DNA from: Oerskovia enterophila
GTDB taxonomy: Bacteria; Actinomycetota; Actinomycetes; Actinomycetales; Cellulomonadaceae
Length of the DNA stretch: 64,000 bases
Direction: 5' to 3'
Assembly: GCF_001692445.1 (NCBI RefSeq)
Contig: NZ_MAQA01000009.1
Span: forward strand, 1 to 64,000
Below the pieces are notes generated by a model. It did not search any database and was not told the DNA's origin. It saw nothing but the letters and a program-made list of their open reading frames with translations. The position numbers were made by a program, and so were the translations under genes. Shown in pieces: positions 1-64,000 of the stretch. Numbering within the stretch: position 1 is the stretch's first letter; every line of letters starts with the position of its first letter.

Positions 1-1
1 C

Positions 2-115
2 ACCAGCACCCCCACGTCCCCGGCCCCCCTCGACCAGTCGTCAGAAGCACACCGGGCCATACCCCGGCCCAGCTCTGACAACCCATCCCCCACAGAAGGC
101 AGGAACCTCCCGTGA
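2..115 (+). CDS. C-terminal end of an unidentified upstream gene (partial)
   Basis: An open frame enters from the left edge and stops with TGA at 113-115. That stop overlaps the GTG start of hemB (GTGA), the commonest junction in this genome. The visible part is a Thr/Pro/Ser-rich tail followed by 19 residues encoded by a PR1 palindrome ([17 protein letters not shown] and so on). They are in the same frame as the PR1 peptides in copA, scoB and accA1. In many actinobacteria the gene before hemB is another haem gene (hemC or hemD), so this may be its tail. The body is outside the window, so the function is not shown. The alternative is that this is an intergenic leader. Confidence 0.5.
32..88 (+). 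repeat. PR1 palindromic element, copy 1
   Basis: Imperfect palindrome with TGTCAGA-like and TCTGACAA arms around a CCGGG...CCCGG core. The arm CGTCAGA at 39-45 pairs with TCTGACAA at 74-81. It matches the other four PR1 copies (4270, 6514, 25564, 32071). It lies inside the open frame that ends at 115 and is read in the canonical PR1 frame. Confidence 0.85.
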
Positions 116-1110
116 TCCGTCCCCGCCGCCTGCGCTCGACCCCGCAGATGCGCCGGCTCGTCGCCGAGACCCGGCTGCACGCCGCCGACCTCGTGCTCCC
201 CCTGTTCATCAAGGAGGGCCTGACGGCGCCCAAGCCGCTCGGGTCCATGCCGGGCATCGTGCAGCACACCGAGGCGAGCCTCGCCGAGGCCGTCGCACAG
301 GCCACCGCGGCCGGGGTCGGCGGCGTCATGCTGTTCGGCATCCCCGAGCACCGCGACGCGACCGGCTCGCAGGCCGACGCCCCCGACGGGATCCTCAACC
401 GGGCCGTCCGCATCGCGCGCGACGCCGCCCGGGACGCCGCCGCGGGCACGGGCCGACCGGGACCGGTCGTCATGGCCGACCTGTGCCTCGACGAGTTCAC
501 CGACCACGGGCACTGCGGGGTCCTGACGACCGGCCCGGACGGCGACCTGGTCGTGGACAACGACGCGACCCTCGTCCGCTACGCCTCGATGGCCCGCGCG
601 CTCGCCGAGGCGGGCGCGGAGGTCGTGGCGCCGTCGGGCATGATGGACGGCCAGGTCGCCGTGATCCGCGAGGCCCTCGACGACGCCGGGCACGCGGGCG
701 TGAGCATCCTGGCGTACAGCGCCAAGTACGCGAGCGCGTTCTACGGTCCGTTCCGCGAGGCCGTCGACTCGACGCTCCAGGGCGACCGCCGCACCTACCA
801 GATGGACTCCGCGAACTTCCGCCAGGGCCTGCGCGAGGCCGACCTCGACCTGGCCGAGGGCGCCGACATGGTCATGGTCAAGCCCGCGGGCTCGTACCTC
901 GACGTGCTCGCGGCCGTGGCCGAGCGCAGCGACGTCCCCGTCGCCGCCTACCAGGTCTCGGGCGAGTACGCGATGATCGAGGCCGCGGCCGCGAACGGCT
1001 GGATCGACCGGCGCGGCGCCGTCCTGGAGTCCGTGCTCGGCATCAAGCGCGCGGGCGCCGACATCATCCTGACCTACTGGGCCCTCGAGATCGCAGAATG
1101 GATTCGGTGA
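112..1110 (+). CDS. hemB: delta-aminolevulinic acid dehydratase (porphobilinogen synthase)
   Basis: Condenses two 5-aminolevulinate molecules to porphobilinogen in the cytosol, an early step of haem synthesis. The 332-residue length is normal for the family. The two active-site lysines are visible: K205 in [12 protein letters not shown] and K257 in [10 protein letters not shown]. The metal-site stretch is [14 protein letters not shown] (residues 123-136). It keeps C125 and C135 but has Asp at 127 where zinc enzymes of the CxC type have Cys, so the site is of mixed type. The GTG start follows AGGCAGGAA and overlaps the stop of the upstream frame. hemL follows with a short overlap, so the two are co-transcribed. 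Confidence 0.95.
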
Positions 1111-2486
1111 CACCGATGACGATCCACCCCGCCGGCTCCCCGGCGCACGCGACCACCCTCCACGACAACCACGAGGCGTTCGTGCGCGCCCAGGGCGCGA
1201 TCCCCGGCGGCGTGAACTCGCCCGTGCGGGCCTACGGCTCGGTCGGCGGCGACCCGCGGTTCATCGCGAGCGCGCGTGGCGCGTACGTCACCGACGTCAC
1301 GGGCCGCGAGTACGTGGACCTCGTGTGCTCGTGGGGTCCCGCGCTCCTGGGCCACGCGCACCCAGCAGTCGTCGCGGCCGTGCAGGACGCCGCTGCGCGC
1401 GGACTGTCGTTCGGCGCCCCGACGCTGGGCGAGGTCGACCTCGCGGAGGAGGTCCGCCGTCGGGTCCCCGCCGCCGAGCGCGTCCGCCTGGTCTCGACGG
1501 GCACCGAGGCGACCATGACCGCGGTGCGCCTCGCGCGCGGCTTCACGGGCCGCAACCTGATCATCAAGTTCGCGGGCTGCTACCACGGGCACGTCGACTC
1601 GCTGCTCGCCGAGGCGGGATCGGGCGTCGCGACGCTCGCGCTGCCCGGCTCGGCCGGCGTGACCGAGGCCAGCGCGGCCGAGACCCTCGTGCTGCCCTAC
1701 AACGACCTCGACGCCGTCGAGCGCGCGTTCACCGAGCGCGGCTCGGAGATCGCCGCGGTCATCACCGAGGCAGCCCCGGCGAACATGGGGATCGTCCCGC
1801 CGGCCCCCGGCTACAACGAGGGCCTGCGCCGCATCACGTCCGCGCACGGCGCGCTGCTGATCCTCGACGAGGTCCTCACGGGCTTCCGCGTGGGTCCGAG
1901 CGGCTGGTGGGGCCTGGAGTCGGGCATGGTCGCGGGCGCCCTCCCCGAGTACACACCCGACCTCTTCACGTTCGGCAAGGTCATCGGCGGCGGCATGCCC
2001 GTCGCGGCACTGGGCGGACCGGCCTCGATCATGGACCAGCTCGCGCCGCTCGGCCCGGTCTACCAGGCGGGCACGCTCTCGGGGAACCCGGTCGCGGTCG
2101 CGGCGGGCCTCGCGACGCTGCGCCTGGCCGACGCCGCCGCGTACGCGCGCGTCGACCACGTCGCGCAGGTCGTGGGGGACGCCGCGAGCGCGGCCCTCGC
2201 TGCCGAGGGTGTCGCGCACCGCCTGCAGCGCTCGGGCAACCTGTTCTCGATCATGTTCGGCGACTTCGCCGCCGCGGCCGGGGTCCGCAACTACGCCCAG
2301 GCGCAGGCCCAGGACGCGTTCCGCTACAAGGCGTTCTTCCACGCGATGCTCGACGCCGGGGTCAACCTGCCGCCGTCGGTCTTCGAGGCGTGGTTCGTGT
2401 CGTCGGCGCACGACGACGCCGCGGTCGAGCGCATCCTCGCAGCGCTCCCGGACGGAGCGAAGGCCGCGGCGCGAGCCACGGCCTGA
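1098..2486 (+). CDS. hemL: glutamate-1-semialdehyde 2,1-aminomutase
   Basis: PLP enzyme that converts glutamate-1-semialdehyde to 5-aminolevulinate, the substrate of HemB, in the C5 pathway. Family hallmarks are [19 protein letters not shown] near the N-terminus, the PLP lysine in [12 protein letters not shown] (about K294), and [13 protein letters not shown]. Length is about 462 residues, slightly long for the family because of the N-terminus. Three in-frame starts are possible. ATG 1098 has GAGA 8 bases upstream and overlaps hemB by 13 bases. GTG 1107 overlaps the hemB stop as GTGA. ATG 1116 lies just after the stop. I list the longest. The gene ends before a strong hairpin. Confidence 0.94.
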
Positions 2487-2529
2487 GCCCTGCACACCCG
2501 GCCCGGGCGCGGGGTGAGGGGGCCTGGTG

Positions 2530-2581
2530 GGTGAGCGGCGCCGTCGGGCACCTTCCTCCGTGCCCGACGGCGCCGCTCACC
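2530..2581. terminator. bidirectional hairpin terminator between hemL and the HdeD-like gene
   Basis: Perfect 22-base inverted repeat (2530-2551 and 2560-2581) around an 8-base loop. It lies between the converging ends of hemL and the HdeD-like gene. There is no T-tract, as is common in high-GC actinobacteria. Confidence 0.8.
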
Positions 2582-2659
2582 TCACGCCCTGCCGCGCCGT
2601 GGTGCACGGCGCGGCAGGCGGCCCCGCCGGTCGAGGGGCGCTCGACCGACGCTGGCCGG

Positions 2660-3247
2660 TCAGTAGGTGACCTGACCGGCCTTCTTGCCGAGGCTGCGGA
2701 TCTGGAAGCCGAACGCGATGAGCGAGATGCCCCACACGAGGGCCACGATCGCGAGGATCCAGACGATCGACACGACACCCGCGCCGACGTTGAAGAGCAC
2801 GAGCAGACCGAACACGAGCGACAGCAGGCCCGCGAAGACTCCCCAGCCCCAGCCGCTGCCGGGGACCTTGCGCAGCTCGATGCTCGCGATCGCCTGGAAG
2901 ATCCCGAGGACCACGGCCCACAGACCCACGATCCACACGAGGACCTCGGCGGTCTTGCCGGGCCACACGAGCAGCACGATGCCGACCGCGACGCTCACGA
3001 GGCCGACCGTGACGAGCGCTGCGGTGCCGCCGGTCCCCCGGCGACGGATGCCCTCGACGATCTCGAACAGGCCGTCGACGAGCGTGAAGATCGCGACGAT
3101 CCAGATGAAGACGACGGCCGTGATCTCCGGCCACGCGAGCGCGACGATGCCGAAGAGGATCGCGATCACGCCGCGGATCACGGGCCAGTACCAGACTTGC
3201 TTGGCGGCGGAGGAGAAGGCTGTGAGGATCGGGTCCTGCGTTGTCAT
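2660..3247 (-). CDS. HdeD family integral membrane protein
   Basis: A 195-residue protein made of six hydrophobic helices arranged as three pairs, with the family's repeated pattern of a helix followed by W-(A)-W-P-E and an Ile/Val-rich helix (for example ALAWPEITAVVFIWIVAIF). HdeD proteins are known from E. coli acid resistance, but most actinobacterial homologues have no proven role. The start ATG at 3247 is preceded by AGGAG at good spacing. It stands alone, convergent with hemL and divergent from csoR. A second, longer HdeD-like protein is at 20088. Confidence 0.85.
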   Translation of the reverse strand: MTTQDPILTAFSSAAKQVWYWPVIRGVIAILFGIVALAWPEITAVVFIWIVAIFTLVDGLFEIVEGIRRRGTGGTAALVTVGLVSVAVGIVLLVWPGKTAEVLVWIVGLWAVVLGIFQAIASIELRKVPGSGWGWGVFAGLLSLVFGLLVLFNVGAGVVSIVWILAIVALVWGISLIAFGFQIRSLGKKAGQVTY

Positions 3248-3434
3248 GGTGGGCTCCTGACGTCGGGTCGAGTCCCGCCAGGAACGCTGGAGCACCGTCC
3301 GTGCGGGCTGTTCGGTTCTCATCGAACACCCGAAACGGCACGATGTCGTGGCGAACGTCGCATTCGTCGCAGAGGGCGGGCTGCGCGTGCGCGGCCGGGG
3401 GGGCACGGGCTGCCTGCGCGGGACCTTCGGCCCC

Positions 3435-3491
3435 TTGACAAGGGGATACCCCTCCCGGGTACCTTGGAGGGTGGTACCCAGTAGGGGTATC
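3435..3491 (+). promoter_or_regulatory. csoR promoter region with two inverted CsoR-operator-like sites
   Basis: TTGACA at 3435-3440 is a perfect -35 hexamer. Two 19-base imperfect palindromes follow: GATACCCCTCCCGGGTACC at 3445-3463 and GGTACCCAGTAGGGGTATC at 3473-3491. The second, read on the other strand, matches the first at 17 of 19 bases, so they are the same site in opposite orientation, with centres 28 bases apart. TACCC(N4-5)GGGTA-type sites fit known CsoR operators. Autorepression of csoR-copZ-copA relieved by Cu(I) is the likely role. Confidence 0.75.
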
Positions 3492-3517
3492 TGCGAGAGC
3501 GAACACGGAGGCCCCGC

Positions 3518-3859
3518 ATGAGCGACACGACCACCCAGCACCCGGTCGAGCCGGGTCTTGCCCCTGCCCACACCGGCCCGCACGGATACGCCTCCGACAA
3601 GGAGGCCTACCTCAAGCGCATGCGCCGCATCGAGGGTCAGGTCCGCGGGATCGCCCGCATGATCGACGAGGACGTCTACTGCATCGACATCCTCACCCAG
3701 GTCTCCGCGGTGACCAAGGCCCTCCAGGCGGTGTCCATCGGACTCGTCGAGGACCACCTCGGCCACTGCGTCGTCGACGCCGCCCGGTCCTCCGAGGCCG
3801 AGGGCGCCGCCAAGGTCCGCGAGGCGTCCGAGGCCATCGCCCGACTCGTCCGCAGCTGA
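3518..3859 (+). CDS. csoR: copper-sensing transcriptional repressor CsoR
   Basis: All-helical DUF156-family repressor that releases DNA when it binds Cu(I). The Cu(I) ligand set of the family is present: C55 (DVYCIDIL), H80 and C84 (VEDHLGHC). The DNA-contact helix RMRRIEGQVRGI is also intact (residues 34-45). The length of 113 residues is typical, with about 25 extra disordered residues at the N-terminus. A good Shine-Dalgarno (GGAGG) precedes the ATG. copZ starts 26 bases downstream, so the pair is one transcript controlled by the twin sites upstream. Confidence 0.95.
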   Translation: MSDTTTQHPVEPGLAPAHTGPHGYASDKEAYLKRMRRIEGQVRGIARMIDEDVYCIDILTQVSAVTKALQAVSIGLVEDHLGHCVVDAARSSEAEGAAKVREASEAIARLVRS

Positions 3860-3885
3860 CACCCACCCCCTCTCAAGGAGCACCC

Positions 3886-4254
3886 ATGAGCACCGTCACC
3901 ACCCTCGGCGTCACCGGCATGACCTGTGGCAACTGCGTCTCGCACGTGACCAAGGACGTCGGCGCGGTCGCCGGCGTCGAGAACATCAGCGTGGACCTGA
4001 ACGTCGGCGGGGCCTCCGAGGTCACCGTGTTCTCGGACGACCCGCTCGACGAGGCCGCGCTGCGCGAGGCCGTGGACGAGGCCGGCTACGAGGTCACGAG
4101 CTACGAGGTCCAGCTCGACGCCCAGGCTGCGCAGTCGGCCGAGCAGGCCGCGGACCGCAAGGCGCACAACTGCGGCTGCGGCTGCGGCACGGACTCCGCG
4201 GCGGACGCGGCCCCGGCCGTGAAGACGTACGACCTCCAGGTCCCCCAGGCCTGA
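3886..4254 (+). CDS. copZ: heavy-metal-associated domain protein, CopZ-like copper chaperone
   Basis: Cytosolic copper carrier that would hand Cu(I) to the CopA ATPase. Residues 5-70 form one HMA domain with the metal site GMTCGNC (C14, C17). The tail is unusual: after an Ala/Gln-rich helix it carries HNCGCGCG (C96, C98, C100), a second possible soft-metal site that ordinary 68-residue CopZ proteins lack. A Shine-Dalgarno AAGGAG precedes the ATG. It sits between csoR and copA. A PR1 palindrome and a GC hairpin separate it from copA and may lower read-through. Confidence 0.9.
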   Translation: MSTVTTLGVTGMTCGNCVSHVTKDVGAVAGVENISVDLNVGGASEVTVFSDDPLDEAALREAVDEAGYEVTSYEVQLDAQAAQSAEQAADRKAHNCGCGCGTDSAADAAPAVKTYDLQVPQA

Positions 4255-4269
4255 CGCTCCCGGTCGCGA

Positions 4270-4329
4270 CGGATCAGTTGTCAGAACCACGCCGGTCCAT
4301 GCACCGGCCACGTTCTGACAACTGATCCG
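4270..4329. repeat. PR1 palindromic element, copy 2 (intergenic)
   Basis: The most perfect PR1 copy. An 18-base arm (4270-4287) pairs exactly with 4312-4329. A second stem, GCCGGT with ACCGGC, sits inside. It lies 15 bases after the copZ stop and, unlike four other copies, is in no reading frame. In the canonical PR1 frame it carries a TGA at its right end. It may serve as an attenuator between copZ and copA. Confidence 0.9.
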
Positions 4330-4390
4330 CGCAGTGGGCTTCAGCGCCCGTGAGGCCCCAGCCCCACGCACGCCCTGACCGCTCGACCCG

Positions 4391-4440
4391 CCCGACGACG
4401 GAGCACCGGCCGGGCGCCCGGCCCACGCTCCGCCGTCGGG
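4391..4440 (+). terminator. strong GC hairpin between copZ and copA
   Basis: Two stacked stems. CCCGACGACGGAGC (4391-4404) pairs with 4427-4440 with one mismatch, and GCCGGGC pairs with GCCCGGC inside. Together with the PR1 copy, it is the main content of the 378-base gap between copZ and copA. The rest of that gap shows no gene. It could terminate or attenuate the csoR-copZ transcript. Confidence 0.5.
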
Positions 4441-4632
4441 CACCGCTCCACCCGCATGCCGCGTGCCGACGCCTCGGCCACGCCGCCCGCTGGACCGACG
4501 GTCGCACACCGTGACCCGCGACAGCTCGTGGAGCGCCCCCACCGTCCTCCGCCCGCGAACAGCGGGCCCGCGACGGAGAACCCCACCCGGCGAGACCCGC
4601 CGGACGCATCACCGGACCTCCCAGGAGCAACC

Positions 4633-7473
4633 ATGACCACCCCCACCGGCCTGACCGCTGGCCCCACGTTCGTCGAGGTCGACCTCGCGATCGAGGGCAT
4701 GACGTGCGCGTCGTGCGTCGCGCGCGTCGAGAAGCGGCTCAACCGCGTCGACGGCGCCCAGGCCACCGTGAACCTGCCGCTCGAGAGCGCGCACGTCGTG
4801 CTGCCCGACGGCGTGACCGACGCCGAGCTCGTCGCAGCGGTCGAGAAGGCGGGCTACCAGGCGCGGGTCACGGGACGGCGCGTCGCCGCGTCAGCGGTTG
4901 CCGCGAAGGCGGCTGCTGCGGCGCCCGTCGCTGAGCCTGTGGCGCCCACCGGCGGCGTGGTGACGGGCGCTCGTGCTGCCGGGGCCGGGGTTGGTGTCGG
5001 CGTCGCGACTCCCGCAGCCGGGACCTCGACGCCCGCCGCGGCCGAGTCCGCACCGGCGAGCCCCTCGGTTCGCCCGATGTCCGACGCGGCCCCGGCCGCG
5101 ACCGACACCTCGGCCCCCACGCGCGACCGCGGCGCCGACCTCGCCCGACGACTCAAGGTCGCCGCGGTCCTCACGCTGCCCGTCGTGCTGCTGTCGATGA
5201 TCCCGGCGCTGCAGTTCCCGGGCTGGCAGTGGGTCGTCACGGCCCTCGCGCTGCCGGTCGTGACGTGGGGCGCGTGGCCCTTCCACACCGCTGCCTTCCG
5301 TGCGGCCCGCCACGGCGCCTCGACCATGGACACGCTCGTGTCGATCGGCGTGATCGCCGCGACCCTGTGGTCGCTGTGGGCGCTGCTGCTGGGCGGCGCG
5401 GGAGAGATCGGCATGCAGATGCAGGTCTCGCTGCTGCCGTCGCGGGAGCATGCCGCGATGCCCGAGCTCTACTTCGAGGTCGCGGCCGTCGTCACGACGT
5501 TCCTCCTCGCGGGCCGCTGGTCCGAGCACCGCTCGCGCCGCAAGGCCGGCGACGCGCTGCGCTCGCTCCTCGCGATGGGCGCCAAGGACGCCGAGCGCGT
5601 CACGACCGGGCCCGACGGTCAGCGCGTGACCGAGCGCGTGCCCGTCACCGCCCTGCGCGAGGGCGACCTGTTCACGGTCCGCCCGGGCGAGAAGATCGCG
5701 ACCGACGGCGTCGTGGTCGAGGGCAGCTCCGCCGTCGACACCTCTCTCCTGACGGGCGAGCCCGTGCCCGTCGACGTGACGCCGGGCGACGACGTCACCG
5801 GCGCGACCGTCAACACCTCGGGCCACCTGCTCGTCCGTGCGACGCGCGTCGGCGAGGAGACGACGCTCGCGCAGATCGGTCGCCTCGTGAGCCAGGCGCA
5901 GACGGGCAAGGCTCCCGTGCAGCGCCTCGCGGACCGGATCTCGGCCGTGTTCGTGCCGATCGTCCTCGTCCTGGCCGTGCTCACCCTGGGTGGCTGGCTG
6001 CTCGCGGGGGCGAGCACGCAGTTCGCGTTCACGGCGGCCGTGGCCGTGCTCATCATCGCGTGCCCGTGCGCCCTGGGGCTCGCGACGCCGACGGCCCTGC
6101 TCGTCGGGACGGGCCGCGGCGCGCAGCTCGGCATCCTCATCAAGGGCCCCGAGGTCCTCGAGTCCACGCGCCGCGTCGAGGTGATCGTGCTCGACAAGAC
6201 CGGCACCGTGACGCAGGGGCGCATGGCCCTCGAGCGTGTGGTCACGCGCGACGGCGAGCTCGACCTGTCGTCGGAGCCGGCGCGGGCTGCTGCTGGTTCG
6301 TCGAGCGAGGGACCCGACGGCGCCGCTCACCACGCCCTGCGCCTCGCCGGCGCTGTCGAAGGGTTGAGCGAGCACCCGATCGCGCAGGCCGTCGCGGCTG
6401 CCGCGGCGCGGGTCGCGGGGGTCGGACCGGGGTCGGCTGCTCCTGAGGTGCCTGCCGGTGCTGGCGGCACCGTCGCAGAGCAGGTCGGGACAGCGGCTCT
6501 CGCGGCCTCCCCCGATCAGGTGTCAGAAGTACACCGGGCTATCCCCCGGCCCAGCTCTGACAACTCGTCCGTGGCGGGGGTCGAGACCGGGGGTGTCGAG
6601 ACCGGGGCCGACGGCGTCGTGATCGGCTCCGCGCAGGTCTTCGACTTCGTGAGCTCTCCCGGTGGCGGGGTCAGCGGCCTGGTCCGCACCGCGCACTCGG
6701 GCCTGTCCCCCGCGGGAGCGCTCAACGCGCAGCGGGTCCTGGTCGGACGCCCGTCGTGGCTCGCCGAGCAGGGCATCACGTTCGACGCCTCGGAGCCCTC
6801 GAGCCCCGAGGACGAGGCTCGCCCCGGCACCGCGGGGACCGACCTGCGCCGCGCGTTCGACGAGGCCGAGTCCACGGGCGCGACCGCCGTCGTCGTCGCC
6901 TGGAACGGCACCGCCCAGGGCGTCCTGGTCCTGCGCGACCCGGTCAAGGAGACCTCGGCCCAGGCCGTGGCCGAGCTCCGCGAGCTGGGCCTGCGCCCCC
7001 TCCTCCTCACGGGCGACAACGCGGGCGCGGCGCGGGTCGCCGCCCGGCAGGTCGGCATCGCGGAGGAGGACGTGATCGCGCAGGTCCTGCCGCAGGACAA
7101 GGTCGACGTCGTCGCACGCCTGCGCGCCGAAGGTCGGGTCGTCGCGATGGTCGGGGACGGCGTGAACGACGCCGCAGCACTGGCCGGCGCTGACCTGGGG
7201 CTGGCCATGGGCACGGGCACCGACGTCGCGATCGAGGCGAGCGACATCACGCTGGTCCGCGGCGACCTGCGCTCGGCCGCGACGGCGATCCGGCTCTCGC
7301 GCCAGACGTTGCGCATCATCAAGCAGAACCTCTTCTGGGCCTTCGCCTACAACGTGGCGGCGATCCCGCTCGCGGCGGCGGGCCTGCTCAACCCGATGAT
7401 CGCGGGGGCGGCGATGGCCATGAGCTCGGTGCTCGTCGTCGGGAACTCGCTGCGGCTGCGCTCGGCGGGCTGA
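4633..7473 (+). CDS. copA: copper-translocating P1B-type ATPase
   Basis: Membrane pump that exports Cu(I) with ATP. Order of parts: N-terminal HMA domain with GMTCASC (C25, C28), a long Ala/Pro/Thr linker (about residues 75-165), eight transmembrane helices, the transport motif CPC (477-479), phosphorylation site DKTGT (D521), the nucleotide-domain SEHP motif (H581), and GDGVNDA (841-847). At 946 residues it is long for CopA (usually 700-830). The surplus is the linker plus about 100 extra residues in the nucleotide-binding domain, which include a PR1 insertion at residues 628-646 and a GVETG duplication. Start ATG follows AGGAG. Confidence 0.95.
6514..6570 (+). repeat. PR1 palindromic element, copy 3 (inside copA)
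   Basis: A 57-base copy lying wholly within copA and keeping the frame. It encodes [19 protein letters not shown], in the nucleotide-binding domain between the SEHP motif and the GRPSW segment, where CopA proteins normally have a short loop. Its codon phase is the same as in the scoB, accA1 and upstream-of-hemB copies. Confidence 0.9.
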
Positions 7474-7520
7474 GCACGGGCCTGCGCGGGCGGGGTTCTG
7501 CGCGGGCGGGGTTTGCCGGG

Positions 7521-7605
7521 GTGCCGAGAACGAGGTTCCGCGCAGTCGAGAACGGGGTTGCGGTCGCTATCCACCGGATAACGACCGCAACCCCGTTCTC
7601 GGCAC
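7521..7605. repeat. PR2 palindromic element, copy 1 (85 bp)
   Basis: The inner arms are perfect: CGAGAACGGGGTTGCGGTCG (7547-7566) pairs with 7582-7601, with TATCC/GGATA at the tip. A partial duplicate of the left arm (GTGCCGAGAACGAGGTT) lies in front. The same 85-base layout recurs at 8374, and a shorter version is at 28587. It sits between the converging ends of copA and the next gene and could act as a bidirectional terminator. Confidence 0.85.
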
Positions 7606-7635
7606 CTGGAGAGGGCTCGACGGTGCCGGTCAGGA

Positions 7636-8169
7636 CTACGACGCCCAGCCGGCCGCGATCGTCGCGACCGCCCCCACCATGAAGACTGCCGTGCAGGAGC
7701 CCCCGACGATCCGGGCGACCCGCATCGCCGGAGGCGTCGGGCCCTCCCCCGGGTCCAGGAGCCCCAGGCGCGCAGGACCGGCGAAGGAGGGGCGGACGGG
7801 GACGTGGAACTGGCGGACGTCGTCGTCGGTCAGTGCCGGCGGGGGCTCGTGCGCGAGCGCCGCCGCGGTCCGCCGATCGCGCAGCCGGCCGACCTGCAGC
7901 GCGTAGAAGGCCAGGACGCCGTACTGGCTCAGGTAGAACAGCCCCAGCGCGAGCACCGTCACGCCGAGGCAGACCGTCACGGCCGACTGCGAGGACCAGA
8001 GCACGGCACCGCCGACGACCGTGATCGCCGCCCCGAGCAGCAGCCACAGCGGCACCGTCCCCCAGCTGCGGGAGTGATCGGTCGTGTAGCGCGAGGCCGA
8101 CCTCGTCGGCCTGCTCGAGTCCGCGAGCTGGTCGGCCAGGCTCGGCTTCTCGTCCTCCCACCACGCCAC
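7636..8169 (-). CDS. hypothetical membrane protein
   Basis: I do not recognise the family. Start chosen at GTG 8169, which follows GAGAGG at eight bases and gives 177 residues beginning VAWWEDEKPSLADQL. A GTG at 8205 is an alternative. The protein has a charged N-terminus of about 40 residues, two adjacent membrane helices (VPLWLLLGAAITVVGGAVLW and a following Leu/Ala segment ending FYLSQYGVLAFYAL), a soluble middle, and one helix at the C-terminus (IVGGSCTAVFMVGAVATIAA). It is convergent with copA and flanked on both sides by PR2 palindromes. There is no operon context to suggest a role. Confidence 0.75.
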   Translation of the reverse strand: MAWWEDEKPSLADQLADSSRPTRSASRYTTDHSRSWGTVPLWLLLGAAITVVGGAVLWSSQSAVTVCLGVTVLALGLFYLSQYGVLAFYALQVGRLRDRRTAAALAHEPPPALTDDDVRQFHVPVRPSFAGPARLGLLDPGEGPTPPAMRVARIVGGSCTAVFMVGAVATIAAGWAS

Positions 8170-8373
8170 GGGTTCCACCTCTCGTCGTGGCGGTCCGGCG
8201 ACCACCGCCTGGGAACAGTAGCGGCCATGGACCCAGGGCTCAACGGGGAGGACTGCCCATCGGTCGGCACCGACCGCGTGCCCGGCCGATCAGCACGTGC
8301 GAGCTGGAGAAGCGTGGCGGTGCTCGGCGGACCGAGGAGAAGAGGTCCCTCGCTCAGTCGGTGGTCGTTCGTC

Positions 8374-8458
8374 CTGCCGAGCACGAGGTTCCGCGCTGTC
8401 GAGAACGAGGTTGCGGTCGCTTTCCAGTGGATAGCGACCGCAACCTCGTTCTCGGCAC
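8374..8458. repeat. PR2 palindromic element, copy 2 (85 bp)
   Basis: Same length and order as the copy at 7521: a degraded left duplicate (TGCCGAGCACGAGGTTCCGCG), then GAGAACGAGGTTGCGGTCGC facing GCGACCGCAACCTCGTTCTC, ending GGCAC. Here the stem is G-A-G-G-T-T based, while copy 1 has G-G-G-G-T-T on both arms. Both arms changed together, which suggests the pairing is maintained or the copy was homogenised. Confidence 0.85.
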
Positions 8459-8497
8459 CTCGTCGGCACCTCGTCGGCACCTCGTCGGCACCTCGTC
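8454..8497. repeat. 11-base tandem repeat at the PR2 edge
   Basis: Four perfect units of GGCACCTCGTC followed by a degraded fifth (AGCACCCAGAG). The first unit starts with the last bases of the PR2 element (GGCAC), so the array looks like slippage growth from the element's edge. It lies just after the stop of the ABC permease. Confidence 0.85.
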
Positions 8498-8510
8498 AGC
8501 ACCCAGAGGG

Positions 8511-9314
8511 CTACTTGAACCGGCGCCCCTCGTCCCGCCGGTACGCCCACACCGCCAGGACCGCGAACACCACGGTCCATCCCACCAGCACGACCCACGC
8601 GAGCGCGTACGCCGGCTCGCCCGTGAGCGCCTGGACCAGCAGGTCGCGACCGGCACGCGTCGGGGTGGTCATCGAGATCGTGTCGAGCCACGGCGGGAAC
8701 AGGAACGGCGGCAGGAACAGGCCGCCCGCGAACGCGAGCGGGAACAGGATGACCTGCACCACGGGCAGCGCGGCCTTGGCCGAGAGCGAGTACCCGATCG
8801 CGATGCCCAGCAGCACGAACGGCACCGACACGAGCAGCACGGTCCCGACTCCCGCGAGCAGCTGCGACCACGTCACGGTGGCCGCGGTCAGCAACCACCC
8901 GATGAGGATGAGCGGCACGAGCCCGAACAGCGAGAAGATCCCGCCGTTGAGGATGCGCGCGATCATGCGCGGCGCGGGGCCCGCCGGCAGCGAGCGCAGG
9001 AACGGGTCGAACGGCAGCGCCCGGTCCTCCGCGACGCCCAGCCCGTACGTGAACAGGCTCGCGGAGCAGATCGCGAACAGCCCGAGCGACGCGACGGCCG
9101 TGGTCGCCGCGACAGGGTTGTCCGCGACCTCCTTCTGCGGCACGACGAAGAAGAACATCGCGAGCGCCGGGAACAGCAGGTTCCCGAGGACCGCGATCGG
9201 CACGCGCACGGTCTCGAGGAACTGGTACTTGAGGTGGATCCAGGTGAGGGTCGCGGCGCTGGGCGGACGCCCGCTCACGCCGGGGGTCGTGGTGACTGCG
9301 TCGAGGGTGCTCAT
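8511..9314 (-). CDS. ABC-2 type transporter permease
   Basis: Integral membrane half of an exporter that pairs with the ATPase encoded immediately upstream. It has 267 residues with six hydrophobic segments. The typical ABC-2 pattern is present: an amphipathic N-terminus (LTWIHLKYQFLETVRVP), a first helix pair, and a late conserved loop after FPLAFAGGLFLPPF. The ATG overlaps the stop of the ATPase gene by four bases, so translation is coupled. It is the last gene of a four-gene operon (membrane protein, HTH regulator, ATPase, permease). The substrate cannot be told from the sequence; drugs or peptides are common for this class. Confidence 0.9.
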   Translation of the reverse strand: MSTLDAVTTTPGVSGRPPSAATLTWIHLKYQFLETVRVPIAVLGNLLFPALAMFFFVVPQKEVADNPVAATTAVASLGLFAICSASLFTYGLGVAEDRALPFDPFLRSLPAGPAPRMIARILNGGIFSLFGLVPLILIGWLLTAATVTWSQLLAGVGTVLLVSVPFVLLGIAIGYSLSAKAALPVVQVILFPLAFAGGLFLPPFLFPPWLDTISMTTPTRAGRDLLVQALTGEPAYALAWVVLVGWTVVFAVLAVWAYRRDEGRRFK

Positions 9315-10567
9315 CGCGCGCTCTCCTCCTCGGAGGTCCGGTCCAGGGTGCCCGACGGCGCCACGCCCGTCGGGGTTCCCGCGTCACCGCGGGAGGGGGG
9401 CGCGTCGGGCCTGACGAGCCCGGTGCTCGTCGGGCGCGAGGCGCGGGCCGGCCGGCCGGTCCCGGGTGCGCGTCCCGGAGGAGCACCACCCGCAGGGCCG
9501 CTCGCGACCATCTGCTCGAACGCCTCCTCGAGGCTCGCGCCCCGGATCTCGAGCCCGTGGAACGGCAGGCCCGAGGTCACGAGCGTGCGGACGAGCTCGT
9601 CGGCGTCGGCCGTGTACAGCTCGTAGCGCCAGCCAGCGGCAACAGTTCCGGCATCCCTGGTTCCCATGCCCCCGGCTCCGGCCCCGCTCTCCACCGCGGC
9701 GGCCCCACCGGATCCGCCGGCTCCCCCGGCGCCCCCCGCACCGCCCTCAGCGGTCCGCTCCGAACGCACCACGCCCGGCAGGTCGGTCCCCAGGTCCGCG
9801 GAGCTGCGCACGACGACGCGCCGCAGCCCGACGCGGCGCAGGATCGCGTCGAGCGTGTCGTCGGCCTTGACCACGCCCTGGTCGATCACGACGACGCGCT
9901 GCGCGAGCGCCTGCACCTCCTCGAGGTAGTGGCTCGTGAGCAGCACGGTCCCGCCGCCCGCGTGGTACTCGCGGATCGCGGCCCACAACGCCTGGCGCGC
10001 CCCGACGTCGAGCCCCGTGGTGGGCTCGTCGAGCAGCACGACCCGGGGCCGCCCGACGAGCGAGAGCGCGACCGCGAGCCGCCGCTTCTGCCCGCCGGAC
10101 ATGGCCCCGGTCTGGCGCCCCGCGAGCTCGGACAGCCCGAACTGCTCGAGCAGCTGACCCGTGGGCACGGGGTTCGCGTAGTGCCTGCCGACGAAGTCGA
10201 CGACCTCGCGCACCTTGAGCGTCGCGGGCAGCCCGGTCTCCTGCGGCGTCAGGCCGAGCCCTTGCCGGGACGAGGCGTCGCGCGGGTTGCCGCCGAACAG
10301 ACGCACGACGCCCGAGTCGGGCTTGCGCTGCCCGCTCACGAGCGAGAGCAGCGTCGACTTCCCGGCGCCGTTGGGGCCCAGAAGGCCCACGAGCTCGCCG
10401 GCCCCGACCTCGAGGGTCACGTCGTCGAGCGCGACGACGTCGCCGAAGCGGCGGGTCACGTGCTGCGCGGACACGAGGGACCCGCCAGGTGCCGAACCTC
10501 CTCGCGCGGCGGGACGGGCGGTGGTCGGCGGGGTCTCCCGTCCGGCGGCTGGGTGCTGGGTGGTCAC
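9311..10567 (-). CDS. ABC transporter ATP-binding protein (ABC-2 exporter)
   Basis: Nucleotide-binding subunit. Walker A is GPNGAGKST, the signature is MSGGQKRRLAVAL, and Walker B is VVLLDEPTTGLD, followed by the switch His in TSHYLEEV. An N-terminal Pro/Ala-rich leader of about 30 residues and a C-terminal domain of about 190 residues flank the ATPase core. That C-terminal part contains a Gly/Ala-rich stretch (GGAGGAGGAGGSGG) and ends in a Pro/Arg-rich tail, both likely disordered. At 418 residues it is about 100 longer than most relatives. It overlaps the regulator gene upstream and the permease downstream by four bases each. Confidence 0.93.
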   Translation of the reverse strand: MTTQHPAAGRETPPTTARPAARGGSAPGGSLVSAQHVTRRFGDVVALDDVTLEVGAGELVGLLGPNGAGKSTLLSLVSGQRKPDSGVVRLFGGNPRDASSRQGLGLTPQETGLPATLKVREVVDFVGRHYANPVPTGQLLEQFGLSELAGRQTGAMSGGQKRRLAVALSLVGRPRVVLLDEPTTGLDVGARQALWAAIREYHAGGGTVLLTSHYLEEVQALAQRVVVIDQGVVKADDTLDAILRRVGLRRVVVRSSADLGTDLPGVVRSERTAEGGAGGAGGAGGSGGAAAVESGAGAGGMGTRDAGTVAAGWRYELYTADADELVRTLVTSGLPFHGLEIRGASLEEAFEQMVASGPAGGAPPGRAPGTGRPARASRPTSTGLVRPDAPPSRGDAGTPTGVAPSGTLDRTSEEESAR

Positions 10568-10869
10568 GATCCGGCTCCTCTCAGGAGCGTGCTCAGGGAC
10601 TCGGTGTAGACCTCGAAGGCGCGGCGCCCCCGAGGGGTCAAGCTGATGTAGGTGGCCGGCGTGCGGCCCTCGTGGGTCTTGGTGACCGTCACGTACTCGG
10701 CGTCCTCGAGCTTGCGCAGGTGTGTCGACAGGTTGCCCGCGGTCATGTCGAGCAGCTTCTGGAGCTTGGGGAACGCGATCTGGTCGCCCGCGCCGAGGGC
10801 CGCGAGCGTCGCGACGACGCGCAGGCGCGACTGGGCATGGATGACCGGGTCGAGCTCGACGTCAGGCAC
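10564..10869 (-). CDS. winged-helix transcriptional regulator (MarR/ArsR-like)
   Basis: A 101-residue single-domain regulator. The helix-turn-helix is LLDMTAGNLSTHLRKLEDAEYV, followed by a wing (VTKTHEGRTPATYISLTPRG). This is the small DUF-type winged helix often found next to ABC-2 exporters. The GTG start at 10869 overlaps the upstream membrane-protein gene by eight bases, and the stop overlaps the ATPase ATG. It probably represses its own operon through the palindrome at 11631-11645. There is no effector-binding domain, so it may sense only through the wing or a small ligand between dimers. Confidence 0.88.
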   Translation of the reverse strand: MPDVELDPVIHAQSRLRVVATLAALGAGDQIAFPKLQKLLDMTAGNLSTHLRKLEDAEYVTVTKTHEGRTPATYISLTPRGRRAFEVYTESLSTLLRGAGS

Positions 10870-11620
10870 GGGCGCCTCCCGCGATCCGGCGCCGGGTCCG
10901 CAGACGCAGCACCTGCTCGACGAGCGCCATGAGCAGGAACCCGCCGCCGCCCGCGGCGGCCATGACGAGGTACAGGCCTGGCTGCCCCACGATCGTCGCG
11001 GCCCCGGCGACGAGCAGGATCCACACGCCCAGGACGTACAGGCGCGTCTCCTGCCACATGGCCCCACCGGCGAGGTACATGATCCCGACCACCAGGCACG
11101 ACAGGGAGTTGCTCGCGAGCGCCATGACCTCGGGATTCGCTCCCGCCCGGGCGAGGCCGCCCAGGACCATGCTCATGGCGGCGAACGAGATGAACCAGGC
11201 CCAGCCGTAGAGCGCGCCCGAGCGGGCGCTCGCCCCGCGCACCCCGCTCACGCGGGTCATGATGTGCACGATCGTGATCGCCACGGCGCTCACGATGAGG
11301 AAGCTGAAGGCGAGGAAGGCCCAGGGCTCGGGCTGCCCGACGGCGCCACCCGCCCCGGTCGGTCCGGTCACCGCCCCCGCGGCGTCGGCCGTGCGCAGCG
11401 AGCTCACGGAGAGCGTCGTGTAGCCCAGCAGCCAGGCCAGCCCCCAGACCCCGTAGAGGACACGGCCGTCGGGCTCGACGTCCTTGGCCTTCTCCTGCTG
11501 GGCCGCGATGAGGCGCAGGCTCTCGGCAGGGTCGAGCGGCAGGTCGTCGTCGGGCTCCTGGACGGGTCCGGCGGTCTGGTCGGGATTCTGGGCGGGCACA
11601 GGGGGCTCCTTCTTCACCAC
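10862..11620 (-). CDS. hypothetical membrane protein, first gene of the ABC-2 operon
   Basis: I do not recognise a named family. It has 252 residues: an acidic, Pro-rich N-terminus (about residues 1-50), then six hydrophobic helices beginning VLYGVWGLAWLLGYTTLSV and ending near LVMAAAGGGGFLLMALVEQVL, with a short Arg-rich tail. Similar proteins often precede a small winged-helix regulator and an ABC-2 exporter in actinobacteria, so a sensor or accessory role is plausible but is inference. The ATG is preceded by AAGGAG. It leads the four-gene operon that runs to 8511. Confidence 0.8.
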   Translation of the reverse strand: MVKKEPPVPAQNPDQTAGPVQEPDDDLPLDPAESLRLIAAQQEKAKDVEPDGRVLYGVWGLAWLLGYTTLSVSSLRTADAAGAVTGPTGAGGAVGQPEPWAFLAFSFLIVSAVAITIVHIMTRVSGVRGASARSGALYGWAWFISFAAMSMVLGGLARAGANPEVMALASNSLSCLVVGIMYLAGGAMWQETRLYVLGVWILLVAGAATIVGQPGLYLVMAAAGGGGFLLMALVEQVLRLRTRRRIAGGARA

Positions 11621-11630
11621 GACGGTCGTG

Positions 11631-11655
11631 GTTTGCGCTGCAAACTACTTTGTAG
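11631..11655 (-). promoter_or_regulatory. palindromic operator candidate of the ABC-2 operon
   Basis: GTTTGC-N3-GCAAAC (11631-11645) directly overlaps CTAC-N3-GTAG (11645-11655), giving two abutting inverted repeats just upstream of the first gene. They lie where the promoter must be and are the natural target for the operon's own winged-helix regulator. Confidence 0.55.
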
Positions 11656-11715
11656 CCTGCCAGGAGGAGCGGTCGAGCGCAAGGGGTCTCGGGCACGGGA
11701 AACGCGAGCCGCCTG

Positions 11716-11779
11716 CGCCGAGAAGTGAGTAGATGCCCCTGATCCGCGTGGATCAGGGGCATCTACTCACTTCTCGGCG
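11716..11779. terminator. 64-base perfect palindrome (30-base arms)
   Basis: Arms of 30 bases (11716-11745 and 11750-11779) pair without a mismatch around a GCGT loop. It lies downstream of the gene ending at 11805 and upstream of the ABC-2 operon promoter, so it can terminate the former. The stem is AT-richer than usual terminators here (AGTGAGTAGATG) and may be one copy of a repeat family. Confidence 0.75.
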
Positions 11780-11804
11780 TCGGCAGGTACGGACCTGGTG
11801 CGCG

Positions 11805-12953
11805 TCAGGACGTCGCGGAACCCGAGGTGCCCGCGGCACCCTCCGCGCCCGTGCCGCTCCCGGTCCCGCTGCCCGTCCCTGTACCGGGCAGCTGCTCGAG
11901 GTCGGTGCCTCCCGAGCCCGAACCGGCACCCGAGCCGCCGGTGTCCCCACCCGTCCCCGGCGTCGGGTCCGGGGCCGGGGTGACCGGGGTGGTGGGATCG
12001 GGGTCCGGGACCGTGGTCGGCGGGTCGGTCGGTGCAGGGGCCGGCACGCTCTCGCTCGGCGCCGGGCTGGGCGTGGTGCCCGAGCTCGGCACGTCGGTCG
12101 AGGGATCGGTCGTGCCGCCCGTCGTGTCGCCGGTGTCCCCGGTCGAGGCGGGCTCGCGCGAGACGACGTGGCTGATGGTCGTCCCCGAGCCCTCCTCGCC
12201 GCGCAGGATCTCGCTCAGGGGCCGTCCGGCGATCACCTCGACCAGGGTCACGCCCACGAGGAGCACGACGAACACCGCGACGGTCGACAGGATCAGGGTC
12301 CGCCGGCTGGGCCGACGCGAGTCCGTCGGCTCGTCGCCCGCTTCCCCGTCGCCCGAGGCGCTGCCGTCCTCCAGACGGTCCGTGGCGCCGTCGGGCCCGT
12401 CCCCTGCCTGCGCGCCCGCCGCGGTGCGCAGGTCGTCGAGGTGCGTGCCCTCGAGGTCGTCGGGGCCCAGCACCGCAGTGTCGCCGAGCCGCGCGGTGTC
12501 GCCGACCGCGGGGAGCACCGCGGTGCCGCGACCCCCGGTCGCGTCCGTGCCCTCCCCCGACTCACCGGCGGAGCCGTCCGAGCCCCCGGCGCCCTGTCCG
12601 TGCGAACCCGCGAGCGTCGGCAGCAGGACCTTGCGCCCGTTCTTGCCGACCGGCAGGACCACGCCCGCCTGGAGCGCCGCCTTCATCTGGCGTCGCGTCT
12701 TGAGGATCGAGCGCGTGTAGATGTTGTTCCCGACGATCGTCAGGACCGAGGCGATGCCCGCACCGATGATCGTCCCGGCGACCCCCAGGTACGACAGCAG
12801 GACCGTCGAGCTCACCGCAGCGAGCGCGCTCGCCACGACCTGCGTGACGCTGATGCCTGGCGGCTTCTCGTCGAGGTCGTCGGCGGGGTCGTTCGGTGCT
12901 GCAGAGTCGTCTCGGGCGGTCGGGCTGATGGAGGGGGGTCTGTTCGAAGTCAC
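11805..12953 (-). CDS. hypothetical membrane protein with Ser/Thr/Pro/Gly-rich tail
   Basis: Family not recognised. Start set at GTG 12953 behind GGGAGG, giving 382 residues. Residues 1-35 are acidic. A Gly/Ala-rich helix pair follows (VTQVVASALAAVSSTVLLSYL and IIGAGIASVLTIVGNNIY). The middle is a long Asp/Gly-rich, probably disordered stretch with ADDL/TAVL-like repeats, then a single helix (LILSTVAVFVVLLVGVTLVEVI). The last 120 residues are low complexity: Pro/Thr/Ser, then GTGSGTGSGTG. Envelope location is likely. Nothing points to an enzymatic role. It is divergent from the CPBP protease gene. Confidence 0.75.
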   Translation of the reverse strand: MTSNRPPSISPTARDDSAAPNDPADDLDEKPPGISVTQVVASALAAVSSTVLLSYLGVAGTIIGAGIASVLTIVGNNIYTRSILKTRRQMKAALQAGVVLPVGKNGRKVLLPTLAGSHGQGAGGSDGSAGESGEGTDATGGRGTAVLPAVGDTARLGDTAVLGPDDLEGTHLDDLRTAAGAQAGDGPDGATDRLEDGSASGDGEAGDEPTDSRRPSRRTLILSTVAVFVVLLVGVTLVEVIAGRPLSEILRGEEGSGTTISHVVSREPASTGDTGDTTGGTTDPSTDVPSSGTTPSPAPSESVPAPAPTDPPTTVPDPDPTTPVTPAPDPTPGTGGDTGGSGAGSGSGGTDLEQLPGTGTGSGTGSGTGAEGAAGTSGSATS

Positions 12954-13057
12954 GGTCCTCCCAGCGTAGGAAACGGGTCTGCACGCCCCCCGGACGCCTG
13001 TTGACCAACCCACGAGGATTGTGTGAAGACCGCTCGGCGCGCCTTCGCACGGGGTGC

Positions 13058-13072
13058 TATAACGACCAGGTG
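13058..13072 (+). promoter_or_regulatory. -10 element giving a leaderless transcript
   Basis: TATAAC (13058-13063) lies seven bases before the GTG at 13070, so transcription should begin at or next to the start codon. No Shine-Dalgarno is present, which supports a leaderless mRNA. The -35 is not recognisable. Confidence 0.6.
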
Positions 13073-13996
13073 ACCACTCCTCCCGGCACTCCCCCCGGCT
13101 CTGGCGCCGAGCCAGCAGCACCGACCGGCACGCCGCGCGAGCCCGGAGCAGCGGGGGTCGGTGTGGCACCCACAGGCGAGGCCGGGGGCGGGAAGCGGTC
13201 GCGCTGGGCCCCCACGACGGCCGACCGCCCCGAGACCCGCCGCCGCATCGGGGCCGAGATCTGGATCCTGCTGGGACTGAGCCTCGGCCGGTCCGGGGTC
13301 TACGCGGTCGTTAACATCGTCGCGCGCCTCACCGAGGGCACCCCGCTCGCCCAGCAGAGCGCGAGCCTCAACAACAGCCAGTCGCCCCGCCCGTACCTCG
13401 ACCTGACCTACCAGATCCTCAGCATCGGGTTCGCGCTCATCCCGGTCGCGCTCGCGCTCTACCTGCTCTCGGCGCGCGGTCGGTCGGTCACGCGGGCGAT
13501 CGGGCTCGACGGCAGCCGGCCGTGGCGCGACACGGGCTGGGGCGTCGCGCTCGCCGCGGTCATCGGCATCCCGGGCCTGGGGCTGTACGTCGCCGGGCGT
13601 GCCCTCGGGATCACGGTCGAGGTCAACCCGGCCAACCTCGCGGACTACTGGTGGACCGTGCCGATCCTGATCCTCGCGGCCCTCCAGAACGGCCTGCTCG
13701 AGGAGGTCATCGCGGTCGCGTACCTGTTCGAGCGCACCAAGGACCTGGGCTGGGGACGCGTGAAGTTCGTCGTGTGGAGCTCGCTGCTGCGCGGCTCGTA
13801 CCACCTGTACCAGGGCATCGGGCCGTTCGTCGGGAACGTGGTCATGGGCGTCGTGTTCTCGTGGTTCTACACGAGCAGGTGGGGGCGGCACCGGGTGGTC
13901 CCGCTCGTGATCGCCCACACGATCCTCGACGTGGTCGCGTTCGTGGGCTACGCCCTGCTGCCGCGCGAGTGGCTCGAGGCGCTGGGCGTCGGATAG
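13070..13996 (+). CDS. CPBP family intramembrane metalloprotease
   Basis: Eight-helix membrane protein of the CAAX protease / bacteriocin-processing (Abi) family. The hallmark residues are present: LLEEVIAVAYLFER (the EExxxxR motif has a longer spacing here), then RGSYHLYQG with the active-site His, and the last His in LVIAHTILD. The first 55 residues are Pro/Gly/Ala-rich and likely cytoplasmic. GTG 13070 is chosen because of the leaderless -10 element. An upstream ATG at 13001 would be in frame but has no signals. Substrates of this family in actinobacteria are unknown. A strong hairpin follows. Confidence 0.85.
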   Translation: MTTPPGTPPGSGAEPAAPTGTPREPGAAGVGVAPTGEAGGGKRSRWAPTTADRPETRRRIGAEIWILLGLSLGRSGVYAVVNIVARLTEGTPLAQQSASLNNSQSPRPYLDLTYQILSIGFALIPVALALYLLSARGRSVTRAIGLDGSRPWRDTGWGVALAAVIGIPGLGLYVAGRALGITVEVNPANLADYWWTVPILILAALQNGLLEEVIAVAYLFERTKDLGWGRVKFVVWSSLLRGSYHLYQGIGPFVGNVVMGVVFSWFYTSRWGRHRVVPLVIAHTILDVVAFVGYALLPREWLEALGVG

Positions 13997-14004
13997 TGGC
14001 ACAT

Positions 14005-14067
14005 CGCTGAGTGCGGAGCTCTTGCGCGACACGCCGGGCGCGTCGCGCAAGAGCTCCGCACTCAGCG
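14005..14067. terminator. bidirectional hairpin (26-base perfect arms)
   Basis: Perfect arms 14005-14030 and 14042-14067 around an 11-base GC loop. It lies between the converging CPBP protease gene and the dipeptide ABC operon. As in other strong hairpins of this window, there is no U-tract. Confidence 0.8.
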
Positions 14068-14090
14068 GACCGTCAGACCCGCAGCGGAAC

Positions 14091-15821
14091 TCAGACCCGC
14101 AGCGCCGCCAGCTCCTCCCGGCGCTCGGCCTGGAGCACCGGGTCCGGCACGGGCAGCGAGGCCAGGAGCTGCTTGGTGTACGTGTGCTGCGGCGCGCCCA
14201 GCACCTCGGCCGACGTGCCCTCCTCGACGAGCCGGCCCCGGTAGAGCACCGCGATCCGGTCGGCGAGCAGGTCCACGACCGCGAGGTCGTGGCTGATGAA
14301 GAGGCACGCGAACCCCAGCTCGCGCTGGAGCTCGGCGAACAGCTCGAGCACGCGCGCCTGGACCGACACGTCGAGCGCAGACGTCGGCTCGTCCGCGACG
14401 AGCAGCTCGGGATCGAGCGCGAGCGCGCGGGCCAGGCTCGCGCGCTGACGCTGGCCGCCGCTCAGCTCGTGCGGGTAGCGGTCGCCGTACGCACGCGGGA
14501 GCTGGACCGACTCGAGCAGCTCGTCGACGCGTCCCCGGGCGTCCCCCGCGTCGGCAGCCCGCCCGTGCACCACGAGCGGCTCGGCCACGCACTCGGCGAT
14601 CGTGAGCAACGGGTTGAAGCTCGACGCCGGGTCCTGGAACACGAACCCGATGCGCGGACGCACGGGCCGCACCTCGCGCTCCCGAGCGCCCCGCATCTCG
14701 ACGCCCAGCACCGACAGCGATCCGCCCGTCACGGGCGTGAGACCGCCGATGGCCCGGCCGATCGTCGTCTTGCCCGAGCCCGACTCGCCCACGAGCCCCA
14801 GCACCTCGCCGGGACGGATCGACAGGTCCACCCCGTCGACCGCGACGAACGCGGGCTTGCGGAAACGCCCCGGGTACTCGATCCGCAGCCCCTGGGCCAC
14901 GACGACGGGTTCCCCCTCGGCCCAGCCGTCGGCGCGGGCCTCGACCCGGGCCGCCGCGTTGACCACGCCCCCGCCGACGCGGGGCACCGCGTCCAGGAGC
15001 GCGCGCGTGTACTCGGCCTGCGGGTCCTCGAACAGCGACCGCACGTCGGCCTGCTCGACGACCTTGCCCTGGTACATCACGGCCACGCGGTCCGCGAGGT
15101 CCGCGACCACGCCCATGTTGTGCGTGATGAGCACGATCGCGGTCCCGAACTCGTCGCGGCAGCGCCGCAGCAGGTCGAGGATCTCGGCCTGGACGGTCAC
15201 GTCGAGCGCGGTCGTCGGCTCGTCCGCGACGATGAGCCCGGGGTCGAGCACGAGCGCCATCGCGATGACGATGCGCTGCTTCTGCCCGCCCGAGAACTGG
15301 TGCGGGTACTTGTCGACCGCCGTCTCGGGGTCGGGGATCCCGACCCTGCGCAGCACGTCGACCGCCTGCCGGCGCCCTTCCGCACGGCGCACGCGCCGGT
15401 GCGCGCGCAGCCCCTCGACGATCTGCCACCCCACGGTGAAGACGGGGTTGAGCGCGGCCGACGGCTCCTGGAAGACCATCGCGACGTCCGTGCCGCGCAC
15501 GGCCCGGAGCTGGGACCGGGTCAGGCTCACGACGTCGGACCCGCCCGTCCCCTCCTTGTTCGACAGCACGACGGCGCCACGCGCCGTCGCGGTCTCCGGC
15601 AGCAGACCGAGGATCGTCTTGGCCGTCACGGTCTTGCCGCTGCCGCTCTCGCCGACGACCGCGAGCACCTCCCCCGGGGCGACCTCGAGGTCGACCCCGT
15701 CGACCGCCAGGATCGGTCCGGCGTCGGTCGCGAACGAGACCGTGAGGTCCCGGATGGTGACGACCGCGCCCTGCTCGCGCGACGTCGTCGGGCCTTCGCA
15801 TGCTGCCTGCTGCGCGCTCAC
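14091..15821 (-). CDS. dipeptide/oligopeptide ABC transporter ATP-binding protein, DppD-DppF fusion
   Basis: Two complete ATPase domains in one 576-residue chain. Domain one (about 20-280) has Walker A VGESGSGKT, signature FSGGQKQR and Walker B LIVADEPTTALD. Domain two (about 310-570) has VGESGSGKT, LSGGQRQR and LLVADEPTSALD. Each is followed by the oligopeptide-transporter C-terminal extension. It powers uptake through the two permeases encoded upstream. The GTG start at 15821 overlaps the DppC stop as GTGA. The fusion of D and F is common in actinobacteria. It is the last gene of the operon and ends before a bidirectional hairpin. Confidence 0.95.
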   Translation of the reverse strand: MSAQQAACEGPTTSREQGAVVTIRDLTVSFATDAGPILAVDGVDLEVAPGEVLAVVGESGSGKTVTAKTILGLLPETATARGAVVLSNKEGTGGSDVVSLTRSQLRAVRGTDVAMVFQEPSAALNPVFTVGWQIVEGLRAHRRVRRAEGRRQAVDVLRRVGIPDPETAVDKYPHQFSGGQKQRIVIAMALVLDPGLIVADEPTTALDVTVQAEILDLLRRCRDEFGTAIVLITHNMGVVADLADRVAVMYQGKVVEQADVRSLFEDPQAEYTRALLDAVPRVGGGVVNAAARVEARADGWAEGEPVVVAQGLRIEYPGRFRKPAFVAVDGVDLSIRPGEVLGLVGESGSGKTTIGRAIGGLTPVTGGSLSVLGVEMRGAREREVRPVRPRIGFVFQDPASSFNPLLTIAECVAEPLVVHGRAADAGDARGRVDELLESVQLPRAYGDRYPHELSGGQRQRASLARALALDPELLVADEPTSALDVSVQARVLELFAELQRELGFACLFISHDLAVVDLLADRIAVLYRGRLVEEGTSAEVLGAPQHTYTKQLLASLPVPDPVLQAERREELAALRV

Positions 15822-16867
15822 GGGCGCACCTCGATTCCCTCGTCGCCCAGCGTCCCCGAACCTTCCAGACCACCCAGACCCGCCGGGCCGGCCACGAGCG
15901 AGCCTCCCGGCACGACCGACGTCTCCGCGACCTCGCCCGCACCGACGGCCGCCGCCCGGCGGCTGCGCAGGCGGGGGTCGGCCAGGTCGTTGAGGCTCTC
16001 GCCCACGAGCGTGATGCCCAGGACCGCGAGCACGATCGCGAGGCCCGGGAAGAGCGCGGTCCACCAGATCCCGCTCGTCACGTCGGACAACGACTTGTTG
16101 AGGTCGTAGCCCCACTCGGCCGCGGCCGTCGGCTCGATCCCGAAGCCCAGGAACCCGAGCCCCGCAAGCGTGAGGATCGCCTCCGACGCATTGAGCGTCA
16201 CGATGAGCGGGAGCGTGCGCGTCGCGTTGCGCAGCACGTGCCGACCCATGATCCGGCGGTGCGGCGTGCCGATCACGCGCGCCGAGTCGATGTACGCCTC
16301 GGCCTTGATCCGCACGGTCTCGGCGCGGATCACGCGGAAGTACTGCGGGATGAAGACCACGGTGATCGAGAGCGCGGCCGCGAGGATGCCGCCCCACAGC
16401 TTGGACTGGCCTCCGCTGATGACGATCGCGAGCAGGATCGCGAGGAGCAGCGACGGGAACGCGTAGATCGCGTCGCACAGGACCACGAGCACGCGGTCGA
16501 GCCAGCCGCCGAAGTACCCCGAGACCAGGCCCAGCAGGATGCCGATCACGATCGACGCCGCGATCGCGACCACGATCACCAGGGCCGCGGTCTGCGCGCC
16601 CCAGATCACGCGCGACAGGACGTCGTAGCCGCCCACGGTCGTGCCGAGCAGGTGCTCGGCCGACGGCGGCTGCTGCGCGCCGAACGCCCCGTCCGCGTTG
16701 CGGAGCTGGCTGTACCCGTAGGGCGCGAGCAGCGGCGCGGCCAGGGCCGTGAGGAGGAAGAGCCCCGTGATGATCAGGCCCGCGACGAGCATGCCGCGCT
16801 GGAGCCCGACGCTCTGGCGGAGCTGGTGGACCACGGGCAGGCGTCCCCAGGAGAGTCGTCGTGCCAT
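15818..16867 (-). CDS. peptide/nickel-type ABC transporter permease (DppC-like)
   Basis: Inner-membrane permease with the N-terminal OppC-type segment (GMLVAGLIITGLFLLTALAAP), a periplasmic-facing loop, and the BPD_transp_1 domain. The EAA-like loop is visible as IDSARVIGTPHRRIMGRHVL. It has 349 residues, about 50 longer than usual because of a Gly/Ala-rich tail after LADPRLRSRR. The ATG starts one base after the DppB stop and the gene overlaps the ATPase gene by four bases. It would transport di- or oligopeptides delivered by the lipoprotein encoded at 18130. Confidence 0.93.
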   Translation of the reverse strand: MARRLSWGRLPVVHQLRQSVGLQRGMLVAGLIITGLFLLTALAAPLLAPYGYSQLRNADGAFGAQQPPSAEHLLGTTVGGYDVLSRVIWGAQTAALVIVVAIAASIVIGILLGLVSGYFGGWLDRVLVVLCDAIYAFPSLLLAILLAIVISGGQSKLWGGILAAALSITVVFIPQYFRVIRAETVRIKAEAYIDSARVIGTPHRRIMGRHVLRNATRTLPLIVTLNASEAILTLAGLGFLGFGIEPTAAAEWGYDLNKSLSDVTSGIWWTALFPGLAIVLAVLGITLVGESLNDLADPRLRSRRAAAVGAGEVAETSVVPGGSLVAGPAGLGGLEGSGTLGDEGIEVRP

Positions 16868-16868
16868 G

Positions 16869-17981
16869 TCAGTACCTCACCCTCGGGTCGATGAGCGCCG
16901 CGAGGACGTCCACGAGGAAGTTCGTGATCGCGACGATCACGGCCAGCAGGACGACGATCCCCTGGACCGCGACGAAGTCACGGGCCTGGAGGTACTGCGA
17001 GAGCATGAAGCCGAGGCCCTTCCACTCGAAGGTCGTCTCGGTGAGGACCGCCCCGGCCAGGAGCATCGCGATCTGCATGCCCATGACCGTGATGATCGGG
17101 ATGAGCGCCGGCCGCCACGCGTGCGTGCGGACGAGGCGACGCTCCGAGACGCCGCGCGAGCGGGCCGCGTCGACGTAGTCGGTCGCGAGCGTCCCGATCA
17201 CGTTGGTCCGGACGAGGCGCAGGAACACCCCGGCGGTCAGGAGCCCCAGTGCGACCCCGGGCAGGACCGCGTGCATCAGGACGTCGCCCAGGACGGCGGG
17301 GTCGCCCGTGCGGATCGCGTCCACGACGTAGAAGCCCGACGGGTCCGGGAGCGAGAGCATCTGCAGCTCGGCGCCGGTCGAGGCACGACCCGCGACGGGG
17401 AACCAGCCGAGGCCGACCGAGAAGATCAGCTTGAGCAGGAGGCCCGCGAAGAACACGGGGGTCGCGTAGCAGAGGATCGCGAAGACGCGCAGGAACGCGT
17501 CGGGGACCCGGTCGCGGTGGTGGGCCGCGAGCAGCCCGAGCGGGATGCCGACCAGGAACGCGATGATCAGCGCGTAGACCGCGAGCTCGAGCGTCGCCGC
17601 GCCGTAGGTCGTGAGGATCTCGGAGACCGGGCGGTTGTCGCTGATCGTGGTGCCGAAGTCGCCGCGCAGGATCCCGCCCAGGTACTCGAGGTACTGGACG
17701 ATGATGGGGCGGTCGTAGCCGGCCGCGTGGATGCGCTCGGCGAGCTGGTCGGCCCGGAGCCTGCCGCCGAGCGCCGCGGTGATGGGGTCGCCCGTCGCGC
17801 GCATGACGAAGAAGACGGTCGTCACGAGGATGAAGACGGTCGGGATGATGAGGAGGAACCGGACCAGGACGTACCGCCCGAGCCCACCTCCTCCGGACGT
17901 CCTGGGCCGCGGGGTGGTGGGGCGTGGGGTCCTGGCGCCTGGCGGGTCGGCCGTGGTCACCTGGTCGGTCGTCGTGGTCAT
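16869..17981 (-). CDS. peptide/nickel-type ABC transporter permease (DppB-like)
   Basis: A 370-residue permease. A Pro/Thr-rich leader of about 40 residues precedes the DppB N-terminal signature LGRYVLVRFLLIIPTVFILVTT. The transmembrane domain follows, with the EAA loop VDAARSRGVSERRLVRTHAW and the C-terminal family ending FLVDVLAALIDPRVRY. The last residues match the family closely, so the frame is complete. It pairs with the DppC-like permease downstream. A 148-base gap with a hairpin separates it from the binding-protein gene. Confidence 0.93.
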   Translation of the reverse strand: MTTTTDQVTTADPPGARTPRPTTPRPRTSGGGGLGRYVLVRFLLIIPTVFILVTTVFFVMRATGDPITAALGGRLRADQLAERIHAAGYDRPIIVQYLEYLGGILRGDFGTTISDNRPVSEILTTYGAATLELAVYALIIAFLVGIPLGLLAAHHRDRVPDAFLRVFAILCYATPVFFAGLLLKLIFSVGLGWFPVAGRASTGAELQMLSLPDPSGFYVVDAIRTGDPAVLGDVLMHAVLPGVALGLLTAGVFLRLVRTNVIGTLATDYVDAARSRGVSERRLVRTHAWRPALIPIITVMGMQIAMLLAGAVLTETTFEWKGLGFMLSQYLQARDFVAVQGIVVLLAVIVAITNFLVDVLAALIDPRVRY

Positions 17982-18084
17982 GTCGTCCGTTCGTCGTGGT
18001 CCGAGCCACGCTGCTCGGTTGCCTGCGGTGCTGCGGGCGCTCGGCGGAGGTCGCTCGCACGGCCCGCCGAGAGCCGTCGGGGCG

Positions 18085-18116
18085 GGGCGGCCCGGCCGTC
18101 GCCGGTCGGGCCGCCC
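18085..18116 (-). terminator. intra-operon hairpin after the binding-protein gene
   Basis: GGGCGGCCCGGCC (18085-18097) pairs with 18104-18116 with one mismatch around a 6-base loop. It lies between the solute-binding protein gene and dppB. Such hairpins let the binding protein be made in excess of the membrane subunits. Confidence 0.5.
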
Positions 18117-18129
18117 GCGCCCTCGGGGA

Positions 18130-19776
18130 TCAGCTCTTCGAGAGCGCCCCGTAGCGGAACTTGAACGACGCGTCGAGCGTGTCCTCGGTCCCGGCGACGC
18201 CCGTGCCGACGACCGCGACCTGTGCGCCCTGGAGGTACGGGACGGTCGAGAGGTCGGCGGCGACCTTCTCCTGGATCTCCTCGATGAGGGCCGTGCGGGC
18301 TGCCGCGTCGGGCGTGGCGGCCTGCTGGAGGATCAGGTCGTTGACCTCCTGGTTGTCGTAGTGGTTCGCGAGGAAGTTCTCCTGGAGGAAGAACGGCGTG
18401 AGGTAGTTGTCGGCGTCCGAGTAGTCCGGGAACCAGCCGAGCTGGTAGGCGGGGTAGACGTCGGCCGTGCGGTCCTTGGCGTACTGGACCCACTCGGTGG
18501 TCTGCAGGTCGACCGTGAACAGGCCGCTCTTCTCGAGCTGGTCCTTGATGAGCGCGTACTCCTCACCGGAGGACGGCCCGTAGTGGTCGTTGCTGTACTG
18601 CAGGTCGAGCACCACGGGGACGGTGACCCCGGCGGCCTCGAGCGTGGCCTTGGCCTTGTCGGCGTCGGCCCCGCCCTGCCCGTCGCCGTAGAGCTCCTTG
18701 AGCGGCTCGACCGCGCCGGTCAGACCCGCAGGGACGTACGAGTACAGCGGCGTGTAGGTGCCCTTGTAGACCTGGGTCGCGATCTCCTCGCGGTCGATCA
18801 GGTCCGCGACGGCCTGGCGCACGGCGAGGGCCTTGGCCGGGTCCGCGCCCTCGGCCTTGGCGCCGTAGGGCTGGGAGTCGAAGTTGAACGTGATGTAGCG
18901 GATCTCTCCGCCCGGGCCGTCGACGACCTTGACCTTGTCGTTGCCCCGGAGGTCGTCGATGTCGGTCGCGGACAGGCTGCGGAAGGCGACGTCGATGTTG
19001 CCCTCCTGGATGTCGAGCTTCAGGTTGGAGGCGTCGGTGTAGTACTTGGTGTTGACCTTCGCCGTCTTGGCCTCGCCGAGCACGCCCTGGTAGTCGGGGT
19101 TGGCCTCGTAGGAGATCAGGTTGTTGAAGTCGTACTTGGCGATCGAGTACTGCCCGGCGAACGCCTTGCCCGCGACGATGTCGGCGTCGGGCGTGAGCGC
19201 GTCGGCCGCGAACACCTCCTCGTCGACGATGGGGCCGGCAGGGCTCGACAGGATCTGGGGGAAGACCTGGTCGTCGGGCGACTTGAGCGTGAAGACGACG
19301 GTCGTGTCGTCGGGCGTCGCGACGCTCTCCAGGTTGTAGAGCAGCGAGGCGGGGCCGTTCTCGTCGTTGATGGCGACCTGCCGGTCGAACGTGAACTTCA
19401 CGTCGGAGGACGTGAGGTCGTGGCCGTTGGCGAACTTCAGGCCCGGCTTGAGCTTGACGGTGTACTCGGTGGGCGCAGTGAACTCGGCGGACTCCGCGAT
19501 GTCGGGCTCGACGTCCGGGCTCCCGTAGGGGGTGTTGAGCAGGAACGGGAACACCTGGTTCATGACCGCGAACGACCCGTTGTCGTAGGAGCCGGCCGGG
19601 TCGAGCGTCGTGACCTTGTCGGTCGTGCCGATCGTCAGCGCGCCTCCTGCGCTCGCGTTGCTGCTGCCGCCGTCGTCGTTCGTCCCGCTGCCGCTGCCGC
19701 ACGCCGTGAGCGTGAACGTCACGACGGCGATGCCTGCCGTTGCGGCGAGGAGCCGCTTCCTCGAAACGGTCGTCAT
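18130..19776 (-). CDS. peptide ABC transporter substrate-binding lipoprotein
   Basis: Extracytoplasmic binding protein of family SBP_bac_5. The signal peptide ends in the lipobox LTAC (C26), followed by a Gly/Ser/Asn-rich tether. Mature-part landmarks are ALTIGTTDKVTTLDPAGSYD, the FNFDSQPYG segment and the C-terminal NDLILQQAATPD region. It has 548 residues, normal length. It leads the dpp-like operon (binding protein, two permeases, fused ATPase). The start ATG at 19776 follows AGAGGTGTGACGG with AGAGG at suitable spacing. Ligand class (di- or oligopeptide) is inferred from the family. Confidence 0.94.
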   Translation of the reverse strand: MTTVSRKRLLAATAGIAVVTFTLTACGSGSGTNDDGGSSNASAGGALTIGTTDKVTTLDPAGSYDNGSFAVMNQVFPFLLNTPYGSPDVEPDIAESAEFTAPTEYTVKLKPGLKFANGHDLTSSDVKFTFDRQVAINDENGPASLLYNLESVATPDDTTVVFTLKSPDDQVFPQILSSPAGPIVDEEVFAADALTPDADIVAGKAFAGQYSIAKYDFNNLISYEANPDYQGVLGEAKTAKVNTKYYTDASNLKLDIQEGNIDVAFRSLSATDIDDLRGNDKVKVVDGPGGEIRYITFNFDSQPYGAKAEGADPAKALAVRQAVADLIDREEIATQVYKGTYTPLYSYVPAGLTGAVEPLKELYGDGQGGADADKAKATLEAAGVTVPVVLDLQYSNDHYGPSSGEEYALIKDQLEKSGLFTVDLQTTEWVQYAKDRTADVYPAYQLGWFPDYSDADNYLTPFFLQENFLANHYDNQEVNDLILQQAATPDAAARTALIEEIQEKVAADLSTVPYLQGAQVAVVGTGVAGTEDTLDASFKFRYGALSKS

Positions 19777-20087
19777 CCGTCACACCTCTTCTTCGGGGTC
19801 ATGAGGTGGGTGCGCGGTGGCGCTCCCACGGCCTGGTTCTGCGACCAAGGTCCGTGATGTCTAACACACTGTTGTTTCGGTCAAGCACCCCGGAACGGCT
19901 CAGCACGGCGGTTCCGAGCATCTTGTTACCGGGTCGTAACCCCCGCCGCCACATGGTGAGACGGATCACAGTCGTGAAGTTACCGAGGAGTACGTTCCGG
20001 TGCGTCACGGCTATTTCGAGGCGGTGGACCCCCGCCGTGCGGGGTCGCCCGCTCGGGACCGCCAGCGCTGTCACCGGCGGCGCACGC
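19777..20087. other. 311-base intergenic region upstream of the peptide transporter
   Basis: No gene is seen. On the minus strand TTGACC (19879-19884) and TAGACA (19858-19863) form a promoter candidate for the peptide transporter, but the spacer is only 15 bases. The region 19858-19995 is visibly richer in A/T than its surroundings, as expected for a promoter. The right part is the downstream flank of the HdeD-like gene. Confidence 0.45.
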
Positions 20088-21059
20088 TCAGCGCCCGGAC
20101 GTCTCCTGCCCGACGTCGGAGCCCGGCTCGCGCGGCCCGGTCACCTCGTCGGGAGCGGGGGTCGGCAGGCGGTCCTCCGCAGGGACGTCGGGCACGCTCC
20201 CGGCGCCGGCGCCACCGAGCTCCTCGACCGGGCGAGCCGGCGACGGCTCGCCGCCCGACCCGGCCGGCCCGCCCGACCCGGCCGCCGTCCCGGTGACCTC
20301 ACCGCCCGCGGTGAGCTCCGCCGTCGGGCCCGACGCCGGTACGCCCTCCGGAGCGGGCGTCGCCGCGGCCTCCGCGACCACCGGGGCCGTGGCCCCCGCG
20401 CCCAGCACCGACCCGCCCGTGACGACCACGCCCGCCGCGACCGCCTGCGCACGCAGGTCAGCGAGCTCGCGCGCGACCGACCGGACCCCGAAGCCCGAGA
20501 CCACGTGGATCGCCCCCGCGACGAACGCGTACAGGCCGAACACGACGACCGTCAGGCTCAGGACGTCGTCGGCGTCGACGGGGCGCGTGACGAGCAGCAG
20601 GCCGAACAGCGTCGAGACGATGCCGAACGTCAGCAGCCACGGCCACCCCAGGTCCCTGTTGCGCACGAGCCCGGCCGCACCCACGATCGCCGTGACCCCC
20701 AGGACCAGGACCCACACGACCAGGACGTAGTAGAGCGCGGTCACGCTGAGGTCCGGCCAGAACATGACCGCGGCGCCGAAGAGCAGGTTGACGACGGCCT
20801 GCGCGAGCCACCAGGTCCACCCGACCTGCTTGCGGTGCGCCAGGCCCTGGACCGCGACGAGGACCGCGTCCGCCACGAGGAAGATCCCGAAGACCCAGCG
20901 CAGCGTCTCGAACGCCTCGAGCGGCTGGATCATGAGCAGCAGCCCGAGCACGACCAGGAGCAGCCCGCGCACCACGGGGAGCCACCAGACGTTCTTGAAC
21001 GCGTTGAGCGGTTCGGGGATCTCGACCGTGTCCCGCCCTCTGCGCCTGCTCCGGACCAT
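20088..21059 (-). CDS. HdeD family membrane protein with long disordered tail
   Basis: Residues 20-200 carry six helices in three pairs with the HdeD pattern (LLLVVLGLLLMIQPLEAFETLRWVFGIF, then AVMFWPDLSVTALYYVL, then FGLLLVTRPVDADDVLSLTVV). The remaining 120 residues are Ala/Gly/Pro/Glu-rich with no predicted fold (for example AGSGGPAGSGGEPSPA). At 323 residues it is much longer than typical HdeD (about 190) and the paralogue at 2660. It is divergent from the UPF0104 gene across a 225-base gap. The function is unproven in this phylum. Confidence 0.83.
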   Translation of the reverse strand: MVRSRRRGRDTVEIPEPLNAFKNVWWLPVVRGLLLVVLGLLLMIQPLEAFETLRWVFGIFLVADAVLVAVQGLAHRKQVGWTWWLAQAVVNLLFGAAVMFWPDLSVTALYYVLVVWVLVLGVTAIVGAAGLVRNRDLGWPWLLTFGIVSTLFGLLLVTRPVDADDVLSLTVVVFGLYAFVAGAIHVVSGFGVRSVARELADLRAQAVAAGVVVTGGSVLGAGATAPVVAEAAATPAPEGVPASGPTAELTAGGEVTGTAAGSGGPAGSGGEPSPARPVEELGGAGAGSVPDVPAEDRLPTPAPDEVTGPREPGSDVGQETSGR

Positions 21060-21271
21060 GCGCCACCACCGTTCGTCGTGCGCCGTGCACCCTGCCCCGC
21101 GCCCAGGGCGATCGCCCTCGGCGCGCCTGCCAGGATGGGAGCGCTACCTGCGTTCATCCTGCTGGAGGTTGGTCACACTCGCCCGGCGAAGCATGCTGGA
21201 CAACGGGAGCAAGCGGGCAAATCACCCGGCAGAAAGTGGCGTAATACCGCGCCTCTCGGGACCTCCCGCCC

Positions 21272-21287
21272 TAGACTCGCAAGCATG
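21272..21287 (+). promoter_or_regulatory. -10 element placing a leaderless start
   Basis: TAGACT (21272-21277) sits seven bases before ATG 21285 and no Shine-Dalgarno precedes the ATG. This is the geometry of a leaderless actinobacterial transcript and supports this start. Confidence 0.6.
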
Positions 21288-24158
21288 TCTGCGCGTGCTC
21301 ACGACCCGGCCGGTCCTCCGGCGACGGCCGAGCCACGCCCCCAGGTCCACGAGGTCGGGTCGTTCGAGACGACCGAGCACGGGGCACCGGACCCCCGCTC
21401 GTTCCGTGCGTTCCTCGCGACCCCGCGCGCCGTCGGCGACGGGACGGACCCCACGGTCCAGATCGTCGACACCCCCGAGGCGCGCGTGCGCCACCCGAGC
21501 GACCTCGTCGGGATCGTGCTGTGCGCCCTGGGCGTCGCGCTCGTCATGTTCATGTCCGTGTACGCGCACGGCACCACCGCGGGCGTCGCCGAGGACGTCC
21601 AAGGGTTCTCCGACCTCCTCGCGAGGATCCTCTTCATCCCGGTCGCGGTCCTCGAGGGCCTCGTGACACTCGCGATCCCCACGGCCGTCCTCATCGAGCT
21701 CGGCATCCGCAAGCTCGGACGCCAGGTCGTCGAGTCGATCGCCGCGGCCGCGATCGGCATGCTCCTGGGCATCGCCATGACCTACTCGGTGCTGACGTTC
21801 GGGTCGGCCGACCTGATCCAGGGCCTGTCGGTCCGCATCCGCGGCGAGTGGCAGCTCAGCATCCCCGGCTACGTCGCCGCGATCAGCGGACTGCTCACCG
21901 CGGCCGGCCCCCGCACCCGGCGCCGCACGGTCGCCTGGTCCTGGAACCTGCTGTTCATCGCGCTCGGCGTCGTCCTCATCACGGCCCAGGTCTCGCTGCC
22001 GGGCGCGATCATCACGCTCCTGCTCGGCCGGATCGCCGGCAACGCCGTCCGGTGGGTGTCCGGGGTGCGCAGCGAGCGAGCCTACGGACCGCACCTGGTC
22101 GACGGCGTCAGGCGGGCCGGGTACTCGCCCACCGCCCTCGTCCGCGTGCGCGACGTGTCCCAGCCCGCAGAGCTCGCCGAGGCGGCAGAGGACCCCATCA
22201 CCGAGGTCAACGCCGACGGCGAGATCACGGGTGAAGTGCACGTCGGCGTCGTGCGCATCGCCGGCACGGACGAGGACTCGGCGCTCACCGCGGACGCGCG
22301 CATCACGGGCGACCACCTGTCCGGCGCCCTGGGCGACGGGGTCAGCGAGCCCGCCGAGGCCCCGTCGGACCCCGCGGCCATCGCGCTGACCCGCTCCGGG
22401 GACAACCGCGTCTACGCGATGTTCACCGAGGACGGGGTGCGGCGCGACGTCGTGGTGCTCGACGGCGACCGGCAGGTCGTCGGCTTCATCACGCGGTTCT
22501 GGCGCTCGCTGCGCCTGCGAGGCATCGAGGGGCGCGCCGCGATCTCCCTCAAGGCCGTCGCCGAGCGCACCGCGCTGCTCGCCTACGCGGCCCGCGCCGC
22601 AGGGGTCCGGACGCCGCGCCTGCTGGGCGTGGCCGAGGCCGACGACTCGATGATCCTGGTCCAGGAGCACGCGGTCGGCGCGGTCTCGCTGCGCGACCTG
22701 CCCGACGACGAGGTCACCGACGCCGTCCTCACCGAGGCCTGGCACCAGATCCAGCTCGCGCACGACGCCGGGCTCTCGCACCGCGCCCTGACCTCCGACG
22801 TCATGCTCGTGAGCCGGGGAGAGCCGGGAGGCGCCTCGACGCACCCGGCGGGGACCGGCCCGGGCACGGGCCCCGCGTCGGCGGCGGTCGACCTCCGCCC
22901 CGAGGGCGTCGAGGCCGGCCCCGACGACTCCGAGGTCAAGGTCTGGCTGACCGGGTGGGAGCAGGGAGACATCGCGTCGTCCGAGCTGTCGCGCCGCATG
23001 GACCTCACGCAGATGGTCGCGCTCCTCGCGCTCCGCGTGGGCGCGCAGCGCGCCGTGGCCTCGGCCGTGAACGTGCTGCCCAACGAGGACATCGCGGCGA
23101 TCGGGCCGCTCCTCCAGTCGATCGCGCTGCCCGTGAGCACGCGCGAGGAGATGCGCGCCAACAAGGAGCTCTTCAAGGACCTGCGGGCCGCTCTCGTCGA
23201 GCGCCTGCCGGAGACGGACGTCGAGCCCCAGCGCATCACGCGCTTCGGGGCCCGGACGATCATCACGCTGACGCTGACGATCGTCGCGGTGACCGTGGTC
23301 GTCACGACCATGAACTTCCAGCAGATCGCCGAGGCCGTCTCCCAGGCCAACCCCTGGTGGGCCGTCATCTCGTTCGCGCTCGGCATCCTCACCTGGTTCG
23401 GCGCCGCCCTGACGTTCGTGGCGTTCTCGCCCGTGAAGCTGCCCATGATCCGCGCGACGCTGACCCAGATGGCCGGGTCGTTCGTGGCCCTCGCGGCACC
23501 GGCCGGGATCGGACCGGCGGCCCTCAACCTGCGCATGCTCACCAAGCGGAACGTGTCGACCCCCATGGCCGTCGCGACCGTGGCCCTGGTCCAGGTGTCG
23601 CAGTTCGTCATCACGATCCTGCTGCTGGTCGTCCTGTCGATGACGGCCCGGTCGGGCGGTCTGATCAAGCTGCCCTCGACCACGGTGCTGCTCGCGATCA
23701 CGGGCGTCGCGCTCGCCGTGATCGCGACGCTGCTCGTCCCGGCCGTCCGGCGCTGGGTGCTCGCCAAGATCCGGCCCACGGTCCAGCAGGTCTGGCCGCG
23801 ACTGTCGGAGATGCTCAGCCAGCCGGGACGCCTGGCCCTCGGCTTCGGCGGGAACATCATCATGACGCTCGGCTACGTGCTCGCGTTCGACGCGGCACTC
23901 GCGGCGTTCGGCCAGGAGCTCGCGCTCGTCGACGTGGCCGTGATCTACCTGGTCGGCAACGCCGCGGGCGCGGCGGTCCCGACCCCCGGCGGCCTGGGCA
24001 CGATCGAGATCGCCCTGACCGCCGGCCTGACCGCCGCGGGCATCCCGCCAGCGATCGCCACCTCGGCCACGATCCTGTTCCGTGTCGCGACCTACTGGGC
24101 CCGCATCCCCATCGGCTGGGCCGCGATGCGCTTCCTGCAGCGCAAGGGCGACCTCTAG
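21285..24158 (+). CDS. UPF0104 (MprF/AglD-type) membrane protein with kinase-like middle region
   Basis: A 957-residue protein. The N-terminus is soluble (1-70), then about six helices (72-260). A soluble region of about 380 residues carries ADDSMILVQEHAVGAVSLRDLP, the AWHQIQLAHDAGLSHRALTSD segment resembling the catalytic loop of Ser/Thr kinases, and VKVWLTGWEQGD. The HxD/DFG residues are degenerate (SHRALTSD, LTGWE). A C-terminal lysylphosphatidylglycerol-synthase-like transmembrane domain follows (IITLTLTIVAVTVV to the end), with AAPAGIGPAALNLRMLTKRN and PTPGGLGTIE. The family motif suggests lipid flipping or transfer, but the aminoacyltransferase domain of MprF is absent. The start is supported by a leaderless -10 element. 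Confidence 0.87.
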   Translation: MSARAHDPAGPPATAEPRPQVHEVGSFETTEHGAPDPRSFRAFLATPRAVGDGTDPTVQIVDTPEARVRHPSDLVGIVLCALGVALVMFMSVYAHGTTAGVAEDVQGFSDLLARILFIPVAVLEGLVTLAIPTAVLIELGIRKLGRQVVESIAAAAIGMLLGIAMTYSVLTFGSADLIQGLSVRIRGEWQLSIPGYVAAISGLLTAAGPRTRRRTVAWSWNLLFIALGVVLITAQVSLPGAIITLLLGRIAGNAVRWVSGVRSERAYGPHLVDGVRRAGYSPTALVRVRDVSQPAELAEAAEDPITEVNADGEITGEVHVGVVRIAGTDEDSALTADARITGDHLSGALGDGVSEPAEAPSDPAAIALTRSGDNRVYAMFTEDGVRRDVVVLDGDRQVVGFITRFWRSLRLRGIEGRAAISLKAVAERTALLAYAARAAGVRTPRLLGVAEADDSMILVQEHAVGAVSLRDLPDDEVTDAVLTEAWHQIQLAHDAGLSHRALTSDVMLVSRGEPGGASTHPAGTGPGTGPASAAVDLRPEGVEAGPDDSEVKVWLTGWEQGDIASSELSRRMDLTQMVALLALRVGAQRAVASAVNVLPNEDIAAIGPLLQSIALPVSTREEMRANKELFKDLRAALVERLPETDVEPQRITRFGARTIITLTLTIVAVTVVVTTMNFQQIAEAVSQANPWWAVISFALGILTWFGAALTFVAFSPVKLPMIRATLTQMAGSFVALAAPAGIGPAALNLRMLTKRNVSTPMAVATVALVQVSQFVITILLLVVLSMTARSGGLIKLPSTTVLLAITGVALAVIATLLVPAVRRWVLAKIRPTVQQVWPRLSEMLSQPGRLALGFGGNIIMTLGYVLAFDAALAAFGQELALVDVAVIYLVGNAAGAAVPTPGGLGTIEIALTAGLTAAGIPPAIATSATILFRVATYWARIPIGWAAMRFLQRKGDL

Positions 24159-24189
24159 CGCGCGAGCTCCCGCAGCCGCTCCGGATCAC

Positions 24190-25350
24190 CTAGCCCTGCA
24201 GCACCACCGCCGACCCCTGTCCCCCGCCGCCGCACAGCGCGGCCGCCCCCACGGCGTCGCCGCCGAGAGCCGCGAGCCGCCGCGCCAGGTGACCGACGAT
24301 GCGCGCGCCCGACGCCCCGATGGGGTGCCCGAGCGCGATGGCTCCGCCGTTGGCGTCGACGATCGCGGGGTCGACGCCCAACAGGTCCGTCGACGCGAGG
24401 GCCACGACCGCGAACGCCTCGTTGATCTCGATCGCGGACAGCTCCCCGACCTCGAGACCCGCCCGGGCGCTGGCCGCGCGGATCGCGTTCGCGGGCTGCG
24501 CGTGCAGCGAGACGTCGGGCCCCGCCACGAGCGCATGACCCAGGATGCGGGCGCCGGTCAGTCCGCGCCGCTCCGCCTCCTCGTCGCTCACGAGCACGAG
24601 CGCCGCGGCGCCGTCGGAGATCTGCGAGGCGTTCCCGGCCGTGATGGTGCCGTCCTCGCGGAAGGCGGGACGCAGCCGCGCCAGGACCTCGGCCGTGGTG
24701 TCGACGCGCACGCCGTCGTCGGCCTCGACCAGGCGCCCGCCCCGCCCGGGCGTCTGGAACGGCGCGATCTCGCCCCGCAGGAAGTCGGCCGCCGCGGCTG
24801 CCCGCGCGTGCGACGACGCCGCGAACGCGTCCTGGGCCGCTCTGCTGATCCCGAGCCCCTCGCCGTGGCGCTCGGTGCTGAGCCCCATCGAGTCCCGCTC
24901 GAACGCGTCGCGCAGCCCGTCGTGCGCGAGCGTGTCCACGAGGGTCACGTCGCCGAGCTTCCGGCCCGCCCGCGACCCGACCCACGCGTGCGGTGCGAGG
25001 CTCATGGACTCCTGCCCCACGGCCACGACGACCTGGGCCTCGCCCGCGGTGATGAGCCGGTGCGCCTGCACCACGGCCTCCATGCCGGACAAGCACACCG
25101 CGTTGAGCGTCATCGCGGGCACCGAGTACGGCACGCCCGCGCCGACGGCGGCCTGCCGTGCCGGGTTCTGACCGGCCCCGCCCTGGAGCACCTGTCCGGC
25201 GAGGACGAGCTCGACGTCGTCGGGCACCAGTCCTGCGTCCGCGAGCGCCGCGCCCAGCGCGTGCGCCCCGAGCGTCGCGGCGGGCACGGTCGCGAAGGCG
25301 CCGTTGAAACGCACGAAGGGGGTGCGCGCGTACCCCACGATGACGGTCAT
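24190..25350 (-). CDS. acetyl-CoA C-acetyltransferase (thiolase)
   Basis: Cleaves acetoacetyl-CoA to two acetyl-CoA, the last step of leucine breakdown. The nucleophile Cys is in [10 protein letters not shown] (about C89), and the other active-site signatures [18 protein letters not shown] and CGGGGQGSA are intact. The length of 386 residues is normal. The ATG overlaps the scoB stop by four bases. It is the last of an 11-gene operon, so acetoacetate released by the CitE-like lyase would be activated by ScoAB and cleaved here. It runs convergent to the UPF0104 gene. Confidence 0.94.
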
Positions 25351-26204
25351 GCTTCCTCCTGGTGTCCTGGGCGGGTCTGGGTGCGGGTGGTCGCCCCGGC
25401 CGCGGGCCGCGGTTCCTCCAGCCCGACGGCGTAGCTCGCCTCGGTCGCGTCGCGCACCTCGTCGAGGGTCACGCCGGGCGCGACGGCGCGGAGCACGAGG
25501 CCGCGGCGCGAGGCCCCGGGTGCTGCCGGTACTGCACCGGTCCCAGCTCCGAGACCCGCCCCCGATGAGTTGTCAGAAGGTGGCCGGGGAATACCCCGGC
25601 CACGTTCTGACAACGAGTCCGTGGCGGTCGGGACCCCGGGGGATGCGGGCGGCGCGAGGTCGACGACGTCGAAGACCGCGCGGTCCGTGATGATCCGGTC
25701 CACCACGGCCTGCCCCGTGAGCGGCAGCCCGCACACGTGCCGGAGCTTGGGTGACCCGTCGCGCGCCACGTGGTCCATGAGGACGACGATGCGCGGCGTG
25801 CCCGCGACGAGGTCCATGGCCCCGCCCATGCCCTTGACGAGCTTCCCGGGCACGGTCCAGTTGGCGAGGTCGCCCGTCTCGGACACCTCGAGCGCACCGA
25901 GGATCGCGATGTCGACGTGCCCGCCCCGGATCATGGCGAACGACGTCGCGGAGTCGAAGTAGCTCGCGCCCGGCAGCGCCGTGACGGTCTGCTTGCCGGC
26001 GTTGATGAGGTCGGCGTCCTCCTCGCCGTCGAGCGGGAACGGCCCGATCCCCAGCATCCCGTTCTCGCTCTGCAGCGTGATCGAGACTCCGGGCGGCAGG
26101 TGGTTCGCGACGAGCGTGGGGATGCCGATCCCGAGGTTCACGTAGTCGCCGTCGTGCAGCTCGGCCGCGGCGATCGCGGCCATCTGGTCCCGGTCCCAGG
26201 GCAT
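25347..26204 (-). CDS. scoB: 3-oxoacid CoA-transferase subunit B, with PR1 insertion
   Basis: Moves CoA from succinyl-CoA to acetoacetate together with ScoA. The catalytic glutamate lies in [14 protein letters not shown] and the N-terminus [14 protein letters not shown] is typical. It has 285 residues, where ScoB proteins usually have about 215. The extra residues form one block of about 50 between VFDVV and [17 protein letters not shown]. The block contains a PR1 palindrome read as [20 protein letters not shown], then a Gly/Ala stretch. The C-terminal tail is also extended. The ATG at 26204 follows AGGAGG, one base after the scoA stop. Confidence 0.92.
25564..25620 (-). repeat. PR1 palindromic element, copy 4 (inside scoB)
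   Basis: A 57-base element within scoB. Sense reading gives [17 protein letters not shown]. The antisense strand in the matching phase gives [17 protein letters not shown], nearly the same peptide. The core GGCCGGGG-AATA-CCCCGGCC is a nearly perfect stem. Confidence 0.9.
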
Positions 26205-26205
26205 G

Positions 26206-27078
26206 TCAGGCCTCCTTTCCTGCGGCGGGCACCGGGGCGGCGGCCTCGGCACCCGTGCTCGGTCCCGCGCCGTCCCCGCCCGCCGCGGGCGCGGCAGCCC
26301 CCGGCGCCGCCCCGCGAGCCCGCACGGTGCGCTGCTCGATGTCCTTGACCCGCGGCCGCGCGGGCACGAGCCGGTCGACGAAGATCCCGGGCGTGACCAC
26401 GACGTCGGGATCGAGGGGCTCGTCGGCCAGGATCTCGGCCTCGACCACCGTGACGCGGCCGGCCGTCGCGACGAGCGGGTTGAAGTTGCGCGCCGTGAAC
26501 CGGTAGGTGAGGTTGCCGTAGGCGTCGGCCCGGTGCGCGTGCACCAGGGCGAGGTCGGCGACGATGCCGCGCTCGAGGACGTAGCGACACCCGTCGAACT
26601 CCTCGACGGGCTTGCCCTCCGCGACCGGTGTCCCGACGCCCGTGGCCGTGTAGAACGCGGGGATGCCTGCTCCGCCGGCGCGCAGGCGCTCGGCGAGCGT
26701 GCCCTGCGGCACGAACTCGACCTCGAGGTCGCCGTCGAGGTACCGCTGCGCGAACAGCTTGTTCTCCCCCACGTAGGAGGACAGGACCTTGTCGACCTGG
26801 TCGCTCTCGAGCAGCAGCCCGAGCCCCTTGCCGTCGACGCCCATGTTGTTGGACACCACGGTCAGACCCCGCACGCCCGAGTCACGCACGGCCTCGATGA
26901 GGTCGGCCGGGATGCCGCACAGCCCGAACCCGCCCACGGCGATCGTCATCCCGTCGCGCAGCAGCCCGTCGAGGGCGGTGGCCGCGTCGGGGTAGCCCTT
27001 GGCGCCCTGCGGGTCGCTCCTCGCGTCGCGTCGGGCCGGGGCGTCGTCGCTCACCGGCCGGGTTCCGTCGGTCGTCAT
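26206..27078 (-). CDS. scoA: 3-oxoacid CoA-transferase subunit A
   Basis: Partner of ScoB in acetoacetate activation with succinyl-CoA. The [13 protein letters not shown] and [16 protein letters not shown] segments are family signatures. The core ends near [20 protein letters not shown]. It carries a 35-residue Ala/Gly/Pro tail and a 27-residue leader, so 290 residues in place of about 235. The ATG overlaps the CitE-like gene stop by four bases. In M. tuberculosis the same pair (Rv2503c-Rv2504c) sits at the other end of the homologous cluster, so the operon has been rearranged. Confidence 0.93.
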
Positions 27079-28001
27079 GTCGGCCTGCTTCCTGTGCGGA
27101 GGGCGTCCGGGGCCGTGCGCCCGGTGGTGTCCGGGGTCTCGAACGATCCGGCGGTCCGTGCCGACCCGGCCGCGTCGGCCTCGTCAGCCTGCCCGGCCGC
27201 GTCGGCCCGCCGCAGCACTGCCTCGGCGTGCCGGAGCGAGGGGCCGTCGATCATCACGCCGTCGTGCACGAACACGCCGTCGTGCCCGCGTGCGGCGGCC
27301 AGCAGCGTGCGGGCGCCCTCGACGGCGGAGCGCGGGGGCGCGTACGCGGCCCGGATCACGGGGACGTGCGACGGGTGGATGCACGCGGTCGCGGCGAAGC
27401 CGACGGCCGCGGCGTCGAGCGCCTCGTCGCGCAGACCGTCGAGGTCCTCGATCGCGAGGTGCACCGCGTCGACCGCGGCGATGCCCGCGGCCCCCGCGGC
27501 GAGCAGCACCGCGGAGCGCGCGGCGCGCGCGACGTCCCGGTAGCCCCCGTCGGGGAACCGGCTCGACGTCCCGCCGAGCGAGGCGACCAGGTCGTCGGCC
27601 CCCCACATGAGGGCCACGACGCCGGGCCGGCGGGCCAGCTCGGGCGCAGCCAGCACTCCCGCGGCCGTCTCGCACAGCGCGACCACGCGCAGCCCGCCGA
27701 GGTCGAGCGGCAGCCGCTCGTCGGCCTTGGGCACCATGACGGTCCGGTAGGCGGTGCGGGCGAGCGCGGCCAGGTCGGCGAGGTGCTCCGGGGTCCCGAC
27801 CGCGTTGACCCGCACGATCGTCCGCGCCGGGTCGAGGGGTTCGGCGAGCAGCGCGTCGCGGGCAGCGGCCTTGCGGTCCGGCGCGACCGCGTCCTCGAGG
27901 TCGAGGATCACGGCGTCGGCGCGATCGAGCGCCTTGCGGTACCGGTCCGGCCGGTCGGCGGGGCAGAAGAGGAGCGCGGGCCCCAGGTCGAAGGTCGTCA
28001 C
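27075..28001 (-). CDS. HpcH/HpaI (CitE-like) acyl-CoA lyase
   Basis: TIM-barrel lyase of the CitE family. Visible signatures are LLFCPADRPDRYRKALDRADAVILDLEDAVAP (Mg-binding Asp and Glu), TIVRVNAVGTPEHLADL, MVPKADE and ALMWGADDLVASLG. It has 308 residues. Its position next to a MaoC protein mirrors Rv2498c/Rv2499c of M. tuberculosis, whose lyase cleaves (R)-3-hydroxy-3-methylglutaryl-CoA. The same role, making acetyl-CoA and acetoacetate, is the best inference here, since no classical HMG-CoA lyase is in the operon. The GTG start overlaps the MaoC stop as GTGA. Confidence 0.9.
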   Translation of the reverse strand: MTTFDLGPALLFCPADRPDRYRKALDRADAVILDLEDAVAPDRKAAARDALLAEPLDPARTIVRVNAVGTPEHLADLAALARTAYRTVMVPKADERLPLDLGGLRVVALCETAAGVLAAPELARRPGVVALMWGADDLVASLGGTSSRFPDGGYRDVARAARSAVLLAAGAAGIAAVDAVHLAIEDLDGLRDEALDAAAVGFAATACIHPSHVPVIRAAYAPPRSAVEGARTLLAAARGHDGVFVHDGVMIDGPSLRHAEAVLRRADAAGQADEADAAGSARTAGSFETPDTTGRTAPDALRTGSRPT

Positions 28002-28549
28002 GAGGGGTCGCCCTCCTGCCCGACGGCGTCACGCGCCCCCGCGCCCGGCCCACCCTCCGTGGTGGTCGCGACGGCCGTCTCGTGCGCGGCGCGCGTCCAC
28101 ACGAGCGTCGACCGCACGGCCCGGGCCACGAGCACGCCGTCCTGGTTGTGCCCGCGGTGCTCGAACGTCACGACGCCCTGCCCGGGCCGCGAGGCGGAGG
28201 GCCGCTTCTCGAGCACCACGGTCGAGGAGTACAGGGTGTCGCCGTGGAACACCGGGTGCGGGAACGCGACCTCGGCGAACCCGAGGTTGGCGACGATCGT
28301 GCCCTGCGTGAGCTGCGCGACCGAGGCCCCGACGAGCGTCGAGAGCGTGAGCATCGAGTTCACGAGGCGCTGCCCGAACGGCTGGGTCGCGGCCCACGCG
28401 GCGTCGAGGTGGAGCGACTGGGTGTTCATGGTCAGCGTCGTGAACAGGACGTTGTCGGCCTCGGTCAGCGTGCGCCCCGGGCGGTGGACGTAGCGGACCT
28501 CGGTCTCGAGCTCGTCGTAGTAGAGCCCGCGCTGCTCGATCTCCCGCAT
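27998..28549 (-). CDS. MaoC-like hydratase/dehydratase
   Basis: Hot-dog fold enoyl-CoA hydratase of the MaoC class, 183 residues. N-terminal RGLYYDELETEVRYVHRPGRTLTEADNVLFTTLTMN carries the expected start, and the hydratase segment is FPHPVFHGDTLYSSTVV. In the related mycobacterial cluster this enzyme hydrates 3-methylglutaconyl-CoA to the (R)-isomer used by the CitE-like lyase. The ATG follows AAGGAG. A 104-base gap with a PR2 palindrome separates it from the acyl-CoA dehydrogenase gene, the only sizeable gap in the operon. Confidence 0.9.
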   Translation of the reverse strand: MREIEQRGLYYDELETEVRYVHRPGRTLTEADNVLFTTLTMNTQSLHLDAAWAATQPFGQRLVNSMLTLSTLVGASVAQLTQGTIVANLGFAEVAFPHPVFHGDTLYSSTVVLEKRPSASRPGQGVVTFEHRGHNQDGVLVARAVRSTLVWTRAAHETAVATTTEGGPGAGARDAVGQEGDPS

Positions 28550-28586
28550 CCTGCGCTCCTTCCTGCTGGTCTGATGTGTGTCCCAG

Positions 28587-28645
28587 GTGCCGAGAACGAG
28601 GTTGCGGTCGTTCTGGCCGGCATACCGACCACGACCTCGTTCTCG
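28587..28645. repeat. PR2 palindromic element, copy 3 (short form)
   Basis: GTGCCGAGAACGAGGTTGCG starts the left arm. The right arm (28626-28645, ending CTCGTTCTCG) pairs with two mismatches. It lacks the duplicated left arm seen in the two 85-base copies. It is the only insertion between genes inside the 11-gene operon and may attenuate the distal genes. Confidence 0.8.
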
Positions 28646-28653
28646 ACCGCGGC

Positions 28654-29838
28654 TCAGGCCGTGAGCCCCAGCCCGCGCGCGATGATCATGAGCTGCACCT
28701 CGGTCGTCCCCTCCCCGATCTCGAGCACCTTGGAGTCCCGGTAGTGGCGGGCCACGGGGTTCTCGTTGAGGAACCCGTAGCCGCCGAAGATCTGCGAGGC
28801 GTCGCGCGCGTTGGCCATGGCCGCCTCGCTGCCCACGAGCTTCGCGATCGACGCCTCGACCTTGAACGGCGCGTCGTTCGCGAGCTTCGACGCCGCGTCG
28901 TAGTAGCAGAGCCGTGCCTGGTGGACGCGGGCCGCCATGCGCGAGAGCGTGAACGCGATGTGCTGGTTCGAGCCGATGTCGCGGCCGAACACGTTGCGCG
29001 TCCGCGCGTACCGCAGCGCCTCCTCCAAGCACCCTTGGGCAGCCCCCGTGGCGAGCGCCGCGAACGCGACGCGGCCCTCGTCGAGCACGCGCAGGAAGTT
29101 CGCGTACCCGCGCCCCTGCTCGCCCAGCAGGTTCGCCTCGGGGACCCGGACGTCCTCGAAGGTCAGCGGGTGGGTGTCGGACGTGTGCCACCCGACCTTG
29201 TCGTACGCCGGCCCGACCGTGAACCCCTTCGTCCCCGACGGCACGAGGATGCTCGACAGCTCCTTCTTCACGGTCCCGTCGGCCCGGGTCTCCTCGCCCG
29301 TGACCGCGGTGACGGTGACGACGCTCGTGATGGGCGTCCCGGAGTTGGTGATGAACTGCTTGCTGCCGTCGATGACCCACACCCCGGCGCCGCCGTCGGG
29401 CCCGGTCTCGATCTGTGCCGTCGTGCGCGTCGCGCCCGCGTCGGAGCCCGCCTCGGCCTCGGTCAGCCCGAACGCCGCGAGAGCCCGTCCCGTGACCAGG
29501 TCCGGCAACCACCGCTCGCGCTGCGCGGCGGTCCCGTGCCGGACGATCGGCATGATGCCGAGCCCGACGCCGGCCTCGAGCGTGACCGCGATGCTCTGGT
29601 CGACGCGCGCGAGCGCCTCGACCGCGAGGCACAGCGAGAGGTAGTCCTTGCCCTGGCCGCCGTGCTCGACGGCGAAGGGCAGGCCGAACAGCCCCAGGTC
29701 GCCCATCTCGCGGATGATGTCGAGCGGCAGGCGGCGCTCGGTGTCGTACGTGTACGCCGCGGGCGCGACGACGGTGTCCGCGAACTCGCGCACGGTGTCG
29801 CTGAGCTTGCGCTGCTCGTCGGTGAGCTCGGTGTTCAT
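28654..29838 (-). CDS. acyl-CoA dehydrogenase (isovaleryl-CoA type, FadE19-like)
   Basis: FAD enzyme that would oxidise isovaleryl-CoA to 3-methylcrotonyl-CoA, feeding the carboxylase encoded upstream. The FAD/substrate motif [17 protein letters not shown] and the second signature [34 protein letters not shown] are complete. The segment [13 protein letters not shown] binds FAD. It has 394 residues, the usual size. The ATG overlaps the accA1 stop by four bases. Position equals that of fadE19 (Rv2500c) in the M. tuberculosis cluster. The substrate is inferred from this context. Confidence 0.93.
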
Positions 29839-32147
29839 GGCGCTCCTGGGGTGTGGGAGGGGACGGGGACGGCCGGGGTACCGGCCTGGGTGGGGACGTG
29901 CGAGGGCGGCGTGACCACCGCGGGGGCAGGCCCGTCCGCCGGGGCGGGAGACACGTCGTCGGGCACCTGGTCGACGCGCGCGACCACCTCGTCGCGGCGC
30001 ACCAGGTCTCCCGGGCGGATCGTGAGCCGCACGACGCCCGCGTGCGGGGCCCTCAGCGCGTGCTCCATCTTCATGGCCTCGACCGTGACGAGGACCGCGC
30101 CCGCGGCGACGGTCTCGCCGTCCGCGACCGCGACCGTCACGACCGTGCCGGGCATGCCCGCGCGGACGTCGGGGCTCGTGAGAACGTCGGCGCCGTCGGC
30201 GTAGGCACCGCGGGCGGCGGCGCGGAGGGCGAGGAGCTCGGCGCGCGTCGGGACCGCGACCTGGACCACCCGGCCCTCGCGCGCGAGCCACACGCTCGCG
30301 TCCGTGTGGTCGGCCGCCAGGTCCACGGTCTCTCCCACCCCGTCCACGACGTAGCGCCACGCGTGCGCGCTCCCCGCGACGGGGGTCAGCGCGGCCCGCC
30401 GGGCTGCCCCCGGCCGTGGGTCCCCGTCCACGTGCACGACGGCGTCGCTCGCCTCTCCCGTCACGGTCACCTCGCGGGGTGCACGCGTCGGGGTCGTCGT
30501 GCCGGGCGCCGTGTCGACCAGGGTGACCCTGCGTGGGCGCGGCGCGGCGTTGAGACGCCAGCCGTCGTCTGAACCCCACGGGCCGGTGGCGTGCGGCGTC
30601 GCGCCCCGGGAGCCGGGAGCGCGCGCCCCTAGCGAGAACAGCGCGACGGCCACGAGGTCGTCCTCGGTCGCGGTCCCCGGGGGCACTCCCCCGGCCGCCA
30701 CGAACCGCTCGATCAGCCCCGTGTCGAGGTCGCCGGACCGGACGTCCGGGTCCCCGAGGAGCGCCCGCAGGAAGCCGATGTTGGTGTCGACCCCCAGGAC
30801 GAGCGTCTCCGCGAGCAGGCGGTCGAGCCGGTCGAGCGCCTGGGCGCGGTCGGCGCCGTGCGCGACGGCCTTCGCGAGCAGCGGGTCGTAGTCGCCCCCG
30901 ACGCGGAGCCCCTCGGTGAGGCTGCTGTCGAGACGCCACCCCTCGCCGTCGGGCTCGGTGAGCGCGAGGACCTCGCCCGTCGCGGGCAGGAACCCGCGGG
31001 CCGGGGACTCCGCGTAGACGCGGGCCTCGATCGCGTGGCCCCGCAGGACGACGTCCTCCTGCGCGAACCCCAGCGCCTCCCCCGCCGCGACGCGCAGCTG
31101 GGCCTCGACCAGGTCGAGGCCCGTGACCATCTCGGTCACGGGGTGCTCGACCTGCAGGCGCGTGTTCATCTCGATGAAGAAGAACGTGGTCGGGTCGTCG
31201 GCGGGCACGAGGAACTCGACCGTCCCGGCGCCCTCGTAGTCCACGCTGCGCGCGACCTCGCACGCGGCGGCACCGATCCGGGCACGGGTCGCAGCGTCGA
31301 GCAGCGGCGACGGCGCCTCCTCGACCACCTTCTGGTGACGGCGCTGGAGGGAGCACTCGCGCTCCCCCAGGTGCACGACGGCGCCGCGCGAGTCCGCGAG
31401 CACCTGCACCTCGATGTGGCGCGGCCGGGCGACCAGGCGCTCGACGAGCAGCGTGCCGTCGCCGAACGACCGGGTCGCGACGCGTCGGGCGCTCGCGAGC
31501 GCAGCCGGGAGGTCGTCGGCCGACGTCACGACCTGCATGCCCTTGCCGCCGCCCCCCGCCGAGGGCTTGACCAGCAGCGGGAAGCCGACGTCGCGCGCGG
31601 CCCGCGCGAGCGCCTCGTCGTCGAGCGCTCGGCCCGTCACGGGGTCGCGGCCCGTGCTGCCCGGCACGACTGGGACCCCGCGCGCCGCGACGATCTCCTT
31701 GGCCGTGATCTTGTCGGCCATGGCCTCGAGCGCCGCGACGCTCGGCCCGACGAACACGATGCCCGCGTCCGCGCAGGCCCGCGCGAGCTCGGGGTTCTCC
31801 GACAGGAAGCCGTAGCCGGGGTGGACCGCGTCGGCGCCCGTCGCGCGGGCCGCGTCGATGATCGCGGGCACGCTCAGGTACGACTCGGTCGCGGGGGCCG
31901 GGCCGATCCGCACCGCGACGTCGGCGAGGGACACGTGGCGCGCGCCGGCGTCGGCGTCGCTGTGGACCGCGACCGACCGGATGCCGAGGCGCCGCAGCGT
32001 GGCGATGGTGCGGCACGCGATCTCGCCGCGGTTGGCGACGAGGACCGTGCCGAAGGGGCGCCGCCCCGCGGACGAGTTGTCAGAGCTGGGCCGGGGCATA
32101 CCCCGGCTCGCTTCTGACAACTGGTCGGTGGTGTGCTGCGGGAGCAT
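29835..32147 (-). CDS. accA1: acyl-CoA carboxylase alpha chain (biotin carboxylase + biotin carrier), PR1 at N-terminus
   Basis: Carboxylates biotin for the AccD1 partner; 3-methylcrotonyl-CoA is the likely substrate. The biotin carboxylase core starts [16 protein letters not shown] and contains the ATP-grasp segment [11 protein letters not shown]. The C-terminal carrier has the biotin lysine in EAMKMEHAL (about K693), then a Pro/Ala tail. 770 residues. Normally the protein starts right at the [10 protein letters not shown] strand. Here 33 residues precede it, of which 8-26 come from a PR1 element. No start codon exists between the element and the core, so translation must pass through it. 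A GTG at 32156 overlapping the accD1 stop is an alternative start. Confidence 0.94.
32071..32127 (-). repeat. PR1 palindromic element, copy 5 (5' end of accA1)
   Basis: A 57-base copy covering accA1 codons 8-26, read [19 protein letters not shown]. The arms AGTTGTCAGA and TCTGACAACT are complementary, with a GCCGGGG/CCCCGGC core. It begins 20 bases after the accA1 ATG. Confidence 0.9.
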
Positions 32148-32152
32148 GGCCC

Positions 32153-33829
32153 TCACATCCTGAAGAGCCCGAACCGCGGGCCCTCGGTCGGGGCCAGAGG
32201 CGTGCGGGCGCACACGTCGAGCGCGAGTCCCAGCACGCGGCGCGTGTCGGCGGGCTCGATGATGCCGTCGTCCCAGAGCCGGGCCGTCGCGTAGTACGGG
32301 TCGCCCTGCTCCTCGTAGCGCGAGCGGATGTCCTCGCGGAACGCGGACTCGTCGTCGGGCGCCCACTGCTCGCCCCGCGTCGCGAGCTGGTCGGCCTTGA
32401 CCGTCGCGAGCACCGACGCGGCCTGCGGGCCGCCCATGACCGAGATCCGGCTCGCGGGCCACGACCACAGGAAGCGCGGCGAGTACGCGCGCCCGCACAT
32501 CGAGTAGTTGCCCGCCCCGAACGACCCGCCGACCACGACCGTCAGCCTGGGCACGCGCGTCGTCGCGACGGCCGTGACCATCTTGGCGCCGTCCTTGGCG
32601 ATCCCCCCGGCCTCGGCGTCCGTGCCGACCATGAACCCCGAGATGTTCTGCAGGAACACGAGCGGGATGCCGCGCTGGTCGCACAGCTCGACGAAGTGCG
32701 CGCCCTTGAGCGCCGACGGGCTGAACAGGACCCCGTTGTTCGCGACGATCCCCACGGGGTGCCCGTGCAGGTGCGCGAACCCCGTGACCAGGGTGTCGCC
32801 GTACTCGCGCTTGAACTCGTGGAACACGCTGCCGTCGACGAGCCGCGCGACGATCTCGCGCGCGTCGTAGGGCGCCTGGACGTCGACCGGGACCGCACCG
32901 TACAGGCTCTCGCCCGGCCCGCCGGGCTCGTCCTGCCCGACGGCGGGCGGGACGCTCTCTCGCACGGCCCACGCGGGCGCGGGGTCCGGCGGGAGCGTCG
33001 AGACGATGCGGCGCACGATCGCGAGCGCGTGCTCGTCGTCCTCCGCGAGGTGGTCCGTGACGCCCGAGCGGCGCGCGTGCAGGTCGCCGCCGCCCAGCTC
33101 CTCGGCCGTGACGACCTCGCCGATCGCGGCCTTCACGAGCGGCGGTCCGCCCAGGAAGATCGTGCCCTGGTTCCGCACGATCACGGTCTCGTCGCTCATC
33201 GCGGGCACGTACGCGCCGCCCGCGGTGCACGAGCCCAGGACCGCCGCGATCTGCGGGATGCCCGCGGCCGAGAGCCGGGCCTGGTGGTAGAAGATCCGGC
33301 CGAAGTGGTCACGGTCGGGGAAGACCTCGGCCTGGAGCGGCAGGAACGCGCCGCCCGAGTCGACCAGGTAGACGCACGGCAGCCGGTTCTCGAGCGCGAT
33401 CTCCTGGGCCCGCAGGTGCTTCTTGACCGTGAGCGGGTGGTAGGTGCCACCCTTGACCGTCGCGTCGTTGCACACGACCAGCACCTGGCGGCCCTCGACC
33501 AGGCCGATCCCCGCGATCACGCCCGCACCGGGCCACTCGCCGCCCAACATCCCCTCGGCCGCGAGCGGCGCGATCTCCAGGAACGGGCTGCCCTCGTCGA
33601 GCAGGTGCTCGACGCGCTCGCGCGGCAGCAGCTTGCCGCGCGCGACGTGCCGCGCCCGGGACGCCTCGGGGCCGCCGAGCGCGGCACGGGCCGTGCGCTC
33701 GCGCAGCCCCGCGACGAGCGCTCGCTGGGCCGCGTCGTTGGCCCGGGCCGTGGCGGAGGCCGGGTCGACGGTCGTCCCCAGGACGTCGCCGACGCCCGGC
33801 GCGCGCGTGCTCGGGAGGGTCGCGGTCAC
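32153..33829 (-). CDS. accD1: acyl-CoA carboxylase beta chain (carboxyltransferase)
   Basis: Transfers CO2 from biotin to the acyl-CoA. It has 558 residues with both crotonase-like halves. Signatures are the N-terminal [40 protein letters not shown] (oxyanion region one), [17 protein letters not shown], and [20 protein letters not shown] with [11 protein letters not shown] in the second half. The last pattern is that of 3-methylcrotonyl-CoA carboxylase rather than propionyl-CoA carboxylase. The GTG overlaps the E2 stop as GTGA. Position equals accD1 (Rv2502c) next to accA1. Confidence 0.94.
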
Positions 33830-35967
33830 GACGTGCCCCCCGTCCGGCGAGCGGCCTGGTCGTCAGGGTCAGCCGGGTCGCCCGGGTCGCCCGGGTCGCC
33901 CGCGAGCAGCAGGGCGAGCGCCGGGTCGGCGAGCAGCGCACCGAGCTCGGCGAGGAAGCGGGCGCCCTGCTCGCCGTCGACCACACGGTGGTCGAACGAC
34001 AGGCTCAGCGTCACGACGTCGCGCAGCGCGACGTGCCCCTCGTGCTCCCACGGGCGGCGGCGCACGGCCCCGACGCCCAGGATCGCGGCCTCCCCCGGGA
34101 CCAGGATCGGCGTCCCGGCGTCGACGCCGAACACCCCGACGTTGGTGATCGTGATGGTCCCGCCCGTCAGCCGCTCGGGCGCGGTGCGTCCGCTGCGGGC
34201 CGTCGCGGTGAGGTCCGCGAGCGCCTCGGCGAGGCCCGTGAGCCCGAGCGTGTGCGCGTCGGGCACGTGCGGCACGACGAGCCCTCGCTCGGTCGCGACC
34301 GCTATCCCCAGGTGCACGCGCGGGCTGTGGACGATCTCGGCGCTCCCGTCCGGCAGGTCCTCCCACCGGCTGGCGAGCGACGGGTGCCGCGGCAGCACGA
34401 CGCACAGCGCCCGCGCCACGAGCGCCAGGACCGTGATGCGCGTCCCGCGGGCGAGCGGGTGGCTCCGGAGCCGGTCGAGGAGCTCGGTGCTGGGCGTGAC
34501 ATCGACCGTGAGGAAGACGGTCGCCTGGGGAGCGGTGAACGCGCTCGCGACCATCGCGGCGGCGGTGTGCTTGCGCACGCCGCGCACGGGGGTGCGCGTC
34601 TCGCGGGTACCAGGGTCGCCCGTCCGGCGGCCGGGGGTCCCGTCGGCGCGCAGGCCCGACGGCGTCGCTCCCGGCCCGTCGCCAGGTCGCGCGGCTGCCG
34701 CACGGTCGCCACGAGCACCACGGTCCGACGGCGTCGCTCCCGGCTCGTGGCCCGGCGCGGTCGGCGTGCTGTCCGCGTCGGGCGGGGGGAAGCTGCCGGC
34801 ACGACGGGCTGCCGCGCGGGCCAGCCCGGACTGGCCGAGGATGTCGCGCAACGAGGTCGGCGCGAAGCGCCCCGTGGTGCGGAGCGCGGCCTCGTCCCCG
34901 TCTGTCCCGGTGGTGTCGTGGCCCGCCGTGTCGCGGTCGGCGACGTCGCCGGTCACGAACCCTCTGGACAGCGGACCCGCGGTGGCCGTGCTCGGCAGGC
35001 CGTGGACGCCGTTGCGCTCGCGCCCCGTCCCCGCTCCTCGACCGGCCGGGGCGCCGGTCCCTGTCCCGGTCCGGTGGCCCGTCGCCTGTTCGGGCCCTGC
35101 GGCCGTGCCGTCCCTGGCCCCGGCCTGCGCGCAGCTCACGGCCGACAGGACGTCCTCGCGGGTCACGAGCCCACGGGCACCTGTCCCGACGACCCGTTCG
35201 AGGTGGACCCCGAGCAGCTTGGCGAGCCGGCGCACGGGCGGCGTCGAGCGCGGTCGCTCGGCCGGGACGGCCTCACCCGCACCCGCACCCGCGATGGTCC
35301 CCGTACCGGTGCCGGGACGCTGGCCGGGCGCCGGCTCGTCCGTCGAGATCGGGCTGGTGGGGGTTCCGACCGGGCCTTCGACCCCCGTACGCCCGTTCTC
35401 GATCGCGGCGCGAGCCGGAGCACGTCGGGCACGTCGCGCGGGTCGGCCCGACCGCTCCGGCCGCGCCCCGTACCCGACGAGGTTCGGCTGAGGCGCCTCC
35501 TCGGCGACCTCCGCGTCACCGCCGGCCGAGTCCCCCGCGGAAGCCGCGCCGTCGGGCACCCGAACCGCCGTACCAGCGCCCGCCGAACTGCCCGCGGACG
35601 CACCGCCGTCGGGCGCTCGACCCGCCTGACCCTTGCCGGACGCCCTCCCCACGGACGCACCGCCGTCGGGCCGCGTGCCCGCGGCACCGCCTGACGAGGG
35701 CGTGCCTCCCGGCGCCTCGCCCTCGTCGGGGACCTCGAACGTCACGAGGGGTTCGCCGACGTTGACCGTCTGCCCCGGCTCGGCGTGCAGCACCGTGACG
35801 ACCCCGGCGTAGGGCGAGGGGAGGTCGACGAGCGCCTTGGCGGTCTCGACCTCCGCGATGACCTGGTTCAGCTCGACCGTGTCGCCCGCGGCGACGTGCC
35901 AGCTCACGAGGTCGGACTCGGTGAGGCCCTCACCGAGGTCGGGCAGGCGGAACTCGCGCGTGCTCAT
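33826..35967 (-). CDS. bkdC: branched-chain keto acid dehydrogenase E2 (dihydrolipoamide acyltransferase)
   Basis: Core of the keto acid dehydrogenase complex; passes the acyl group from lipoate to CoA. Parts in order: one lipoyl domain (1-80, lipoyl lysine K44 in [10 protein letters not shown]), a Gly/Ala/Pro linker (82-240), an E1/E3-binding domain (242-278, [20 protein letters not shown]), a second long linker (280-458), and the catalytic domain with DHRVVDG near the end. It has 713 residues, when 400-500 is usual; the excess is all in linkers. The first linker repeats PDGGAS. The tail repeats GDP. The start overlaps the E1-beta stop (TGATG). Confidence 0.93.
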
Positions 35968-36998
35968 CACCGTGCCGCCCCCTCGAACGCCGGGCTGCCG
36001 GACTCGTCGTACGCCCCGCGCCCCAGGACGCGGTCCACGCCGTCGAGCAGGCGGTCGAGGTCGGGGACCTGGTGCTGCTCGAGCTTGGCGGGCGGGTACG
36101 GGACGTCGTGCCCCGTGACGCGGAAGGGCGCGGCCTCGAGATGCTCGAAGCAGCGCTCGGTCGCCGCCGCGGCGATCTCGGCGCCCAGGCCCGCCTGGTG
36201 CGGCGCCTCGTGCGCGACGACCAGGTGGCCCGTCTTGCGGACCGACGCCGCCACGGTCGCGTGGTCGATGGGCGAGAGCGAGCGCAGGTCCACGACCTCG
36301 ACCGACACACCCTCGTCGGCGGCGGCGACGGCCGCGTCCCGGGCCGTCGTCACGAGCGACCCGAACGTCACCAGCGTGACGTCGGTGCCGGGCACGACGA
36401 CGCGCGCCGCGTCCATGGGCGGCGCCGAGCGGAGGTCGGCCGCCTCGTTGACCTCGCCCTTGAGGTGGTAGCGACGCTTGGGCTCGAAGAACACGACCGG
36501 GTCGTCGCACGCGATGGCCTGCTGGAGCACGGTGTAGGCATCCTGCGGGTCGGAGACGGTCACGACACGCAGTCCCGCGGTGTGCGCGAAGTACGCCTCG
36601 GGCGACTCCGAGTGGTGCTCGGCCGCGCCGAGCCCCCCGCCCACGGGGATGCGGATCGTGATCGGCAGGCGCACCGCACCGCCCGTGCGGGCGTGCATCT
36701 TGGCGAGCTGGGACACGATCTGGTCGAACGCGACGTACACGAACCCGTCGAACTGGATCTCGCACACGGGCCGGTAGCCGCGGTACGCGAGCCCCACGGC
36801 CGTGCCCAGGATGCCCGACTCGGCGAGGGGCGTGTCGAGCACGCGGCGCGGCCCGAACTCCTTCTGCAGCCCGTCGGTCACGCGGTACACGCCGCCGAGC
36901 CGGCCCACGTCCTCGCCCATGACGACGACCTTGTCGTCGTTCGCGAGCGACCGGCGCAGCCCCGCGTTGAGGGCCTTGGCGAGCGTCAGGGTGGTCAT
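35967..36998 (-). CDS. bkdB: branched-chain keto acid dehydrogenase E1 beta
   Basis: Half of the thiamine-diphosphate decarboxylase. It has 343 residues: pyrimidine-binding part with VMGEDVGRLGGVYRVTDGLQ, then RVLDTPLAESGILGTAVGLA (catalytic Glu for thiamine), PVGGGLGAAEHHSESPEA, and the C-terminal transketolase fold (VEVVDLRSLSPIDHATVAASV). The HHSES segment is typical of keto acid rather than pyruvate enzymes. The ATG overlaps the E1-alpha stop by four bases. Together with E1-alpha and E2 it forms the complex. An E3 is not encoded here and is probably shared. Confidence 0.95.
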   Translation of the reverse strand: MTTLTLAKALNAGLRRSLANDDKVVVMGEDVGRLGGVYRVTDGLQKEFGPRRVLDTPLAESGILGTAVGLAYRGYRPVCEIQFDGFVYVAFDQIVSQLAKMHARTGGAVRLPITIRIPVGGGLGAAEHHSESPEAYFAHTAGLRVVTVSDPQDAYTVLQQAIACDDPVVFFEPKRRYHLKGEVNEAADLRSAPPMDAARVVVPGTDVTLVTFGSLVTTARDAAVAAADEGVSVEVVDLRSLSPIDHATVAASVRKTGHLVVAHEAPHQAGLGAEIAAAATERCFEHLEAAPFRVTGHDVPYPPAKLEQHQVPDLDRLLDGVDRVLGRGAYDESGSPAFEGAAR

Positions 36999-38197
36999 CG
37001 GGCGCCTCCGGTCGGTGCGTCGGTGCCGGTCGCAGGGTCGGTGGTGCCGGCGGCGGGGTCGGCGAGCCCCTCGCCGTCCGCACCGTCGGCGAACCCTTCG
37101 AGGTACTGCGCGTACGCGGCGCGCTCGGCCGCGAGCGCCGCGTGCGGCTCGGCGTAGACATGGTCGAAGATCGTGAGCGCGGGCGGGTCCTCGAGCGCGA
37201 TGCACCCGGCCCGCAGCTCGGCCGCGGCCCGGTCGGCGACGCCCTGGACGCGGGCCTCCTCGTCGGCGGTCAGCATGCCAAGCCCCGTGAGGTAGGTCCG
37301 GTAGCGGGAGATCGGGTCGCGGCCGGTCCAGGTCTCGAGCTCCGCGGGGTCGCGGTAGCGCGTGGGGTCGTCGGCCGTGGTGTGCGGCCCCATGCGGTAG
37401 GTCACGGCCTCGACGAACGTGGCGCCGCCGCCGGTGCGGGCCCGGTCGAGGGCCTCGTGCGTCACGGCGAGGACCGCGAGGACGTCGTTGCCGTCGACGC
37501 GCACGCCCGGGAGCCCGAACCCCGCGGCGCGGTCGACGAGCGGCACGGTCGACTGGAGCGTCACGGGCTCCGAGATCGCCCACTGGTTGTTCTGGCAGAA
37601 GAACACCACGGGGGCGCCGTAGGTCGCGGCGAAGACGAACGCCTCGTTGACGTCGCCCTGGCTCATGGCGCCGTCGCCCAGGTAGGCGACCGCGACGGCG
37701 TCGGCACCGTCGTTCTGGATGCCCATGGCGTAGCCCGTCGCATGCAGGGTCTGGGCGCCGATGATGACCTGAGGCGTCGCCATGTTGACCGCGTACGGGT
37801 CCCAGCCCGACGCCGTCACGCCGCGCCACACCCGCACGAGCTCGACGAGCGCGACGCCCCGCGTGTACGCCACGGCGTGCTCGCGATAGCTCGAGAACAC
37901 GAAGTCGTCGGCGCGCAGCGCCCGGCCCGACCCGATCTGCGCGGCCTCCTGGCCCAGCAGCGGGGGCCACAGCGCGAGCTCGCCCTGGCGTTGGAGGGCC
38001 GTGGCCTCGGCATCGAGGCGCCGCACCACGATCATGTCCTCGTAGAGGCGCAGCGCGAGCGCGGGGTCCGCGTCGAGCCCTTCGAGCCATCGGTCGTACT
38101 GCGTCGATCCGTGCCGTGCACCGGTCTCGTCGAGCAGCTGGACGGCGTCCAGCCCCGTTCCCCGCACTACCCGGCTGTCCACCTGGCTGGGCGTCAT
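36995..38197 (-). CDS. bkdA: branched-chain keto acid dehydrogenase E1 alpha
   Basis: Binds thiamine diphosphate; the motif runs from GDGAMSQGDVNEAF to VFFCQNNQWAIS. The phosphorylation-loop-like RMGPHTTADDPTRYRD is present. It has 400 residues: a 30-residue leader and a Gly/Asp/Thr-rich tail of about 25 residues beyond the usual length. It is the first gene of the operon. The ATG is preceded by GAGGTGA. Substrates are the oxo-acids from Leu, Ile and Val, and the downstream genes favour leucine. It is divergent from an Lrp/AsnC regulator 159 bases away. Confidence 0.95.
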   Translation of the reverse strand: MTPSQVDSRVVRGTGLDAVQLLDETGARHGSTQYDRWLEGLDADPALALRLYEDMIVVRRLDAEATALQRQGELALWPPLLGQEAAQIGSGRALRADDFVFSSYREHAVAYTRGVALVELVRVWRGVTASGWDPYAVNMATPQVIIGAQTLHATGYAMGIQNDGADAVAVAYLGDGAMSQGDVNEAFVFAATYGAPVVFFCQNNQWAISEPVTLQSTVPLVDRAAGFGLPGVRVDGNDVLAVLAVTHEALDRARTGGGATFVEAVTYRMGPHTTADDPTRYRDPAELETWTGRDPISRYRTYLTGLGMLTADEEARVQGVADRAAAELRAGCIALEDPPALTIFDHVYAEPHAALAAERAAYAQYLEGFADGADGEGLADPAAGTTDPATGTDAPTGGAR

Positions 38198-38320
38198 CGC
38201 GTCACCTCGCGTCTGCTCCCGTGCTCACCGTCGAGCACCCCGGCGCTCCTCGTCGAGCACCGGATACCGCGAACGTAACCCCACCCCGCACATGGCTCCA
38301 GTCATCACGGAAAGGCTGGG

Positions 38321-38357
38321 CAGTGTGCTGCGCGTCACAGGGATAGGCTGAACACTG
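38321..38357 (+). promoter_or_regulatory. promoter of the Lrp-type gene with an inverted repeat
   Basis: TAGGCT (38344-38349) is seven bases before the GTG start, a leaderless geometry. CAGTGT (38321-38326) and ACACTG (38352-38357) are inverted and flank it. GCTGCGC and GCGCAGC form a second inverted pair. The regulator probably binds here to control itself and the divergent bkd operon. Confidence 0.5.
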
Positions 38358-38830
38358 TGCGCAGCTACGATGCCGTCGACCTCGATCTCCTCGTCGCGCT
38401 CGCGAAGGACCCACGCGGCACGATCGTCGCGCTCGCCGAGCGCCTGCGGCTCTCGCGGAACACGGTGCACGCACGCATGGCCCACCTCGAGGAGGCCGGT
38501 GCGTTCCTCGACTTCGACCGGCGCATCGACCCGGAGTTCCTGGGGCACCCGCTGACGGCGTTCATCGAGGTCGAGGTCAAGCAGAAGGAGCTGAGCCGCA
38601 TCGTGGCGACGCTCGCGGAGATCCCCGAGGTCCTCCAGGCCCACGGCCGCTCGGGCACGTCGGACCTGCGGGTACTGGTCGCGTGCCGCACCACGGACCA
38701 CCTGTTCCGCATCGACGCCGCGATCCTCGCGATCGACGGTGTCGAGCGCACCGAGACCTCGCTCTCGATGGGCGAGCTCATCCCCTACCGGGTGCGGCCG
38801 CTGATCGAGCGGGCGCGCAAGACCCTCTGA
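38357..38830 (+). CDS. Lrp/AsnC family transcriptional regulator
   Basis: Feast/famine regulator of 157 residues. The N-terminal helix-turn-helix is TIVALAERLRLSRNTVHARMAHLEEAG; the C-terminal RAM domain runs from about residue 70 (LTAFIEVEVKQKELSRIVATL) to the end. Divergent placement next to bkdA matches BkdR-type control, in which a branched-chain amino acid or keto acid switches on the catabolic operon. That role is inferred from position. Start GTG 38357 is supported by the -10 element and lacks a Shine-Dalgarno. Confidence 0.9.
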   Translation: MRSYDAVDLDLLVALAKDPRGTIVALAERLRLSRNTVHARMAHLEEAGAFLDFDRRIDPEFLGHPLTAFIEVEVKQKELSRIVATLAEIPEVLQAHGRSGTSDLRVLVACRTTDHLFRIDAAILAIDGVERTETSLSMGELIPYRVRPLIERARKTL

Positions 38831-38861
38831 CGAGGGCGGGGGCTCACCCAGCGGCAGAGAG

Positions 38862-38921
38862 GTCGACGGCGGAGTAGTCGACGGCGGAGTAGTCGACGGC
38901 GGAGTGGTCGGCGGCGGGGGC
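38862..38921. repeat. 15-base minisatellite
   Basis: Three near-identical units of GTCGACGGCGGAGTA (38862, 38877, 38892, the last ending G) and a degraded fourth (38907-38921). It lies in the 258-base gap between the Lrp gene and the large membrane protein gene. No gene is seen in that gap. Confidence 0.85.
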
Positions 38922-39088
38922 TGGCAGCGGGGGCCTCAGCGAGCGGCGGAGTCCTTGACGAGCAGGTTCGGCTGGGCGGGAACAGCGTTCGCTGAGCAGG
39001 AGACGCTCCTGGTCAGCCGAACAGCCCCGACACAAGCCCCCGGACCCGGCGTGGGCCGGGCCAGCGGGGGCAACCCGTTCCCTCGTCC

Positions 39089-42000
39089 TCACCGCAGGTC
39101 GCGCAGGTACGCCGCAGCGCCGTCGAACGCGGCCATGCGCCGCTCGTAGTAGACCGCGAGGATCAGCAGCAGCCCGCCCGCGGCGGTCAGCGTGAGCATC
39201 CACGGCCCGGCCGAGATGGCCGTCCCGAGCTGGCTCACGAACACCACGAGGATCTCGACCGGGAGCACCACGACGCCCAGGACGAACGGTGCCGCGAGGT
39301 GCAGGCGCGTCCCGACCAGCACGGCCGCGAGCGCGAGCCCGACCACGAGCACGGCCCGCCAGGTCCGGGCGTCGGTGTAGGTCGCGAGGACCGAGGGGCC
39401 CAGCGTCGCGGCGATCCCGACCGCGAGCGTGCGCCACGAGCCCACGAACCCGACGGGCCAGTCCGCGAGCCGCGCCACCGGCGCTCGTCCCGGCGCAGGC
39501 GCAGGACCCGACGACGCCACGAACGCCAGGTACCCCGCGACCAGCAGGCCCGCCCCGAGGGGCAGGGAGAAGACCTCGACACGCAGCTCGCGCGGGGACC
39601 AGGCGCCGATCGCGGTGACGAGCGCGAGCCCCCACACGAACCACGCCGGGGGCCAGCGCAGGTCCTCGGGCGCCGTCGCGCGCAGCGCCTGGCGCACGGT
39701 GTGCACGACGAGCACCAGGAGCGCGACCTCGAGGGACCAGGTCAGGACGATCGCGGTCCAGCTCTCGCCGACGGCGGCCACGGGCCCGACGACGGCGAGC
39801 ACCATCGCGGGCGCGACCCACCACCGCCGGGCCGCGGGGGCGAGCGGGAGGTGGGCGACGTCGTCGGGCCCGGCGCCCGTCGCCCCTGGCCCCGTGGACG
39901 CCGCCGACACCAACCGGTGCCCCGCGAGCGCCGCGAGCGCGGCCCCGGCCGCGGACCAGGCGAGCGCCCCGAGGTAGGTCGCCGTCGGGTCGTCCCCGAC
40001 GGCACCCGAGGCCGCGACGAACCGCAGCGCGGCGGCCAGGCCGCCGACCGACGCGAGCACCGCCGCGAGCGACAGGTACGTCGCGGCATCCCTCGCCCAC
40101 GAGGTGCTGACGCGGGTGCCGCGGGCCGCGAGCCGGCGGGCGACCTCACCACCGACGACGAGCACGAGCCCCAGGGCGAGGAGCACGGGGTTGCGCCACG
40201 GACCGGCGTCGGGCAGGAGGATCGAGACGAGCAGCGACGGCACCACGAGCAGTGCGAGGCCCCCCGCGACCAGGCGTCGTCCACCCGGTCCGCGGCGCGC
40301 GAGGATCCCGCCGACCACGACCGCCGCGAGCGCGGGCGGCGCGGTGTACGCCTCGACGAGACCGACCCCGAGCAGACTCAGCAAGGACCACAACGCCCCG
40401 ACCCACAGCGCGGCCGCGAGCCACCACGTCCAGCGGCGGGCGGGTCGACCCGCGACGACCGCGGCGCCGGTCCCCAGGACCAGGAGCACGATCATCGCGG
40501 TCTCGGGCCCCGCCGAGACGCGCACCAGCGAGAGCAGGACCGCGACCGCGGCCGTGACGAGCGTGCTGACCTCGACCGCCCGGCCGACCGGCTCGGTGTG
40601 CGCGTCCGGGAGCCCGCGCGCGCCGAGGAACGCGAGGGCCTGCGGGACGGCCACGGCCGCGCCGGCCGTGAGGATCGCGACGAGCGGGAGCACGACGGGC
40701 GACCCGCTGCCCGGGACGAGCTCCGCGCCCAGGCACACGAGCACGACCGAGGCCGTCGGGAGCAGGAGCCCGGCCGCCGCGACCCGCACAGCGCGCGTCA
40801 TCCCGGGGCGTCGTGTCAGGACCAGGACGGCCTCGAGCGCGAGCATGGTCGCGGCGGCCGCGGCCGACCAGTAGCTGCGCTCCTCGAGGACCGAGGCCAC
40901 GCCCAGGACGAACGGCACCGACGTCGTGACCAGGACGGCCCACCACGAGGGACGGTCGACGGCCCGCAGGCGCGTCACGACGATCGCCACGACCGAGGCC
41001 GTGACCGACACGACCGCGAGCGCCTCGACCCCCGCGAGGCCCGCCCACCCGAGCGTCATGCCCAGGACCAGGAGCGCGTACCCGTAGCCGAGGCCCACGA
41101 GGTACGGGCGGACCCCCGCGGGCACGACCCGTCGGGCGAGCAGCAGGAGCCCCAGCACGACGGCGCCGCCCAGGACCGCAGTCGGGCGCGCGGCCCAGGA
41201 CACGACGGCCGCCATGCCCGTCAGGGCGAACGTGCCCGTGAGGGCAGCTGCGGACCACGGGGCCCGGCGCGCCGCAGCCGACCGGTCGGCGAGCACGAGG
41301 AGCGCGAGGGCCAGGGCCGCGAGCAGCCCGAACGACGTGAGCGCAGCCCACGCCGGGTGCAGCGCGATCCCGGTGAGCAGGAAGAGCACGACCCACGGCA
41401 GGCCGGCGCGGGCACCCGAGCCGAGCCACGTCCCGAGGCGGAGCACGCTCAGGCCGAGGAGCGCCAGGGCGAGCGCACCGACCCCGACGAGCGCGGCCGT
41501 CGTCGTCGCGTCGTCGAACACGCCGTCCTGGGCGAGCGGGACGTCCGTGAGCGACCACTGCGGACCTGCCGCCCGGACCGATGTCAGCGCGACCAGCACG
41601 CGCGCGGCCAGGTACCCGACCGCCGGGAGGGTCGCCGTCGCGAAGACCACGAGCGCGCCCGTCACGAGCGCCTCCCGGGAGCGTGCCGTGGCCCGCGCGG
41701 CCGTCGCGGCCGCGACCAGGACGGCGCCGGCCGCGAGCCCGGCGACGGGGGCCAGGCCGATCGACCACGGCCAGTGCCCGACGCCGAGGAGCACCGCCGC
41801 GAGGACCGCCACCGCGCCCGTGACCCACCACCAGAGCCGCTGCCCCGTGCACCGGGCCAGGATCGCGGCCGTCGCCGCACCCCCGACCATGACCAGGGCC
41901 GCGCCGCTCCACCCGGGGAGCCACGAGACCGGCGGGACGGCCATGCCGACGAGGAGCGCGGTCGGGTACACGAGGTAGCGCGCGACCTGGAGCACGGTCG

Positions 42001-42892
42001 TCTCCGCGACCAGACGGGATCCGAGCCTGGTACCCGAGACGCGCGCGACCGGCAGCTCCAGGAGGGTCACGAGGCAGGCCGCGAGCATGCCGACCGCGTA
42101 CACCCCGGACTCCGTCCCGAGGTCCCCGGACGCGCCCCCGGCGACCGCGCCCGCGAGGACCACGGGAACCACCGGGGCGAGGATCAGCCCGGCGGCGCTC
42201 CAGGTCCGCATGCGCACCAGGTGCCCGGCCACCAGCAGACCCGCCGAGACGAGGAGCAGCAGCATGCCGCGCGCGAGCGCCGGGTCCGTGCCACCGAGCA
42301 GCCCGGCGCTCAGGAACAGCTCGACGTCGACGAGCAGCAGGACGACGCCGAGCGCACCGATCGACTCGGCCGAGGCGCCCATGCCCCGCAGGCGCAGGAA
42401 CACGGCGGCCCCGAGCGCGAGGAGGGTCACGACGCCCGTGACGAGCGCCCGGACCGCGAGGTCGTCCGCGAGCGTGAAGAAGACGAACACGATCGTCGCG
42501 ACCGCGAGCAGCCCGGCCCCCGCGCTCGCGAGGATGGGCTGGAGGCCGACGCTCGACCGGGTCGGTGCCGGTGCCGGTGCCGGTGCCGCGGGAGCGGTGT
42601 ACACCGGTCGGCGCGCTGCGCCCGCCACGGGCACGGGGGGCTGGGGGCGGGCCGGGGCCCCCTGGGCGCGGAGCCGCTCGTCCGCGGACCGCAGGGCGCG
42701 CAGACCGGCGGCTCGCCGGTCGAGCGCGGCGGCCGCGTCGCGCGACGCGCGCAGCACCTCGACCGCCCACGGCCCCGACAGGGCGAGGCCGCACGCCTCG
42801 CAGCGGGTCGACGTGAGGACGGTCCCGCACCCGGGGCACGCGTGCTGGTCGCGCAGCCGCTCCGTCGCGACCTCGACCCACTGTTCGCTCAT
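39089..42892 (-). CDS. giant polytopic membrane protein with N-terminal zinc ribbon
   Basis: A 1267-residue protein of unknown function. Residues 15-40 form a zinc ribbon, CPGCGTVLTSTRCEACG (two CxxC knuckles). A basic/Ala-rich helix and a Pro/Ala hinge (APAPAPAP) follow, then about 1100 residues that are almost entirely hydrophobic helices (roughly 30-36 segments). It resembles the large DUF-type membrane proteins of actinobacteria, which have no known role. The start is uncertain; ATG 42892 puts the ribbon at residues 19-35, and an upstream ATG near 42925 is in frame. It follows the zinc-regulated yibE/F gene by 62 bases. Confidence 0.8.
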   Translation of the reverse strand: MSEQWVEVATERLRDQHACPGCGTVLTSTRCEACGLALSGPWAVEVLRASRDAAAALDRRAAGLRALRSADERLRAQGAPARPQPPVPVAGAARRPVYTAPAAPAPAPAPTRSSVGLQPILASAGAGLLAVATIVFVFFTLADDLAVRALVTGVVTLLALGAAVFLRLRGMGASAESIGALGVVLLLVDVELFLSAGLLGGTDPALARGMLLLLVSAGLLVAGHLVRMRTWSAAGLILAPVVPVVLAGAVAGGASGDLGTESGVYAVGMLAACLVTLLELPVARVSGTRLGSRLVAETTVLQVARYLVYPTALLVGMAVPPVSWLPGWSGAALVMVGGAATAAILARCTGQRLWWWVTGAVAVLAAVLLGVGHWPWSIGLAPVAGLAAGAVLVAAATAARATARSREALVTGALVVFATATLPAVGYLAARVLVALTSVRAAGPQWSLTDVPLAQDGVFDDATTTAALVGVGALALALLGLSVLRLGTWLGSGARAGLPWVVLFLLTGIALHPAWAALTSFGLLAALALALLVLADRSAAARRAPWSAAALTGTFALTGMAAVVSWAARPTAVLGGAVVLGLLLLARRVVPAGVRPYLVGLGYGYALLVLGMTLGWAGLAGVEALAVVSVTASVVAIVVTRLRAVDRPSWWAVLVTTSVPFVLGVASVLEERSYWSAAAAATMLALEAVLVLTRRPGMTRAVRVAAAGLLLPTASVVLVCLGAELVPGSGSPVVLPLVAILTAGAAVAVPQALAFLGARGLPDAHTEPVGRAVEVSTLVTAAVAVLLSLVRVSAGPETAMIVLLVLGTGAAVVAGRPARRWTWWLAAALWVGALWSLLSLLGVGLVEAYTAPPALAAVVVGGILARRGPGGRRLVAGGLALLVVPSLLVSILLPDAGPWRNPVLLALGLVLVVGGEVARRLAARGTRVSTSWARDAATYLSLAAVLASVGGLAAALRFVAASGAVGDDPTATYLGALAWSAAGAALAALAGHRLVSAASTGPGATGAGPDDVAHLPLAPAARRWWVAPAMVLAVVGPVAAVGESWTAIVLTWSLEVALLVLVVHTVRQALRATAPEDLRWPPAWFVWGLALVTAIGAWSPRELRVEVFSLPLGAGLLVAGYLAFVASSGPAPAPGRAPVARLADWPVGFVGSWRTLAVGIAATLGPSVLATYTDARTWRAVLVVGLALAAVLVGTRLHLAAPFVLGVVVLPVEILVVFVSQLGTAISAGPWMLTLTAAGGLLLILAVYYERRMAAFDGAAAYLRDLR

Positions 42893-42954
42893 GCGCACAT
42901 CATGGCGAACTCCCAGGTCAGGCATCGGCCCGTCCCGTGGGGTGTCGGTGTCGA

Positions 42955-44262
42955 TCAGGTGAAGGGGGTGCTCCGGGCCAGGTCGTCGTCGCGGTCCGGG
43001 TCCACCGTCCCGCCCGCGGCGCCCGCACGAACCACGGTGTCCGCGGCATCGACGGTGCCCAGCACGCCCGTCGGCACCGTCACGGCCGCGATCGCGGTCG
43101 TGAGCGGGATCGCGAGCACGAGCCCGATCGACCCGACGAGCGTCCGGACGACCTCCTCGGCGATCTCCCCCGAGGTCAGGCTCACGCCGAGCGCCTGGTC
43201 GGACAGCCAGACCGCCATGAGCAGCGGCAGGGCCGCCCCCACGTACGCGAACGCGATGGTGTAGACGGTCGAGGCGATGTGGTCGCGGCCGATCCGCATG
43301 GCCCGGGAGAAGAGCTCGCGCCGTGAGGCGCCCGGCGCGAGCGCGCGCAGCTCCCACACGGTCGACGCCTGGGTGATCGTGACGTCGTTGAGCACGCCCA
43401 TCCCCGCGAGGACGATCCCGCAGATCGCGATGCCCTGGAGGTCGATCGCGGGGGCGTAGGACGGGAGCCAGAGCGCCTCCTCGGACGTGAGCCCGGTGAT
43501 GTGCGAGGTCCGGGCGCCCCACGCGGCCAGGACGGCCGTCAGCGCCAGACCGACGAGCGTGCCGACCATGGCGGTCGACGTCCGGGCCGTGAACCCGTGG
43601 GCCACGTAGAGCACCACGAACATCACGGCCGACGACGTCACGAGGGCCACGTAGAGGGAGCTCTGGCCCGAGAGCAGCGCGGGCAGCGTGAACTGCCCGA
43701 TCACGACGAGCGCGACGGCGAGCCCCGCGAGCGCCGCGAGCCCGCGCAACCGGGCGACCGCGAGCACGAGGACCGCGTAGGCGATTGCGAGCAGGGCGAT
43801 CGGGATGCCGCGCTCGAAGTCCAGGAAGACGTAGGGGGTCCCCCCGTCGCCCGCGGCCTGCTCGATGTGGAGGAGGCGGAGCCTGTCGCCGACCTCGAAG
43901 CCGTGGTGGACGTACTCGGGTGGTGCGACCACCTCGACCTCGGTGCCGTCGTCGAGACGTACGGGGACCAGACCGGTCTCGACCTCAGCCTCTCCGGTCA
44001 CCTCGCCGAACACCACGAACGCGCCCTGGGCGGTCACCGGGATCTGGTCCGGCACGTCGGCACCGCGGGGCCAGAGCGCGACGAGCCCGACGATCGTCAG
44101 CACCAGCGCGGGGACCAGGATCGCCGCGAGCACGAGCCGGACCCGTCTGCTCGCAGGGGGCGTCGGGCCGTCGCCGTGCGCGTGCGCGTGGGCGGGCCCG
44201 CCACGGTCAGGACTGCTCCGTGCTCGCCGTGCTCGCCTCGTCGGGTGCTGCGGGACGCTCAT
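42955..44262 (-). CDS. YibE/F family membrane protein
   Basis: A 435-residue protein. Cytoplasmic N-terminus with HAHAHGDG, one helix, an extracytoplasmic domain (60-150, with FGEVTGEAEVETGLVPVRLDDG), then about seven helices of the YibE/F domain, including LLALVVLG-like segments and GMGVLNDVTITQASTVWEL, the family's best-conserved loop. The substrate is unknown for the family. The His cluster and a Zur-box-like site in front of the gene point to zinc, which is inference. ATG 44262 follows AAGGG. Confidence 0.88.
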   Translation of the reverse strand: MSVPQHPTRRARRARSSPDRGGPAHAHAHGDGPTPPASRRVRLVLAAILVPALVLTIVGLVALWPRGADVPDQIPVTAQGAFVVFGEVTGEAEVETGLVPVRLDDGTEVEVVAPPEYVHHGFEVGDRLRLLHIEQAAGDGGTPYVFLDFERGIPIALLAIAYAVLVLAVARLRGLAALAGLAVALVVIGQFTLPALLSGQSSLYVALVTSSAVMFVVLYVAHGFTARTSTAMVGTLVGLALTAVLAAWGARTSHITGLTSEEALWLPSYAPAIDLQGIAICGIVLAGMGVLNDVTITQASTVWELRALAPGASRRELFSRAMRIGRDHIASTVYTIAFAYVGAALPLLMAVWLSDQALGVSLTSGEIAEEVVRTLVGSIGLVLAIPLTTAIAAVTVPTGVLGTVDAADTVVRAGAAGGTVDPDRDDDLARSTPFT

Positions 44263-44316
44263 GGTGCCCTTCGGTCGGGGTCGGGCGCACGCCCTGGACC
44301 CGCCCACCTTAGAGAA

Positions 44317-44331
44317 TGAGAACAGTTATCG
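44317..44331 (-). promoter_or_regulatory. Zur-box-like site upstream of yibE/F
   Basis: TGAGAACAGTTATCG matches one half exactly and the other partly to the TGAGAAC...TTCTC boxes at 46259 and 46297. It lies about 55 bases before the yibE/F start. It suggests zinc-dependent repression of yibE/F. Confidence 0.6.
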
Positions 44332-44370
44332 CTAGCGCTCCACGCCCGACCGCCACGCACCCAGGGCACG

Positions 44371-44415
44371 ACACAGGCCCGGGTGCCCGACGTCGTCGGG
44401 CACCCGGGCCTGTGT
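44371..44415. terminator. perfect hairpin terminator downstream of hup
   Basis: Arms of 21 bases (44371-44391 and 44395-44415) with a 3-base loop and no mismatch. It lies after the hup stop and before the yibE/F promoter. Confidence 0.85.
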
Positions 44416-44469
44416 CAGTGGTGCGGGGCGCGGCCCCGCGGTGCGGCACGCCTCAGCGTGCCGCGAGGA

Positions 44470-44751
44470 TCACTTGGTGACGGCCTTCTTCAGGAGGCTG
44501 CCGGCGCTGATCTTGACACCGAAGCCGGCGGGGATCTGGATCTCCTCGCCGGTGCGGGGGTTGCGGCCCGTGCGAGCGGCACGCTCGACGCGCTCGACCG
44601 AGAGCAGGCCGGTGACCTTGACGGCCTCGCCGTTGCCGAGCGACTCGACGAGGACTTCCTGGAACGCGTTGAGGGCGTTCTCGGCCTGAGCCTTGGTCAG
44701 GTCGGACTTTGCGGCGATGGCCGAGACGAGCTCAGACTTGTTGAGCGACAT
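44470..44751 (-). CDS. hup: HU family DNA-binding protein
   Basis: Nucleoid protein that bends DNA without strict sequence preference. It has 93 residues and only the HU fold: N-terminal MSLNKSELVSAIAAKSDLTK, then the DNA-binding arm with RTGRNPRTGEEIQIP, ending SAGSLLKKAVTK. It lacks the Lys/Ala-rich C-terminal tail of mycobacterial or streptomycete HupB/HupS. AAGGGA precedes the ATG. A perfect hairpin terminates it and no gene follows closely in the same direction before yibE/F, so it is a single-gene unit. Confidence 0.95.
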   Translation of the reverse strand: MSLNKSELVSAIAAKSDLTKAQAENALNAFQEVLVESLGNGEAVKVTGLLSVERVERAARTGRNPRTGEEIQIPAGFGVKISAGSLLKKAVTK

Positions 44752-45142
44752 GCGGATCCCTTCATCGGTTCACGCCTCGCGGTGGGCACCGCGCGACGTT
44801 GAGGTCTCAGTTTGCCAGCCGTGAGGCGGGACTTCGTGGACAACACTAAGGAATCTACGGGGGTTTCCGCGCGTTTCCGCGCCGAACGTGTTTCTCTGAA
44901 CGCGGAATCTTGCCCGTTTTGCCCTGAATGTGACCTACTTGGCGCCCCCGGGACCCCCGGAGGAGCTCCACGCGCACAAGATCCGCACACGCGAGAGGCG
45001 CTCGACGACGCGCCCACAGCCCCGTTCGCCGTCACTCGGCGCGCTGCAGCACGCCCCGGTACGCACGGAGCCGCCCACCCCGAGGGGTGGGCGGCTCTCC
45101 TGGCCACGAGCTGGCGACCGCGGCCCGACGACGAGCGACGGC
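44752..45142. other. 391-base intergenic region between rpmE2 and hup
   Basis: It holds the rpmE2-side hairpin (45068-45097) and, to its left, an A/T-richer stretch (44805-44945) that must contain the hup promoter on the minus strand. I cannot assign hexamers with confidence. No gene is seen. Confidence 0.6.
45068..45097 (-). terminator. hairpin terminator downstream of rpmE2
   Basis: GAGCCGCCCACCCC (45068-45081) pairs exactly with 45084-45097. It stands 45 bases beyond the rpmE2 stop and ends the four-gene ribosomal operon. Confidence 0.8.
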
Positions 45143-45448
45143 TCAGCGGCCCTCGCTCTTCGCGGCACCTCCCGTGGCGCCCTTGCCGTAGCGCTGACGG
45201 AACTTCTCGACGCGGCCGGCGGTGTCCACGACGCGCGCGGTACCCGTGTAGAACGGGTGGCTCGCGCTCGAGATGTCGACGTCGACGACCGGGTAGGTGT
45301 TGCCGTCGGTCCACACGATCGTCTTGTCCGGACGGCCAGGACCCGACGCGCTGGTCCCCGCGAGGGTGGAACGCGTCAGGAACGCGAAGTCGGCCGAGAT
45401 GTCGCGGAACACGACCGGTCCGTACTCGGGGTGGATGTCCTTCTTCAT
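45143..45448 (-). CDS. rpmE2: 50S ribosomal protein L31, type B (zinc-free paralogue)
   Basis: Alternative L31. It starts [24 protein letters not shown] and has no CxxC zinc motif, so it can replace the zinc-containing L31 under zinc starvation. The 101-residue length, with a tail after QRYGKG, fits type B. It is last in the rpmB-rpmG-rpsN-rpmE2 operon, 48 bases after rpsN. The operon is preceded by a Zur box. Confidence 0.95.
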
Positions 45449-45496
45449 GGGTGCTCCTCTACGACTCTCGACTGCTGGGCTCTCGACGGGTGTCGA

Positions 45497-45802
45497 CTAC
45501 CAGCTGGACTTGGTGACGCCCGGCAGCTCCCCGCGGTGCGCCATGTCGCGCAGCCGGATGCGGGAGAGGCCGAAACGCCGGTTGTACGCGCGCGGACGAC
45601 CGTCGACCACGTCGCGGTTGCGCAGGCGGGTCGCGCTCGCGTCGCGAGGCTGCTTGCGCAGCTCCGTCGCGGCCGCCTCCTTCTCGGCGTCCGAGGCGCT
45701 GGGCGACGCGATGATCCTCTTGAGCTCGGCGCGCCGCTCGGCGTACCGAGCGACGATCACCTCGCGCTGCTCGTTGCGCGCGATCTTGGACTTCTTGGCC
45801 AT
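45497..45802 (-). CDS. rpsN: 30S ribosomal protein S14, zinc-independent paralogue
   Basis: A 101-residue long-form S14 without the CxxC...CxxC motif of the short zinc form. Landmarks are [14 protein letters not shown] at the start and [28 protein letters not shown] at the end. It replaces the zinc form when zinc is scarce. Ten bases separate it from rpmG. Confidence 0.95.
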
Positions 45803-45812
45803 GCGGCTCCCC

Positions 45813-45980
45813 TTACCGTTCCTCGCGGAACGCGACGTGTGCCCGGGCGACCGGGTCGTACTTGAGCAGGGTCAGCCGGTCCGGGTCGTTCCGACGGTTC
45901 TTGCGGGTCACGTACGTGTACCCGGTCCCTGCGGTCGAGCGCAGCGTGACCACGGGACGCAGCTCGGTGCGTGCTGCCAT
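45813..45980 (-). CDS. rpmG: 50S ribosomal protein L33, zinc-independent paralogue
   Basis: A 55-residue L33 with [20 protein letters not shown] and [18 protein letters not shown]. It lacks all cysteines, so it is the C-minus form. Its ATG overlaps the rpmB stop by one base (TGATG). Part of the Zur-controlled ribosomal operon. Confidence 0.95.
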
Positions 45981-46216
45981 CAGACCTTCTCCCCTCGAGC
46001 GATGATGCGTGCGACGACCGCGTCGATCCCTCGACGGTCGATCGTCCTGATCCCCTGGGCGCTCACTCTCAGCCTGACATGCCGGCCCAGTGACGGCACC
46101 CAGTAGCGCTTGTGCTGGATGTTGGGGTCGAAGCGACGCCTGGTCCGCACGTGCGAGTGCGAGATCGAGCGGCCGAACCCCGGCGAGGTGCCGAGCACCT
46201 GGCAGACGGCGGACAT
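45980..46216 (-). CDS. rpmB: 50S ribosomal protein L28, alternative paralogue
   Basis: First gene of the operon. It has 78 residues and starts [22 protein letters not shown], with [16 protein letters not shown] after it. Only one cysteine (C5) is left, so it cannot form the four-cysteine zinc site of C-plus L28. The Zur box at 46259 lies 43 bases upstream of the ATG. Confidence 0.95.
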
Positions 46217-46258
46217 GAGCTTCCCTTCGGTGGGTCGTGGAGACCCGACGGTACTTAC

Positions 46259-46273
46259 TGAGAACGATTCTCG
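46259..46273 (-). promoter_or_regulatory. Zur box for the rpmB operon
   Basis: TGAGAACGATTCTCG is a near-perfect palindrome of the actinobacterial Zur type, facing the rpmB-rpmG-rpsN-rpmE2 operon. Zur with zinc should repress and zinc starvation should induce. Confidence 0.85.
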
Positions 46274-46296
46274 TCAAGAGGTATGCTCTCGACTGA

Positions 46297-46311
46297 TGAG
46301 AACCGTTCTCT
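46297..46311 (+). promoter_or_regulatory. Zur box for the CobW-like gene
   Basis: TGAGAACCGTTCTCT, 20 bases before the ATG at 46331. It is the second box of the divergent pair, centred 38 bases from the first, so each promoter has its own site. Confidence 0.85.
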
Positions 46312-46330
46312 GTAGAGGTGGAGCGTCCAG

Positions 46331-47650
46331 ATGCCCGCAGATATTCCCGGGGCCCCCGGCACGGCAGCGAGCCGCCGCGCGGCCTCACCGGCCCCGACGA
46401 GCAGCGGCTCGGCCGCCGACCCGAGCGACGCGCCGGGCCGCATCCCGCTCAGCGCGCTCGCCACGATCGACCCGGTGCTGCGCGACACCGCGGTCTTCGG
46501 GCTCGTGACCGACACCCCGCGGTCGGTCGTCCTGCGCCACGACATCCACGCCGAGGACGGGACCCTGCGCCGACTCGTCGTGGACGCGTCCGGGGTCGTC
46601 GAGGACACGCTCGTCGACCTCGAGCACGCGTGCCTGTCGTGCGCGGTCCGCGAGGACGCGATCCCCACGCTGCGCGGCCTCGCACGCGACGGACGCTGGG
46701 ACCAGGTGCTCCTCGCCCTGCCCGTGTCGGCCGAGCCGCTGCCGGTCGCGCGGGCCCTGGGCGGGGCTACCCGGCCCGGCGGCGCGCTCGACGGGTTGCG
46801 GCTCGCCACGGTCCTCACGGTCGTCGACCTCGCCGCGGTCGAGACCGATCTCCTCGACGACGACCTGCTCGAGGAGCGCGGCCTCGCGCTCACCGCCGCC
46901 GACCACCGCTCGGTCGGCGAGGTGCTCGCGGCCCAGGTCGAGCACGCCGACCTCGTGGTCACGACGGGCGCGCCCTGCCCGGCCCTCCTGGACGGTCCCG
47001 GGACGCCCACCCGACGCCCCCTGCCCGACGGCGCCTCCCACCCGGGCACGTCCGCGGCGGTCCGCGCCGCGCAGGACAGGCGGCACGCGAGCGCACGCAC
47101 GGGATCGGGCCTCGTCGACAGGCTCAGGGCCGACGGCTCGACCCGGCTCGACAGCCTCGACGGGCTGCATCTCGCGGACCTGTCCGCGGCGACGCACGAC
47201 GCGACCCGCGCCGAGCGCCGCGCCCACCCGTTCGGGGCGCGCGCCGTCGTCGGGCAGGACGAGGAGACCGGGACCTGGACCCTCGAGCTGTCCTCCGACC
47301 TGCCGTTCGACCCGCAGCGCCTCCTGCACCAGGTCCGGCGCCTCGGGACCGGGCGCCTGCGCAGCCGCGGCGTGTTCTGGGTCCCCAACCGGCCCGACTC
47401 GATGTGCGCGTGGGACGGCGCGGGCGGGCAGCTGAGCATCGGAGAGGTCGGGACGTGGGAGGACCTCGCGCCCCGGACCCGGCTGGTCTTCACGGGGGCG
47501 GCCGACTCGGCCGGGGACCGCGACGAGCTGCGCGCGGCGTTCACCGAGATCCTCGCGACGCGCGAGGAGGTCGCCGACGGCGGGCTGCGCTGGCTCGGCC
47601 GTGAGGACGTGCTCGCTCCCTGGCTCGGGGCGCGCACCGACGCCGTCTGA
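46331..47650 (+). CDS. CobW/COG0523-like protein with degenerate P-loop
   Basis: A 439-residue protein of the zinc-chaperone family, judging from the CobW C-terminal domain (about 300-400: [16 protein letters not shown], then [23 protein letters not shown]) and Zur control. The N-terminal GTPase is odd: no GxxGxGKT P-loop is seen, and the CxCC metal motif is replaced by CLSC (101-104, in [12 protein letters not shown]). A Ser/Ala-rich leader of about 35 residues precedes it. GTP hydrolysis is therefore doubtful, though metal binding remains possible. It is divergent from the ribosomal operon. GAGGTGGAG lies before the ATG. Confidence 0.85.
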
Positions 47651-47657
47651 CGACGGG

Positions 47658-47694
47658 CAAGGCCCCGGGAACCGTCGTGGGTCCCGGGGCCTTG
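47658..47694. terminator. hairpin terminator after the CobW-like gene
   Basis: CAAGGCCCCGGGA (47658-47670) pairs exactly with 47682-47694. It lies between the converging CobW-like gene and the GH101 gene. Confidence 0.8.
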
Positions 47695-47770
47695 CTCGTG
47701 GTGCTCGACGGCCGGCTCGCACCGGCCGCCGACCGTCCGCCGGGAGCACCCCCGGCGGACGCCTCGCGGG

Positions 47771-50700
47771 CTAGCCGCAGCTCGTGGCCGCGTACTCGCT
47801 CTCGATCGTGGTCGTGACCTCCTTGCCGTCGACCGTGGCGGTCGCCGTCACGGTCGCCGTGCCCGCCTCGATCGCGTCCTTGCGGGTCGCGAACGTCTGG
47901 CTGGCGCTCTTGCCCGGCTGGACCTGCTGGAAGGTCTTGGTGCCGAACGGCGTGGAGATCTTCACGTCGACCGGGAAGTCCTCCTCGTTGACCGCGCGGA
48001 CCGCGAGCTGGACGCGCGAGGCCGTGCACTGGGCCTTGGCCGTCGTGGTGACCTCGAGCTCGGGCTCGGGCTCGACCGGGTCGGCGCAGGACACCTTGGC
48101 GGAGCCCCAGTCGGCGTGGTCGTTGCCGTTGCCGTCGCCGCCGTCGGTCACGATCAGGTCGAGGTAGCGGACCCCCGTGACCGGCACGTCCAGGTCGACG
48201 GTCTTGCCGCCGCCCTTGAGCACCTCGGTCTGGGCGAGCTGGGTGCCATCACCCACGACCTTGAACTGCACCGTGCCCTTGGTGCCCTGGACGTCGTCGA
48301 CCCCCACGGTCGCCGTGAACGCGTCGCACTGCGCGGCGAGGAAGACCCGGACCGACGAGTTCGCGTGCGTGCCGAGGCCCTTCTCGTGCGCGACGCCGCG
48401 CAGCGAGAGCGGCTTGCCGTCCTTCTCGCCCTGCTCGCCGTTGGACAGGTCGCGCTCGACCGGTCCCCACCCGTTGGTCGTCGAGACGAACGGCAGGTCG
48501 CTGACCCAGTTCTCGCCACCGTTCGGCGGCACGACGACCCACACCGACTGGCCGGCCTCGACCGACCGCTCGCCGACGGGCGCTGCCGTGGTCGTGTACG
48601 AGCCGCCCGAGGTGAGCGTGTAGGCGTCGGCGGTGATCTTGCCGTGCGGGGTGACCTGCCACGTCGTGGTCAGGACGCCGCCGGCCGGGAGCGTGGCCGC
48701 GGTCGAGGCGTTGGTCGCCTCGACCTCCCAGCCCTCGGGCACGTCGAGCGTCACCGCGACGTCCGCGACGGCCACGGGCTCGTGGACCGTGAGGCGCGTC
48801 GTGACGGTGCTCGCGACGTCGGGCTCGAACGCGACGGGTCCGGGGGACACCGTCAGGGACGCGCAGGCCGGGGTGGCCTCGGCCGGACCCAGGTCCACGA
48901 CGCGGAAGTCGTCGAGGATCAGGTCGGACTGGTTGCCGCCCGCGGTGAGCTTGCGCAGCCCCACCCAGGTGTCGCCGCAGCCGCTGGCCACGACGTCCTC
49001 GGAGAACGTCGCGGTCGTGCGCTGCTGCCCCAGCGGGGTCGCGTGGGTCTCGACCGACGCCGGGGCGCCGCTCGCGACCGAGTCGTAGCCCGTGACCCAC
49101 TGGTACTCGCCGCCGTTGCCCGACTGGTAGTCGAAGCTCACGCGGTACTGACGCCCCGCCTCGAGCTTCACGGTGCTGGGCACGGTGCGGTAGACGAGGC
49201 CCTTGTTCTCCTCGTGCGCCTTGAGCGACCAGTCGCCGGACAGCGCGTCGTCGACGAGCTTCCCGTTCCAGCCGGCCTGCGTGTAGGGCGCGTTGCGCTG
49301 GGCGATGTGCGTGCGCGGGTCGGTCACGCCGCCCGCGTCGCCCTTGACGAACGGTCCCCAGCCCTGGGGCACGTTCTCGAAGTCCTCGAACGCGACGACC
49401 GTGCCGGTCTCGCCCTCGACGGCCGGGGCCACCGAGCGCGTGGCGCTCACGACGCGCAGGTCGTCGACCCGCACGACGGCGTCGCCCGCCGAGGCGGAGA
49501 CCGTCAGCGTCGGGCGGGCCGGGCCCGTGACGTCGACGAGCACCTGGACCCGCTGGTAGTAGCGGTTGTTCTTCTCGTCGGCCGCGACGAGGTTCTTGGC
49601 GGTCGAGCGCTCGACGACGGTGCTCGCGGTCTGCGCGACGCCCTCGCCCGAGACGGACAGGGTGGTCGAGCGGGACTTCCCGGGCTGGACCTCGACCCAC
49701 GCGCTCACGGCGTAGGTCCCGGTCGAGAGCTCACCGAGCTGCTGGCTCAGCGACGAGGCGCCCGCACCGAGCGTCGCGACGCGCTGCCCGTTGGACAGGG
49801 TCTCGATGCCCGTGGTGCCGGTCGTCTCGTACGCGTCGAGCGTCGCGGCGTTGAAGCCGGGGTCGACGATGCCGCTCGCGGCGCCCCACGCGACGTCCTC
49901 GGCCGAGGGGGTCGCGACGCCCTGCGGGTACAGCACGTAGGGCTGGCCCGCGGTCGCGTCGACCGTGACCTTGCCGCCCGTGACCGGGACGTCCGCGACC
50001 TTCTCGCGGCCCGTGGTCGTGAGCTTGTACATGGTCAGGCTCGTGGCCCCGGCGAGCTCGTCCGTGAGGGTCCACGTGGTCGAGCCGCCGGCCGGGTTGT
50101 AGTGGTAGAGCTTGCTGCCCTCGGCAGCCTCTCCCTCGAGCCCGGGGGCGTCGGACGCGTTCCACGGCAGGAGGTAGGTGCCGCCCTGGGCGACGACGGC
50201 GTCCCCGACGAGGATCTGCCGGTCGGCCGCGGTCGTGCCGCGGGCCGAGACGTCACCCGTGAAGTCGATCCGGTCGGTGCCCCAGCGCACGATCTCCTGG
50301 TGCTGGAGGAACTTGGTCGGGACGTTGGTCGTCCAGATGTTCTTGTAGAACGCGTTCCAGTCGGTCTGCCCGGTCCAGCCCTCGAACTCGACGAGCCGCG
50401 CGTTGCCGAGCAGCGGGTGCGGGTTCCAGGTGTCCTTCTCGGCGTTGTCGATGAAGCGCACGATCTGGGAGTTCAGGCCCTTGTTCGCGGCGCCGCCGTA
50501 GTTCTCGTCCGCGGACCAGTGGCTCCACAGCGAGTTCGCCTCGAACTTGTCGGACCACTCGGTCGCGATCTGGAGGTCGTTGGCGCGGGCCGCGTCCGCG
50601 AGGGCGCGGGCCTGCCAGCCGAAGTTGTAGTAGACGTCGACGTAGAGGAGGTCCAGGTTGCCCTGGGTCTCGTCGGCGAGCTGGCCGATGCGTGCGGCCA

Positions 50701-52105
50701 GGTCGCCGCTGTTCACGTCGCGGCGCTGGTCGATGTAGTACGACTGGCCGAGCCAGTTCCAGCCCTTGGCCGAGGGGTCGACGAGCTCGTCGGAGAAGGC
50801 GTTCGCCTCGGCGTAGGCCTCGGTCGCGTTGATGTGGACGCCGAAGTCGGCGTTCCAGTCGCCACCCTGCGCGAGCAGCGTGTTCATGTCCTCGAGGCCG
50901 CCCGCGCGCTCGTTGTAGTTGCCGCCGTAGTCGGGGTGCGCGGAGTCGTGCCCCTCGGAGCCGTAGCCCTTGAGCAGCGCCATCTGCCCCAGGCCGTCGG
51001 TCGCGAGCGAGATGCGCTTGACGTCGTCGAGCGTGCGCAGGAACGGGTGCGTGGCCTGCGAGGCGAAGTTGAACGGGATGTGGGTCACGACGCGGTCGGC
51101 GACCTGGTCGGCGCCGAGCGCCTTGGGGGCGGTCGCGCGGAACGCGATCGCGCCGTCCTGCCAGTCGACCTTGTCGTCGGCGTTGGCGTCGGCCGTCACG
51201 ACGACGGTCGCGTACGGGAGCTCCTCGGTGACCGGCGAGCCCTGGGCCCGGTAGGTCCACGCGCCGCTCCAGACGCCCACGCGCACGCCGCCGTCGGCCG
51301 CGCGCGCCTGGCGCTGCAGGCGGTTGCCGTCCGCGGCGGCCTTGCCGTTGGCCTCGTCGTAGACGCTGTTGGTCACGATCGTGGCCGACAGCGCGCTCGT
51401 GCTCACGATCGCGTACGCGGACCCGACCGGGTTCGCGTTGACGGGGGTCTGCCCCGTGACGGACGTGAACGTGTCGCCGACCTTGCCGCGGTCCGGGCTG
51501 ATGACCGCCGAGGCGACCACGGCCGACGGGTCGGCCGACGAGACCGAGAGCAGGTCGTGGCCCGGGACCTCGATGGTCCCGACGCGGAACGCCTCGGTGT
51601 CGGTCACGCCCGTGACGCGGAACGTCACGGCGCTGCCCTCGACCTCGAGGCGCGTGTCGATGCTGACGCCCGCGAGGTCGGGGAACGTCAGGCGGTAGTC
51701 CCGGTTCGTCTCGCCGGGCTCGCCCGCCTCGACCGCGACGGCCCGGTCGGTGCCGTTGAGGCGCACCTTCGTGACGGTCGCGGTGCTGCCCGCGAGCGAG
51801 GCACCTGACGCGCGGTCGGTGTAGCTCAGGACCCGCGGGAAGTCCGCGGCGACCTGGACGTCGAGCTGCGCCGAGCGCAGCGTGGCCGCGCCCTCGACGC
51901 TCGCGGCCGCGACCTGCTCGGCCGTCAGGCCGAGGGCCGAGAGCGACGTCGCGCTGCTCGCCGGGGTGTGGACCGCCGCGGCCGCGGCGGGCAGCGCCGC
52001 GAACGGCACCACCACCGCGGTCGCGAGCGCCACGAGGCTGCGGGCACGGCGCGAGGCGCCACCCGGGTGGGAACCGGCCCGAGGGCCAGGGGAATGTCGA
52101 ACCAT
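47771..52105 (-). CDS. endo-alpha-N-acetylgalactosaminidase (GH101), secreted
   Basis: Releases Gal-beta-1,3-GalNAc (galacto-N-biose) from Ser/Thr of mucin-type glycoproteins outside the cell. It has 1444 residues. The signal peptide ends near LPAAAAAVHTP. A beta-rich N-terminal domain leads to the catalytic barrel with LLYVDVYYNFGWQ (D490, the likely nucleophile) and IATEWSDKFEANS (E516 or E522, candidate acid/base). After that come carbohydrate-binding-like folds, an NEW3-like domain (PDVASTVTTRLTVHEPVAV) and a C-terminal NPCBM module (NGWGPVERD to DHADWGSAKV). No anchor motif is seen. It is the last gene of the glycan operon. The ATG follows AAGGAG. Confidence 0.9.
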   Translation of the reverse strand: MVRHSPGPRAGSHPGGASRRARSLVALATAVVVPFAALPAAAAAVHTPASSATSLSALGLTAEQVAAASVEGAATLRSAQLDVQVAADFPRVLSYTDRASGASLAGSTATVTKVRLNGTDRAVAVEAGEPGETNRDYRLTFPDLAGVSIDTRLEVEGSAVTFRVTGVTDTEAFRVGTIEVPGHDLLSVSSADPSAVVASAVISPDRGKVGDTFTSVTGQTPVNANPVGSAYAIVSTSALSATIVTNSVYDEANGKAAADGNRLQRQARAADGGVRVGVWSGAWTYRAQGSPVTEELPYATVVVTADANADDKVDWQDGAIAFRATAPKALGADQVADRVVTHIPFNFASQATHPFLRTLDDVKRISLATDGLGQMALLKGYGSEGHDSAHPDYGGNYNERAGGLEDMNTLLAQGGDWNADFGVHINATEAYAEANAFSDELVDPSAKGWNWLGQSYYIDQRRDVNSGDLAARIGQLADETQGNLDLLYVDVYYNFGWQARALADAARANDLQIATEWSDKFEANSLWSHWSADENYGGAANKGLNSQIVRFIDNAEKDTWNPHPLLGNARLVEFEGWTGQTDWNAFYKNIWTTNVPTKFLQHQEIVRWGTDRIDFTGDVSARGTTAADRQILVGDAVVAQGGTYLLPWNASDAPGLEGEAAEGSKLYHYNPAGGSTTWTLTDELAGATSLTMYKLTTTGREKVADVPVTGGKVTVDATAGQPYVLYPQGVATPSAEDVAWGAASGIVDPGFNAATLDAYETTGTTGIETLSNGQRVATLGAGASSLSQQLGELSTGTYAVSAWVEVQPGKSRSTTLSVSGEGVAQTASTVVERSTAKNLVAADEKNNRYYQRVQVLVDVTGPARPTLTVSASAGDAVVRVDDLRVVSATRSVAPAVEGETGTVVAFEDFENVPQGWGPFVKGDAGGVTDPRTHIAQRNAPYTQAGWNGKLVDDALSGDWSLKAHEENKGLVYRTVPSTVKLEAGRQYRVSFDYQSGNGGEYQWVTGYDSVASGAPASVETHATPLGQQRTTATFSEDVVASGCGDTWVGLRKLTAGGNQSDLILDDFRVVDLGPAEATPACASLTVSPGPVAFEPDVASTVTTRLTVHEPVAVADVAVTLDVPEGWEVEATNASTAATLPAGGVLTTTWQVTPHGKITADAYTLTSGGSYTTTAAPVGERSVEAGQSVWVVVPPNGGENWVSDLPFVSTTNGWGPVERDLSNGEQGEKDGKPLSLRGVAHEKGLGTHANSSVRVFLAAQCDAFTATVGVDDVQGTKGTVQFKVVGDGTQLAQTEVLKGGGKTVDLDVPVTGVRYLDLIVTDGGDGNGNDHADWGSAKVSCADPVEPEPELEVTTTAKAQCTASRVQLAVRAVNEEDFPVDVKISTPFGTKTFQQVQPGKSASQTFATRKDAIEAGTATVTATATVDGKEVTTTIESEYAATSCG

Positions 52106-52157
52106 GTGCTGATCTCCTTCGATAGCAGTTCATCGGCCGTCCCCCGACCGACGGGCG

Positions 52158-54038
52158 TCACAGCTCTTCGACGTACTCCTCGGGCTCGCCGAGGACGGCC
52201 TCGTCCGTCAGCTCGAGGTCGGAACCGACCGCGTGCAGCTCGAGGACCGTGACGGTGTTGCTCCCCGCGCGCAGCAGCGGCGCGGGGACGTAGAGGGTGT
52301 GCTGGGGGCCGCGCTCCCAGTAGCGGCCGAGCAGCACGTCGTTGACCCACACGAAGCCCTTGGTCCAGCCGGGCAGGGTCAGGAAGGTGTCGGCGGGCTC
52401 GTCGAGGTCGAGGGCCGTCCGGGCCAGGACGCCCTGGGGCCCGACGGCGTGGCGAGGCACGCTCGGGGCGTCCGCGGCGTCGGGCTCACCCGCCGCCCAC
52501 AGCCCGTCCACGGGCAGCAGGTCGAGCGGCAGCGACCGCGAGGTCCAGCCGTGCACGATCCGGCGCTCGACCAGGACGTCGCCCAGGATCCCCTTGTGCT
52601 CACCGAGCCGGGGGCCGTAGTTGATGCGGCCGAGGTTCTCCACGAGGATCTCGAGCCGCACGGGCACGCCCTCCCCGTGGACCGTGAGCCCGCGGTGCGA
52701 GGTCTCGCGCTCCAGCACGCCGACCTCCCGGCCGTCGACGTAGACCGTCGCGCGGTCGTGCAGCCCGAGGACCGAGAGCGTGCTGTCTCCCGGAGGGAGC
52801 ACGGGCGTGGCCGTGTGGAGCACGAGCCCGGCGTTCTGTCCGAGCTCCTCGAACGTCAGGGGCGACGACCGGACGACCGCAGCGCCCGACGCCCGCAGCG
52901 CGGGCAGGAGCGGGCGCGTGCTCACGGGCGGCAGGGCGCGCGCGGCGAGCTTGGGCGACGGCACGATCCACCGGTCGTCCTGGGCGTCCTCGGGGATCCG
53001 GGTCCCGTGCGCGGCGTGCTCGGACAAGACCTTGCGCAGCGCGAAGAACTTGGGGGTCACGCTCCCGTCCTCGGCCACCGCGGCGTCCGAGTCGTAGCTC
53101 GTGACCGTGGGCTGCAGGCGGGTCCCGTCGTGGTTCGCTCCGGCCGTGAGCCCGAAGTTGGTGCCACCGTGCGCCATGTAGAGGCTCACGGAGCCGCCGA
53201 GGTCGAGGAGGTCGCGCACGTCGGCCGCGGCGCTGTCCGCACCGCGCACGTGGTGCGGGTCGCCCCAGTGGTCGAACCAGCCGTTCCAGAACTCGGCGCA
53301 CACGAACGGCTGCTCCCCGCGGCGGGCCGTGAGCTTGTCGAGCGCCTGTCCGGGACGGCTGCCGAACGTGGCCGCCGCCAGCACGCCGGGGAGCGAACCG
53401 CCGTCGAGCATGAGGTCCGTGGGGCCGTCCGCCGTGAAGAGGAGCTCGTCGATGCCGCGTTCCACGAGCGCGTCGTGGACCCACGCCATGTAGGCGTGGT
53501 CGTCGCCGAAGCTGCCGTACTCGTTCTCCACCTGGACGGCCACGACCGGGCCGCCGCGGTTCGCCTGGAGCGCCGCGATGCGCGGCAGCAGCTCGTCGAA
53601 CCAGGCCGCGACCGCGGCGAGGTAGGCCTCGTCGCTGCACCGGAGCCGGATCCCGGGCGTCGCGGTGAGCCACGCGGGCAGGCCGCCGTTGTCCCACTCG
53701 GCGCAGATGTACGGCCCGGGGCGCACCACCACGTCGAGTCCCAGGTCGCCCGCGAGGCGCACGAACCGCTCGACGTCGCGCCACCCGGTGAAGTCGAACG
53801 TGCCGCGCGCGGCCTCGTGCCAGTTCCACGGGACGTAGGTGTCGACCGTGTTGAGGCCCATGGCGCGCAGGCGCAGGAGGCGGTCCTCCCACAGGTCCGG
53901 GTGGACCCGGAAGTAGTGGACCGAGCCCGAGAGCATCCGGTGGGGCACGCCGTCGCGCACGAGGGTCGCGCCGTCGGCGCGCAGGGTCTGGCCGCCGGCC
54001 GGGCTCGAGGCCCGGTCGGCTGGGTCGTGCTGGCTCAC
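52158..54038 (-). CDS. beta-galactosidase (GH35)
   Basis: Would split galacto-N-biose or other beta-galactosides inside the cell; no signal peptide is seen. It has 626 residues. The N-terminal barrel contains SGSVHYFRVHPDLW, the acid/base glutamate in VQVENEYGSFG (E173) and the nucleophile in CAEFWNGWFDHWG (E249). Two beta-sandwich domains follow, the last with NDVLLGRYWERGPQHTLYVP. It matches bacterial and animal GH35 enzymes. The GTG overlaps the permease stop as GTGA, tying it to the transporter. GH101 follows 52 bases later. Confidence 0.94.
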   Translation of the reverse strand: MSQHDPADRASSPAGGQTLRADGATLVRDGVPHRMLSGSVHYFRVHPDLWEDRLLRLRAMGLNTVDTYVPWNWHEAARGTFDFTGWRDVERFVRLAGDLGLDVVVRPGPYICAEWDNGGLPAWLTATPGIRLRCSDEAYLAAVAAWFDELLPRIAALQANRGGPVVAVQVENEYGSFGDDHAYMAWVHDALVERGIDELLFTADGPTDLMLDGGSLPGVLAAATFGSRPGQALDKLTARRGEQPFVCAEFWNGWFDHWGDPHHVRGADSAAADVRDLLDLGGSVSLYMAHGGTNFGLTAGANHDGTRLQPTVTSYDSDAAVAEDGSVTPKFFALRKVLSEHAAHGTRIPEDAQDDRWIVPSPKLAARALPPVSTRPLLPALRASGAAVVRSSPLTFEELGQNAGLVLHTATPVLPPGDSTLSVLGLHDRATVYVDGREVGVLERETSHRGLTVHGEGVPVRLEILVENLGRINYGPRLGEHKGILGDVLVERRIVHGWTSRSLPLDLLPVDGLWAAGEPDAADAPSVPRHAVGPQGVLARTALDLDEPADTFLTLPGWTKGFVWVNDVLLGRYWERGPQHTLYVPAPLLRAGSNTVTVLELHAVGSDLELTDEAVLGEPEEYVEEL

Positions 54039-54982
54039 TTGATAGCCCCCGCTGCAAGTCCGGAGCGCCAGAAGCGCTGGAGGGAGAGGAACGCGACGAT
54101 GAGCGGGACGACCGCCACGAACGCGCCGATGATGACCATGTGCCGCTCGATCTGGCCGGCCTGGACCAGGGCGTTCCAGCTCACCAGCCCGACCGTGACG
54201 GGCCGCAGGTTCTCGGAGATGAGGACCTGCGAGGGGAGCAGGAAGTTGTTCCAGATCTCGACGAACTGGAAGAGGAAGATCGTGACGAGCGCGGGGGCCA
54301 TCATCTTGAGGCTGACCCCGAAGAAGATGCGGCCCTCGTTCGCACCGTCGAGACGCGCGGCCTCGATGACCTCGTCGGGCACCGAGCTCGCGGCGAAGAT
54401 GCGGCCCAGGTAGACGCCGAACGGGCTCACGATGCTCGGCAGGAGCACCGCGAAGTAGGTGTTGACGATGCCCGTCGCGGAGAACATGAGGAACAGCGGG
54501 AGCGTGAACAGCACCTTGGGGATGAGGACCGCACCGAGGACCACGCCGAACAGCAGGCCCTTGCCGCGGAACTCGTACTTGGCCAGGGCGTAGCCCGTCG
54601 CGACCGCGATGAGCGTCCCGAGCCCCGCGCCGACGATCGAGTAGAGCGCCGAGTTCGCCATCCAGACGGCGAAGATCCCGTCCTTGTACGCGAACAGGTC
54701 CTGGATGTTCCCGAAGAGGTCGAAGTTCGAGAACCACAGGGGGCTGCCCGCGAACGTGAACCCGGCGTCCTTGGTCGCCGCGACGAACAGCCACCACAGC
54801 GGGAACAGGAAGTACACGGCGGTCAGCGCGAGCACCGCGGTGACCGCGATGCGGCTCGTGGCCGTGGTCTCGATCGAGTCCTTGCGCAGGCCGTCCGGGG
54901 TCCCCTTCGGGGTGGAGCGCTTGCGGCGCAGGCGGTTGCCCGCGGTCTTCTCGGCCACGACGGGCACACTGCTCGTGGTCAC
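54035..54982 (-). CDS. carbohydrate ABC transporter permease (MalG-like)
   Basis: Inner-membrane subunit of 315 residues with six helices. The EAA loop is EAARLDGANEGRIFFGVSLK, followed by the C-terminal LSLQRFWRSGLAAGAIK typical of CUT1 MalG-type subunits. The start GTG follows AGGAGG and overlaps the stop of the partner permease as GTGA. No ATPase is encoded; CUT1 systems in actinobacteria commonly share one MsmK-type ATPase made elsewhere. Confidence 0.94.
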   Translation of the reverse strand: MTTSSVPVVAEKTAGNRLRRKRSTPKGTPDGLRKDSIETTATSRIAVTAVLALTAVYFLFPLWWLFVAATKDAGFTFAGSPLWFSNFDLFGNIQDLFAYKDGIFAVWMANSALYSIVGAGLGTLIAVATGYALAKYEFRGKGLLFGVVLGAVLIPKVLFTLPLFLMFSATGIVNTYFAVLLPSIVSPFGVYLGRIFAASSVPDEVIEAARLDGANEGRIFFGVSLKMMAPALVTIFLFQFVEIWNNFLLPSQVLISENLRPVTVGLVSWNALVQAGQIERHMVIIGAFVAVVPLIVAFLSLQRFWRSGLAAGAIK

Positions 54983-55932
54983 GAGGACCTCCTGGACGTC
55001 AGACGGAAGAAGAGGACGGACAGCACGGCCACGCCGACGGCGAGGAGCACCGACTGGGCTGCGGCGTACGGGTAGTTGGCCGACTGGAGCGAGGCCTGCG
55101 CGGCCATGATCGGCGTGTAGCTCGCGTCGATCGCCCCGGTGCTCTGCTTGAGCACGAACGGCTCGTTGTAGAGCTGCGCCGAGCCGATGATCGAGAAGAT
55201 CGTGGTGAGGAGGATCGCGGGCCGCACGAGCGGGATCTTGATGCTCCACGCGGTGCGCCACGGCGAGGCCCCGTCGAGCTTGGCGGCCTCGAGCACCTCG
55301 CCCGGGACCCCCTGGAGCGCGGCGTAGATGATGATCATGTTGTAGCCCGTCCAGCCCCACGTCACGACGTTGGCGACGGCCCACAGCGCGAGGTCCTGGC
55401 TGAGGAAGTTGACCTCGATCCCGAACCACCCGAGCACCTGACCCATGGGACCGTTGGTGGGCGAGTAGAGGAACGACCACATGAGCGCCGAGACCACGGT
55501 CGGCACCGCGTAGGGCGCGAAGCTCGAGAGCCGGAAGAACCCCTTGGCCCGGGCCGAGGCAGAGTCGATCAGGAGCGCGATCCCGAGCGCGAGGACCAGC
55601 ATGACGGGCACCTGCACCACGCCGAACAGGAGAACGCGCCCGATCGAGCTGATGAACTTCTCGTCACCCAGCGCGTACGCGTAGTTGAACAAGGGGTCGA
55701 AGATCTCCTGCGTGCCGCCCAGGCCCAGCGCGTCACGCTGGATCCGGAACAGGCTCTTGTAGAGCGCGAAGAGGATCGGTGCGACGTACATCCCGACGAA
55801 CAGCACCACGAACGGTCCGACGAACCAGATCGCGTACCGGCTGGTCCGGCTGCGCGGCCGCCTGGGCGGCGTGGCCGCCGTGGGCTTGGTCTCCACCGGC
55901 GGCGGTGCCGCCGACGTCAGGCTCGTGGTCAT
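54979..55932 (-). CDS. carbohydrate ABC transporter permease (MalF-like)
   Basis: Partner subunit of 317 residues. A Pro/Thr-rich leader precedes IWFVGPFVVLFVGMYVAPILFALYKSL. The EAA loop is EAAKLDGASPWRTAWSIKIP. ATG 55932 follows GAGGA. It lies between the binding-protein gene and the MalG-like gene in the operon order of CUT1 sugar importers. Galacto-N-biose or a related disaccharide is the inferred cargo. Confidence 0.94.
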   Translation of the reverse strand: MTTSLTSAAPPPVETKPTAATPPRRPRSRTSRYAIWFVGPFVVLFVGMYVAPILFALYKSLFRIQRDALGLGGTQEIFDPLFNYAYALGDEKFISSIGRVLLFGVVQVPVMLVLALGIALLIDSASARAKGFFRLSSFAPYAVPTVVSALMWSFLYSPTNGPMGQVLGWFGIEVNFLSQDLALWAVANVVTWGWTGYNMIIIYAALQGVPGEVLEAAKLDGASPWRTAWSIKIPLVRPAILLTTIFSIIGSAQLYNEPFVLKQSTGAIDASYTPIMAAQASLQSANYPYAAAQSVLLAVGVAVLSVLFFRLTSRRSS

Positions 55933-56070
55933 GGTGGGTTCCTCAGGGGGATGCGTCGTGGTGCCCGACGACGTCACGCGCCAGGGTGCACCGGTGCTCG
56001 GAGGTGCGTGGCGTCGTCGGGCCTTCTGCTGCTGTGCTGCGGTGATGCTCGGGTGATGCTGTGCCGGTCG

Positions 56071-56101
56071 GTGCGACCCGGCCGTCGAGACCGGGTCGCA
56101 C
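56071..56101 (-). terminator. hairpin after the sugar-binding protein gene
   Basis: GTGCGACCCGG (56071-56081) pairs exactly with 56091-56101. It lies between the binding-protein gene and the permease genes and may reduce permease expression relative to the binding protein. Confidence 0.6.
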
Positions 56102-56122
56102 CGCTCGTGCGAGACCGTCAGG

Positions 56123-57433
56123 TCACTCGTTGACGGCGATGCCCTGCTGCTTGAGCTCGGACTCGGTCGCCTCGCGGGCGCCCGTGAGCGCGGTCGCGAC
56201 GGTCGCGCCGCCCTCCTTGGCGTAGGCCTGCTTCATGCCCGTGGCGAGCGTGCCGACCAGGGTCGAGACGCCGGGGCCCCAGGCCCAGTCCTCGTTGACC
56301 TGACCCGAGGCGGTCTTGAAGACGTCGGCGACGACCTGTCCGCCGAAGTAGTCGTCACCCGAGGTGAGGAGCTCGGACTCGAGGCCCGCGACCGAGGCCG
56401 GGTAGACGCCGCCGCCCTCGATGAGCGAGTCGACCGAGCCCGGGTCGGTGCTGAGCCAGTTGGCCACGGTCCAGGCGGCCTCGGGGTCGTCGCAGCCCTT
56501 GAGGACCGCGGAGAGGCTGCCGCCCACGTTGCCGGTCTTGGCGTCGCCGGCCTCCCACTGCGGGAGCTCGGCCACGGCCCAGTCGCCGGCCGAGGCCGCC
56601 GCGGAGTCCTTGAGGATGCCGGAGAACCAGGCCGCGCCCACGATCGTGGCGATCGAGCCGTCACCGAGGCCCGCGGACCACTCGTCGCTCCAGATGCCCG
56701 CACCGATCAGGTCGGCGTCGATCAGGCCCTGCCAGTAGCTCGCGACCTCAAGGTTCTCGGGCGAGTCGGGCGTGATGGACCAGGCGCCGTCCTTGATCTC
56801 GTACCAGGGGGCGCCGGCCTGCCAGGCGAAGCCCGAGTAGTCGTAGTCCTCGTAGGTGCCCGTGAGCTTGACGCCCGCGGCCTTGAGCTGCTCGCCCGCG
56901 GCCTGGTACTCGTCCCACGTGGTCGGCACGGCCACGCCGTTCGCCTCGAAGACGGTCTTGTTGTAGAAGAGGACCATGGGGCCCTGGTCCTGCGGGGCGC
57001 CGTAGATCTTGTCGCCCACGGAGACGCCGGCCCAGCCCGCGGGGGCGTAGAGGTCCTTGTCGGCCGAGGCGAACTCGGTGACGTCCACGACGTTGCCCTC
57101 GGCGACGAAGCTGGGGAGGGTCTCGAAGCCCACCTGGGCGAGGCACGGGGCGTTGCCCGCGGTGATCGAGTTGCGGATCTTGTCGTAGCCGCCCTTGTTG
57201 CCGGGCTCGATCTGCGTGTACTTGATCTGGATGTCGTCGTGCGCGGCGTTGAACGCCTTCGCGGCCTCGTCGTACCCGGCGGCCCAGGTCCAGACCTCAA
57301 CCTCCTTGACCTTGCCGTCGCCCTCGGCCGATCCGCTGCCGGACGTCGAGTCGGACGAGCAGGCGGTCAGGCCGCCCACCGTGAGGGTGAGGATCGACGC
57401 GACCCCGGCTGCCTTGATGATCGATGACTTCAT
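56123..57433 (-). CDS. sugar ABC transporter substrate-binding lipoprotein
   Basis: Extracytoplasmic binding protein of the SBP_bac_1 (CUT1) family, 436 residues. The lipobox is LTAC (C25), followed by a Ser/Gly tether. The mature part starts VEVWTWAAGYDEAAKAFNAAHDD, and includes APQDQGPMVLFYNKTVFEANG and TWDEYQAAGEQL. ATG 57433 follows AAGGAG. It is first in the operon binding protein-MalF-MalG-GH35-GH101, so galacto-N-biose freed by GH101 is the likely ligand. It is divergent from the LacI gene. Confidence 0.94.
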   Translation of the reverse strand: MKSSIIKAAGVASILTLTVGGLTACSSDSTSGSGSAEGDGKVKEVEVWTWAAGYDEAAKAFNAAHDDIQIKYTQIEPGNKGGYDKIRNSITAGNAPCLAQVGFETLPSFVAEGNVVDVTEFASADKDLYAPAGWAGVSVGDKIYGAPQDQGPMVLFYNKTVFEANGVAVPTTWDEYQAAGEQLKAAGVKLTGTYEDYDYSGFAWQAGAPWYEIKDGAWSITPDSPENLEVASYWQGLIDADLIGAGIWSDEWSAGLGDGSIATIVGAAWFSGILKDSAAASAGDWAVAELPQWEAGDAKTGNVGGSLSAVLKGCDDPEAAWTVANWLSTDPGSVDSLIEGGGVYPASVAGLESELLTSGDDYFGGQVVADVFKTASGQVNEDWAWGPGVSTLVGTLATGMKQAYAKEGGATVATALTGAREATESELKQQGIAVNE

Positions 57434-57515
57434 GACTCTCCTTCTGACCACACTGTGCTGAGGATGGAGCGGCGACGGCGCCGCGGTCTGCGTGGGGCAC
57501 ACTCTGACACACCGT

Positions 57516-57527
57516 TGATATGGATCA
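57516..57527. promoter_or_regulatory. LacI-type operator candidate near the sugar-binding protein gene
   Basis: TGATATGGATCA is an inverted repeat (TGAT-N4-ATCA) inside a wider GTTG...CAAC pair (57514-57531), about 80 bases before the binding-protein start. It is the likely target of the divergent LacI regulator. Confidence 0.5.
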
Positions 57528-57590
57528 CAACCCTTGCAACATCTGGATGCTCGGTCTGCGTGAATCCGTCACTTTTCGCTGCATGTTCTG

Positions 57591-57617
57591 ACTGTTATGG
57601 TCAACACAGGTAACAGT
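57591..57617. promoter_or_regulatory. inverted-repeat operator candidate near the LacI gene
   Basis: ACTGTTA (57591-57597) and TAACAGT (57611-57617) are perfectly inverted with a 13-base spacer. They lie between the two divergent genes and may bind LacI or another regulator. Confidence 0.5.
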
Positions 57618-57747
57618 TGGGTGACGGCGACGTGGGCCAGGCAGGCCTGCGGTGTTGACGTCCACTACGCTGCGGAGCACATCCGTGGCCACGCACACCG
57701 AGGTGCCCGACGCTCCGCGAGCGGCCCTCACGCCCGAAGGAGAGCAC

Positions 57748-58812
57748 GTGGAACCACCGTCACGGTCCGAGCGGTCGGAGCCGGCGCAGAGCACCACCAC
57801 GGTCGCTCCCCCGCGAGGCCGCGGCCCCGCCATGGCCGACGTCGCCCGCGTCGCAGGCGTGTCCGCGCAGACCGTCTCGCGCGTCCTGTCGGGGCACCCC
57901 AACGTCAACGAGACCACCCGCAACCGGGTGCGTGCCGCCGTCGAGCAGACCGGCTACCGCCGCAACAGCCTCGCTCGCGCGCTCGTGACCGGGCGCAGCA
58001 AGACCATCGGGGTCATCACGCACGAGACCGACTTCTACTCGGGCAGCGCCATGATGCTCGGCATGCAGCGCGCGGCCCGCGACGGCGGCTACTTCGTCAG
58101 CACCGCGAGCACCGCGTCGCTCTCGCCCGCGTCGATCGCGCAGGCCGTCGAGCGGCTCCTCGACCAGGGCGTCGACGGCCTGGTCATCGCCGTGCCCGTG
58201 CGCGACGACGAGTCGCTCGGCGACCTCATCCACGGGACCCCGACGGTCGTCGTGGACGGCATGCAGTCGTCGGCGACCGAGGTCGTCGCGGTCGACCAGG
58301 TCGCGGCCGGGCGCGCGGCGACCGAGCACCTCGTGGAGCTGGGCCACGAGACCGTGTGGCACCTCGCGGGCCCCGCGTCGTGGAACGACGCCAACGGACG
58401 CACGGCCGGGTGGCGGGCCGCGCTCGAGGACGCGGGGTGCACCGAGCCCCCCGTCCTCTACGGCGACTGGAGCCCCGAGTCGGGGTACCGCAACGGCCTG
58501 GTCCTGGGCCGCCTGCCCGAGGTCACGGCGGTGTTCGTCGCGAGCGACGAGATGGCGTTCGGGCTGATCCGCGGACTGACCGAGATGGGTCGGCGCGTGC
58601 CCGAGGACGTGTCGGTCGTGGGCATGGACGACATCGCGCTCGCCGCGTACTGCGCTCCCCCGCTCACCACGGTCCGCCAGCCGTTCCACCTGACCGGTCG
58701 CCTCGCGGTCGAGCACGTGATCGCGCTCATCGCGGACCCGACGACGGTGCACGAGCCCGAGGTCGTGCTGCCAGAGCTCGCGGTGCGCCTCAGCACGGCG
58801 CCGCCGCGCTGA
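57748..58812 (+). CDS. LacI family transcriptional regulator
   Basis: Repressor of the divergent glycan operon, by position. The N-terminal helix-turn-helix is MADVARVAGVSAQTVSRVLSG (after a Ser/Glu/Pro leader of about 28 residues), followed by the hinge NSLARALVTGRSKTIGVI and the periplasmic-binding-protein-like sensor domain with DGMQSSATEVVAVDQVAAGR. The sensor ends TVRQPFHLTGRLAVEHVIAL. GTG 57748 is chosen because AAGGAG precedes it by five bases. In-frame GTGs upstream, for example 57685, lack such a site. The inducer is probably galacto-N-biose or galactose. Confidence 0.92.
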   Translation: MEPPSRSERSEPAQSTTTVAPPRGRGPAMADVARVAGVSAQTVSRVLSGHPNVNETTRNRVRAAVEQTGYRRNSLARALVTGRSKTIGVITHETDFYSGSAMMLGMQRAARDGGYFVSTASTASLSPASIAQAVERLLDQGVDGLVIAVPVRDDESLGDLIHGTPTVVVDGMQSSATEVVAVDQVAAGRAATEHLVELGHETVWHLAGPASWNDANGRTAGWRAALEDAGCTEPPVLYGDWSPESGYRNGLVLGRLPEVTAVFVASDEMAFGLIRGLTEMGRRVPEDVSVVGMDDIALAAYCAPPLTTVRQPFHLTGRLAVEHVIALIADPTTVHEPEVVLPELAVRLSTAPPR

Positions 58813-58923
58813 GCCATGGGCGGGACGAGGCCTTGGTGATCGAACGAATGGTCAAGTACGCCCTCTGGATGTCGGCTGCGTCGGCGACGACAGGCTCAGA
58901 TTCAACGCGTGAGGCGCACGCGA

Positions 58924-59964
58924 CTACTGGGCGTGCTCTCCCTTCAGTTCCCCGTCGCCACACTCGTCGTCTTCGTCATCTTCATCGTCATCATCGCTGT
59001 CGTCACCGTCCGAACCGTTGGCCGGGGACACAGCTGCGTCAATCTGCGCCAGCCACGCGTTGAGCTCCGCAACTGCTTCGTCGAGCGTAAGGTCCATCTG
59101 CGCATCGGCCGCGGCGCGCGCGTAGTCGGTCGGCCAGTGCGGGTGAGCGACCACGACGCACGGCCACGCACGCACAGCGCGACTCAGGGCCTGGGCATCG
59201 CGTGCACGCGCGACGAAGATGTCGACGACGGCTGCGCGCACGACGGCGGGGTCCTGGCCGATCTCGGCGAGGTCGCGAAGCAGCAGCAGGTCGACGACGT
59301 CGCGTGCCCTGTCATTGACCGCAGTCGGCGGGTCGTGGGGGTCAGTGCAGGCGTGGATCTTCTGCGCGACCTGGTAGCGCATCGCAATGCCCACCATCGC
59401 GGTAGGGTCCGGAAGCCCGAGGCCTGCCAATGTAGGCGGCGTGAACGGTTCAGGCTCAGCGCCAGCACTACCTTCGTCAGGCGCGATCTCAACCTGGATC
59501 CTGCGCCACGTCTTCCCCCGGAGCTCGACGACGACGTCGAAGCGGCGCGGCTTGACGACGCGGGCAGGAGCTTGGATGACCTCGACGGCGTCCCGTCGCA
59601 GCGTCAGCGGGCCCCAGGGTTCGGCGAACTCGTCATCGAGCTTGGCAAGGAAGTCATCGATATCACCGCGGATGAGCCCGTCCACGTCCTTGGTCGCGCG
59701 CGTGGGCGCGCTGGGAAGCCGATGCTGCAGCAGAGTACCGCCCTTGAGCAGGAAGAGCGGCTGGCCGGTTGTGTCCAGGGCTCGCTGTAGCGCCGCGATG
59801 ACAACTGTGGATGCAACGAGCCAGGCCAGGCGGCCGCCGCGGTCTCCCAGGCGCTTCTCGGCCTGCAGGAGCCAAGAGTTGAGCACTGTGACCGACGCGG
59901 GTTCCTTGTTCTTGGCAGGCAGTTCGGCAAGACCTTGGGGCAGATCAGCGCTCTGCTGTGTCAC
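58924..59964 (-). CDS. AbiEii/AbiGii-type nucleotidyltransferase toxin
   Basis: Predicted toxin of a type IV toxin/antitoxin pair. It has 346 residues. The nucleotidyltransferase motif is LLKGGTLLQHRL (74-76) with TKDVDGLI (91-98), the DxD acidic pair. The rest is helical. It ends in an unusual acidic tail, about 25 residues mostly Asp/Glu (DGDDSDDDDEDDEDDE). GTG 59964 overlaps the AbiEi-like gene by 20 bases, consistent with coupled translation. Family members act as nucleotide transferases and stop growth. The codon use is a little less GC-biased than in its neighbours, which may indicate acquisition. Confidence 0.86.
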   Translation of the reverse strand: MTQQSADLPQGLAELPAKNKEPASVTVLNSWLLQAEKRLGDRGGRLAWLVASTVVIAALQRALDTTGQPLFLLKGGTLLQHRLPSAPTRATKDVDGLIRGDIDDFLAKLDDEFAEPWGPLTLRRDAVEVIQAPARVVKPRRFDVVVELRGKTWRRIQVEIAPDEGSAGAEPEPFTPPTLAGLGLPDPTAMVGIAMRYQVAQKIHACTDPHDPPTAVNDRARDVVDLLLLRDLAEIGQDPAVVRAAVVDIFVARARDAQALSRAVRAWPCVVVAHPHWPTDYARAAADAQMDLTLDEAVAELNAWLAQIDAAVSPANGSDGDDSDDDDEDDEDDECGDGELKGEHAQ

Positions 59965-60511
59965 GGTTCGCCAGTCTCCTTCGCAGATCAGCGCTCTCGC
60001 CTGGGGTGACGCGCCCTGTCTCGCGGGCCGCCGTCAGGGCCTGGCGTAGAAGGTAGGTCGGGGTGCCCGTGTCGATGCACTGGGCGATCGCTGTCGCGGC
60101 TGTCACCGTCGGGATCTGTTCGAACCATCCGATCTGGCGGGTATCGAGGTCTTGGTAGTGGACCTCGATCCCGTCGGCGCCGGCACGCCGGATTCGGCAA
60201 CGCCTGGGCACGGTGACGTGGATCCTGTCGGGGTTGACATCGCTGAGCCCGTAGAGATCGAGGGCGGTCTCGTGAGACAACGCGGCTTCGTCGACACCAG
60301 TCCACAGCACTGCCAGATGCAGGTCGTCGTACTCGCTCACCGGGACGACGGTCACACGGTAGACGCCATGAGCGACCTTCTCCAGGTAGCCGCGCGCGAC
60401 GAGCTGCTTGAGCGCGTGCGGGCTGTGCCCTTCGCGCAGCGCGTCGACGCGGCGGACGAACCCGTGGCTGTCGAAAGCCCCCTCGAGCAGGCGGTCGCGA
60501 GCGTGCGGCAT
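59945..60511 (-). CDS. AbiEi-type antitoxin/repressor
   Basis: Predicted antitoxin of 188 residues. The N-terminal winged helix (MPHARDRLLEG, then VRRVDALREGHSPHALKQLVARGYLEKVAHGVYRV) matches the AbiEi family, and the C-terminal half is the AbiEi antitoxin domain (LSHETALDLYGLSDVNP and IHVTVP). It represses its own operon in known systems. ATG 60511 lies directly at the right end of the palindrome at 60511-60546 and has no Shine-Dalgarno. It overlaps the toxin gene by 20 bases. Confidence 0.87.
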   Translation of the reverse strand: MPHARDRLLEGAFDSHGFVRRVDALREGHSPHALKQLVARGYLEKVAHGVYRVTVVPVSEYDDLHLAVLWTGVDEAALSHETALDLYGLSDVNPDRIHVTVPRRCRIRRAGADGIEVHYQDLDTRQIGWFEQIPTVTAATAIAQCIDTGTPTYLLRQALTAARETGRVTPGESADLRRRLANRDTAER

Positions 60512-60546
60512 GTCAAAAGGGTACCGCCAGTGGCACCCTTTTGACA
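60511..60546 (-). promoter_or_regulatory. palindromic operator at the start of the abiEi-like gene
   Basis: TGTCAAAAGGGT (60511-60522) and ACCCTTTTGACA (60535-60546) are perfectly inverted. The last base of the palindrome is the A of the ATG. A site overlapping the start codon fits autorepression by an AbiEi-type protein. Confidence 0.75.
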
Positions 60547-60909
60547 TCGTGTGGCGACGAGGCATCGCCAACGGGGGCTTGGCCGAGGAATGTGACACAG
60601 GTCACCTGTCTCAAACGAGCCCGCTCTGCCGAAGGTCCACCCTCCGACCCCGGACGCGCCGGAGGCGGCCCGTCGCGTGAGCGCCCCCCTGCAGCGCTCA
60701 CACCACGGGCCGCCTCCGACCCTCGCGCTCGTCACGACCCCCATCGACGACCGAGCACTCACATGACTCAGAGGAGGGGCCTCCTCCTTTGATACAGAAC
60801 GTCGACGTGACCCGCATCACATTCTGACATCGGGTGTCACCATCCGCAGCGGAGCGGCCCGTGCCGAGCGCCACGAGGCACCCTGCACGGGCCGTCCGGT
60901 CGGCCGCGC
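60547..60909. other. 363-base intergenic region between the toxin/antitoxin locus and the DyP gene
   Basis: No gene is seen. It contains the hairpin at 60661-60717, a short palindrome with a following T-run (AGGAGGGGCCTCCTCCTTT near 60775), and a divergent PR1-like trace at about 60790-60835 on the minus strand (TGTCAGAA...TTCTGTA). Confidence 0.5.
60661..60717. terminator. two-stem hairpin terminator downstream of the DyP gene
   Basis: GGAGGCGGCCCGT (60661-60673) pairs exactly with 60705-60717 and GTGAGCGC (60677-60684) pairs with 60694-60701, with a small internal loop. It is the probable end signal for the copper operon on the minus strand. Confidence 0.7.
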
Positions 60910-62220
60910 TCAGCCCAGCAGCGCCTGTCCCAGGAACTCGCCCTCGGCGCAGCCCGGAGGCACCGCGAAGACCGCGGAACCGATCGGCGTCGTCCACTCG
61001 TTGAGCAGGTCCACCTCGTCGAGCCGCCGCTGGACCGGCACGAACTGCCGGTCGACGTCCGCCTGGAACGTCACGAACACCAGGCCCGAGCTGCTGAGCG
61101 CGCCAGGGTCCGTCGCGACGTCGGGTGCGTCGTCGTAGCTGTACGCACGCCGCAGGAACCGCTCGGCCGGGTCGCTGGTCCGCGCCCTCCGCACGTGCGC
61201 CGCCGGCCCGATCACGGTCAACCCGTGCGGACCGACCGCCTCGAGGTCCGGCTCGTCGTGCTCCTTCTCGCCCGTGAGCGGCGCGCCGTCGGCGAGGCGA
61301 CGCCCCATGACGGCCTCGCGCGTGGAACGGTCGACCTCGTCCCACGTGTCGAGCTCCATGCGGATGCGCCGCACGACCATCGACGTGCCGCCCGCGAGCC
61401 ACCCGTCCGTGCCGTCCGACCACACGAGCGGGGCGTCCGCGACGGGGTCCAGGTTCCGGGTCCCGTCGATCTGCCCCATGAGGTTGCGCATGGTCCGGCC
61501 CGCGGGCTCGCTCCCGACCGACCGCCGGAAGCCCTTCTGCAGCCACCGCACCGACGCGAAGTCCCGCGCCTCGCGGAGCAGCATCCGGACCGCGTGCGAG
61601 ACCGTGACCTCGTCGTCGGCGCAGACCTGGAGCACCAGGTCACCGTCGTTCCAGCGGTCCTCGAGCCGGTCCACGGCGAACGCCGGCAGCGGACCCAGCC
61701 AGGCGGGACGCCGGTCGTCGAGGCCCGCGGCCGTGAAGACCGCGGGCCCGTAGCCCACCGTGACCGTGAGGCGCGCGGGCACCTCGGCGAGCTCGGGCTC
61801 GGTGTCGGTCAGGCCCGGGCGCCCCTCGGTGAGACGCACGACGTCGTCGGTCCAGATCCGCATGAGCCGCACGAGCGCGTCCCGGTCGGTGCCGGGGGCG
61901 AGGTTCAGCGCGACGAGCGTCAGGTACGCCTGGGGAGGCGTCTCGACGCCCGCCTGGCGCGGGCCGTGGAAGGGCACGCGCAGGTCACCGTGCAGCGCGA
62001 GGGCTCCTGCGGTGCCCGACGACGCCGCTCCCGTCGCGGGGGCCGTGGCCCTCCCGGCCCACGCACCTCCCGCACCGGCGACCGCGACCGCACCCGCGGC
62101 GGCCCCGCCGACCAGGAACGCCCGGCGCGAGACCCTGGCCCGCCGGGTGGGGTCGGCGGGCGGCATCGGTTCCTGATCGGGGGCGGAACCGAGGCCCGTA
62201 CGGGACGCGCGGTCAGCCAT
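60910..62220 (-). CDS. Tat-exported DyP-type peroxidase (EfeB-like)
   Basis: A 436-residue haem protein. The N-terminus has the twin-arginine signal VSRRAFLVGGAAAG (31-43). The DyP signature is NLMGQIDGTRNL (GxxDG), with the proximal histidine expected near the C-terminal half in HVRRARTSDPAERFL. The family removes electrons from dyes or releases iron from haem. It is the third gene of a copper-linked set (CopC, PCu(A)C, DyP) and overlaps the PCu(A)C gene by eight bases. Homologues often accompany iron uptake (EfeUOB), but EfeU and EfeO are not in the window. Confidence 0.9.
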   Translation of the reverse strand: MADRASRTGLGSAPDQEPMPPADPTRRARVSRRAFLVGGAAAGAVAVAGAGGAWAGRATAPATGAASSGTAGALALHGDLRVPFHGPRQAGVETPPQAYLTLVALNLAPGTDRDALVRLMRIWTDDVVRLTEGRPGLTDTEPELAEVPARLTVTVGYGPAVFTAAGLDDRRPAWLGPLPAFAVDRLEDRWNDGDLVLQVCADDEVTVSHAVRMLLREARDFASVRWLQKGFRRSVGSEPAGRTMRNLMGQIDGTRNLDPVADAPLVWSDGTDGWLAGGTSMVVRRIRMELDTWDEVDRSTREAVMGRRLADGAPLTGEKEHDEPDLEAVGPHGLTVIGPAAHVRRARTSDPAERFLRRAYSYDDAPDVATDPGALSSSGLVFVTFQADVDRQFVPVQRRLDEVDLLNEWTTPIGSAVFAVPPGCAEGEFLGQALLG

Positions 62221-62830
62221 CGTGGCTCATGTCGTGACCCTCGTGACCCTCGTCGTAGTCCTCCTTGGCCCCCGCGAACGTGCGGGCCGGAGCCGTGACG
62301 ACGAGCGTCGAGCCGTCGCTCAGCTCGAGCGTGACGTCGTACTCGGCCCCGGGCTCGACCGGTGACGAGAGCTCCATGAGCATGAGGTGGTCGCCGCCCG
62401 GCTCGAACGCGCGCTCGCCGCCCGCGGGGATCGTCAGACCGCCCTGCTTCTCGCGCATGACCATGGCGCCCGAGTCGTCGGTCGCCATCTCGTGGATCTG
62501 GACCGGGGACAGGTCGGACGTCGCGCCGACGACCGTGACGTCCTGGTCGCCGTCGTTGTGCAGGACGGCGAAGGCCGCCGTCATCCCCGAGTCGGCCGCC
62601 TTGATCCAGGGGTCGGTCGCGGTCAGGTGGTCGGCTGCCGTGCCCGTCGACGCGCTGCCGGACGAGGCGCTCGGCGCGGGCGCACCGGACGAGGTGTCGG
62701 CCGAGGTCGTCGAGCATCCCGCGACCGCGAGCAGCGCGAGCGTCGTGACGGCCGCGCCGAGCAGGGCCGTACGCCGCGGGCGGGCGGAAGCGGAGCGGGA
62801 CGAGGGGTGGGTGGTGGTGCGTGCAGTCAT
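62213..62830 (-). CDS. PCu(A)C copper chaperone lipoprotein
   Basis: Extracytoplasmic Cu(I) carrier, 205 residues. The lipobox is AVAGC (C39). The Cu motif H-x-M...M-R...H-x-M is visible as IHEM, VMREK and DHLML. The C-terminus adds EGHEGHDMSHDG, four more possible metal ligands. Such proteins deliver copper to cytochrome oxidase or periplasmic enzymes. It overlaps the DyP gene and lies 149 bases after copC. AAGGA precedes the ATG. Confidence 0.92.
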   Translation of the reverse strand: MTARTTTHPSSRSASARPRRTALLGAAVTTLALLAVAGCSTTSADTSSGAPAPSASSGSASTGTAADHLTATDPWIKAADSGMTAAFAVLHNDGDQDVTVVGATSDLSPVQIHEMATDDSGAMVMREKQGGLTIPAGGERAFEPGGDHLMLMELSSPVEPGAEYDVTLELSDGSTLVVTAPARTFAGAKEDYDEGHEGHDMSHDG

Positions 62831-62979
62831 GGTGGTTCCTTCGAGAGGCCCGGCGTCGTGGCGCGCGAGGGCGGCCCGCGGCGCGGGTCGTGCGCGGTCC
62901 GGGGCAGGACGGGACGCACGACCGACGGGTCGCGGGAACGCCCGGGCGACGAGTCGCCGGGAAGTGGGTGGAGGGTCTG

Positions 62980-63672
62980 TCAGTCCTGCTGGCGGCGGCG
63001 CACGATCAGCACCGCGACGACGACGGCCGCGGCCGCGAGCACCCCGATGCCGATCAGCAGCGGGGCGATCGAGCGGCCCTCGTCGTCGGTCTCCTCGGGC
63101 ACTGCCGACGTGGTCGCCTCGGTCGTCGTGTCCTCGGTGGCCGACGGCGTCACGGCCGAGGGCTCCTCGCTCGCCGTGGTCGGGGCAGGCTCGGGAGCCG
63201 CCGCGACCGCGAACGAGAACGTGCCCTCGATGGGGTGGCCGTCCGACGAGACGACGCGCCACGCGACCGTGTACGTGTCACCGGTCAGCTCGGCGGGCCA
63301 CGGGAACGTCGCGGAGGTCCCCTCGATCGTGGGGCTGCCCTGCGCGACGACGGTCCCCGCGGAGTCGGTCACGACGACCTGGGGCTCGACCGCGAGCGGC
63401 TCGGTGCTGAACGTCATGGTCAGTGCCGCGGGGGCCGTGGCGAGCTGCGCGCCGTCGGCCGGGTCGGAGCTGATGATGCGGTCGTGCGCCTGGGCCGGGA
63501 CGGCACCGCCGACGCTGAGCAGCAGGGTCGCTGCGAGCGTCGCGAGGGCGGCGAGGACCGCCACCAGGAGACGGGCCGGGCCGGCGAGGGGTGCGGGGCG
63601 TGCGAGGGCGACCGCTCGCCCTCGGCGTGCGGTGGGCGTGGACGGGTGGGACTGGTCGGTCTGCAAAGGCAT
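62980..63672 (-). CDS. CopC-domain copper resistance protein
   Basis: Secreted/anchored copper-binding protein of 230 residues. A basic leader and a signal segment end at AQAHD. His63 after the cleavage site is the usual Cu(II) ligand, with the second site in SSDGHPIEGTFSF. The CopC domain is followed by a Thr/Glu/Pro linker and a C-terminal helix (LLIGIGVLAAAAVVVAVLIV), so it is membrane-attached. This differs from the free CopC of Gram-negatives. CopD-type helices are absent. It leads the PCu(A)C-DyP set. Confidence 0.88.
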   Translation of the reverse strand: MPLQTDQSHPSTPTARRGRAVALARPAPLAGPARLLVAVLAALATLAATLLLSVGGAVPAQAHDRIISSDPADGAQLATAPAALTMTFSTEPLAVEPQVVVTDSAGTVVAQGSPTIEGTSATFPWPAELTGDTYTVAWRVVSSDGHPIEGTFSFAVAAAPEPAPTTASEEPSAVTPSATEDTTTEATTSAVPEETDDEGRSIAPLLIGIGVLAAAAVVVAVLIVRRRQQD

Positions 63673-63769
63673 GGAAGAGGCTCTCGATGAGGCGCGGCAC
63701 GAGCTCGCGCAAGGGGTACCCAGGGGGCGGCCGGCCTCGTCGATGGTCCGCGCGCGAGCGCGGACGGGG

Positions 63770-64000
63770 TCAGGAAGGAACGGCGACGGGCCGGGCGAGC
63801 AGCGGTGGCCCGCGCGTCGTCGGGATCCGCAGGTGGACCGTCGTCGCGCGGGACGGCGCCACGACCGGGGTCGGGAGCCGGTGCGCGACGGGCAGCGCCG
63901 GCAGCATGTCCGTGAGCGCCGTCCGCGGGGCGAGCCACGCCAGCAGCAGGCCGAGCGCCCGCTCGCCGTGGGCGACGACCAGGGCCACGACCAAGGTCGC
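63770..64000 (-). CDS. C-terminal part of an unidentified gene (cut by the window edge)
   Basis: An open frame runs in from the right edge and ends at 63770. The visible 76 residues include a hydrophobic stretch (LVVALVVAHGERALGLLLAWLAP) and a Pro/Thr/Arg-rich end (LPTPVVAPSRATTVHL). It precedes copC by 97 bases in the same direction and may belong to the same unit. Too little is visible to name it. Confidence 0.5.
   Translation of the reverse strand, partial: ATLVVALVVAHGERALGLLLAWLAPRTALTDMLPALPVAHRLPTPVVAPSRATTVHLRIPTTRGPPLLARPVAVPS

Follow-up and report, generated by a model that had tools for sequence, protein, structure and literature searches.

A window of 64,000 nucleotides from Oerskovia enterophila (Cellulomonadaceae; the genome that holds it is labelled G000) raises the question of why one palindrome should recur in frame inside conserved genes of an actinobacterium. 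Rickettsia is the best-known source of protein-coding palindromes; such elements were reportedly described there by Ogata et al. in 2000 and 2002. An earlier note on this DNA had proposed five copies, and all five are present where it placed them (Table 1), so that the observation of in-frame palindromic elements in the window is confirmed. Among the titles and abstracts that our searches of open-licence papers listed, we found no earlier report of coding palindromes in actinobacteria.

We searched the 4.65-Mb genome with the pattern TTGTCAGA-N28-TCTGACAA, allowing up to 3 mismatches, and obtained 88 sites. The reversed pattern, used as a control, gave 1, which rules out a chance origin. Alignment of 18 copies revealed a single palindrome, whose arms pair with each other at both ends and have 28 nt between them. 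The core unit measures 44 nt, and the full palindrome, with outer arms GGATNAG, is ∼58 nt rather than the 57 bases first proposed. The previously described TGTCAGA/TCTGACA arms hold in general, but the copy at 32-88 has CGTCAGA in place of TGTCAGA; likewise, the CCGGGG..CCCCGG core is right as to its CCGG ends, but its inner letters vary and in G000 it is CCGG-N8-CCGG. These inner letters differ widely among copies of one genome, and the middle 6-mers of the inner stem are perfectly complementary in 14/70 copies, as compared with 2.6 when halves are paired at random. The length itself had been taken as a means of keeping the reading frame. However, the inner part is 28 nt in 183/187 exact-arm pairs (a set largely picked by the N28 pattern), outside genes as well as within them, and a genome-wide search for exact arms found none separated by 30-45 nt. 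Stretches from G011, where 22-35 nt was allowed, likewise gave 28 nt in 14/14 copies. A length that is just as constant outside genes is not explained by the reading frame.

Table 1. Coordinates of the element copies and associated features in the window
Feature	Position	Strand	Remarks
Element copy 1	32..88		Phase 0, hemD C-terminus; G002 element at the same place
hemD frame end	2..115	+	TGA 113-115 overlaps hemB start GTG 112-114
hemB frame, 332 aa	112..1110	+	Gene call, putative name; downstream of copy 1
Element copy 2	4270..4329		Intergenic
Decayed stretch aligning with G002 AGCG-type element	4338..4381		60 bp from copy 2
Element copy 3	6514..6570		In copA, phase 0
copA, heavy-metal P-type ATPase, 946 aa	4633..7473	+	Pfam (longer frame 4456-7473); host of copy 3
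Element copy 4	25564..25620		In scoB, behind CoA-transferase domain, phase 0
scoB, CoA-transferase subunit, 285 aa	25347..26204	-	Pfam (longer frame 25347-26252), gene call; host of copy 4
Element copy 5	32071..32127		N-terminal in accA1, phase 0; compared with G001-G006
accA1, biotin carboxylase	29835..32147	-	Pfam, start-site comparison; host of copy 5

The assignment of three copies wholly to copA, scoB and accA1 was borne out. A fourth had been said to lie in an open frame at hemB; that frame, whose TGA overlaps the hemB GTG, is the end of hemD, as identified by sequence comparison with G002 and C73. The remaining copy is intergenic: a stop codon precedes its 44-nt core by 23 bp, and 311 bp separate the end of the core from the called copA start. 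Our home-made gene caller had put the accA1 start inside copy 5. This was overturned by comparison with relatives and by an ATG at 32147, 5 bp beyond the stop codon that ends the upstream carboxyltransferase gene (32153-33829); the start codon is ATG in 5/6 relatives and GTG in G003. Orthologue alignment shows copy 3 to occupy a variable loop of CopA, in its haloacid-dehalogenase-like stretch; an AlphaFold prediction of this protein (seven sequences; mean pLDDT 37.6) was too poor for use. When the solved HrpA (9ggr) is aligned, it has one residue where Oerskovia HrpA has 44, element included. Conserved domains surround the copies, in agreement with the earlier view that host domains are intact. 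Judging from the sequences, the in-frame element would add a short, probably flexible peptide to these conserved enzymes.

The claim that copies inside genes always keep one codon phase held well beyond the window. Across the stretches sampled from eight genomes, seven of them Oerskovia and one from another genus, 78/78 wholly intragenic copies are in phase 0, as are 9/9 partly intragenic ones; the 78 fall in 50 host genes, counted per genome, with orthologous copies in different genomes counted separately. Genes were called with the home-made caller, whose codon score was poorer for phase 0 than for phase 1 in 4/4 genomes tested. The caller therefore does not favour phase 0, and we could rule out caller bias as the source of the pattern. 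The earlier note had named a majority of copies outside genes as a result that would count against it, and on this point its reading as first worded is not supported: 48/70 are intergenic in G000 and 138/225 over eight genomes sampled around element sites, a tally that includes at least one truly intragenic copy (32-88), scored as intergenic because the contig begins there. In G002, phase 0 is open in 23/23 intragenic copies in the sense direction, in 10/23 on the antisense strand of the same copies and in 39/90 for intergenic copies, whereas phase 1 is open in 89/90 intergenic readings. Since phase 1 is nearly always open and phase 0 liable to stops, the frame actually used is the stop-prone one, and frame-neutral insertion is ruled out. 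Phase 0 readings of intergenic copies have a mean hydropathy of -0.75 to -1.20 and 0.03-0.29 cysteines per reading, as compared with -0.04 to -0.27 and 1.03-1.19 for phase 1. That a stop-prone frame is used and an open one is not makes the case for selection on the inserted peptide uncommonly clear-cut.

Comparison between clades added an observation absent from the earlier note. G002, which belongs to the other Oerskovia clade, has a different, AGCG-type core, and at 5/5 window sites it carries an element with that core in the same loop or spacer, within ∼100 bp; behind the stop codon that precedes copy 2, both G002 and G004 have the other core type. Over 27 corresponding G000/G002 pairs, 25.5/44 letters are shared, a figure unchanged in the 17 pairs that lie no more than 20 bp from where they are expected; the value is 24.9 for random cross pairs, 33.1 among copies within G000 and 35.7 within G002. 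Cores homogenised in place by gene conversion (concerted evolution), with rare new insertions, would be expected to leave corresponding copies no closer than random ones. The common centre of the two core types at putA, narB and hemD/hemB fits such in-place replacement equally, and hybrid-looking copies, for example C43:8986 with 33/44 letters shared with its G002 counterpart, also speak for it. We nevertheless consider gene conversion a very improbable explanation. At hrpA and abcF the centres of the two types are offset by 6-30 bp, the copA copy of G000 is missing from G001 and G006 and sits elsewhere in the gene than that of G002, and the shared arms are only 7-8 bp. Moreover, old-type remnants adjoin new copies: AGCG-type remnants accompany two CCGG copies, at a distance of 60 bp for the one at 4278 (profile score of the remnant -10.8) and of 58 bp for the one at C43:3035, and both remnants score above all 382 control windows (control maximum -19.2). 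Gene conversion as the sole process is contradicted by these two remnants. A clear decayed old-type copy of its own nearby was seen for only 2/70 G000 copies; a supposed further remnant in copA, read from a protein alignment, was dropped when the profile scan did not pick it up. At many of the G000 sites, close relatives have a decayed or empty position, so that the relatives without an insert for which the earlier note had suggested looking do exist.

Neighbouring copies proved to be spaced by 54, 60-64, 72-74, 85, 93-95 and 103-108 bp. The 19 distinct values are periodic at 10.5 bp (R = 0.72, p ∼5e-5), with 114, 133 and 152 bp fitting the helical step poorly. In G000, 9/17 pairs of neighbours less than 500 bp apart share at least 40/44 letters, against 1.2% of far pairs. 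Neighbours in G002 are barely more alike than distant copies (37.1 vs 35.7 of 44), and the spacing there is helical although the spacer sequences are unrelated. This spacing, another addition to the earlier note, is a concrete hint of a protein that acts on the duplex, but it may instead be selected for a function. Selection might, for example, maintain the elements as sites to which a chromosome-organising or regulatory protein binds in cooperative dimers on one helix face, the core having followed a change in the protein's specificity. We regard this as unlikely, though by no means negligible. It would suit the helical spacing across unrelated spacers in G002, the occupation of the same loops and spacers in two clades, and the fact that two genera have identical arms with a 28-nt inner part, even where the copies are not within genes. 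It would suit, too, the position of 41/42 sites of the complete G002 genome (0-1 mismatch, among the sites listed) at 1.0-3.65 Mb, around dnaA at 2.52 Mb; this location of dnaA puts the sites on the origin side, and we rejected the idea that they mark the replication terminus. On the other hand, the binding factor is hypothetical, the inner letters vary widely within a genome, and at many sites close relatives have only a decayed element or none. Copy numbers are also very unequal among species of one genus: with up to 3 mismatches allowed G000 has 88, with up to 2 allowed G001, G002 and G004 have 15, 91 and 77, and G003, G005 and G006 have 3-4 matches each to model R1, which was built on the CCGG core only.

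The position of intergenic copies relative to genes is likewise uneven. Among those having a flanking gene end, 32/40 in G002 and 12/15 in G004 lie within 40 bp of a stop codon, a tendency that is weaker in G000 (18/44) and G011 (4/11), and divergent spacers hold few copies (1/45 in G000 and 4/44 in G002). RNA hairpins at gene ends, serving as terminators or mRNA stabilisers and leaving intragenic copies as by-products, would account for both features. We judge this quite improbable: RNA has no need of helically phased neighbours, the inner stems are often non-complementary (even if perfect middle 6-mers exceed random pairing), no Rfam model reached its gathering score in window positions 1-34000, and a filter acting on insertions would leave the same gene-end positions.

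The reading that we favour, and hold to be probable with some reserve, is that these are REP/RPE-like dispersed palindromes spread by a putative protein acting on double-stranded DNA, and that phase 0 alone survives in genes. A hypothetical protein would bind the palindrome as duplex and place further copies of it elsewhere, frequently next to one already present and on the same helix face, with the consequence that new core types would adjoin old ones; the old-type copies would then decay. Most inserts would persist just downstream of genes. Within genes, selection would remove phase 2, in which a stop is nearly always present, as well as phase 1, with its cysteine-bearing and less hydrophilic peptide, and would keep phase 0 as a hydrophilic, probably disordered linker of 14-19 residues in loops, between domains or at protein ends. 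Mobility is something that we infer rather than see. In its most far-reaching form, that of an actinobacterial intragenomic palindromic replicator with a putative double-strand DNA protein, planting at whole helical turns, a clade-wide core swap and linkers in dozens of enzymes, the proposal is tentative and we would put it forward only as a possibility.

A further possibility is that the elements are REPINs, which are moved by RAYT, a Y1 tyrosine transposase. REPs, according to passages of PMC3733652 and PMC3116915, also present gene-end palindromes, pairs and lineage-specific populations, and a RAYT could have been lost later. We disfavour this possibility and find it hardly probable at all. 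Pfam Y1_Tnp (PF01797) had no match in the window's genome, nor in the 13 family genomes searched (including G000, G002, G004, G008 and G011), whereas 6/14 control genomes were positive. The element also lacks an unpaired GTAG tag, being one palindrome whose TGTC ends are paired. The missing transposase was not part of the earlier note. Carriage by phages or plasmids was also considered and rejected: exact arms occur in 11 IMG/VR stretches, but these, with a GC of 0.32-0.46 and 9-13/22 pairs, look like chance, and one element copy gave no match against plasmid and phage collections.

The actinobacterial set is large and phase-locked, has several core types, occurs in at least two genera and comes with empty sites in sister species. 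Such a set would open two long-standing questions to direct test: whether peptides of this kind persist in functioning proteins, and by what route palindromic repeats spread in genomes that have no RAYT.

Among known systems, the mitochondrial genes of Nematomorpha have perfect inverted repeats of up to 284 bp in coding genes, as the relevant part of PMC6649704 describes. Location within protein-coding genes is common to both, but the Oerskovia elements are a dispersed family with constant arms and those of Nematomorpha belong to animal mitochondria. GTAG REPs and REPINs are closer in that they too are short palindromes near gene ends, occur in pairs and are sometimes intragenic; intragenic REPs are reported in some other bacteria in the passages drawn on from PMC3733652. 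Excerpts of PMC3733652 and PMC3116915 further give preferred distances of 71 and 110 bp for REP pairs in P. fluorescens SBW25, different REPs at about the same recB site in two Xanthomonas species, and REP stems of 6-13 bp. The Oerskovia element has a single stem of ∼20 bp and neighbours stepped by one helical turn, and it falls outside the GTAG REP definition (an unpaired GTAG tag and a 6-13 bp stem, with RAYT in the genome or in relatives). CGTC REPs, which include RPE-4 and RPE-6, are ascribed in the consulted sections of PMC3733652 to five phyla, Actinobacteria not among them. They resemble our elements in ending with CGTC or TGTC followed by A, in having no known transposase and in being intragenic in some cases. 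They differ, on the description in those sections, by a stem of 8-9 bp whose first and second positions are AT, by a CCA-like tail and by a tag that stays unpaired at one end; in the Oerskovia element both TGTC ends pair together (TGTCAG with CTGACA) and the stem continues with AG, which places it outside this class as well. Finally, the Rickettsia elements form ten families, typically of 100-150 bp, in an intracellular alphaproteobacterium (PMC10969869, in part), although PMC3767692 lists one RPE-4 insert as 84 bp; different groups among RPE-4, RPE-6 and RPE-7 lie near each other in orthologues, for which the part of PMC3767692 used here leaves open a hotspot or a common origin. The Oerskovia palindrome measures 44-58 nt and is actinobacterial, and its neighbours are helically spaced, of which the passages on RPE in PMC10969869 and PMC3767692 make no mention. 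Set against these partial RPE descriptions, in which the inserts occupy solvent-exposed places, the Rickettsia-like character first suggested for the window stands as a likeness of behaviour, namely palindromes in frame within several unrelated conserved genes.

Alignment of 18 copies of the palindrome gave an approximate palindromic consensus of 58 nt, GGATNAG TTGTCAGA R N5 CCGG N8 CCGG N5 Y TCTGACAA CTNATCC. Allowing up to 3 arm mismatches, we found 88 sites across G000, the 4.65-Mb Oerskovia genome in which the window is C9:1-64000, versus a single site for the reversed pattern. With a purpose-written codon-usage gene caller we classified 70 of these sites, located in the window or in one of 34 fetched stretches, and scored 48 as intergenic, 20 as wholly and 2 as partly within called genes; these counts miss that the copy at 32-88 belongs to the end of hemD and that accA1 encloses its whole copy. 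The earlier note had stressed the presence of the element inside genes, which is borne out, but most of the classified G000 copies lie outside them. In the complete genome of the Oerskovia relative G002 (contig C1), 41 of the 42 sites with 0-1 mismatch among the matches listed fall at 1.0-3.65 Mb, an interval that includes dnaA at 2.52 Mb.

Locations of element copies and other features
Feature	Location	Context	Observation
Copy at 38	window 32-88	hemD end	no centre offset from G002 element
Copy at 4278	window 4270-4329	intergenic	G002 element aligned to decayed stretch 60 bp away in G000
Copy at 6520	window 6514-6570	copA	offset from G002 3 or 93 bp, by flank chosen
Copy at 25570	window 25564-25620	scoB	offset from G002 59 or 39 bp, by flank chosen
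Copy at 32077	window 32071-32127	accA1	offset from G002 ~6-15 bp
AGCG-type core	L059 near 2977-3020	G000 C43	core well preserved, outer arms damaged; 58 bp from CCGG-type copy
Five-copy array	L168:255-549	G000 C49	62-63 bp units, recurring spacers; several called same-strand genes downstream
One site in three species	L066:4085; L094:15509; L142:656	G000 C73; G002; G001	AGCG-like core retained; G000 copy has 41 of 44 letters as in G002, 35 as in G001
accA1 N-terminus	L143 near 13865-13990	G001	about one and a half in-frame copies vs one in G000
Another repeat, ~60-90 bp	window 7515-7615 and 8378-8459		copies also in several G002 stretches (L094, L081; BLAST)

All intragenic copies of G000 are read in phase 0. 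We extended the count to stretches of eight genomes under a single rule (at most 2 mismatches in the arms and 13 or more of 22 pairs) and obtained 138 intergenic, 78 wholly intragenic and 9 partly intragenic copies, figures that are not genome-wide densities because the stretches were picked around element sites; those of G006 held no copy. Phase 0 was used by 78/78 wholly and 9/9 partly intragenic copies, in 50 host genes (a per-genome count that keeps orthologues apart), so that the single codon phase proposed from the window alone holds throughout these stretches.

Phase 2 carries a stop on both strands, and phases 0 and 1 are usually open. Among intergenic G000 copies, the 44-mer alone was open in 94/96 readings in phase 0 and 75/96 in phase 1, and once 7 nt of sequence was added at either end, in 73/100 and 79/100. 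The sharpest test of phase use is G002, whose core frequently contains TGA in phase 0. There, phase 0 was open in 23/23 sense readings of intragenic copies, 10/23 antisense readings of the same copies and 39/90 intergenic readings, while phase 1, open in 89/90 intergenic readings, is nevertheless unused inside genes. G004 gave the same pattern with smaller numbers (phase 0 open in 9/9 sense, 3/9 antisense and 17/34 intergenic readings; phase 1 in 34/34). In G011, from another genus, neither phase is often closed (29 and 26 of 30 open), and phase 0 was used in 15/15. The gene caller's own scoring placed phase 0 below phase 1 in 4/4 genomes. Translating the intergenic copies gave peptides that in phase 0 are more hydrophilic, contain more disorder-promoting residues and have almost no cysteine, and that in phase 1 contain about one cysteine apiece. 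The simplest account of the phase lock is selection on the encoded peptide.

Host genes of G000 supported by Pfam encode an MFS transporter, two histidine kinases, PutA (proline dehydrogenase/aldehyde dehydrogenase), an NHL-repeat thioredoxin-like protein, a NirB-like pyridine nucleotide-disulphide reductase, a molybdopterin oxidoreductase, CopA, ScoB, AccA1, a cysteine-rich (CCG) protein, an ABC-F-like ATPase and an HrpA-like helicase; an ABC transporter ATPase (three copies), HemD (two on its contig) and CofC are putative names from sequence. The element occupies variable loops, inter-domain stretches or protein ends. In PutA it starts near residue 470, between the proline dehydrogenase domain, which it follows directly, and the aldehyde dehydrogenase domain, and in HrpA its region spans 44 residues versus one in a solved HrpA (9ggr). 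Seven CopA sequences differ only in a few loops, which hold the element peptides; G002 and G004 have three. At one CopA site G000 lacks the palindrome yet retains Ser-Glu-Pro with altered codons; the tripeptide is absent from G001 and G006, so this case says little about peptide retention for its own sake.

The places recur between species. Along 52 kb of continuous orthologous DNA, the loop or spacer that holds each of the five window elements also holds an element in G002, which has 2 further elements in this DNA. For 26 of 31 G000 sites with a mapped position in the fetched G002 stretches, a sample enriched in elements, a G002 element lay in the aligned interval (~500 bp long at contigs C46 and C59), representing ~20 neighbourhoods; 4 had none there, and 4278 was overlooked by that script. 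Element centres coincide in putA and narB. The earlier note had proposed a search for empty sites in orthologues, and these exist: at the accA1 site, G001 has a CCGG-type copy and G002-G004 have AGCG-type copies, the G006 copy is decayed and G005 has no copy. At the other four window sites AGCG copies are present in G002 and G004, and the rest of G001-G006 have a copy that is decayed or shortened, or lack one.

The copies in corresponding places differ. G002 (91 sites) and G004 (77 sites) share the arms of G000 with a core that is mostly AACSAGCGWG, as read among the matches listed for G002 and from fetched stretches for G004; the core is around GACCGTGCGCG in G011 and GAAGCTCCCCGG in Antribacter. 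A four-gene tree (9,585 aligned nt) joined G000, G001 and G006 (support 1.0) separately from G002-G005, with 92-94% identity between the groups. Corresponding G000-G002 copies have 25.5 of 44 letters in common (27 pairs; also 25.5 for the 17 within 20 bp on one side), random cross pairs 24.9, pairs within G000 33.1, within G002 35.7, and G000-G001 counterparts 41.1 (n=9).

Decayed AGCG-type copies beside 4278 and 58 bp from C43:3035 score above all 382 control windows; the latter is also the nearest remnant for C43:3120, and for none of the other copies among the 70 classified in G000 does a remnant score above those windows. Such remnants beside CCGG copies suggest that new copies can land next to old ones.

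Neighbouring copies are also regularly spaced. Exact-arm searches of 39 genomes gave start-to-start spacings of 54, 63, 64, 74, 85, 94, 95, 103 and 108 bp in G000, 62-63, 74 and 105 in G002, 62-63 in G004, and 60-63, 72 and 95 in G011. When each genome contributed a given value a single time and G001 and G004, which have orthologous pairs in common, were omitted, the resulting 19 values gave R = 0.72 at 10.5 bp (p ~5e-5), the best period being 10.7. With G001 included, R for all 46 values was 0.79, matched in 0/20000 uniform draws, and that for the 18 outside 59-65 bp was matched in 2/20000. The fetched stretches also hold spacings of 114, 133 and 152 bp, which fit the helical step less well. 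Spacer sequences look unrelated from one G002 locus to another; the C49 array looks like a tandem duplication and was left out of these statistics as such. Such helical phasing hints at a protein that acts on double-stranded DNA, either as copies spread or as part of some function.

Neighbouring G000 copies are alike and their flanks different. From this, from the frame filter, and from the findings that relatives have decayed copies or none and that old-type remnants lie next to new copies, we propose that a trans-acting protein would recognise the arms at their fixed distance and place copies beside resident ones. Insertion of this kind would account for the spacing, the likeness of G000 neighbours and the recurrence of places, and in-place conversion may contribute in addition. 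RAYT, the Y1 tyrosine transposase of REPs, is unlikely as the mover, with no Y1 transposase match among the genomes searched.

The matches listed from open-licence literature included no actinobacterial case of such elements. By tag, stem and transposase the Oerskovia element falls outside the definitions of GTAG and CGTC REPs. According to PMC3733652, REPs occur within genes in other phyla, and two Xanthomonas species have different REPs at roughly one position in recB. The resemblance to Rickettsia palindromic elements raised in the earlier note stands for behaviour: both are intragenic palindromes, and in Rickettsia too, according to a passage of PMC3767692, different groups lie near each other in orthologues.

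Follow-up and report, generated by a model that had tools for sequence, protein, structure and literature searches.

How does a toxin–antitoxin operon control itself when the putative operator of the operon reaches into the start codon of its first gene? A gene pair of Oerskovia enterophila poses this question within the stretch of DNA that we analyzed (64 kb, hereafter the window). The sequence of the locus and a survey of its homologues make it very likely that the pair is an autoregulated AbiE/MenAT3-type toxin–antitoxin operon in which operator, promoter and start codon are fused.

Organization and family of the gene pair

The antitoxin gene comes first in this bicistronic pair and the toxin gene second, and the two reading frames share 20 bases, 59945–59964 (Table 1). 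The assignment to the AbiE type, already made in a preliminary description of the locus, is borne out by Pfam, PADLOC and PDB matches. The toxin scores 50.1 bits with PF08843 (AbiEii; cut-off 22.5) and the antitoxin 38.2 bits with PF13338 (AbiEi_4; cut-off 25), while PADLOC identifies the two as AbiEii (1.7e-134) and AbiEi (1.7e-66), respectively. The best PDB match of the toxin is Rv1045 (MenT3/TglT; 5.8e-34), which covers toxin residues 8–312. The overall layout is similar to that of MenAT3 (Rv1044–Rv1045, TakA–TglT) of M. tuberculosis, with a homologous toxin, a wHTH antitoxin upstream and the nucleotidyltransferase motifs; the toxin differs in carrying an acidic tail, in having Thr91 in place of Ser78 and in its modest identity (33%) to a mycobacterial MenT3 orthologue.

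All of the MenT3/TglT catalytic motifs, KGG(S/T), KDxD, QK and NDRxxDxVDL, are found in the toxin. When the motif residues are lined up with the mycobacterial orthologue by alignment, K74, G75, G76, T77, D93, D95, Q201, K202, N217, D218, R219, D222 and D225 are kept in 13 of 13 aligned toxins. Ser78 of MenT3 is the phosphorylation site used in neutralization (PMC7205606), and the threonine that takes its position, present in all 13 aligned toxins, differs from serine yet is phosphorylatable. By analogy with the characterized system, the predicted toxin, with its MenT-type motifs kept, probably arrests translation through nucleotide addition to tRNA 3′ ends, and the antitoxin probably restrains it in the manner of MenA3, by phosphorylation at Thr91.

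Table 1 Coordinates of the gene pair and of predicted elements in the window
Feature	Position	Strand	Basis or remark
AbiEi (MenA3-like) antitoxin, 188 aa, N-terminal wHTH (PF13338)	59945..60511	-	ATG start at 60511
AbiEii (MenT3-like) nucleotidyltransferase toxin, 346 aa	58924..59964	-	GTG start at 59964
C-terminal acidic tail, toxin residues 313–346	58927..59028	-	Genus-specific, predicted disordered
Palindromic operator (predicted), 13-bp perfect arms	60510..60547		Covers first two bases of antitoxin ATG
Predicted −10 box TACCCT, −12 to −7 from A of ATG	60518..60523	-	Sequence and position of TANNNT in homologues
Predicted transcription start, A of ATG (leaderless mRNA)	60511	-	−10 spacing, no Shine-Dalgarno, start-codon constraint in homologues

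A palindrome at the antitoxin start codon

The antitoxin ATG (minus strand, 60511–60509) is overlapped at its A and T by a perfect inverted repeat. The preliminary description had correctly placed such a repeat at the ATG, but its 12 bases at 60511–60546 miss one base at either end: the arms, ATGTCAAAAGGGT and ACCCTTTTGACAT, pair perfectly over 13 bp around a 12-nt spacer, for a total of 38 bp. The exact pattern is present as a single copy in the window and in none of 100 shuffles, and a core pattern shorter than the full site has one copy in the 4.65-Mb genome, so that autoregulation is expected and not a regulon. The window contains about a dozen loci with inverted repeats whose 13-bp arms are perfect, and many of these look like terminators. 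Arm length by itself is therefore unremarkable and was dropped as evidence; what distinguishes the palindrome is its position and its conservation.

Two other elements lie upstream. A 25-nt inverted repeat (92%) at 60660–60718, kept in congeners, probably terminates the minus-strand gene that lies upstream, at 60910–62220. A CRP-like sequence, TGTGACACAGGTCACC, at 60590–60607 was rejected as a regulatory element because congeners lack it.

A putative promoter inside the palindrome and a predicted leaderless start

The predicted −10 box sits inside the right arm of the palindrome and conforms to TANNNT, a motif that is rare in the window (2.6e-4 per base, both strands). In mycobacteria TANNNT serves as the −10 motif, 7–12 bp upstream of the start site, and no conserved −35 motif was identified for mycobacterial promoters (PMC3898074). 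A sigma-70 promoter scan returned no promoter and no −35 box. TACCCT lies 7–12 bp ahead of the start codon. Upstream of this ATG no Shine-Dalgarno sequence is visible, in agreement with the preliminary description. Similarly, the leaderless toxin–antitoxin mRNAs of mycobacteria combine a TANNNT −10 box with a start at the AUG, and most M. tuberculosis toxin–antitoxin pairs (32 of 37) are leaderless (PMC3898074); the passages of that study consulted do not describe operator symmetry fused to a leaderless start.

The palindrome could instead act as a hairpin in an mRNA translated from further upstream, since the antitoxin frame of O. enterophila is open there, with an in-frame ATG at 60547 and an in-frame GTG at 60598. 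However, in three congeners (L003–L005) the equivalent ATG is preceded by no other in-frame start, which favors 60511 as the start. In many homologues, moreover, an in-frame stop occupies −12 to −10, often as the TAG or TAA of the −10 box itself, making an earlier start impossible in those homologues. The RefSeq start of the antitoxin encoded on an M. branderi plasmid is already the ATG at the operator edge, and a hairpin would leave the TANNNT at −12 without a role. We thus consider this alternative extremely improbable and take the palindrome to be a DNA operator in what follows.

Conservation of the putative operator and −10 box among homologues

Homologues were collected from the family, the order, the class, named genomes and Mycobacterium; in the named-genome contigs an alignment-based scan found 80 relatives where a single-protein scan found none. 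Clustering at 80% identity left 109 antitoxins, 105 of them with a usable start. A palindrome with a score of at least 8 that ends within three bases of the start is found in 53 of these 105 non-redundant homologues, a count somewhat inflated because the best start was picked per locus, as compared with 0 of 525 dinucleotide shuffles. The non-redundant homologues with a single in-frame ATG or GTG (n = 42) are free of that bias, and TANNNT stands at exactly −12 in 28 of them, versus 0–5 at any other offset. Among the 53 palindrome-bearing homologues, it stands at −12 in 39 and at −13 in 9.

The bases of the arms vary across lineages while their pairing is kept, for instance at −13, −15, −10, −9 and −8, with four different base pairs at −13 and two at −15. 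Position −12 is always T and is paired in only 16 of 39 homologues; positions −11, −7 and −3 are paired in 35–39. Pairing is thus loosened at −12, where the −10 box requires a T, and this pattern suggests a trade-off between promoter and operator.

Roughly one non-redundant homologue in two has no strong palindrome exactly at its start. A sizeable fraction of them carry a Shine-Dalgarno leader, with the palindrome further upstream (L012, L078, L097 and L123), and others belong to more distant antitoxin groups. The predicted leaderless operator design is therefore common but not universal. The layout recurs in many relatives, including close counterparts of MenAT3. Its conservation in some 50 lineages and the fixed place of the predicted −10 box at −12 lend strong support, at the level of sequence, to the earlier proposal of a leaderless mRNA with an operator over its start. 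That proposal also held that a bound repressor would block initiation directly. Such an effect is plausible, but the main block is expected at the initiation of transcription and not of translation, since the palindrome spans the region from the −10 box to +2.

Two side observations concern decaying copies. In two 3.3-Mb mycobacterial genomes (L176 and L177), a related antitoxin–toxin pair is broken, and the operator beside its ATG is recognizable and degenerating. Within the family, several toxins of L016–L019 are disrupted by frameshifts or stops and the antitoxin frame is intact, a pattern suggesting that the toxin is often lost first.

Proposed mode of autoregulation

In the mechanism that we favor, the antitoxin, probably dimeric, would bind the palindrome through its winged helix. 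It would then occlude the −10 box together with the transcription start and the beginning of the ATG, and so keep the operon off as long as antitoxin is plentiful. When antitoxin falls, RNA polymerase would start at the A of the ATG, as the sequence and its conservation predict, and produce a leaderless mRNA. The antitoxin would be translated from the 5′ AUG of this message and the toxin from its overlapping GTG, the overlap being observed and the translational coupling presumed.

Known relatives offer precedent for such autorepression. AbiE of Streptococcus agalactiae shares the antitoxin–toxin order, a wHTH autorepressor and an AbiEii nucleotidyltransferase toxin, and in the M. tuberculosis pair Rv2827c–Rv2826c the COG5340 antitoxin acts on repeats that precede the start codon to repress the operon that encodes it (PMC7319586). 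The sites differ, however: in S. agalactiae the AbiEi site is a pair of 23-bp inverted repeats separated by 3 bp, and Rv2827c recognizes, with negative cooperativity, four 23-bp repeats spread over 131 bp, whereas the O. enterophila locus has one palindrome that overlaps the predicted −10 box, the predicted transcription start and the ATG.

Autorepression is proven for both AbiEi and Rv2827c (PMC7319586), which also bears on whether some regulator other than the adjacent antitoxin binds the palindrome. This possibility draws on one study in which probes from the DNA preceding the annotated Rv1044 start were not bound by Rv1044; neither repeats nor promoter activity were found in that region (PMC7319586). 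Those negative probes probably left the site out, as discussed below. In addition, the half-site differs by antitoxin subgroup and does so across genera (TGTCAAAA, TGGCAATA, TGTGCnnAA and TGGCACAAC), as would be the case for a cognate site, and the genome holds a single copy of the palindrome. A different regulator is thus very unlikely, and the adjacent antitoxin is our candidate repressor. Repression of an rv1044 promoter fusion by Rv1044 (PMC7205606) is counted as support for autoregulation.

Mycobacterial MenAT3 and the start of rv1044

The papers on MenAT3 consulted here do not report an operator for the M. tuberculosis system. A search of Mycobacterium with an orthologous antitoxin covered 383 members of the genus with at least 99% completeness, and no M. 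tuberculosis locus was among the matches. A mycobacterial toxin (L167) aligns with Rv1045 over nearly its full length with 575.8 bits. The palindrome-at-ATG layout is shared by these orthologues: among the orthologous antitoxin genes, the nine in which the ATG is retained (L193–L201) all have a full or near palindrome, TGTGC...CGTATC-N5-GATACG...GCACA, that ends at the A of the ATG.

A comparison with the published numbering of Rv1044 locates this operator relative to the annotated gene. Seven residues of Rv1044 mentioned in PMC7205606 (G71, E72, D74, S93, H98, P105 and D155) fit the orthologues at one offset only, namely 13, with seven of seven residues in agreement in eight orthologues and six of seven in the ninth. 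The start of the published numbering therefore precedes the operator ATG by 13 codons (39 nt), at a position occupied by TTG in eight of the nine orthologues. In L193, L197 and L201 a stop codon in the left arm interrupts this upstream frame, and L196 has no start there. Counted from the operator ATG, the mycobacterial antitoxins have masses of about 20.7–21.2 kDa; one of them with 13 extra codons comes to 22.2 kDa, near the 22.5 kDa quoted for MenA3 (PMC11375011). On the strength of the residue offset and the extended mass, the annotated rv1044 gene probably contains the operator, which suggests that its start codon is misannotated.

Such a position would explain why the probes of PMC7319586 came up empty. 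A published puzzle, that Rv1044 binds DNA and yet nothing is found upstream of its annotated start, would then have a simple explanation. The re-annotation fits less easily with the finding that a 500-bp rv1044 upstream promoter fusion is repressed by Rv1044 in M. smegmatis (PMC7205606). Judged on these comparisons, we consider it likely that in a large clade of MenA3-like AbiEi antitoxins of Actinobacteria one palindrome serves as operator, −10 box, transcription start and start codon, and that rv1044 follows the same plan, hidden by an annotation that begins 13 codons early. If so, the Rv1044 of published work carries 13 non-native residues. Annotated start codons in other family members could likewise be corrected with the help of the operator sequence. 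The palindrome also provides a precise predicted operator for toxin–antitoxin systems of a widespread, tRNA-modifying class.

Genomic context and spread

Collinearity with the window extends over 4–6 kb in congeners, among them Oerskovia turbata (L026), and three genomes of the same genus lack the pair. Cellulosimicrobium has only a 1.5-kb module in common with the window, and the M. branderi copy of the module is plasmid-borne. From this patchy presence within the genus, the collinearity of its carriers and the restriction of the similarity to the module in Cellulosimicrobium, we infer that the module is accessory, passed on vertically within part of the genus and located at other sites elsewhere.

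A genus-specific acidic tail on the toxin

The toxin ends, as the preliminary description had noted, in a mostly acidic segment: 17 of its last 33 residues are D or E, and 11 of them form an uninterrupted run. The view that such a tail is unusual for the family also holds, since among 114 toxins a strongly acidic tail (24–33 residues, 10–17 D/E) is confined to O. enterophila and its congeners. The tail lies outside the conserved family fold, and its residues have pLDDT values below 50 in an AlphaFold model of moderate confidence (mean pLDDT 67). It evolves fast, differing at most positions between O. enterophila and the congeners, and is rich in GAY/GAR codons, whose low complexity would suit replication slippage.

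Whether the tail regulates the toxin, as an active-site mask, a nucleic-acid mimic, or a tag for degradation or binding, can be weighed against these features. Four congeners keep the acidity though not the sequence, which may reflect some selection for acidity, and the run at 58964–58995 is the only place in the whole 4.65-Mb genome with at least nine consecutive D/E codons. On the other hand, the tail is absent from all other genera sampled, including Cellulosimicrobium-like toxins of 71% identity, and both the slippage-prone codons and the predicted disorder speak against a regulatory role, which we therefore regard as unlikely; masking of the active site or mimicry of nucleic acid, as first proposed, is speculation. 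The tail is probably a recent, disordered, genus-level addition that is not needed for toxicity. An unrelated C-terminal extension of 41–42 residues (VGLLDDEARA...RGRSPR) is found on the toxins of two other actinobacterial assemblies (L040 and L041).
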